IMG/VR virus record: IMGVR_UViG_3300038417_000596 | Span: 1-23,326 of that record | Strand: one strand, 5' to 3' | DNA: 23,326 nt | Origin: a virus | In this document: piece after piece, positions 1 to 23,326 of the stretch | How positions within the stretch are numbered: the first letter of the stretch is position 1 | Layout of the letters: each line of letters opens with the position of its first letter | Notes under the pieces: model-generated | The model's database searches: none | Told to the model about the DNA's origin: nothing | The model's input: only the letters and a program-made list of their open reading frames with translations | Made by a program: the position numbers and the translations under genes

Positions 1-1428
1 ATGGCGGAAAGCGGTTACGGAAGGCGAGGATCGCGGGCGGCGCGGCAGGGATCTAACTTCGAGGGGGCGACCGGGTACCCGCTTGCGGGTGTCCAAGTAA
101 TAGATATTCCCTGCGGCTGGGTCCCCCGGCCCGATCAGCGCACCCTGTGGGATTACCTGGAACGGGGCGGTAAGCGCGCGGTCTGCGTGGCCCACAGGCG
201 CTGGGGGAAAGATGACGTGGCCCTCCACTTCACCGCGACCCAGATGATTCAGCGTCCGGGGAACTACTGGCATATGCTGCCGCAGGCGAATCAGGCGCGT
301 AAGGTGGTCTGGGACGCGATCAATCCTAAGACGGGCAAACGCAGGGTTGATGAGGCATTTCCCAAAGAGATCAGGCGCAAAATCCATGAGCAGGAGATGT
401 TCATCGAGTTCGCGAACGGCTCCACCTGGCAGCTTGTAGGCTCTGACAATTACAACAGTCTCGTCGGCTCGGCCCCTGCGGGGATCGTCTTCTCCGAGTA
501 TGCCGTCGCCGACCCTATGGCGTGGGCGTATTTGAGGCCGATACTGGCGGCCAACGAGGGGTGGGCGCTCTTCATCTATACGCCCAGAGGCGCGAACCAC
601 GGGAAGAGCCTCTACGATTTCGCGAGAGCCGAGCCGGGATGGTTCGCCACGTTGCTTCCCGCCGACCGGACGCCCGTCTTTACGCCCGACAGGCTCAATC
701 AGGAGCGGCGCGAACTGCTCGCCGAGTTCGGGGAGACCGAAGGCGAGATGCTCTTCCTTCAAGAGTACTACTGCTCTTTTGAGGGCATGGTGCGCGGGGC
801 CTATTACTCCAAGCAGCTCCGCGCCGCCCGCTCAGATGGCCGCATCACCGCCGTCCCTCACGCAGCCGGCCACGAGGTCTACACGTTCTGGGACCTGGGT
901 ATGGACGATTCTACCTCCATCTGGTTTATGCAGGCGATTGGCCGCGAGCTGCGCTTCATCGACTACTATGAGGCCTCCGGCGAGGGGTTAGCTCACTATG
1001 CCAAGGTGCTCAAGGAGCGGCCCTATGTGTACGGAGATCACTACATGCCCCATGACGCGGACGTGCGCGAGCTCGGGACCGGGACCAGCCGGAAAGCAAC
1101 CGCCGAGAACCTGGGCATTAGGCCGGTGGTGGTAGTGCAGAGGGCACGAGATACACAGGCGGTTTTGAGTGGGATCGAAGCTGGCCGCAACATTATGAGT
1201 CAATGTTGGTTTGATGAGCGGAAATGCGCGCACGGTTTGAGCGCCCTGGAGGGGTATCAGGCAGAGTACGACGAGGAGAAAAAGAAGCTGGCGGATCATC
1301 CCTTGCATAATTGGTGCTCTCATGGCGCCGACGCCTGGCGGACCATGGCAGTGGGGTGGCAACCACGGGTCAAGCATCAGACCGTGACGAGCGTGCTCAA
1401 CGGCATACCGATGGGGGCGAAATGGTAG
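1..1428 (+). CDS. terL: Phage terminase large subunit (packaging ATPase and nuclease)
   Basis: This is the packaging motor: an ATPase that pumps DNA through the portal and a nuclease that cuts concatemers. The ATPase domain shows a Walker A of the HRRxGKD type at residues 65-72, a Walker B (GIVFSEYA) at 161-168 and a coupling motif TPRG at 194-197. The C-terminal RNase H-like nuclease has plausible metal-binding acids in FWDLG (D298), PHDAD (D352/D354) and HGADAWR (D444). The length of 475 residues is normal for the family. The start is uncertain because the window begins at this ATG, no ribosome site can be seen, and the first 30 or so residues look less conserved than what follows. Its stop overlaps the start of a small ORF (ATGGTAG), and the portal gene follows about 320 bases on. 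No small terminase is in the window. Confidence 0.93.
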   Translation: MAESGYGRRGSRAARQGSNFEGATGYPLAGVQVIDIPCGWVPRPDQRTLWDYLERGGKRAVCVAHRRWGKDDVALHFTATQMIQRPGNYWHMLPQANQARKVVWDAINPKTGKRRVDEAFPKEIRRKIHEQEMFIEFANGSTWQLVGSDNYNSLVGSAPAGIVFSEYAVADPMAWAYLRPILAANEGWALFIYTPRGANHGKSLYDFARAEPGWFATLLPADRTPVFTPDRLNQERRELLAEFGETEGEMLFLQEYYCSFEGMVRGAYYSKQLRAARSDGRITAVPHAAGHEVYTFWDLGMDDSTSIWFMQAIGRELRFIDYYEASGEGLAHYAKVLKERPYVYGDHYMPHDADVRELGTGTSRKATAENLGIRPVVVVQRARDTQAVLSGIEAGRNIMSQCWFDERKCAHGLSALEGYQAEYDEEKKKLADHPLHNWCSHGADAWRTMAVGWQPRVKHQTVTSVLNGIPMGAKW

Positions 1429-1550
1429 ATGATTCCGGCGGCGTCCTCGACCTCTCCGAATTCGAGGAAGAAACCGACCTTGATGACGTGGCGTTTCAGT
1501 GGCGGGATTGGAGAAAGGCGCACAGAGAGATGTGTTTATGGATAGCGTGA
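1422..1550 (+). CDS. Small acidic ORF overlapping the terminase stop (42 aa)
   Basis: I do not recognise this ORF. Its ATG lies inside the terminase end (ATGGTAG), and its stop overlaps the ATG of the next small ORF (TGATG). The first half of the product is strongly acidic (LSEFEEETDLDD) and the second half is basic and aromatic (WRDWRKAHREMCLW). A purine-rich GGGGGCGA lies 1-9 bases upstream as a weak ribosome site. The gap-free stop/start chain argues for a real gene, while the short length and lack of known relatives argue against it. A small portal- or terminase-associated factor is possible but is only a guess. Confidence 0.4.
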   Translation: MVDDSGGVLDLSEFEEETDLDDVAFQWRDWRKAHREMCLWIA

Positions 1551-1753
1551 TGGACGAAGAGACCGGATGCCGAGATAAAATTGAGGGGGGACACCCCTCC
1601 GAAAACGAAAACGGCGAGAGGAGTGTCCCCGCCACGATATTTATCCAGAAGCGTGAGAAGGGAGAGATCGAGGTAAGTCCTGTCCTCACCCGGCCTGTGA
1701 TCACTGCCGTCGTGACGTGCTGCCTTGATTGCGGAGCAAGGATGCCAAAATGA
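1550..1753 (+). CDS. Small ORF bridging to the portal gene, contains a palindromic repeat (67 aa)
   Basis: The function is unknown. The start chosen is the ATG that overlaps the preceding stop (TGATG); an in-frame ATG at 1538 is an alternative. The stop overlaps the portal start as ATGA, an arrangement typical of translational coupling. About a quarter of the product (EGGHPSENENGERSVPA) is encoded by an interspersed palindromic repeat at 1585-1633, so that part is unlikely to be functional protein. The C-terminal end carries a CCLDC cysteine cluster. It may be a real small gene, or simply an open frame through a spacer that contains a repeat. Confidence 0.35.
   Translation: MDEETGCRDKIEGGHPSENENGERSVPATIFIQKREKGEIEVSPVLTRPVITAVVTCCLDCGARMPK
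1585..1633 (+). repeat. Interspersed palindromic repeat, copy 1
   Basis: This is an imperfect hairpin: bases 1587-1599 pair with 1618-1630 (12 of 13 pairs, one A-C mismatch) around an 18-base loop. The core is GGGGACACCCCTCC, matched by GAGGAGTGTCCCC. The same element recurs at 2765-2808, at 17158-17205 and, decayed, at 17116-17150. The flank ATTGAG before the G-run is also found beside copy 3 on the opposite strand, so the repeat unit extends a little beyond the stem. It behaves like a REP/MITE-type host repeat. Confidence 0.8.
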
Positions 1754-4149
1754 CCGACGACACTGAAAAGAAAGGCAAAAAACCCAAGGATGAGCACGCT
1801 TTCCTGGAGCTTGCCACCAAGCGCCTGAAGCGCGAGATCGACGCGGATGACCACAACCGGCAGGCGGCGATAGAAGACCTGAAGTTCTTGAACGGCGACC
1901 AGTGGGATCCGGCCGAAGAGCAGCGCAGACGCTTACGCGGCCGGCCATGCCTGAAGACGAACGAGCTGCCCAAGTACGTGAACCAGGTCGTGGGCGACAT
2001 GCGCCACAACAGGGCGCGCATCAAGGTGAGGCCTGTTGATTCTGCGGGCGACGTGAACATTGCGAAGATCAGGAGCGGGGTGATCGCAAACATAGAGTAT
2101 CTGTCGAACGCAGAGGCGATCTACGATTACGCGGGCGAGATGGCGACTTCCTGCGGGCTGGGCGCGTGGCGCGTGCTGACCAGGTATACGGAGGAGAACC
2201 CGTTTGTGCAGGAGATATACCTGGAGCGCATCAAGAACCCCTTTCTTGTCTACATGGACAGCAATGCAAAGTCGGAAGTGGGCGCCGATTCGAAATATGG
2301 CTTCTGCTTGGAGAAGGTGACCCGGGAGGAGTTCGAGGAGCGGTACCCGGATGAAGAGCCGCCCGGCGATGCTCTGAAGGTGGGGAAGGGCGTCGCGAAC
2401 GAAGTCTGGTTCGAGAATGATGCCTTCTTTATCGCCGACTATTACGTCATCGAGAGCGAGAAGACCGACATGGTGCTCACCGAGGACGGGCAGACCTGGA
2501 AGAAGGAAGAGTTCGAAGAGAAGCTCGCGGAATGGATAGAGGCGGAGAAAGCTAAGATACTATTTCCTGCACCGCCCGCGCTGCCGGCAGGACCAATGGG
2601 AGCGATGGGCGGGCAACCGATGCCTCAGCAACCTCCGAACCCTTTATCGAATATAACGCCTATGATGGGAAAACCCCCCATGCCGGGGCAGCCAGGCACT
2701 CCGGGAGCAGTCCCTATCCCTGCGCCCGTGCCTTCGCCTGCCCCGGCCCCCTTTGAAAATGGAAGGGGGACACTCCTCTCGCCTAGCGCTGTCGGAGGGG
2801 TATCCCCCCAACCGGAGTTGCCCCCCTTGCCCCCTCCATCGCTGACCATCGCCAAGGAGCGGGAGGTCGAGTACCCCAAAGTGCGCCACTACGCGATTTG
2901 CGCAGACCGAATCCTGGACGGGCCAAACGATGTCCCCGGCAAATATATCCCCCTTGTCGTGGTGAAAGGTCCTGAGCGCGTGATCGAGGGGAAGACCTAC
3001 GTGCGGAGCCTCATCAGGGACGCCAAGGACCCGCAGCGGCTGCTGAACTTCTGGGTAACGGACGCGGCTGAGATCGTGGACATGATTCCTAAAGCGCCGT
3101 GGATCGGGACGGCAAAGCAGTTCGAAGGCTACGAGCAGGACTATGCTGCGGCCAACGCAGAGAATTTCCCCTTCCTGAAGTACAATATCGACCAGGGCGC
3201 GCCTACTCCACAGCGCACGAACCCCCCCAATCCGCCCGTCGCCGTATTCGAGCAGATCGGCCAGGCCAAACAGGCGATCAAGGACACTATCGGCATGTTC
3301 GGCTCGGACGTGGGCGACAAAGGGCCGGAGCTCTCCGGTAAGGCCATCCTCCAGCGGCAGAAACCGGGCGACGTGGGGACATTCGCCTTCATCGACAACT
3401 TGAGCCGCGCCATCGCCCACTGTGGCAGGGTGATCAACGAGATGATCCCCGAGGTTTACGACACACAGCGGGATATCCGCATCAGGAACGTGGACGACAC
3501 GGAGACCTTTGTACCCGTCAACACGACCGCAGGCGCGGCCCTCGACGCGGTGATGAGGAACCCGGAGCAGTATCAGGGCATGGACAAAAACAAGCTCATC
3601 CGCCTCGCCGCAAAGAACGGCAGGAACGCGCGGTATAACGACCTCACCGCGGGAAAGTACGATGTGGTGGTGACGACAGGCCCGAGCTACAGCACGCAGA
3701 GGCAAGAGGCAGCGCAATCCCTGGAGCGGCTCGTCGCGGCCTATCCGCCGATTATGAAGATCGCGGGCGACTTGGTTTACAAGTTTCAGGATTTCTTAGG
3801 GGCCGAGGAGATCGCGGAGCGTGTTGAGAAGACCATGCCCCCGACCCTTGTGCCTCCCAAGGAAGGGGAGCCGCGCATTCAGCCGCCTCCGCCCCCCCTT
3901 GTGCTCGTGAAGATGGAAGAGCTGAAGGTGAAGCAGATGCACCTGGAGGTAGAGAAGGAGAAGCTACTGGTGCAAAAGCTGAAGGCGCTGAAAGAGGCTC
4001 AGGAGACCAGCGGGGAAGTGAGGAAGATGCTGCTGGGACTGCTGGGGGAGATATTCAAGGGCGGCATGGCAGGAGCGCCGGTAGGAGCGCCCATGCGGCC
4101 GGCAATGCCAGTGCCGCCGCCTAACTTTGGTTTGGGAGTGATGGAGTGA
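1750..4149 (+). CDS. Portal protein, P22 gp1-like
   Basis: The portal is the twelve-fold ring at the packaging vertex through which DNA enters and leaves. The N-terminal part matches the P22 portal family: a helical lead-in, LKFLNGDQWDP, the NELPKYVNQVVGDMRHNR stretch, then the stem and wing. Residues near 720-760 are a charged helix rich in K, E and L, fitting the C-terminal barrel. At about 799 residues it exceeds the P22 portal (725). The excess is a proline-rich linker at about residues 271-367, part of which (about 339-353) is encoded by a palindromic repeat. The ATG at 1750 is preferred over an in-frame TTG at 1729 because AAGGA lies seven bases upstream and the ATG overlaps the previous stop. 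The stop overlaps the next gene as GTGA. Confidence 0.9.
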   Translation: MTDDTEKKGKKPKDEHAFLELATKRLKREIDADDHNRQAAIEDLKFLNGDQWDPAEEQRRRLRGRPCLKTNELPKYVNQVVGDMRHNRARIKVRPVDSAGDVNIAKIRSGVIANIEYLSNAEAIYDYAGEMATSCGLGAWRVLTRYTEENPFVQEIYLERIKNPFLVYMDSNAKSEVGADSKYGFCLEKVTREEFEERYPDEEPPGDALKVGKGVANEVWFENDAFFIADYYVIESEKTDMVLTEDGQTWKKEEFEEKLAEWIEAEKAKILFPAPPALPAGPMGAMGGQPMPQQPPNPLSNITPMMGKPPMPGQPGTPGAVPIPAPVPSPAPAPFENGRGTLLSPSAVGGVSPQPELPPLPPPSLTIAKEREVEYPKVRHYAICADRILDGPNDVPGKYIPLVVVKGPERVIEGKTYVRSLIRDAKDPQRLLNFWVTDAAEIVDMIPKAPWIGTAKQFEGYEQDYAAANAENFPFLKYNIDQGAPTPQRTNPPNPPVAVFEQIGQAKQAIKDTIGMFGSDVGDKGPELSGKAILQRQKPGDVGTFAFIDNLSRAIAHCGRVINEMIPEVYDTQRDIRIRNVDDTETFVPVNTTAGAALDAVMRNPEQYQGMDKNKLIRLAAKNGRNARYNDLTAGKYDVVVTTGPSYSTQRQEAAQSLERLVAAYPPIMKIAGDLVYKFQDFLGAEEIAERVEKTMPPTLVPPKEGEPRIQPPPPPLVLVKMEELKVKQMHLEVEKEKLLVQKLKALKEAQETSGEVRKMLLGLLGEIFKGGMAGAPVGAPMRPAMPVPPPNFGLGVME
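2765..2808 (-). repeat. Interspersed palindromic repeat, copy 2, inside the portal gene
   Basis: Bases 2765-2779 pair with 2794-2808 around a 14-base loop, with one C-A mismatch and G-T wobbles. Read on the minus strand it aligns closely to copy 1 (GGGGGGATACCCCTCCGA, then GGCGAGAGGAGTGTCCCC), so it is inverted relative to copy 1. It is read in frame on the plus strand as GTLLSPSAVGGVSPQ within the proline-rich portal linker. Confidence 0.75.
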
Positions 4150-5393
4150 GTTTAAGTAAGCTTAAATGCATTTGTATTGATCTCGGACTCTTTACTGAGA
4201 ATGCTGTCAGAATTGCCAAAGATGTAGCGGAATTCTGGTATTATATCCCATGTGAAGAGGCATTTCCTGAACCTTTCAAATCCAAGATTGGTAAAGGTCT
4301 TGAGGGCATAGAACGCATCCGCCACTGGGGTAAATACGTTGATAAGGCCGATTTTGTTGTTTTCTTTGATAGTCAGTTCGGAGATTGGATGGAAAACTGG
4401 AAAGAAAGATATGCTGTCGCTGGGCCTGGTCTTGCCGAGAAGCTGGAGCTGGACCGCTGGCACGGCCGTATGAGACAGAAAGAGAATGGGCTGCCTGTCC
4501 AGGAAACCGAACGTGTGATAGGTGTGACAAACTTGCGAAAGTTTACCAAAGATCACAAAAATTATTGGATCAAGGTAGACAACGAGTGGAGAGGAATCTG
4601 CGAGAGTTTTGAGACCAAAGATCAACATTATGCTGAGTCGAGAATTGACTGGATTACTTACAAGGCCAGTCCCTTCAAAGAAGACATTATTTTCATCTGT
4701 GAGGAAAGGCTTCCCGGTGTGGAGCCGGGGGTCGACGGGATCACCTGGGAAGGAGAGCTTGTGTTCCCCACGACGGTAGGCTATGAGCGTCGGGGCTCAG
4801 GCATCATCACCCGGGTTTACCAGACTGAGAAGGAACTGCCCGAGGCGGTGAAATGGATCGATAGCGGGCTTGCGCCTGAGTTCAAGAAGCACAAGACGCG
4901 CTTTTTCTACTCCGCCGAATTCAAGATCGGTCCGGACAAGATACCCTATCTCATCGATCCCACCATTCGGCTCGCAGCACCCGGCGTGGCGGCCATCCAG
5001 ACTGAGTTGATCGAGAATTATTCGGAGGTAGTGTACGGCATGGCGACTGGCGTAAAAGTAGCGCCGGTGATGGAACATAAGTACGCGGCAGCTGTGAGTA
5101 TGGAGAGCAGCGAGGCCGCAAAGACCTTCGTGAATATCAGCTTCCCCAAGTCGCTGCGCCAATGGGTCAAACTCCGCATGGCGGTAAAAAAGGGAAATGA
5201 CTACTACTCTGTTCCGCCTTTCGATTCCTTGGGAACTGTTATCGGCTTTGGCGACACGGTGAAAGAGGCGGTGGACCTGGTAAAGGAGCGGGTGAAGCAG
5301 GTAGAAGCCATTTCGATCAATACTGACCTGGGCGGGCTGGATCAGATCGTTGCAGATATTCAGACCGGCAAGACGGTTGAGATAAATTTCTAA
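4146..5393 (+). CDS. ATP-grasp superfamily ligase-like protein, copy 1
   Basis: The protein resembles ATP-grasp enzymes such as GAR synthetase (PurD) and carbamoyl-phosphate synthase, which join a carboxylate to a nucleophile through an acyl-phosphate. Visible landmarks are: a pre-ATP-grasp start (IDLGLFTENA); GLAEKLELDRWHGRMRQ at 95-111, then GLPVQET, equivalent to the family's lead-in helix; WIKVD at 141-145 with the ATP-contacting lysine; FICEE at 183-187; GVDGITWEGE at 195-204; and YLIDPTIRLAAPG at 268-280 where PurD has ExN. The last motif has D and T in place of the usual metal-binding E and N, so activity is not assured. The GTG start overlaps the portal stop (GTGA), with GGGAG seven bases upstream. 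Bases 4150-4700 are near 40% GC and the rest above 60%. A 415-residue paralogue lies at 22079-23326. The substrate is unknown. Confidence 0.75.
   Translation: MSLSKLKCICIDLGLFTENAVRIAKDVAEFWYYIPCEEAFPEPFKSKIGKGLEGIERIRHWGKYVDKADFVVFFDSQFGDWMENWKERYAVAGPGLAEKLELDRWHGRMRQKENGLPVQETERVIGVTNLRKFTKDHKNYWIKVDNEWRGICESFETKDQHYAESRIDWITYKASPFKEDIIFICEERLPGVEPGVDGITWEGELVFPTTVGYERRGSGIITRVYQTEKELPEAVKWIDSGLAPEFKKHKTRFFYSAEFKIGPDKIPYLIDPTIRLAAPGVAAIQTELIENYSEVVYGMATGVKVAPVMEHKYAAAVSMESSEAAKTFVNISFPKSLRQWVKLRMAVKKGNDYYSVPPFDSLGTVIGFGDTVKEAVDLVKERVKQVEAISINTDLGGLDQIVADIQTGKTVEINF
4836..4930 (+). repeat. Near-identical DNA patch shared with the second ATP-grasp gene
   Basis: Bases 4836-4859 and 4866-4930 are identical to 22769-22792 and 22799-22863, including third codon positions; only the six bases between the blocks differ. 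A separate 29-base identical block lies at 4452-4480 and 22388-22416. The two proteins are otherwise only about 60% identical by eye, so these patches stand out. Confidence 0.85.
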
Positions 5394-5402
5394 GGAGGCG
5401 AT

Positions 5403-6377
5403 ATGGCAGTAGGACAGGAACCGATAGGCGCACCCCCGGCCGAACCGATAGAGCCGGATGAGACTATGGAGCAGTACGTCGAGAGACGCGAGCACCCCCC
5501 GGCGCCGGAGACGCCCCCTGTAGCCCCTGCACCCTCGGAACCGTCTGTACCTCCAGTAGCTCCCGTACCGTCCGTACCTGCCACACCTGAGCCCGGAGCG
5601 GAGCCCCCTGCTGCACTGGAGTTGCCGAAAGAGGAACCGTCAGGCGTGGAGAAACGCATCTCCCAACTTGTCGCCAGACAAAGGGAGGCTGAGCGGCGGG
5701 AAGCCGAGAGAACGGAAGAGGCCGCATACTGGCGGGCAGTGGCTGAAGGTCGGATAAAGCCGGCCGCGCCCGTGCAACCTCCGCCACAGCCGCCTCAGTC
5801 CGGAGAGCCCGTTGAGCCGTTGCTGGATAACTTCGAGTCGGCGGCAGACTTCGAGGCCGCCCGCACTAAATATATCGTCGCAAGGGCGGGCTGGGACCTC
5901 AGACAAGAGCAGCAAGCACAGCGAGCGCGTGAGTATGCGACAGATCTGGACCGCAAGCACAACGAGAGGATGTTAGCCGCCATAACGGTCGACCCGACCC
6001 TTGACGAGGTGAGCAAGGACCCCACGCTCCCTATCAGCCAGGTCATGAGCCTGGCGATCAAAGAGAGCGACCAGGGACCGGCTCTCGTGAGATACCTTGC
6101 GAATAATAGAAAGGAAGCGGACCGGATCGCCCAGTTGCATCCTCTCATGGCAGCGCGTGAGATGGGCCGGATTGAGGGAACGATTATAGAAGCGGCCAGA
6201 GCCGCCAAAGCAGCGCCGCCTGCACCTCCAGTTGCTCCCGTGACCGTCTCTCAGGCCCCGGAACCGGTGCGATCCGTAGGCGGAACGAAGGGCGCCGCCC
6301 CGAGCGATGATGACGATAAGCTGTCCATTGAGGAAGTTATCAGGAAAAGGAACATTGCACAGTACGGAAAACCATAA
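5403..6377 (+). CDS. Scaffolding protein
   Basis: The scaffold co-assembles with coat protein into the procapsid and leaves before or during packaging. It lies between portal and coat, as in P22, and its 324 residues are close to P22 gp8 (303). The first 80 residues are proline-, alanine- and glutamate-rich and probably disordered. Residues about 80-125 (KRISQLVARQREAERREAER) form a charged helix likely to be coiled coil. A second long helical region covers about 140-270. The C-terminus ends in an acidic run followed by LSIEEVIRKRN, a short charged helix like the coat-binding end of many scaffolds. The ATG follows a perfect AGGAGG placed right after the previous stop. The assignment rests on position and composition more than on sequence motifs. 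Confidence 0.8.
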   Translation: MAVGQEPIGAPPAEPIEPDETMEQYVERREHPPAPETPPVAPAPSEPSVPPVAPVPSVPATPEPGAEPPAALELPKEEPSGVEKRISQLVARQREAERREAERTEEAAYWRAVAEGRIKPAAPVQPPPQPPQSGEPVEPLLDNFESAADFEAARTKYIVARAGWDLRQEQQAQRAREYATDLDRKHNERMLAAITVDPTLDEVSKDPTLPISQVMSLAIKESDQGPALVRYLANNRKEADRIAQLHPLMAAREMGRIEGTIIEAARAAKAAPPAPPVAPVTVSQAPEPVRSVGGTKGAAPSDDDDKLSIEEVIRKRNIAQYGKP

Positions 6378-6393
6378 TGGGGAGGTGATCACG

Positions 6394-6537
6394 GTGAAGA
6401 AGGAAAAGAAGGAAACGAAGAAGAAGGGTCATGTGCCGGAGAAGAAGTCCTTCGGCAGCAAGACCGAGTATGCCGCGCATTCCACGGCGAAGTTAGGTCC
6501 GTCCGGAGGCAGCAAGAAAGGTCCTGTGGGCCGGTAG
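6394..6537 (+). CDS. Small lysine-rich protein (47 aa)
   Basis: This is a very basic peptide starting KKEKKETKKKGHVPEKK and ending in a glycine/serine-rich tail (GPSGGSKKGPVGR). The start is the GTG at 6394, chosen because an exceptionally strong ribosome site (GGGGAGGTGATC) lies eight bases before it; an in-frame GTG at 6385 falls inside that site. It sits between scaffold and coat, and two further small lysine-rich proteins occur at 11378 and 11564. A virion-internal DNA- or RNA-binding peptide is conceivable, but no family is recognised. Confidence 0.6.
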   Translation: MKKEKKETKKKGHVPEKKSFGSKTEYAAHSTAKLGPSGGSKKGPVGR

Positions 6538-6711
6538 CAAATCGTCAGCAATGACGCCCGACGTATAGCGGACCCGTCATCCGCATGTAGTAACTCAGGC
6601 ATAGCCTGCCACCCGTAAGGGGAATTCGGGAACCCCATTGGCAATGGATACCGAATAGAAGGGCGCGGAACCCTTGAGAGTTGAACCTTTAAACTCAAGG
6701 AGTAACAGGCT
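6538..6711 (+). promoter_or_regulatory. Structured untranslated leader of the coat gene
   Basis: This non-coding stretch is dense in potential RNA stems. H1 is 6543-6547 with 6552-6556, closed by a GCAA tetraloop. H2 is 6568-6572 with 6580-6584. H3 is 6596-6600 with 6604-6608. H4 is 6624-6629 with 6651-6656, enclosing a five-pair hairpin at 6635-6647. A GGGG/CCCC pairing (6619-6622 with 6633-6636) would compete with H4 or form a pseudoknot. The last stems bracket the coat ribosome site (separate entry). It is unusually long for an operon whose other genes overlap, which suggests control of coat expression or an RNA signal. No known RNA family is recognised, and no clear sigma-70 promoter is seen. 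Confidence 0.55.
6659..6705 (+). promoter_or_regulatory. Possible two-state hairpin over the coat Shine-Dalgarno
   Basis: The coat Shine-Dalgarno AAGGAG (6697-6702) lies nine bases before the ATG. Its first four bases fall in a seven-pair stem, CCTTGAG (6672-6678) with CTCAAGG (6694-6700), which would hide it. The same upstream strand can instead pair with AAGGG (6659-6663) through CCCTT (6671-6675) around a seven-base loop, which would expose it. The two pairings exclude each other. Stem lengths are read from the sequence; switching is inference. Confidence 0.45.
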
Positions 6712-7975
6712 ATGGCAAATAAATTACTCACCCCGACGCAGGTGTTGCGGGAGGCCCTCCGGGTGCTCCACAACAACCTTGTGTTTGTCAAAAACGTCAA
6801 CAAGCAGTACAGCTCTGAATTCGCCATCTCGGGCGCAAAGGTCGGCTCCACGATCAACGTGAGGCTGCCGAACCAGTACTACGTGGCAAAAACAACGGTC
6901 CTCCAAGCCCAGAACACGAACGAGCAGACGGTGCCCGTGAGCCTCACCACGAACTATCAGGTGGGTCTCAATTTCACCCAGGCAGAGCTCGCTTTCCCTG
7001 GATGACTTCTCGAAGCGCGTCCTTACCCCCGCTATGGCCCGCCTTGCGTCTCAGATAGACCAGGATGGTCTCGGTCAGGCGGCGAACATCTACAACCAGG
7101 TGGGCACGCCGGGCACCACGCCGGGGACGACAGGCAGCGCGCCGTTTGCAAACAACATTCTGAATTTTAACGCGCCGGATATCTTCCTGAACGCGGGCAT
7201 GATGATGGATAATATGGCAGCCCCGAGAGACGAGAACAGGCGCGTTGTCATCAATCCCGCTGCAATGGCCACCTCCGTAGCCAGCCTCAAGGGCCTCTTC
7301 GAGGACTCCGGGGAAATCGCCAAGCAATACAGGAAGGGCGTCATGGGCACGGCCCTCGGTTTCGAGTTCGCCATGGACCAGAACGTCAACCTGCTAACCA
7401 CGGGGTCAAGGTCAGTATCAGCTACCCCCTCCACGACTACGGCAAGCCAGACCGGCGCCACTCTAAACACCACAGGGTGGACGGCGAGCCAGACCGGGAT
7501 CCTGCTGGCAGGTGAGGTCTTCACCATCGCCGGGGTATATGGCGTCAACCCGGAAAACCAGTCCAACATCGGCTATCTCCAGAATTTTGTTGTCACGGCG
7601 AACTGCAACTCGGATGGGAACGGGAACATCACCATTCCTATCTCGCCCTCGATCATCCCTGTCGGCGCCCAGGTGCCAAACGGGACGGTCACGGCTGCCC
7701 CCGCGGGCGGTGCGCAGTTGACCATGATGAGTGGGGCGGCAAGCACTTCCTTTCCGTTGAATCTTGCCTATCACCATGACGCCTTTACCCTTGCCACGGC
7801 TGACCTGGAGATGCCGAAGGGCGTCGATTTTGCGGCCCGTGAGACCTATGACGGCATCAGCATGCTGATCGTCAGGGCCTATGACATTAACAACGCACAG
7901 TTCCCGTGCAGGATCGACGTACTTGCGGGCTGGGCAACGCTCCGGGCGCAATTAGCGTGCCGGATCGCTGGTTAA
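6712..7975 (+). CDS. Major coat protein, P22 gp5-like, interrupted by a frameshift
   Basis: The product forms the icosahedral shell. The first part (97 codons, 6712-7005) opens MANKLLTPTQVLREALRVL and ends prematurely at TGA 7003-7005. The continuation, shifted +1, starts near 6992 with LSLDDFSKRVLTPAMARLA and ends at 7975 with the family-typical ISMLIVRAYDINNAQFPCRIDVLAG. Joined, they give about 420 residues, close to P22 coat (430). Further family signatures are RVVINPAAMATSVASLKGLF and a GFEFAMDQN segment. The break lies between GAGCTC and CTGGATGAC (6985-7006): one extra base or two missing bases explain it. No standard slippery site is visible, so an assembly error or real indel is likelier than recoding. 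The ribosome site is AAGGAG at 6697-6702. Confidence 0.88.
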
Positions 7976-7986
7976 GGAGGAAAGCC

Positions 7987-9690
7987 ATGAGCAAACAACT
8001 ATCTGATGGAAATTTGGACGGAACGATACTCGGTCAGAGCGTTACCGACCGTGCGTCATTCTACAACGCAGTACCCATTGCGCAGCGCTCCGGTCCTTTT
8101 CAGCAGGTCGTGAAGGCGGACGGTGCTATGGGTCAGGTCATCACCATGAAGGCCGCAGCAGCTATTTCACCCACAACGATTGCCGCCAACACGGCGGGGG
8201 AATCCACTCTTGCCGTCACGGGTCTCCTCGTTGGGGACTTTGTTTTTTCGGTCAACAAGTCAAACGGCACTTTCAGTGCCGGGCTCGGCATCGCGGGCGT
8301 CAGGGTAGCAAGCGGGGGGTCTCTCGGGATCAACTTCACTAACAACACTGCGGCGACGATCACTCCGACCGGTTCAGACCCTTACAACGTCGTGGCGCTC
8401 CGGGGCATGAATCCGTTGTCGATCAGCCTTTCCCCGGTATCGGTTGCCGCGAACACGCAGGTTGAGCAGGTGTTCAGCCTTGCGCCGAATACGCTGGCGG
8501 TCCTCGGTACGCCGGTTGTTAACGCTGCCGGGCAAATCACCGCCATTCCCATTACCAGCGGGGGCTCCGGCTACCAGATGGCTCCGACCGTCGTCATCTC
8601 AACGGGTGCGCCATCGAACGACTTCGAAAGCGGCACATTTACCGGCCTCGGGATAGACCCGGCGCCGACGAGCGGGTCACAGCTTCAACTGGGTCCGTGG
8701 CCTGCGGGCTATGGCGCTTCGGCTGTCGCCATACTCACGTCGGGAGTCGTCACCGGCATCAAGATAACCCATATGGGTAAAAACTACAGTTCCACCTATC
8801 CGCCGACCGCCACGCTTGTTGATGGCACATACATCGCGCTTGGGCAGATTTGCATGGTCAACAAGGCGGCTCAGCAGGCAGGGTTGGGCATCGGCAACGT
8901 GAGGGTGGTCGCAAACAACCAGATCGGCATCACCTTCATAAATTATACGCCGTCAACGGTGATTACGCCATCGCCGGCTGAGACGTATCTCGTCTTAGCG
9001 CTCAACGATCTGCCGGCGATCTCGCCGTGGTCGGAAGTGGGCGTCACCGTGACAAGCACGAGCGCAGTGGCGGCCAGCGCAACAGTGACGGAAATAACCG
9101 TGACGGCGAGTGGTATGCTGGCAACGGATATGCCGGGCGTACCGAACAAGCCCACGACAACCGCAGGAATCGCTACCGTTGGCGGCTATTGCAGCGCCAA
9201 TTCAATAAACATTGCCCTTGTGAACCCGACAGGGGCAGCGGTGACGCCGGCCGGATCGGAAGTCTATACGGTGCCGATCCTGCGGGCTGCCCCGGTGGCC
9301 CCGGCAAAGAACTACCTCCAGCTTCTTACCCCTCAGTCGGTCGCCGCAAACACCACGGCGGAGCAGCAGTTTACCGTGACGGGCCTTATCTTTACGAACT
9401 CAGTGGCATCGACCGTCAAGGTGACAAAGCCGAGCATGACGACGGGCATTGAGGTCGTGGGGGCCCGGGTGAGCGCGACGAGCACCCTACAGATCACCTT
9501 TCAGAACAATACGTCGGCCGCCATTGTGCCGCCCGCCGAGTATTACTACATCACGAACTTTCAGGACGTGGCGCCGGCAGCACTGGGCTGGATTGCGGAC
9601 TGGGCAAGTCTGGCGTTCAATCAGGTCGTCGATCAGAGCAACGAGCAGGCTCAGCTCCTGTACACGATTGGCCTTCATAAAGGCGGCTAA
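7987..9690 (+). CDS. Repeat-built structural protein, probable head decoration or fibre (567 aa)
   Basis: I recognise no single family for the whole chain. It contains about four divergent copies of a beta-rich unit with the pattern SVAANTxxEQxFxVTGL, then VNK, GxRVxAxxxLxITFxNNT and ITPxxxexY, at roughly residues 62-138, 149-340, 350-432 and 447-524. The second copy is split by an insert (about 173-283) holding two GxITxIxITxxGSGYxxxPT modules, a repeat common in phage and surface proteins. An N-terminal arm (1-60) and a C-terminal segment (GWIADWASLAFNQVVDQSN) flank the array. The ATG at 7987 has AAGGAGG six bases upstream and follows the coat stop by 11 bases, the usual place for a decoration protein. 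A hairpin terminator follows. Confidence 0.7.
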   Translation: MSKQLSDGNLDGTILGQSVTDRASFYNAVPIAQRSGPFQQVVKADGAMGQVITMKAAAAISPTTIAANTAGESTLAVTGLLVGDFVFSVNKSNGTFSAGLGIAGVRVASGGSLGINFTNNTAATITPTGSDPYNVVALRGMNPLSISLSPVSVAANTQVEQVFSLAPNTLAVLGTPVVNAAGQITAIPITSGGSGYQMAPTVVISTGAPSNDFESGTFTGLGIDPAPTSGSQLQLGPWPAGYGASAVAILTSGVVTGIKITHMGKNYSSTYPPTATLVDGTYIALGQICMVNKAAQQAGLGIGNVRVVANNQIGITFINYTPSTVITPSPAETYLVLALNDLPAISPWSEVGVTVTSTSAVAASATVTEITVTASGMLATDMPGVPNKPTTTAGIATVGGYCSANSINIALVNPTGAAVTPAGSEVYTVPILRAAPVAPAKNYLQLLTPQSVAANTTAEQQFTVTGLIFTNSVASTVKVTKPSMTTGIEVVGARVSATSTLQITFQNNTSAAIVPPAEYYYITNFQDVAPAALGWIADWASLAFNQVVDQSNEQAQLLYTIGLHKGG

Positions 9691-9702
9691 GAAAAGCAGC
9701 AG

Positions 9703-9730
9703 GGGGCGGGTTCAGCGCCCGCCCCTATTC
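9703..9730 (+). terminator. GC-rich hairpin, probable rho-independent terminator
   Basis: GGGGCGGG (9703-9710) pairs perfectly with CCCGCCCC (9718-9725) around a seven-base loop, followed by TATTCT. The stem is very strong but the T-tract is poor, so partial termination is likely. It sits after the coat and decoration genes, where phages often lower transcription of the genes that follow. Confidence 0.55.
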
Positions 9731-9742
9731 TAAGGAGGTAGG

Positions 9743-11092
9743 ATGAATAAGGCGTTTCGCATGTTCAGAGGGAAAAAGGGACAGCCGGAGCCGGAGAATG
9801 GAACGGTAGCAGAAGTACCGGCGCCCGCAAGAAAGGTCTTTGTCGGGCTGCCGGCGTATGGAAGCATGAGATACGTCGCGGCTGAGGCGTCGCTGCTCAT
9901 GGCGCAGCAGATATTCTGGATGAACCGGATTTCTTATGAATTCGAATGGGAAACGAAATGTCCTTATGTGAGCATGGCACGGAATAACCTCGTTGCCAGA
10001 TTTATCCAGAAACCGGAGTTTACGGAGCTTGTGTTTCTCGATGCCGATGTCGGTTTCAGGCCGGAGGCGTTCAAGGGGCTTCTGGAATGTGACGTGGATG
10101 TTGTGGCCGGGGTCTATCCGAAAAAGAATGAAGACGGTAACGATTGGCCTATTGTGCTGAAAACCACGCCGGAGGGCTATCCGATAGTCAGGGACGGGCT
10201 TCTCTTGGGTAACGGGCTGCCGACAGGCTTCATGAAGATCAAGCGGCACGTCATCGAGAAGATGATGGAAGCCTATCCGGAGCTGCGGTTCCTCGACGGC
10301 AATACCGGTCGCTTCACCTATGACCTGTTCGGCTGCGGCGTCAGAGACTATGACCCGGTAAAGAAGATCGGCAGATGGTACGGCGACGATTTCGGGTTCT
10401 GCGATCTCTGGCAGAGGATCGGCGGGGAGGTGTGGGTCGCACCCAACATCGATTTCGAGCACGTCGGCACAAAGATTTACCGCGGCAATTATCACAAATA
10501 CCTGACGAGTCAACCCAAAGCAGAGGATGTGGCCCCTATTGAAAAGGCTCTGAGGATCGAAGGCTGGATGTCCGTCAAAGAACTACTTTGGCTTTATGAG
10601 ACGGCAAGGGGCATGGAGAGTATTGCTGAGATTGGCTCTTACAAGGGTAAGAGCACGGCGGCTCTTCTTGCGGGGTGTCCCGGAAAGGTCACTGCTATCG
10701 ACCATTGGAAAGGGTCGCTGGACAGCAACGGGGTGACTCAGAATTTGCTGGAGATCGAGGACGGCTATGCGGCATTCATGGAGAATGTCGGGAGTGCCGC
10801 CAATCTCAAAATAATGAAGATGTCTTCTCTCGAAGCGGCAGGGAAGTTGAACGGGACGGTTTTCGACTTGGTCTTTATCGACGGTGAGCACACCTATGAG
10901 GCGGCGAAAGCCGATGGTCAGACCTGGTTGCCGAAGGCGAGAAAGATTATCGCATTTCATGACTATTCTGAAAAGTGGCCTGGAGTGATCCAAGCCGTTC
11001 AGGAGATGTTTGGGGAAGTGAAGGTGATAGATACGATTGCTTATGTAGACTTGCAAATCAGAGGAGGCGAGCATGCCCATTGCAGCAATTGA
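9743..11092 (+). CDS. GT-A glycosyltransferase fused to a SAM-dependent methyltransferase
   Basis: Residues about 30-255 look like a GT-A fold glycosyltransferase: start KVFVGLPAYG, metal-binding DAD at 100-102 in VFLDADVGF, GDDFGFCDLWQRIGG at 214-228 matching the catalytic EDxxFC region, and DFEHVG at 237-242 with a possible metal-binding histidine. Residues about 270-440 are a class I methyltransferase of the Methyltransf_24 type: AEIGSYKGKST at 295-305 (SAM-binding motif I), FIDGEHTYEAAKAD at 378-391 and AFHDY at 404-408. There is no stop or frame change between the halves. The ribosome site is AAGGAGGT just after the hairpin terminator. The predicted role is to glycosylate, and methylate, a sugar or protein; virion protein, host surface glycan and a soluble substrate all remain possible. 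Confidence 0.85.
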   Translation: MNKAFRMFRGKKGQPEPENGTVAEVPAPARKVFVGLPAYGSMRYVAAEASLLMAQQIFWMNRISYEFEWETKCPYVSMARNNLVARFIQKPEFTELVFLDADVGFRPEAFKGLLECDVDVVAGVYPKKNEDGNDWPIVLKTTPEGYPIVRDGLLLGNGLPTGFMKIKRHVIEKMMEAYPELRFLDGNTGRFTYDLFGCGVRDYDPVKKIGRWYGDDFGFCDLWQRIGGEVWVAPNIDFEHVGTKIYRGNYHKYLTSQPKAEDVAPIEKALRIEGWMSVKELLWLYETARGMESIAEIGSYKGKSTAALLAGCPGKVTAIDHWKGSLDSNGVTQNLLEIEDGYAAFMENVGSAANLKIMKMSSLEAAGKLNGTVFDLVFIDGEHTYEAAKADGQTWLPKARKIIAFHDYSEKWPGVIQAVQEMFGEVKVIDTIAYVDLQIRGGEHAHCSN

Positions 11093-11390
11093 GAAAACGT
11101 ACTCAGATGTGAAGATAGGACCGGATGAGCCGGTGGTACCACAGGATTTCCCCCGCATGATTTACCACGTCATCGAGGGACGGAAGATCATCGAGACCCA
11201 GATAGAGCTTGATGAGCACCTTGAGGTCGGCTGGAGCCGGACGCCGATCCAACTCAACGAGGTCGCTATCCTGGACGCCAAGATCGCGGAGACTGAAGTT
11301 GCGCTGAAAGACCTGAAGGCTAAGAGAAAAGTGATGCTGGCGAAAAAACAGCAAGACGAAAAGAGGGTGGAGGAAACATGCCCAGCGTAA
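11073..11390 (+). CDS. Hypothetical virion-module protein with C-terminal coiled coil (105 aa)
   Basis: I do not recognise a family. The first 65 residues form a mixed segment (FPRMIYHVIEGRKIIETQIELDEHLEVGW), and residues about 70-98 are a charged helix (DAKIAETEVALKDLKAKRK) with coiled-coil spacing. The ATG overlaps the end of the glycosyltransferase gene by 20 bases and has GAGGAGG upstream. The stop overlaps the next small gene by 13 bases, so translation is probably coupled. Confidence 0.75.
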   Translation: MPIAAIEKTYSDVKIGPDEPVVPQDFPRMIYHVIEGRKIIETQIELDEHLEVGWSRTPIQLNEVAILDAKIAETEVALKDLKAKRKVMLAKKQQDEKRVEETCPA

Positions 11391-11560
11391 AAAAGGGAGA
11401 AACGCGATCGCACTATGTGAACCGGGCGGTAGATGAAATGGTTCACAAAGAGGGGATGTCGCCCAAGGCGGCAGTGAATAAGGCTGAGCACATGTTCAAC
11501 GCAAAATGGCAGGCCCCGAAGAAGAGCACCACCGGAAAGAAACCTATAAGGAAAAGGTGA
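11378..11560 (+). CDS. Small lysine-rich protein (60 aa)
   Basis: This is a basic peptide with a helical middle (NRAVDEMVHKEGMSPKAAVNKAEHMF, split here as NRAVDEMVHKEG and MSPKAAVNKAEHMF) and a histone-like end, APKKSTTGKKPIRKR. The next gene ends almost the same way (APKKSTTKKAARKKA). The ribosome site GGAGGAAAC lies directly before the ATG. Binding to packaged DNA is a reasonable guess from composition, nothing more. Confidence 0.65.
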   Translation: MPSVKKGETRSHYVNRAVDEMVHKEGMSPKAAVNKAEHMFNAKWQAPKKSTTGKKPIRKR

Positions 11561-11563
11561 AAT

Positions 11564-11920
11564 ATGCCAAGATTCGCAAAGAAGGGCGCGGCGTGGAAGC
11601 GTAATACCCACAATGCGGAGGAACGAGAGAAGGTAGACAAGGCAGGGAACAAGAACGAGACGAAGAGTGATGAAAAACACCACTGGGCTGAACCGATAGC
11701 AAGATACAGAGAAAAATATAAAGACGAACTGCTGCCAGGGAAGCCTCCGAGTTTCAAGAAGGGTGGCGTTGTAAAGAAGACCGGGTTGGCAAAGGTGCAT
11801 AAGGGGGAAAAGATAATCCCAAAGAAGGAGTCCATGGCGGGGTTCGTAGAGCGCCGGAACAAAGAAACCAAGGCCCCAAAGAAGAGTACTACCAAAAAGG
11901 CAGCGAGGAAGAAGGCATAA
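11564..11920 (+). CDS. Lysine-rich protein with GG-VKKTGxAxVHKGE motif and histone-like tail (118 aa)
   Basis: The protein is highly charged throughout. Residues about 69-88 carry GGVVKKTGLAKVHKGEKIIP, a motif I have seen at the ends of many phage tail and virion proteins. The C-terminus (KAPKKSTTKKAARKKA) resembles eukaryotic H1 or bacterial histone-like tails and matches the end of the preceding protein, which suggests the two share a tail by duplication. It starts three bases after the previous stop with AAAAGGTG upstream, and the gp10-like gene starts immediately after its stop. Confidence 0.7.
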   Translation: MPRFAKKGAAWKRNTHNAEEREKVDKAGNKNETKSDEKHHWAEPIARYREKYKDELLPGKPPSFKKGGVVKKTGLAKVHKGEKIIPKKESMAGFVERRNKETKAPKKSTTKKAARKKA

Positions 11921-13402
11921 ATGCAGATCCCGTTTGTCGGACCAACGTATAATTCACGTTCATCGAACATAGATGCGTCGAGATCTGTCAACTTCTATCC
12001 CGAGATGAACCCTGCCGATTCCAAGTCGGTGATGGCCCTCATCGGCACGCCCGGGACGGTGCTTTTGGCGCAGTTCCCCACATCTCCGGTGAGGGGCATG
12101 CACGTCTTCGGCGCCCTCATGTATGTGGTGGCAGGGAACAAACTCTATTCCGTCACTATCGCGGGATCGGTCTCGGCCGCGCTGGGCACGCTTGCCACCT
12201 CCACAGGCCTGGTGGCCATGGAAGACAACGGTTTGGCCGCTTCGGGTGTGGGCGGCAACCAACTAATCATCGTGGATGGGGTAAACGGCTACATCTATAA
12301 TGCCTCGACGGGCGCATTCACCACGATCTCCGGGGGCGGGTGGCCTATGGCCGGCTCAGGGACGGTCACCTACATCGACGGCTATTTCGTCATCGGCAAT
12401 GCAAACAGCATGTCGGCGTCCGCGTCGAATCTCTACGACGGCACGACTTGGAACGCCCTGGCCACGTCCCCCATAGGCGCAGCCCCTGACCTGGTCCAGG
12501 CCGTGATCAACATCCACCAGCAGCTCTGGATCATCAAGCAGCATACGTCGGAAGTCTGGTACGATGCAGGAACGGCCACCGACGTAGGGTTTCCTTTCAG
12601 CAGGATATCGGGAGCGGTGATCGACTACGGGACGCCGGCGCCTGCCTCCGTTGCCCGCGGCGACAACTCGTTTTTCTTCCTCGCCATGCAGCGGAACAAC
12701 GACATGGGGGAGTTTGTTGGCGTTGTCGAGGTGTCCGGCTACGTGCCGCAGATCATCAGCACTCCCGCCATCACGTACCAGATGCAGCAGTACGTGATGG
12801 CCAATAACGGCGCTGACGCCTTTGGCTACTGCTACAGCGGCGAGGGCCATACCTTCTACGTGATCACCTTTCCCACCGGAAACGCCACGTGGGTCTACGA
12901 CGCATCTACTCAGATGTGGCACGAGCGCTCGACATGGGTGGGCACACCCTATGTGATCGGGAGGCATATCGGCAACTGCTACGCCGGATTTTACGCCAGG
13001 CACTTTATCGGGGACTGGCAAAACGGCAACATCTACGAGATGCTCTCGACTACATATACGGACAACGGGAATCCCCTGGTGAGCATGAGGACGGCCCAGC
13101 ACCTCTTCGACAAGAAGGACCTCGATCATATTTTCATCCGCCGCCTCATCCTGGATATGGAAACGGGCATCGGCGACGGCGCATATTCCTTCGAGACCGG
13201 GATAAACCCGCAGGCAGCGCTTGCGTGGAGCGATGACGGGGGCCATACGTGGTCGAACCAGTATACGGCGTCGATGGGCGCGGCGGGGCGCTATAGAACA
13301 AGGGTAATCTGGCGGAGGCTCGGTCATTCAAGGGACAGGATCTTTCAGGTGACCATATCCGACCCGGTAAAAAAAATTCTCATAGGAGCATATGCCTCAT
13401 GA
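11921..13402 (+). CDS. Packaged-DNA stabilisation / tail hub protein, P22 gp10-like
   Basis: In P22, gp10 joins the gp4-extended portal and supports the tailspikes and needle, keeping packaged DNA in. The opening (QIPFVGPTYNSRSSNIDASR, then VNFYPEM) is the family's hallmark arginine/NxYPE start, followed by a beta-propeller-like series of blades: GLVAMEDNGLAASGVGGNQL, IVDGVNGYIYN, YIDGYFVIGNAN, WIIKQHTSEVWYDAG. At 493 residues it is close to P22 gp10 (472). The ATG directly follows the preceding stop (TAAATG). It ends in ATGA overlap with the next gene. Confidence 0.85.
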   Translation: MQIPFVGPTYNSRSSNIDASRSVNFYPEMNPADSKSVMALIGTPGTVLLAQFPTSPVRGMHVFGALMYVVAGNKLYSVTIAGSVSAALGTLATSTGLVAMEDNGLAASGVGGNQLIIVDGVNGYIYNASTGAFTTISGGGWPMAGSGTVTYIDGYFVIGNANSMSASASNLYDGTTWNALATSPIGAAPDLVQAVINIHQQLWIIKQHTSEVWYDAGTATDVGFPFSRISGAVIDYGTPAPASVARGDNSFFFLAMQRNNDMGEFVGVVEVSGYVPQIISTPAITYQMQQYVMANNGADAFGYCYSGEGHTFYVITFPTGNATWVYDASTQMWHERSTWVGTPYVIGRHIGNCYAGFYARHFIGDWQNGNIYEMLSTTYTDNGNPLVSMRTAQHLFDKKDLDHIFIRRLILDMETGIGDGAYSFETGINPQAALAWSDDGGHTWSNQYTASMGAAGRYRTRVIWRRLGHSRDRIFQVTISDPVKKILIGAYAS

Positions 13403-13590
13403 AAAAATCAGCGAAACGGAGCAATGCCACGGCGGCCGTGCCGACACAAACGCCTTCAGTCAATGTAAAGAAGGCTCAAGGCGGTTATGTCATCTCTCAG
13501 TACACGAACAAAGGCGAGAAAACGATTGTCGCCAAAAGCGACAAGGAGATGAAGACGGCGGTTGAGAAGATGCTTGGGACAGGGAAATGA
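13399..13590 (+). CDS. Small hypothetical tail-region protein (63 aa)
   Basis: I recognise no family. A basic, disordered first third (KKSAKRSNATAAVPTQTPS) leads into a compact beta-alpha segment (GGYVISQYTNKGEKTIVAKSDKEMKTAVEKML). Both ends overlap their neighbours by ATGA, so it is translated as part of a chain with the gp10-like gene and the 241-residue gene. Confidence 0.65.
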   Translation: MKKSAKRSNATAAVPTQTPSVNVKKAQGGYVISQYTNKGEKTIVAKSDKEMKTAVEKMLGTGK

Positions 13591-14312
13591 ACAGGCTCAG
13601 GGCTCCTGTTGAGTTACCACTTTCCAAGGATGTGACGATTACGAATCCTGCGTGGTTAGAGTGGTACCAGGTGATAACTACGTACTACAACGACATATTC
13701 CTATGGGTTGATCCGGCATCTCCCAACTACGGCCGGGCAGCGCCGAACAATCCGTTTGTGGGTATGTTGGCCTTTGCAGACGGTGTGAGCTGGGATCCGT
13801 CAGGCCGGGGATTCGTCGGCATTTTCCAGTGGGACGGGAGTGCATGGCTATATATCGGTGGAGACGTATTCGGGCCGGATGGTTCGGTGGATTCTGACAT
13901 GGTGGAGTTCAGCGGTACTGCCGGCATAGATATCAAGGATGGGGGGCTGAAGCATGTCGATGTAGCGGATGCGGTGGCCAAGAAGCATTTCAGATTTCAT
14001 GTATTGAATAGTACGGCTGACCATTCCAGTACCATTCAGGCCACAAAGGTAATGATAGCCGACGCAAACGGTCTCCCCGCCCAAGGAACAAATACCGACA
14101 GCCAGGTCGTCGGCGCAGTGAAGCATAAGGCTACCGAGGATGCGATTGTCGGTCTTGTGCTGGTTGAAACGGTTGCTGGCGCTGCTGTTTATAGCGGGGT
14201 GGTGGGGGTGAGTCAGGCATTAACGGTCGTGACAGGCGTGAATTTTACTACCAGCACCGTCACGACTGCGACACTCACGATCACAAACGGCGTGATCACG
14301 GGTGTGGCGTGA
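13587..14312 (+). CDS. Tail-associated protein of unknown type (241 aa)
   Basis: The gene sits right after the gp10-like gene, where P22 carries its tail needle gp26 (233 residues), but I see no long trimeric coiled coil, so a needle is not supported. Residues 10-35 contain an aromatic helix (NPAWLEWYQVITTYYNDIF). Residues about 58-92 have the GMLAFADGVSWDPSGRG and FQWDGSAWLYIGG pattern common in phage tail and fibre proteins. The C-terminal half is valine-, threonine- and alanine-rich beta sequence ending VTTATLTITNGVITGVA. A small fibre or receptor-proximal tail component is the best guess. Confidence 0.7.
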   Translation: MNRLRAPVELPLSKDVTITNPAWLEWYQVITTYYNDIFLWVDPASPNYGRAAPNNPFVGMLAFADGVSWDPSGRGFVGIFQWDGSAWLYIGGDVFGPDGSVDSDMVEFSGTAGIDIKDGGLKHVDVADAVAKKHFRFHVLNSTADHSSTIQATKVMIADANGLPAQGTNTDSQVVGAVKHKATEDAIVGLVLVETVAGAAVYSGVVGVSQALTVVTGVNFTTSTVTTATLTITNGVITGVA

Positions 14313-14333
14313 TTAAAAGGAGACGTGATCGAA

Positions 14334-14720
14334 ATGAAAAAACTCTTGTTTTGGGCTGTCCTCTTGATGTTCGGCTTTTCCACCGGCCTCTTCGCCGCCG
14401 AGACAGGCACCTATACGACCCTGGGGAGTGCCCCTGCTTCCAACCAGGTCTCCTGCGGTAGTACTGCGACGCTGCTCTACACAACCACGACACCGGGCGG
14501 TCCGGGTCCGGGGGTCTTCAGGCTCTCCGTGATCTTTCAGAACCAGTCATCGCAGCCCGTCTACATCTCGCCCAACCCCGCCATCACCACGAGCAATGCG
14601 GGGATCCTGCTGGGCGTGCAATACCAGTCCGTGACGCTTGACCGTTCGAGCGGCAACGTGAGCTGGTACTGCATCACCGGAACCAGCACGGCAACGGTAG
14701 GCTGGACGGAGGAAAGATGA
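14334..14720 (+). CDS. Exported beta-domain protein with signal peptide (128 aa)
   Basis: The ATG at 14334 is preferred to an in-frame GTG at 14325 because AAAGGAGA at 14316-14323 sits too close to the GTG. The product opens with a classic signal peptide (KKLLFWAVLLMFGFSTG, cleavage likely after LFA or FAA near residue 20). The mature part (FRLSVIFQNQSSQPVYISP, then ITTSNAGILL and SWYCITGTSTATVGWTEE) resembles a small beta domain common in phage virion proteins. Export of such a domain is unexpected for a virion gene. Its stop overlaps the next gene as ATGATGA. Confidence 0.7.
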   Translation: MKKLLFWAVLLMFGFSTGLFAAETGTYTTLGSAPASNQVSCGSTATLLYTTTTPGGPGPGVFRLSVIFQNQSSQPVYISPNPAITTSNAGILLGVQYQSVTLDRSSGNVSWYCITGTSTATVGWTEER

Positions 14721-14929
14721 TGAAAAAGCTACCTCTTCTCATCCTGACTCTTTCCCTCATCTTCCCGGCAGGCGCAATGGCGTCGGGGATAAGTCCATCG
14801 GGCGCGGGCGGGGGTGCAGGAATATGCTACGTGACACAATCCGGGGCGGGGAACGGGAGAGCATCAGGAACGCCTATAAGCATCGCAACTCTTAATACTG
14901 ATACCCTCCCTACAGGTGGTGATGAATGA
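14717..14929 (+). CDS. Small exported protein with signal peptide (70 aa)
   Basis: The start is ATGATG; GGAGG at 14708-14712 is better spaced for the second ATG at 14720. The product begins with a signal peptide (KKLPLLILTLSLIFPAGAMA, cleavage likely after AMA), then a glycine/serine-rich stretch with one cysteine and no clear fold. It overlaps both neighbours by ATGA and is the second exported product in a row. The tail end (GNGRASGTPISIATLNTDTL) may be disordered. Function unknown. Confidence 0.6.
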   Translation: MMKKLPLLILTLSLIFPAGAMASGISPSGAGGGAGICYVTQSGAGNGRASGTPISIATLNTDTLPTGGDE

Positions 14930-17109
14930 GTGTAAGCTTAGCCCCTCCCGCCAGATTCAAGGCGTTTTACCCCGGCACGGGGAACCCTCTTTCCGGAGGA
15001 CAGCTCTGGACCCTCATGCCGGGCACGTCGGGCTTCCTTTACCCCAAGGCCACGTACACGGACTCCACGGGCCTCACGGCGAACATGAACCCCGTGATCC
15101 TCGATCCGAACGGCGAGGCCGATGTGTGGCTCTCCGGCTACACGAAACTGGTGCTTCAGGACTCAGCCGGAAACCTCGTCTGGTCCAAGGATAACGTCTC
15201 CTCAGTTCCCGCCGGCGGCATGGCGGTGGGCCAGTGGCAGTGGGTAAACCAGACTCTTCTCTTCACCTATATAAATGGCACTCAATTTTCTGTGCCTGGG
15301 GATGAGACGGCCCTTTTCCTGATAGGCATCAGGCTGCAGGCGACTGTCACGGCGGGGACGATCTACGGCACCGTTATTGCCGCGAGCTTCTCCAGCAGCG
15401 TGACGACCGTCACGGTCAGTTGGGATTCAGGCGCCCTTGACAGCGGGTTATCGACCCTTGCGACAGGCGTCATAACGCCTATACATAATTGCTTGCCTTT
15501 TCCGCCTGCCTATATCTCGAATTATCCCTCTCTCACTGCGGCTATTGCGTCCATAGGCACGGCCCCAAAGGACTTGCTTATCAATGTGTCGACCACGGTG
15601 ACTGCGGCAACGACCGTGCCCGCGAATATTAGCCTCCTGGTGGTGGAAGGGGGCCTTATCACGAATTCAGGGGGCACCTTCACGATCAATGGGTCTTTCC
15701 GTGCTGACGGGCAGGCGTTCTCCGGCTTCTCATCCGGGCAGGTGATATTCGGACCCGGCTCGGTCAAGGAAGTCTATCCCGAGTGGTGGGGAGCGGTGAG
15801 CGGCGCAACAGATTCGATGGCGGCGATTCAGGCGGCGGTCGACACGGGTCTTCGGGTGAAGCTCAGCGGCACCTACACCCTGAATAACTCTTCTTCTTCC
15901 CTCATGGTGTGCAAGGCATCGGTAGGCAGAGCCTACATGGAGGGGACGGGCTGGAACACGCTTACCTTCACCTCATCCGCCAACCCTGGAATAACCGTGC
16001 AATGCGTGGGTGGCTGCACCGAGGGCGTGACGCTCAGGAACCTCTACCTGTATGGGCCTGGCGGCACAACGGCAGGCAACATCGGTATCTACTTTCCGGG
16101 CGGCACCGGGAACGACATAGGCCGCATTCTTATCGACGGCGTTCGAATCCAGAACTTCGGAGACGATGCGTTGAAACTGCAAGGTCTTACGGGACCGACG
16201 TGGATCAGGATTTGGGCGTATTACTGCAACGGGTACGGCATACATGTGTGTGCGGATGCAAACGGGAATACACCGTCGAACGTCACAATTTCAGGCGGGG
16301 CCATTCATAATATGCTTGGCGGCATCAGCCTCGACGGGACGGGCGCGAGCATCTCGTTGGCCCACATTGAAGATACGGACATCGAGCTTCCCAACACCGC
16401 GACGCGGCCGTGCCTGTACCTGAACAACGCGTATGGGAACACAATTATCAATTTGACTACCTCATCCGGCGCCGCCTCCCTGACCCTGGGCGATGCGAAC
16501 GTGTACCTGGCCGGCTACTCCTATGGCAATATCTTTGTCGGGGCGTATAACATCGCCGGGGGCGGCCTGAACAACGTCCACGATGCGGGAAGCGGCTACA
16601 ACAATACCTGGATCGGGGGCACGTACGCGAATATCGTGAGTCCGCCAGGTGGCCTCGGGTACTTTGCAGTAGTGAATAATGCCATAGGGGATACTTTCAT
16701 CAATCCTCTGCTCACCGGCACGTATGCGTCGAATCTCAACACGGTCTATGAGAACAGCAGCAGCCCCTTGGCATCTATCTGCTACGGCATCCAGAAGTTG
16801 TTCGGCGGGGCCACATATCCTTGCTGGCATCCCATTTTCACACAGACAGTGATGTGGCAGCCGAACGGGGGCAGCCTCATCAACGGGCAGACATCCGTAA
16901 TATCGGCAAATATTGCCTTCCCCGGGGTGCGTTCGAATAACGCGATTACCGTGGCCGTGGTAGGCTCGAACGTCAATGCCTATGACATCGTGAGCGGATT
17001 GATCGCCAACAACGACCAAATCGTTCTGAGCTTGTATAATCCGACTGCCAACGGAGCGACCTACGCCAGCGCGTTCGCTGTGCTCGTCACGGTCTGGCAG
17101 GCGGAATAA
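14926..17109 (+). CDS. Tailspike with beta-helix (pectate-lyase-like) body
   Basis: Residues 1-95 match the virion-anchoring domain of P22-like tailspikes: APPARFKAFYPGTGNPLSGG, then TYTDSTGLTANMNPVILDPNGEADVWLSGYTKLVLQDSAG. From about residue 280, EVYPEWWGAVSGATDSMAAI followed by QAAVDTGLRVKLSGTYTL is the usual entry to a right-handed parallel beta-helix, continuing to about 600 with turn-repeat patterns (GNIGIYFPG, DGVRIQNFGDDALKLQG). The C-terminal part (ITVAVVGSNVNAYD to VLVTVWQAE) is a separate beta domain, probably for trimerisation. The protein should bind and probably cut host surface polysaccharide; catalytic residues cannot be named. In P22 the tailspike gene lies apart, but here it precedes the gp4-like gene. 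Confidence 0.85.
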   Translation: MSVSLAPPARFKAFYPGTGNPLSGGQLWTLMPGTSGFLYPKATYTDSTGLTANMNPVILDPNGEADVWLSGYTKLVLQDSAGNLVWSKDNVSSVPAGGMAVGQWQWVNQTLLFTYINGTQFSVPGDETALFLIGIRLQATVTAGTIYGTVIAASFSSSVTTVTVSWDSGALDSGLSTLATGVITPIHNCLPFPPAYISNYPSLTAAIASIGTAPKDLLINVSTTVTAATTVPANISLLVVEGGLITNSGGTFTINGSFRADGQAFSGFSSGQVIFGPGSVKEVYPEWWGAVSGATDSMAAIQAAVDTGLRVKLSGTYTLNNSSSSLMVCKASVGRAYMEGTGWNTLTFTSSANPGITVQCVGGCTEGVTLRNLYLYGPGGTTAGNIGIYFPGGTGNDIGRILIDGVRIQNFGDDALKLQGLTGPTWIRIWAYYCNGYGIHVCADANGNTPSNVTISGGAIHNMLGGISLDGTGASISLAHIEDTDIELPNTATRPCLYLNNAYGNTIINLTTSSGAASLTLGDANVYLAGYSYGNIFVGAYNIAGGGLNNVHDAGSGYNNTWIGGTYANIVSPPGGLGYFAVVNNAIGDTFINPLLTGTYASNLNTVYENSSSPLASICYGIQKLFGGATYPCWHPIFTQTVMWQPNGGSLINGQTSVISANIAFPGVRSNNAITVAVVGSNVNAYDIVSGLIANNDQIVLSLYNPTANGATYASAFAVLVTVWQAE

Positions 17110-17115
17110 GGGGAA

Positions 17116-17150
17116 GGGGGACACACCTCCGGAAAGAGAGGAATGTTAAG
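17116..17150 (+). repeat. Interspersed palindromic repeat, copy 4 (decayed)
   Basis: GGGGGACACACCTCC (17116-17130) is followed by a shortened loop and GAGAGGAATGTT (17136-17147), where intact copies have GAGAGGAGTGTCCCC. Only short pairings survive (CCTC 17126-17129 with GAGG 17138-17141). It lies directly beside copy 3, in the same orientation by loop sequence. Confidence 0.55.
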
Positions 17151-17153
17151 AAT

Positions 17154-17208
17154 GGGGGGGGGGACACTCCTCCGAAAACCAAAAGAGCGAGAGGGGTGTC
17201 CCCCCTCA
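17154..17208 (+). repeat. Interspersed palindromic repeat, copy 3, with G10 tract
   Basis: Bases 17158-17172 pair with 17191-17205 over 15 positions (one G-T wobble, no mismatch) around an 18-base loop. The loop sequence (CCGAAAACCAAAAGAGCGA) is like that of copy 1. The left arm begins within ten consecutive G residues (17154-17163), which could slip in replication or sequencing. The stem stands between the tailspike stop and the gp4-like ribosome site (AGGAG 17214-17218), so it may also act as a transcript barrier. Confidence 0.85.
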
Positions 17209-17225
17209 ATATTAGGAGCATTTTC

Positions 17226-17969
17226 ATGATCATCCAGGTGCAGCAGCTCATCACGTTCGCCCTCCAGGATATAGGCTCGATTGCGAAACAGGAAACGCCG
17301 ACCTCTGACGAGATGGCGGACGGGCTGACGAAGCTCAACTTCATGATAGATGCATGGGCGGTGCGCTCGCTCATGGTCCTGGGCACCATCCTGCAGGCGT
17401 TCCCTCTTGTCTCCGGACAGTCTGCCTACACCATCGGCACGGGGGGCAACTTCAATACCCCTGTACCCTCTGCGGTCACTGACGCCTATATCAGGGACGG
17501 GAACGGCAGCGACACCCCGGTCGATATCCTGACCTCAGATGAATGGTTTGCACTTGAGGACAAGGCGATAGCCACAGGGCGCCCGCAAGGTCTCTGGTTT
17601 GAACCAGGTCTCACCCAGCAAGCGACGGGTCCTCTCGGGACGGTCAATCTTTACCCCGCTCCCGATCCTTCAACCCCCTATACGCTCTATCTGGGCGAAC
17701 AGGGACCGTTGACGGAGATAGCGAGTGTCGGCACCAACATTACGTTTGCACCTGCCTACTACGAAGCCCTCGAATATAACCTCGCGGTGAGATTGTGGCC
17801 GCAGTACCACGACAGCGGGAAGTCCATCGAGAACGATCTGAAAGCGCTGGCGAAAGATGCCATGCGCGTGATCGAGACCATGAACGCAAAAATGGTAACG
17901 GCCACCATAGAGGCACCGACGACGAAGCCGACAGGCTACAATATTTATACGGGAGGGTACTCGCAATAA
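17226..17969 (+). CDS. Tail accessory factor, P22 gp4-like
   Basis: In P22, gp4 binds the portal after packaging and makes the platform for gp10. The N-terminus (QQLITFALQDIGSIAKQETP, then SDEMADGLTKLNFMIDAWAV) and the SGQSAYTIGTGGNFNTP signature are typical of this family; the middle contains VNLYPAPDPSTPYTLYLGE. At 247 residues it is longer than P22 gp4 (166), as most metagenomic relatives are. The ATG at 17226 has AGGAG seven bases upstream; a GTG at 17196 would lie in the palindromic repeat and is rejected. Its stop overlaps the acetyltransferase start (TAATG). Confidence 0.85.
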   Translation: MIIQVQQLITFALQDIGSIAKQETPTSDEMADGLTKLNFMIDAWAVRSLMVLGTILQAFPLVSGQSAYTIGTGGNFNTPVPSAVTDAYIRDGNGSDTPVDILTSDEWFALEDKAIATGRPQGLWFEPGLTQQATGPLGTVNLYPAPDPSTPYTLYLGEQGPLTEIASVGTNITFAPAYYEALEYNLAVRLWPQYHDSGKSIENDLKALAKDAMRVIETMNAKMVTATIEAPTTKPTGYNIYTGGYSQ

Positions 17970-18469
17970 TGCTCGATTACCAGGTGGAAAAGCTCAGTGA
18001 CAAACTCATAGATGAAATGTCGCTCATGACGGAGCTCTACATGACCGATGTCGCTGCGCCCTTTCACGCCTTCCCCGCAGATCCCGACTGGCTGATGTAC
18101 AAGACCCTTGAAGCTGCCGGTAGACTTCGGGTGATCGTAGGCCGGAACGATCGGTGGCAGGTGAAAGCCTTCGCTGTCGTAGTCCTCGGTCCTCATGCAC
18201 ACTACGCCTGCATTCAAGGGACCGTTCCGCTTCTATTTCTTCACCCCGACTATCGGAAAGGCTCGGAAGGCATCCGTCTGGTCAGGCTACTTGAGAAGGC
18301 AGCGGAAGAGGCGGGGGCGCAGATCATTGTGACTCACGGGGGAATGCACAACGGCGTCTATCGTCTCTTCGAGGGTATGCACTATCAGGATTTCGGCCGG
18401 TACTATGTGAAAGTGAAAGGCGAAGGCCCGAACGGCCTCACACCGGTGTTTAAGAACAAGGAGAAATAA
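17969..18469 (+). CDS. GNAT-family N-acetyltransferase
   Basis: The enzyme probably moves an acetyl group from acetyl-CoA to an amine. Motif A is clear: LLFLHPDYRKGSEGIRLVRL at 88-107 with the CoA-pyrophosphate loop RKGSEG (96-101), followed by the usual helix (LLEKAAEEAG). The C-terminal THGGMHNGVYRLFEGMHYQD matches motif B with its conserved aromatic end. The ATG overlaps the gp4-like stop (TAATG), with GGGAGGG 11 bases before it, so it is co-translated with a tail gene. The substrate could be a virion protein, a host protein or a small molecule. Confidence 0.85.
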   Translation: MLDYQVEKLSDKLIDEMSLMTELYMTDVAAPFHAFPADPDWLMYKTLEAAGRLRVIVGRNDRWQVKAFAVVVLGPHAHYACIQGTVPLLFLHPDYRKGSEGIRLVRLLEKAAEEAGAQIIVTHGGMHNGVYRLFEGMHYQDFGRYYVKVKGEGPNGLTPVFKNKEK

Positions 18470-18470
18470 C

Positions 18471-19217
18471 ATGGGAGCATCAGCAATCATAGGCGGTTCT
18501 TTACTCGGCGGGGGCTTGAGCCTTTTCGGCGCATCTGAATCGGCAAACGCCCAGGAATCTGCGGCGTCAACGGCGGCGGGGGCCAATAACCAGGCAGCCC
18601 AGCTCCAGTACCAGGAGTGGCAGCAGCAGCAGGCGAACATGCAGCCCTGGCTCACGGCCGGGACGACCGCGGTCAATAACCTTTCGTCCGGGGTGGAGTC
18701 GGGCAAATACACCCCACCCGCCTTTTCCTTCGACCCCACGCAGATCGCGAACAACCCGGATTACCAATTTACTATGAAGCAGGGGACGGCGGCGCTCGAT
18801 GCGGCGGGCGCAGCGGCAGGGAACTATGGCAGCGGCAACATGGGAGTGGCACTCGAACAGTTCGGCCAGGGGAACGCGGCGACCTATGAGAACCAGTATT
18901 ATAACCAGGCGCTCAACAGCTACAATGCGAATGTGAACAGTCAGTACGTCATGCCGTACAATCAATTGGCGAACACAGCCGGCCTCGGCCAGAAGGCAGC
19001 TCAAAATCTGGCGAGCACGGGACAGGCGGCGGAATCGAACATAGGCAGCTATACCACGTCGGCAGGCAACGCCCTCGCCTCCGGGCAGATCGGCGCGGCG
19101 AACGCAATGAACAGCGGGTATAACGGCCTGTACAATAACCTGATGTCGGGATACCTCAACCAAGCGTATCTCGGAGGGAATAATTTGTATGGCTCTTCGA
19201 ACCTCTATTCTTTATAA
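18471..19217 (+). CDS. DNA ejection (pilot) protein, P22 gp7-like
   Basis: Proteins of this kind travel inside the head and enter the host envelope with the DNA. The first 22 residues form a glycine-zipper hydrophobic segment (SAIIGGSLLGGGLSLFGAS). A long Ala/Gln/Asn-rich helical stretch follows (SANAQESAASTAAGANNQAAQ, here broken as SANAQESAAS and TAAGANNQAAQ), then the typical NPDYQFTMKQGTAALDAAGA and GNYGSGNMGVALEQFGQGNA region, and a repetitive Asn/Tyr/Gly-rich end. Lysine is nearly absent. Its gene starts one base after the acetyltransferase stop, with AAGGAGA upstream. Confidence 0.8.
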   Translation: MGASAIIGGSLLGGGLSLFGASESANAQESAASTAAGANNQAAQLQYQEWQQQQANMQPWLTAGTTAVNNLSSGVESGKYTPPAFSFDPTQIANNPDYQFTMKQGTAALDAAGAAAGNYGSGNMGVALEQFGQGNAATYENQYYNQALNSYNANVNSQYVMPYNQLANTAGLGQKAAQNLASTGQAAESNIGSYTTSAGNALASGQIGAANAMNSGYNGLYNNLMSGYLNQAYLGGNNLYGSSNLYSL

Positions 19218-19235
19218 ATAAAGCGAGGAAGAATC

Positions 19236-20519
19236 ATGGCTTATAATGATTACGGCCTTTCAAGTATGTGGACGCCCACTCCGGCGCCCGTGAAACAAGA
19301 GTCCATGGCGAACATGAAGAATGAGGCAGTCCGCGGTGCCTACCTGGACTATCAGCTTGATCAGGCGGTCAAAACAGGCCTTATAACGGAAGGGGAGCGG
19401 GAAGCCATGAGGAAAGGGTACCTGCAGGCTCAGCAGCCTCAACAGGCGAATACCCTTGTGAAACCTCCATCGACGCAGCCCTTATCCCCTGTACCTCCCG
19501 TGAACGGCCTTCTTCCTCCCACTCGTGGGCCCGGGACCGGGGGGCCTTATGACCCGTCGAGATATTCGATCCTCTCGCCAACTCTTTCCAGCGGTGCCTA
19601 TGACCCGTCGAGATACAGTCTGCTGCCGGCCACGTCTTCGAATGGGGCTGCTCAACCCCAGGCTCCGGCTCCGGCTCCGGCTCAGGCTCCGGCTCCGGCA
19701 AATCAACCATCTGCTCAGCAACCAGATACTCAGCAAAAATCTGAGCAAGGGAGTCTGCCCCCCAACGACAGCGAAGCGGACACCGGTAAATCCAGCCCCG
19801 GGTATTCTATTCTGTCTTCTCTCATGAATCAGCCGCCTGTGTCGGGAAACACCCTCTACCCAGGGCGAAACCAATCACCCGCTCCGCCTCAGCCCTCGCC
19901 TGTAGCGACTTCGGCTCCTGGGGCGCCTACTATGCCCCAAAATGCCCTGACGGCTCCTACGGGCACCATAGGCAGGACGATGACCCCCTGGACAGGGAGC
20001 CGCGAGAATTACAGGGATGTAGGCCGGGCAATCGCAGTGCAGAGGCAGCAGCAGGAGCAGCAGGCGGCCTTGAAGGCGAAGCTCGATCAGCTCAAGACCA
20101 TTCACAGCATCAACCCCGCTGCGGCCGTGCAGGCGTGGAACTCGGACCCGCAATTGTCGAGAATGGGGCGGATGGACATAGCGGCGGATGGGGAAGTGAA
20201 ACTGTGGAAAGACCCTGATACCGTCGTAACGGTGGGCCGTAGCATTCGGCTGCCGGACGGGAGTTATCATGTCCTGCCAACTCAGCAGCAAGGTGCGCAG
20301 TCTGACATCCGCAAGAGAGTCGCCGACTCTCTTCTTGATCCGGCATTGCAGGGGAAGGCGTTTGAAGCTCGTATGAAAGGTCATGGCCAGGACCTCCCTA
20401 CCCTTGCCAAGTCCAGGCGGGAATTCGGGACGCACCCAGTGGCAGAGCAAGCACCCGCGATTACCAAGAAGCCCAGCGAAATGACCGATGCAGAGCTTCT
20501 AGACGCTTTGGGGAAATAA
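19236..20519 (+). CDS. Proline/glutamine-rich probable ejection protein with YDPSRYS repeats (427 aa)
   Basis: No family is recognised, but position between two ejection-type genes suggests an internal virion protein. Residues 1-70 are ordered and charged. Residues about 75-250 are low complexity: two direct repeats of a YDPSRYS(I/L)L unit near residues 105 and 122, a proline-alanine run (PAPAPAPAQAPAPA) and a third related SPGYSILSSL. Residues about 260-300 form a Gln-rich coiled coil (AVQRQQQEQQAALKAKLDQL). The C-terminal 120 residues are compact, with VTVGRSIRLPDGSYHVLPTQ, and end MTDAELLDALGK. The ribosome site is GAGGAAG. Confidence 0.75.
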   Translation: MAYNDYGLSSMWTPTPAPVKQESMANMKNEAVRGAYLDYQLDQAVKTGLITEGEREAMRKGYLQAQQPQQANTLVKPPSTQPLSPVPPVNGLLPPTRGPGTGGPYDPSRYSILSPTLSSGAYDPSRYSLLPATSSNGAAQPQAPAPAPAQAPAPANQPSAQQPDTQQKSEQGSLPPNDSEADTGKSSPGYSILSSLMNQPPVSGNTLYPGRNQSPAPPQPSPVATSAPGAPTMPQNALTAPTGTIGRTMTPWTGSRENYRDVGRAIAVQRQQQEQQAALKAKLDQLKTIHSINPAAAVQAWNSDPQLSRMGRMDIAADGEVKLWKDPDTVVTVGRSIRLPDGSYHVLPTQQQGAQSDIRKRVADSLLDPALQGKAFEARMKGHGQDLPTLAKSRREFGTHPVAEQAPAITKKPSEMTDAELLDALGK

Positions 20520-20520
20520 C

Positions 20521-21978
20521 ATGGCTGATATGGACCTTCTCTTAGAAGCGGAAAAACGAGGCATTTTACCAGAGGACAAAAAACCTCTCCTTCAAGAAGC
20601 CCGGAAAAGAGGACTGGTTCCTGAAGCTCCTGAACCCAACAAGATCGAGCGGGGGAAGGGAACATTCAAATGGGGGAATCGGGACGTACCCGAGTACGAC
20701 CCCTCTCAATATGCCGGCAGAGGCTCATTATTCAAAGCGGCCATGGTGGGACTTGCGGGTTTTTCGGACCCTATCCTCGGGGTGCTGCAAAGGGGCACGG
20801 AATTAGGCGAAAAAATAGGTATCGTGAGTCCTAAGACAAAGAAGGCCGTGCAAGGGCTCGTTGACCAACGCCAGGAGGAAAAGCAGATTATCGGCGGGAG
20901 ATCATTGCCGTTTAAAGCGACCGAGTTCGCCGGGCAAATGTTGCCCATCGCATTGATACCGGGAGGAAATGCAAAAAATTGGTTATCCAGGGCCACATCG
21001 AATGCAGGGATCGGAGCGGCGTCGGGATACGCGCTGCCGACAGCATCTGGGGAAAACGCCTTTGCAAACCTGCTCATTGGAGGGGCGGGAGGAGCGACGC
21101 TCAGCGGGATTGAAGGGGGAGTCAATTACCTTGCCCGCTCCAATTTGCCCGAAAGGCTCTATGGCAGCGCGGTAAAATTGCCCCTGTCGCGCAAATGGAC
21201 AAAAGTGCTGCCAGGGAAGGAGATGTCGGCAAGAAACGCAGCCGTAGAAGAAGGCATGAGGTCGGAGATTCCCCCGAGCGAGTACGGATTGGCCAAGGCA
21301 ATAAAGAACAAGCAGCAGACAGGACGCGCCTATGGGGAAAAGCTTCGGGAGAGAGAAGCAGCGCTTCCTTCTGAAGATATCCGCGTAAAAGTGGATGATG
21401 TCTTGGAGAGAGGGCTTAGGAGAGCGTACCAGAGAGCGGCCGATAGCGACGACATAGCCGGAAACAAAGCGATTTTGGATGCATATAAAGAGACCTTGAA
21501 GGCTGGAAGAAGAGAACACCTCACACCGGGAGAGGCGAATAGCCTGAAGGCCGAGATCTATAAAGACATCAACTTTATTACCGAATCCAAATCGTCAAGC
21601 ACCAGGTTCCAGCAAGTGGCAAAGAAGGGGGTAGCCAGAGAACTGGATAAGGCCCTGGATGCCATGTTTCCTGAATTGGAAGGCATTAACGCTAGGTACG
21701 GGGCAAGGAAAGACCTTATTGAAGCGCTCGAAAGGTACATGGGCAGAGAAGGCAACAAAAACATGATCGGCCTGGGCACCAAAGTGCTTTTGAGACCGCA
21801 TCATTGGCCCGCGGCTATTCTCGATTCTACCCTGGGTCATCCCCAAGTGAAAGCGCGGCTGGCGTTCCTGCTGAACAAGGTGAGGCGAAGCAAGGGACTT
21901 TCGTCGGTAGGCAATAGCTACATAACGCAGCAGATATCGAAGGGAATTCCGATAGCGGCATCGGAGGCGGAAAATTGA
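20521..21978 (+). CDS. Probable DNA ejection protein (gp16/gp20-like position, 485 aa)
   Basis: The third gene of the ejection set starts one base after the previous stop. The N-terminus holds a tandem pair, LLLEAEKRGILPED and PLLQEARKRGLVPEA. A hydrophobic Gly/Ala-rich middle (about residues 75-95 and 135-205, e.g. LLIGGAGGATLSGIEGGV) could insert in membrane. The C-terminal half is charged and helical (residues 230-450), with LTPGEANSLKAEIYKDI resembling helical regions in other phage ejection proteins. I see no lytic transglycosylase or peptidase motif. The function is inferred from position, hydrophobicity pattern and the shared YDPSxY motif near residue 59. Confidence 0.75.
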   Translation: MADMDLLLEAEKRGILPEDKKPLLQEARKRGLVPEAPEPNKIERGKGTFKWGNRDVPEYDPSQYAGRGSLFKAAMVGLAGFSDPILGVLQRGTELGEKIGIVSPKTKKAVQGLVDQRQEEKQIIGGRSLPFKATEFAGQMLPIALIPGGNAKNWLSRATSNAGIGAASGYALPTASGENAFANLLIGGAGGATLSGIEGGVNYLARSNLPERLYGSAVKLPLSRKWTKVLPGKEMSARNAAVEEGMRSEIPPSEYGLAKAIKNKQQTGRAYGEKLREREAALPSEDIRVKVDDVLERGLRRAYQRAADSDDIAGNKAILDAYKETLKAGRREHLTPGEANSLKAEIYKDINFITESKSSSTRFQQVAKKGVARELDKALDAMFPELEGINARYGARKDLIEALERYMGREGNKNMIGLGTKVLLRPHHWPAAILDSTLGHPQVKARLAFLLNKVRRSKGLSSVGNSYITQQISKGIPIAASEAEN

Positions 21979-22082
21979 GTTTTATCGGCGGGAATTTATC
22001 CATCGCCAAAAAAGCACGCAAGCAATGGCGAGGAAAAACGTGTAAACGTACATCATATCTTTATTCTAGGACGGAACCATGA
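21975..22082 (+). CDS. Possible small basic ORF (35 aa, TTG start)
   Basis: The TTG overlaps the preceding stop (TTGA), and GGAGG lies seven bases before it at 21963-21967, an ideal spacing. Its stop overlaps the ATG of the next gene (ATGA). The product is strongly basic (KKARKQWRGKTCKRTS). The perfect fit between two coupled genes is the only support. Otherwise this is a 100-base spacer with no convincing promoter or terminator. Confidence 0.35.
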   Translation: MSFIGGNLSIAKKARKQWRGKTCKRTSYLYSRTEP

Positions 22083-23326
22083 ACTTGTCAAATAAAAAAG
22101 CTTTGGTTTACGATCTTGGCCTTTTCACCGAGAACGCTCTCCGGCTGCTCCGCGACTGCGCCTCGGTCAAATACTTCGTGCCGTGGGCCGACGCCTTCCC
22201 CGAGCCTTTCAAGGCGAAGATCGGTGAGGGTCTTGACGGCATGGAGCGGGTCGGCAACTTTGAGGAGCACCTGGACGAGGCGGACTTCATCTTTGTCCCC
22301 GATACGCTCTGTGCGGGACTCGTAGAATGGCTGAAAAAACACGAGTACCCCGTGGCCGGTGCGGGTGCTGCCGAAAAGTTGGAGCTTGACCGCTGGCACG
22401 GCCGTATGAGACAGAAGGAAAATGGTTTGCCCGTCCAGGAAACGCACCGCGTCAAAGGCGTGACGGCCCTGCACAAGTTCATCGGGGAGAACAAAAACTA
22501 TTTCATCAAAATCGACTTGTTCCGGGGCATTGAGGAGAGCTTTAAGCATATCGATGAGCACCAGACGGAATGGACCGTCGACAGGATCGCTTATAAGCTC
22601 GGCCCATACAAAGAGGATGTGGTTTTCATCTGCGAGGAGCTGCTCGAAGGGGTGGAGCCGGGGATCGACGCCATCACCTGGGAGGGGGAACTGATCTTCC
22701 CGGCGGCTTGCGGGTACGAGGGGAAAGGCTCAGGCGTCATCGAGCGCGTCTACAGGACACAAGCCGACCTGCCCGAGGCGGTGAAATGGATCAACGAAGG
22801 GCTTGCGCCTGAGTTCAAGAAGCACAAGACGCGCTTTTTCTACTCCGCCGAATTCAAGATCGGCAAAGACCGCACACCCTATCTCATCGATCCCACCATC
22901 CGGCTCGCGGCACCCGGGGTGGCGGCTATCCAGACAGAGCTTTTCGAGAACTATGCGGAGGTGATCTACGGCATGGCCACGGCTGAGAAGGTTGCGCCCA
23001 TCATCAGTCACAAATACGCAGCCGCGTTGGCGCTGGAGTCACAGGAGGCCCGCGAAACGTGGGTCAACGTCGGGTTCCCGAAGGAACTGCGCCGGTGGCT
23101 GAAACTCCGCATGGCGGTCCGCAAGGGCGAGGACTACTATTGCGTGCCGGGCTTCGAGTCCGTCGGCACGGTCATCGGTTTCGGCGACACGGTCAGGGAG
23201 GCGGTCGACCTGGTGAAAGCGCGCGCTCAGCAGGTAAAGGGGAAGAGACTCACGATGGACGAAGCCGGCCTGGACGTCCTCGCAGACGAGATCAATAAAG
23301 GAAAACAGTACGGGATAAATTTCTAG
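22079..23326 (+). CDS. ATP-grasp superfamily ligase-like protein, copy 2
   Basis: This paralogue of the 4146-5393 product has the same length (415 residues) and about 60% identity by eye, with every landmark retained: YDLGLFTENA, EKLELDRWHGRMRQ, YFIKID, FICEE, GIDAITWEGE and YLIDPTIRLAAPG (again D/T where PurD-type enzymes have E/N). Because both copies keep the substitution, it is a family trait rather than decay. Base composition is uniformly GC-rich, unlike copy 1. The ATG has AGGACGG upstream and overlaps a small ORF stop. It comes after the ejection genes, so the two paralogues bracket nearly the whole structural cluster. The substrate is unknown; the window ends at its stop. Confidence 0.75.
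   Translation: MNLSNKKALVYDLGLFTENALRLLRDCASVKYFVPWADAFPEPFKAKIGEGLDGMERVGNFEEHLDEADFIFVPDTLCAGLVEWLKKHEYPVAGAGAAEKLELDRWHGRMRQKENGLPVQETHRVKGVTALHKFIGENKNYFIKIDLFRGIEESFKHIDEHQTEWTVDRIAYKLGPYKEDVVFICEELLEGVEPGIDAITWEGELIFPAACGYEGKGSGVIERVYRTQADLPEAVKWINEGLAPEFKKHKTRFFYSAEFKIGKDRTPYLIDPTIRLAAPGVAAIQTELFENYAEVIYGMATAEKVAPIISHKYAAALALESQEARETWVNVGFPKELRRWLKLRMAVRKGEDYYCVPGFESVGTVIGFGDTVREAVDLVKARAQQVKGKRLTMDEAGLDVLADEINKGKQYGINF
22769..22863 (+). repeat. Near-identical DNA patch shared with the first ATP-grasp gene
   Basis: This is the partner of 4836-4930: a 24-base and a 65-base block identical in both genes, separated by six differing bases. It encodes LPEAVKW and GLAPEFKKHKTRFFYSAEFK, within the C-terminal part of the ATP-grasp fold. 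Confidence 0.85.

Follow-up and report, generated by a model that had tools for sequence, protein, structure and literature searches.

The Locus

The window, by which we mean the whole 23,326-nucleotide stretch of viral DNA that was analyzed, carries a P22-like virion module (P22_portal, P22 coat, Hc3, DNA ejection PHROGs). Set among its genes are two copies of an ATP-grasp ligase, here called AG1 and AG2, a glycosyltransferase-methyltransferase (GT-MT) fusion gene, and a GNAT-like gene. The features that bear on the analysis are listed in order.

1753..4149, + strand: portal protein, P22 type (PF16510, E 1.8e-151)
4146..5393, + strand: AG1, first copy of the PurD-fold ATP-grasp ligase, between the portal and scaffold genes, with a GTG start
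5403..6377, + strand: scaffolding protein (phrog_8865, E 1.2e-22)
6712..7975, + strand: major coat gene (PF11651, phrog_283)
7990..9690, + strand: 566-residue protein after the coat gene (counted as 567 residues in the initial annotation)
9743..11092, + strand: fusion of a glycosyltransferase-like part and a class I methyltransferase (PF13578; phrog_1574, phrog_2675)
14926..17109, + strand: tailspike-like protein, its N-terminal part shared with the gene after AG in relatives
17226..17969, + strand: head-tail adaptor (PF24175 SU10_adaptor; phrog_12985, phrog_637)
17969..18469, + strand: GNAT-like protein at the T7 gp13 / P22 gp14 position (PHROG "acetyltransferase")
18471..19217, + strand: DNA ejection protein, P22 gp7-like (phrog_598, E 2.8e-25)
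22079..23326, + strand: AG2, second copy of the PurD-fold ATP-grasp ligase, at a site conserved in relatives after the ejection genes and before the tailspike genes

A 2-nt deletion, evident by comparison with the related contigs L017, L019, L021, and L024, splits the coat gene into two segments (6712-7005 and 7034-7975). The 566-residue protein has no match in Pfam and a weak tail match in PHROGs (E 0.0017). The tailspike-like protein matches nothing in Pfam or PHROGs; the segment that recurs in the gene following AG in relatives comprises its N-terminal ~190 residues.

AG1 and AG2, of 415 residues each, are 64% identical. That the window holds two ATP-grasp paralogues had been proposed in the initial annotation, and is confirmed by a family profile that matches PurD (GAR synthetase) and by the predicted fold. 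The sequence GTGA at 4146-4149 is common to the portal stop and the AG1 start; AG2 follows a 100-nt gap. To the left of AG1 the relative L019 is 99.1% identical to the window over 1283 bp, but at the AG1 site it has only ~33 bp where the window has ~1287 bp, as for a clean insertion. In the tree the two copies are placed in different supported clades, and a recent tandem duplication was rejected on that ground. AG1 is the single-gene insertion of a second, distinct AG copy.

An ATP-Grasp Family with the Fold of PurD

The AG family, with a length of ~415 residues, was found at 56 IMG/VR loci and has no match in Pfam, NCBIfam, or PHROGs. Searches of these three collections and of the PDB with single AG sequences gave no match, and only a profile built from 43 sequences, all environmental, succeeded. 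By hmmsearch this profile matches PurD with an E value of 8.7e-12 over most of its length (52-386), and PurD is its only significant match. A structure prediction made from two sequences reached a pLDDT of 35; redone with the alignment of 43 sequences, it gave a model with pLDDT 95 and pTM 0.92. All of the top 15 matches in a Foldseek search of the PDB with this model are GAR synthetases. VIA superimposes residues 6-407 of the model on chain 1-423 of 2yw2, with Z 32.2 over 374 residues. In BFVD no viral protein covers the whole AG model, and the best TM-score over the query is ~0.5.

The predicted structure displays the two-lobed ATP-grasp fold with its conserved lysine, adenine-site glutamate, and acidic and arginine metal-phosphate residues, and it follows the full-length domain plan of PurD (N, ATP-grasp, and C domains). 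K144, G150, E153, E186, D197, E258, D271, and R275 do not vary across the 43 aligned sequences, and AG1 and AG2 both retain them. The ATP-grasp fold, at first read from motifs, is thus borne out by both the model and the profile match to PurD.

Sequence identity between AG and PurD is only 13-18%, and AG lacks the motifs of the phosphoribosylamine site (GxGGREHA, DHKR...GPNTGGMG, and RxGDPE). Where E. coli PurD has GNGGREHA, SQDHKR..GPNTGGMG, and FNCRFGDPE, the AG family has DLGLFTENAL, GYEGKGSGVIE, and RLAAPG; the first of these comparisons was made by eye, the AG/PurD alignment starting at residue 51. The E-x-N site of PurD becomes D-x-T in AG (D271, T273). Catalysis with D271 and T273 in place of the PurD residues would probably follow the usual route.

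Distribution, Selection, and Genomic Placement

Sequence searches revealed no relative of AG among 50,697 GenBank phages, and when the AG alignment was used to scan contigs of bacterial genomes, a search that was not exhaustive, none was found. One AG was located later in a Syntrophaceae MAG, where it lies on a phage contig; 45 other genomes of the same class have no AG. A palindromic repeat failed as a pointer to the host, the single copy in the MAG lying on the phage contig itself. AG is a phage-restricted and previously uncatalogued family, found only in phage contigs.

Values of dN/dS of ~0.11-0.20 indicate strong purifying selection. Three AG members contain inteins, at three conserved sites (33/34, 151/152, and 275/276). 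Apparent domain fusions in L081, L089, and L091 (776-799 residues) are in reality inteins, with no partner domains. From the strong selection and the inteins at conserved sites, AG is probably an active enzyme and an important one.

AG has terminase, portal, ejection, or tail genes as its neighbors in at least eight diverged lineages. The order is TerL-AG-portal in L049, and L082 likewise has TerL upstream and the portal gene downstream; it is connector-AG-coat in L012, and ejection-AG-tailspike in the clade of the window, where most relatives have AG ahead of the tailspike gene. In a lake clade of 29 loci the order is portal-AG-TerL, with no tailspike gene in proximity; these portal and terminase genes were assigned by motifs and position only, as PHROG and PDB searches gave no confirmation. 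The earlier observation of ligase-type enzymes within the virion module is supported, AG being placed there consistently across diverged phages.

The Accompanying Enzymes

The GT-MT product comprises a GT-like part (residues ~29-267) and a methyltransferase (~272-429). The proposed fusion is upheld for its C-terminal part, which matches the methyltransferase family PF13578 (E 2e-17), but for the GT half neither Pfam nor NCBIfam gives a match. This half contains the motif LDADVGF, which fits a GT-A enzyme, and matches PHROG_1574 (function not annotated) and phage proteins, one of them labeled "polysaccharide biosynthesis". In relatives the two halves are separate or occur singly. GT-MT is an accessory gene that varies independently of AG.

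A GNAT-like gene is present in the structural cluster, with weak support from the PHROG "acetyltransferase" (E 1e-5), but its match to PF00583 (0.004-0.04) falls below the cut-off. Within the late structural operon the first ejection protein gene comes right after it, the arrangement of gp14 in P22 and gp13 in T7. On the P22 map gene 14 occupies this same place, between gene 26 and gene 7, so that the statement that P22 has none of these enzymes between its head and tail genes is doubtful for the GNAT. A Vibrio phage and MW202796, of podovirus type, also have a GNAT at this position, and that of the AG-bearing contig L048 matches phrog_308 (the T7 gp13 family). By its position, the GNAT of the window is probably the usual podovirus virion-module GNAT.

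Coupling of these genes to virion genes by stop/start overlap, also part of the initial annotation, is found for two of the four. AG1 shares nucleotides with the portal gene, as described above, and TAATG at 17967-17971 is common to the adaptor stop and the GNAT start; AG2 has no overlap, and GT-MT has its own strong Shine-Dalgarno sequence after a 52-nt gap.

Possible Roles of AG

We favor, with moderate confidence, the view that AG is an active phage ATP-grasp ligase with the domain plan of PurD. By analogy with its enzyme class, ATP would phosphorylate a carboxylate, and an amine or similar nucleophile would attack the acyl-phosphate to form an amide; the partners would be other than phosphoribosylamine and glycine. 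The placement of the gene suggests that AG would be expressed late, alongside the virion genes, and that its likeliest target would be not a virion protein but a small molecule or an envelope/glycan precursor modified late in infection. Small molecules are the usual substrates of enzymes in the PurD/biotin-carboxylase structural class, although some of this broad class, such as biotin carboxylase, act on protein-bound groups; the ATP-grasp enzymes that tag proteins form the RimK/TTL class. Since AG belongs to the former class and not to the latter, direct tagging of virion proteins is less likely.

In a more specific form of this explanation, AG would attach an amino acid or an amine to a precursor of the wall or the O-antigen, altering the host envelope or excluding superinfection. 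This is possible, but we hold it only tentatively. Phage ATP-grasp/amidoligase cassettes of RIO1-like podoviruses, proposed to alter the cell surface (PMC5498523, PMC6256558), provide a precedent, though they use other ligases, and the UFV-P2 cassette, with an ATP-grasp protein of 291 aa, lies in an early module (PMC3890496). In P22, the sieA-mnt-arc-ant region and gtrABC border the tailspike gene, and the conserved site of AG2 adjoins the tailspike gene. An envelope target is nevertheless a guess, because tailspike proximity fails in the 29-locus lake clade, where AG sits by the portal and terminase genes. Some distant AG contigs (L050, L065, L083, and L087) have glycosyltransferase-like, methyltransferase, or epimerase genes nearby, but glycosyltransferase genes are common in phages.

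That AG is a widespread, near-essential late enzyme with a substrate new for the fold (a virion component, a packaged-DNA base, or an envelope precursor) is rather unlikely. If true, it would mean that many unrelated uncultured phages encode a new kind of amide-bond chemistry linked to the assembly of their particles.

A joint role, with coat or tail proteins modified by the combined action of ligase, GT, MT, and GNAT, was the central suggestion of the initial annotation and now appears improbable. All four enzymes do share a single late module in the window, two with starts that overlap the preceding stop, and within the window clade AG comes before the tailspike gene in most relatives. However, the co-occurrence survey proposed at that time, scored as presence or absence on 30 related contigs, shows AG, GNAT, GT, and MT to occur independently of one another, all four being found together only in the window. 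AG occurs without GT in at least 10 P22-like contigs, and GT without AG in six, some of them fragments. Because the enzymes are distributed independently, a joint role is not supported; the GNAT, moreover, has its own known place, and the fold of AG is that of a small-molecule class.

A DNA or nucleotide substrate, with AG making a hypermodified base or an anti-defense nucleotide, would fit the position of AG beside packaging genes, seen in several lineages, but AG has no conserved transferase or nucleotide-modification partner, and we regard this as very unlikely. Least credible of all is a true phage purD that boosts nucleotide supply: the fold and domain plan are those of PurD, but the phosphoribosylamine-binding motifs are gone, identity is low, and Pfam, PHROG, and NCBIfam searches recognized no other pur gene in the window.

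AG, as the late ligase that we favor, offers a concrete target: one gene, with a predicted structure and defined catalytic residues. Its substrate, once found, would reveal either a new late alteration of particles or hosts or the amidoligase surface theme in a new enzyme class. The locus also teaches that neighboring enzymes in a late operon need not make one pathway.

Relation to Known Systems

The GNAT of the window shares its gene position, before the first ejection protein, with T7 gp13 (PF11090, phrog_308) and P22 gp14 (PF11039). In hhalign runs, a shallow GNAT profile (Neff 1.35) showed no detectable similarity to single gp13 or gp14 sequences.

PurD shares with AG the complete fold over ~374 residues, the ATP-grasp core, the length class, and the C-terminal domain. 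Unlike PurD, AG is absent from the bacterial chromosomes searched and is sited among virion genes. The L-amino acid ligases (BacD/YwfE, RizA) are likewise ATP-grasp carboxylate-amine ligases and appear in the AG fold search (3vmm, E 4.9e-15; 3vot), but they rank below PurD there and have no significant sequence match to the AG profile. The cassettes of RIO1-, PA11-, and LUZ24-like podoviruses, like AG, encode amide-bond enzymes in phages (PMC5498523, PMC6256558, PMC3890496); unlike AG, they are multi-gene systems that combine a glutamine amidotransferase with amidoligases.

Arrangement of the operon

The window, a 23,326-base IMG/VR virus record, carries a single, rightward operon of the P22-like podovirus type, with genes for the terminase large subunit, P22-type portal, scaffold, coat, head-closure protein Hc3, a tailspike-like protein, an SU10-type adaptor, a GNAT-like protein, a P22 gp7-like ejection protein and further products. 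Four genes encode enzymes:

Enzyme genes of the rightward operon
4146-5393, ATP-grasp ligase AG1, 415 residues
9743-11092, glycosyltransferase-like/methyltransferase fusion (GT-MT)
17969-18469, GNAT
22079-23326, ATP-grasp ligase AG2, 415 residues

AG1 and AG2 are paralogues (64% identity). The coupling by stop/start overlap proposed in the initial annotation holds for AG1, whose start shares GTGA with the portal stop, and for GNAT, whose start shares TAATG with the adaptor stop, whereas GT-MT and AG2 have their own leaders and no such overlap.

The record starts at the terminase ATG and base 23326 ends the AG2 stop codon; it was probably cut at gene borders out of a longer contig. The coat gene (6712-7975) is two ORFs, owing to a 2-nt deletion relative to related contigs L017, L019, L021 and L024. 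The deletion recurs in contig L015 from another sample, and the split may be a variant, a programmed frameshift or a shared assembly error. A palindromic repeat of ~50 bp (GGGGGGACACTCCTC...GAGGGGTGTCCCCCC) at 1580-1641, 2759-2809 and 17155-17213 occupies intergenic gaps and, in one copy, the portal gene, and forms a strong hairpin (z -5.3 at 17150-17216). It lies at different sites in L017-L019, one even within the GT gene, and seems to be a REP-like mobile element in these phages.

Separate inheritance of the enzymes

The four enzymes had been read as a joint virion- or host-surface-modifying set. HMMs for GT, MT, GNAT and the ligase family (AG) were applied to 30 related contigs, some of them fragments, so that single absences are weak evidence. 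At least 10 had AG without GT, 6 of the 30 had GT without AG, several AG contigs lacked GNAT, and only the window combined all four. The enzymes vary separately, a distribution unlike that of a co-inherited system, and the joint role is not supported. The GT-MT fusion itself was detected only in the window and its identical contigs L015 and L016; the close relatives L017-L019 carry the GT half by itself, and other relatives the MT half.

The GNAT is an ordinary resident of its position, because the same position is filled by gene 13 in T7 and gene 14 in P22, and a GNAT lies directly 3' of the head-closure/stabilisation gene in cultured Vibrio phage 1.264.O and the complete environmental phage record MW202796. 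Sequence comparison of the window GNAT with gp13/gp14 detected no homology.

Fold, history and placement of the ligase

Single-sequence AG searches found no match in Pfam, NCBIfam, PHROGs or PDB, nor did tblastn of four different members against 50,697 GenBank phages. Alignment scans of IMG/VR gave 12 loci at first and 56 later. The one family that a 43-member profile matches significantly is GAR synthetase (PurD, phosphoribosylamine-glycine ligase), at E 8.7e-12 and along most of its length. The AlphaFold2 model from this alignment has a mean pLDDT of 95; its top 15 Foldseek matches in the PDB are all GAR synthetases, and VIA-align gives Z 32.2 over 374 residues with the Aquifex enzyme, against about 23-25 for PurT, PurK and biotin carboxylase. 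The ATP-grasp label is thus borne out and can be sharpened, AG having the full PurD domain plan.

K144, G150, E153, E186, D197, E258, D271 and R275 are invariant throughout the alignment and in AG1 and AG2; what the family preserves is the catalytic frame. Between members, dN/dS is about 0.11-0.20. In three contigs (L091, L081, L089) the proteins reach 776-799 residues, interrupted by inteins with LAGLIDADG domains at three different sites (33/34, 151/152 and 275/276, AG2 numbering), the latter two adjoining invariant catalytic residues; L049, a close sibling of L081, is without the intein. Inteins tend to last in conserved, important genes, so their presence fits the notion that AG matters to its carrier phages.

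AG1 is a second, different copy, gained as a single gene in the window (or lost in L019). The two contigs are 99.1% identical across 1283 bp ending at base 4104, after which the window has ~1287 bp and L019 ~33 bp before the two sequences rejoin at TAAGGAGGCGATATGGCA and the scaffold gene. The tree places AG1 beside L003/L005/L006/L046 (SH-aLRT 99) and AG2 with L007/L009 (SH-aLRT 98), and recent tandem duplication is therefore rejected.

The neighbours of AG give it a virion-module address common to at least eight diverged lineages. In the window's own clade (L003, L004, L006, L007, L008, L014 and a Syntrophaceae MAG contig) it stands between ejection genes and the tailspike gene. Other contigs show these arrangements:

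L048: tail protein, T7-gp13-like GNAT, internal virion protein, two genes, AG
L049: terminase, AG, portal, immediate neighbours
L082: terminase 5', portal 3'
L012: after the connector, coat gene 3'
L083, L089: preceded by terminase or portal
L091: preceded by Hc3/internal virion genes

In a lake clade of 29 loci, AG putatively follows a portal-like gene and precedes, in this order, a 92-aa gene, a 399-aa gene and a terminase-like gene, the portal and terminase names coming from motif and position, with no confirmation from database searches.

L106, the 18,629-base contig C124 of Syntrophaceae MAG bog_1155, has a block of related phage genes for portal, coat, GNAT, AG and tailspike; its binning is a weak hint of a Syntrophaceae host. 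A small protein of ~132 residues with a zincin-like HELVE motif, unmatched in Pfam, directly adjoins AG in three diverged contigs (L065 11397-11792; L083 11290-11697; L087 11230-11628). Genes for glycosyltransferase-like proteins, methyltransferases, epimerases or radical SAM enzymes also lie close to AG in distant contigs (L050 6726-9409; L065 12356-17129; L083 15460-17057; L087 15251-16641).

Possible function and relation to PurD

The analysis shows the fold, catalytic residues, selection and placement. By analogy with its enzyme class, AG would use ATP to form an acyl-phosphate and then an amide bond. Its product might perhaps be a small molecule or envelope precursor that is altered late in infection. 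Alteration of the envelope is weakly preferred: a precedent is offered by phage cassettes for amide-bond formation, for which a role at the cell surface has been proposed (PMC5498523, PMC6256558), and on the P22 map the sieA region and gtrABC flank the tailspike gene. Tagging of virion proteins comes next in our estimation, followed by modification of DNA or a nucleotide.

True purine synthesis is the least credible, and AG as a true PurD is rejected, for the motifs that surround phosphoribosylamine in PurD are replaced throughout the family: where the E. coli enzyme has GNGGREHA, SQDHKR...GPNTGGMG and FNCRFGDPE, AG has DLGLFTENAL, GYEGKGSGVIE and PTIRLAAPG. The ATP-grasp ligase and the PurD fold are already known; what is new is a phage-restricted branch of that fold that has lost the PurD motifs, harbors inteins and resides in the virion module.

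Follow-up and report, generated by a model that had tools for sequence, protein, structure and literature searches.

The leader that precedes the P22-type coat gene of this virus record can form two alternative structures according to sequence and computed energy, a short hairpin (H0) that leaves the start of the coat gene free and a long helix that hides it. We give an even chance to the explanation that the leader controls translation of the coat gene in cis by means of the competition between H0 and the start-hiding helix, with a candidate pseudoknot (PK1) as its probable recognition part. Because the folds of the leader can hide the start signal of the coat gene, it probably sets the timing or the amount of coat protein.

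A gene-free leader in the head operon

The stretch of DNA analysed here spans a 23,326-base virus record and is referred to as the window; its forward genes are arranged in the order terminase, portal, a 415-aa ORF, scaffold, a small lysine-rich ORF, leader and coat. The scaffold gene (5403–6377, + strand) belongs to PHROG 8865; the small lysine-rich ORF that follows it (6394–6537, + strand), taken from the ORF list, has a relative in contig L036 with 26 of 43 residues identical. The coat gene (6712–7975, + strand, listed as ORFs 6712–7005 and 7034–7975) is assigned to PHROG 283 and the Pfam family P22_CoatProtein, and its Shine-Dalgarno sequence AAGGAG (6697–6702, + strand) lies 9 nt 5' of the ATG. 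The coat frame of the window is broken near 7000 by a frameshift that is also present in the identical contig L034/L064, and it is intact in L035, L036, L039 and other relatives. The closest relative in a bacterial genome was found in a bog Syntrophaceae MAG (76% identity in the coat part). The window also contains paralogous 415-aa ORFs at 4146–5393 and 22079–23326 (71–75% DNA identity in two blocks), which frame most of it; the first copy gave no PHROG or Pfam match.

In agreement with the preliminary description, no forward gene was found from the stop of ORF 6394–6537 to the ATG at 6712, leaving 174 gene-free bases before the coat gene. A coding role of the minus-strand ORF 6429–6857 was rejected, as this ORF had no Pfam match and one-base length differences between the window and L036 (at 6549 and 6703) disrupt its frames. 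ARAGORN detected no tRNA or tmRNA gene in the window. A separate small RNA, which had been proposed as one of four possible functions of the leader, would have its own promoter and terminator; neither a sigma-70-type promoter, the only type covered by the scan, nor a terminator-like site on the + strand was present in 6200–7100.

Individual stems and folding energy of the leader

The stems previously drawn in the leader were all found in the sequence: the GCAA-tetraloop hairpin (6543–6556, + strand), the six-pair stem 6624–6629 × 6651–6656 enclosing a hairpin (6635–6639 × 6643–6647), and the pairing of GGGG (6619–6622) with CCCC (6633–6636), which competes with parts of the six-pair-stem region. 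The tetraloop hairpin is not conserved, being replaced by a GCA triloop in L036 and missing in L035. Further downstream, the Shine-Dalgarno sequence can be included in a hairpin of CCUUGAG (6672–6678) and CUCAAGG (6694–6700; 6672–6700, + strand), the stem of which is invariant, and the four substitutions of L036 (6680 and 6687–6689) all fall within its loop. AAGGG (6659–6663) paired with CCCUU (6671–6675; 6659–6675, + strand) is an alternative to this hairpin; it represents an alternative minimum-energy state and does not vary among the three window-group haplotypes.

The leader as a whole did not live up to its earlier characterization as highly structured, giving a z-score of −1.56 for the 174 nt, with 11 of 200 shuffled sequences folding equally well. 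Inclusion of the start codon (6595–6716) gave z-scores of −2.10 (5 of 200 shuffles) and, in a second run, −2.28, an extremeness equalled or exceeded by 15 of 381 windows of the same size in the record. The counterpart of 6595–6716 in L036 reached −3.00, and three of the four leaders of a more distant group (see below) ranged from 0.07 to 1.29 when the ribosome-binding site was left out. Folding energies no better than those of shuffled sequence had been named as grounds for abandoning a functional structure, and the observed energies, taken by themselves, are ordinary and come close to this; the case for the leader therefore has to rest on comparison.

A predicted helix over the coat start and a hairpin competing with it

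The strongest feature of the leader extends past its previously described end at 6711 into the coat gene. The anti-start strand CATAGCCTG (6600–6608, + strand) is a perfect 9-bp complement of the partner strand CAGGCTATG (6706–6714, + strand), which includes the coat start codon (6712–6714) and is the same in all window-group haplotypes; in L036 the helix amounts to 11 pairs counting one G–U. At least 9 pairs over the AUG occurred in 14 of 5000 dinucleotide-shuffled leaders, and none of the 20 other ORF starts of the window that were tested had more than 5. When the start codon was included in the calculation, the predicted fold of both the window and L036 closed on this helix.

The anti-start strand overlaps by five bases with H0, a hairpin of CAGGC (6596–6600) and GCCUG (6604–6608; 6596–6608, + strand), which competes with the long helix and, by computation, leaves the start unpaired when it forms instead. 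Since the 3' strand of H0 is shared with the start-hiding pairing, H0 and the long helix are mutually exclusive. Ensemble energies with H0 or the long helix imposed were, respectively, −53.8 and −53.8 kcal/mol for the window, −49.5 and −53.8 for L036, −48.9 and −52.1 for L092, −51.3 and −53.7 for L091, −59.1 and −62.5 for L025, and −54.9 and −66.3 for L033, the last four being leaders of the distant group. The difference was thus less than 4.5 kcal/mol in five of the six leaders (0, 4.3, 3.2, 2.4 and 3.4; 11.4 in L033). For nascent chains starting from 6538, H0 appeared in the best predicted fold at most lengths before the start region exists, and the long helix prevailed after the start region was made; for chains starting from 6394 the favoured state alternated with length, the fold in longer contexts depending on the chosen ends.

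Counterpart leaders before distantly related coat genes

A wider coat search yielded 80 loci, of which 72 were usable and 8 were excluded as truncated or with insufficient upstream DNA. Two of them (L091 and L092), and likewise L025 and L033, have leaders of about 163 bases at the same place before a coat gene whose product is only ~56% identical to the query coat. Several runs are common to both groups in the same order, namely GACGTA..GCGG..CGTC..CCGC, TCAGGCA..GCCTGCC, CC.GT and a GGGA...GGGA.CC block. As an alignment made by eye is open to wishful reading, separate DNA profiles were built, each from one group alone, and searched against 58 records. With the profile of the distant group, the three contigs of the window group ranked next after its own members, each with its match in the expected position (E = 0.0006, 0.0021 and 0.0056; best E for reversed sequence, 0.06). 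The profile of the window group likewise hit the leaders of the distant group where expected, with E-values of 0.0065 and 0.016, below two other matches, one in L069 inside an ORF, judged to be chance, and one in L008 that is a scaffold-gene copy of PK1. A blastn search with the window leader did not recover the distant group. The sample is small, comprising seven distinct leaders, three of which are nearly identical.

The CAGGC..GCCUG of H0 is found in all seven distinct leaders. The partner of its GCCUG strand differs between the groups: in the window group this strand and the preceding CAUA are complementary to the region of the start codon, whereas in the distant group the strand and the bases following it can pair with the Shine-Dalgarno sequence instead. 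The longest Watson-Crick pairing with the start region is 9 in the window, L035 and L036 alike, and 8, 9, 9 and 6 in L092, L091, L025 and L033, respectively (12 in L033 when one G–U is allowed). For 52 control coat starts, which we selected among the loci with family members and near-duplicates excluded, the best value was 4–7. At least 8 Watson-Crick pairs were present in six of eight leaders, the eighth being that of L149 (only 5; see below), and these leaders therefore have the complementarity beyond chance that is expected of start-hiding leaders. At least 8 pairs spanning the entire start codon were found in none of 68 other coat starts, a set that includes L091 and L092. A cost of at least 11.3 kcal/mol for opening the start was calculated for 6 of the 68, two of which are L091 and L092, showing that a high opening cost is not peculiar to the leader family. 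Among the functions originally suggested (translational control, mRNA stabilization, processing or a small RNA), it is translational control that gained from this comparison, both groups but not the controls being able to pair at least 8 bases with the coat start region.

Possible compensatory changes in a second candidate pseudoknot

The GGGG/CCCC pairing (PK2 stem 1; 6619–6636, + strand) and the six-pair stem of AUUCGG with CCGAAU (PK2 stem 2; 6624–6656, + strand), which occurs in the minimum-energy fold of the window, together have an H-type arrangement, here called PK2 as a candidate pseudoknot. Stem 1 is paired in all five sequences compared, its counterparts being CGGG/CCCG in L092, L091 and L025 and CGAG/CUCG in L033. 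The counterpart of stem 2 is ACUC paired with GAGU in L092, L025 and L033, with the last pair broken in L091. In this hand alignment of five sequences, two of four pairs of stem 1 were changed on both sides and none was broken; for stem 2, also by hand alignment, one of four was changed on both sides and one was broken in L091. A comparable double stem was present in 54–130 of 5000 shuffles.

The complete lack of covarying pairs, which the preliminary description would have taken as evidence against the structure, was not observed. The alignment of the four-member group contained 30 pairs with 98.3% of cells paired, of which 2 were double changes, 27 were invariant and 1 was broken in two sequences, a covariation matched by 29 of 500 shuffles; in the hand alignment between groups, one further pair of PK2 stem 1 and one of PK2 stem 2 were double-changed. 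In the window, the hairpin 6635–6639 × 6643–6647 nested in stem 2 rules out stem 1, so that the window may favour the six-pair stem.

Distribution of the leader and the possibility of a mosaic linker

Four patterns and two coat-protein searches located the leader of the window in only four IMG/VR contigs, representing three haplotypes. The 85 core bases (6595–6679) are identical in all three. Past 6679, the window and L036 differ by the four loop changes of the Shine-Dalgarno hairpin and a linker base at 6703, followed by codon changes. At fourfold-degenerate sites of the neighbouring genes, the two differ in 9 of 45 positions in the N-terminal part of the coat gene, 46 of 154 in its C-terminal part and 44 of 128 in the scaffold gene (20–34%). 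Identity of the leader amid diverged neighbours fits purifying selection; because the contigs are mosaic, a recent exchange of the leader block is a possible alternative cause.

A rather unlikely explanation, although the best placed of those that compete with translational control, extends this alternative to the entire leader, which would be a recombined spacer without regulation. Its 5' part would have been copied from where a scaffold gene begins, recent exchange would account for its identity among contigs, and its pairings would be incidental. This explanation is favoured by the resemblance of 6552–6586 to the scaffold gene 5' end in L039, L007, L031 and L066 (83% over 35 nt), by 21 consecutive bases that L036 and L039 have in common, and by the comparison of the window with L063, in which near 100% identity over 6600–7230 (leader and N-terminal part of coat) drops to about 80% afterwards, suggesting recent exchange. 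Moreover, the same spot is filled by different sequences in other relatives, palindromic and simple repeats included. On the other hand, such a spacer would not be expected to have a counterpart before a coat gene as distant as those described above, to exceed the 52 controls in start-region pairing, to show compensatory changes, or to vary within the window group in a way that avoids stems.

Most relatives of the coat gene lack such a leader, a point against its role in translational control; in most contigs, the coat ATG follows the scaffold stop by 3–90 nt. The scaffold–coat gap of L080/L081 and L038–L041 contains other repeat-like sequences (TTCAATG, AATCAAAA and CGCGAATCGCG types), as if it were collecting insertions. 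REP-like palindromes (GGGGGGACAC.CCTC ... GAG..GTGTCCCC) occur between genes in the window (1576–1643 and 17147–17214) and in L063 (507–558), where the copy is immediately 5' of the leader. A mobile element with CATAGCCTG and CAGGCTATG as terminal inverted repeats was rejected, because four core patterns matched the coat locus alone and no target-site duplication was seen by eye.

Outside these contigs, DNA searches of cultured phages with 6300–7020, 6538–6717 and the L092 leader gave no match, nor did the leader region match plasmid DNA or, in a DNA search, four genomes of the family of the Syntrophaceae MAG. Among genome contigs, the leader core pattern was absent and the coat protein was found at one locus (L066), which lacks the leader. 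Model R1, made from the window leader core with PK1 excluded, found nothing beyond the known contigs among 40 loci, and nothing in 40 further loci (L091 and L092 included) or in 5 records. Of 297 genomes scanned with it, 4 had matches at E ≤ 0.05, with a best value of 0.0023; these were judged to be chance, including L069, where a DNA profile match (E = 4e-5) lies inside a 526-codon ORF. Model R2 gave no match in 247 genomes at E ≤ 0.001.

A candidate pseudoknot shared with other head genes

PK1 (6560–6584, + strand) is a candidate H-type pseudoknot that the preliminary description did not contain. Its stem 1 is formed by GACG (6560–6563) and CGUC (6575–6578; 6560–6578, + strand) and its stem 2 by GCGG (6568–6571) and CCGC (6581–6584; 6568–6584, + strand), and the same core occurs in seven leaders, in three other phage groups and at the 5' ends of several scaffold genes. 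The two crossing stems are present in each copy tabulated. The geometry is sterically tight, with stems of only 4–5 pairs and a third loop of 1–3 nt. The cores show no change, but this is partly because the search pattern fixed the stem letters, and the flanking pairs lack consistent covariation.

A 19-letter PK1 pattern was found in 14 viral contigs, comprising the eight leader contigs and six others in three groups, and in none of 395 genomes. In L149, PK1 follows directly after a scaffold-like ORF and precedes by 101 bases a major head protein of a different family (PHROG 14242). As L149 has PK1 but a start pairing of at most 5 bases, it backs PK1 and not the switch. In L151, L155, L156 and L157, PK1 lies 37 bases 3' of a PHROG 3437 major head protein and 46 bases 5' of the next ORF, and in L154 it lies 40 bases 5' of a PHROG 8865 scaffold gene (at 3595), with a second copy 157 bases further on, inside the gene (3752). 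In L007/L039, L031, L066 and L011, copies with looser loops were found in the early part of the scaffold gene; the scaffold-gene copies encode D-V/A-x-A-D/E-S-S-P/T-A and may be retained for the encoded peptide. When the neighbourhoods of PK1 in L149, L151 and L154 were compared with a phage collection, 5, 24 and 1 records were matched with a best E of 0.2, which was judged to be chance. The gaps of L159–L164, inspected by eye, showed no obvious PK1, and several contained ordinary terminator-like hairpins.

By number alone, three unrelated groups are roughly as many as a collection of this size could yield by chance. By a rough estimate, the sense-direction position beside head genes argues against chance, all 16 distinct sites examined being on the coding strand of head genes in DNA sampled mostly around coat genes. 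We consider it unlikely that PK1 is a portable pseudoknot tag of unrelated tailed phages, which would mark the starts of head genes (coat, scaffold or the gene after coat) for a common factor, such as a capsid-assembly or host protein, and move between positions and phage types.

Less probable again is the explanation that PK1 acts as a DNA site in the head region, either an operator or a promoter of a phage polymerase, the remaining leader being a spacer. Core letters constant in every copy, as in a protein-bound sequence, and the adjacency to head genes in unrelated phages would suit such a site; this constancy, however, owes something to the search pattern, an operator need not keep to the coding strand as the 16 copies do, each record has just 1–2 copies, and the start-region pairing of both groups is left unexplained. 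Least probable is a structure mainly for processing or stabilizing the mRNA so as to raise or protect coat mRNA, for which the location before a gene needed in bulk and the ability of 5'-end pseudoknots and hairpins to block ribonucleases would speak, but which does not predict the start-region pairing seen in both groups and finds no long perfect RNase III-type double strand in the leader itself.

Comparison with known systems

No Rfam 15 family (4227 families) reached its gathering score in the window or in L091, L092, L025 and L033, and when two stretches of leader were scanned at permissive thresholds, each had two weak, unrelated matches. No account of this leader appeared in literature listings, on the basis of which the leader family, a small one, is apparently undescribed.

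In the DNA phages T4/T2, the gene 32 mRNA has a leader pseudoknot involved in the control of translation by a phage protein; the present leader differs from it in sequence, in gene and probably in ligand. The scaffold protein of P22 regulates its own synthesis after transcription. The neighbourhood of a scaffold and a P22-type coat gene is common to P22 and the window, and we know of no defined RNA leader of this type in the P22 autoregulation. A parallel in mechanism is the leader of the MS2 maturation gene, in which, according to a review, the start is hidden at equilibrium by an upstream strand and open in new RNA through a shorter hairpin (PMC6071253). A start-hiding upstream strand and an alternative shorter hairpin are likewise predicted here from sequence. 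Unlike MS2, an RNA phage in which the leader serves a gene whose product is made in few copies, the present leader lies inside an operon of a DNA phage and precedes the coat gene.

A proposed model for control of coat synthesis

Regulation of translation by two exclusive states of the leader could proceed as follows. In nascent RNA, H0 would form first and the coat gene would be translatable; once the start region is made, the long helix would take over, unless ribosomes or a bound factor block it. PK1 would, with less certainty, be the recognition part, and it may serve several phages as a common regulatory tag, given its occurrence at head genes of unrelated groups and at scaffold starts. 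Since PK1 lies near the starts of scaffold genes in relatives, a capsid-assembly protein is proposed as its likeliest ligand, and our guess, which draws on this location and on the biology of P22, is the scaffold protein first.

How much coat and scaffold protein tailed DNA phages make relative to each other, and when, has mostly been described in terms of transcription and gene order. If the explanation given here is true, a leader that hides the coat start, together with a motif near scaffold starts, would make capsid stoichiometry directly accessible at the RNA level. If PK1 is truly common to unrelated phages, head operons in unannotated viral DNA could also be searched for by this new mark.
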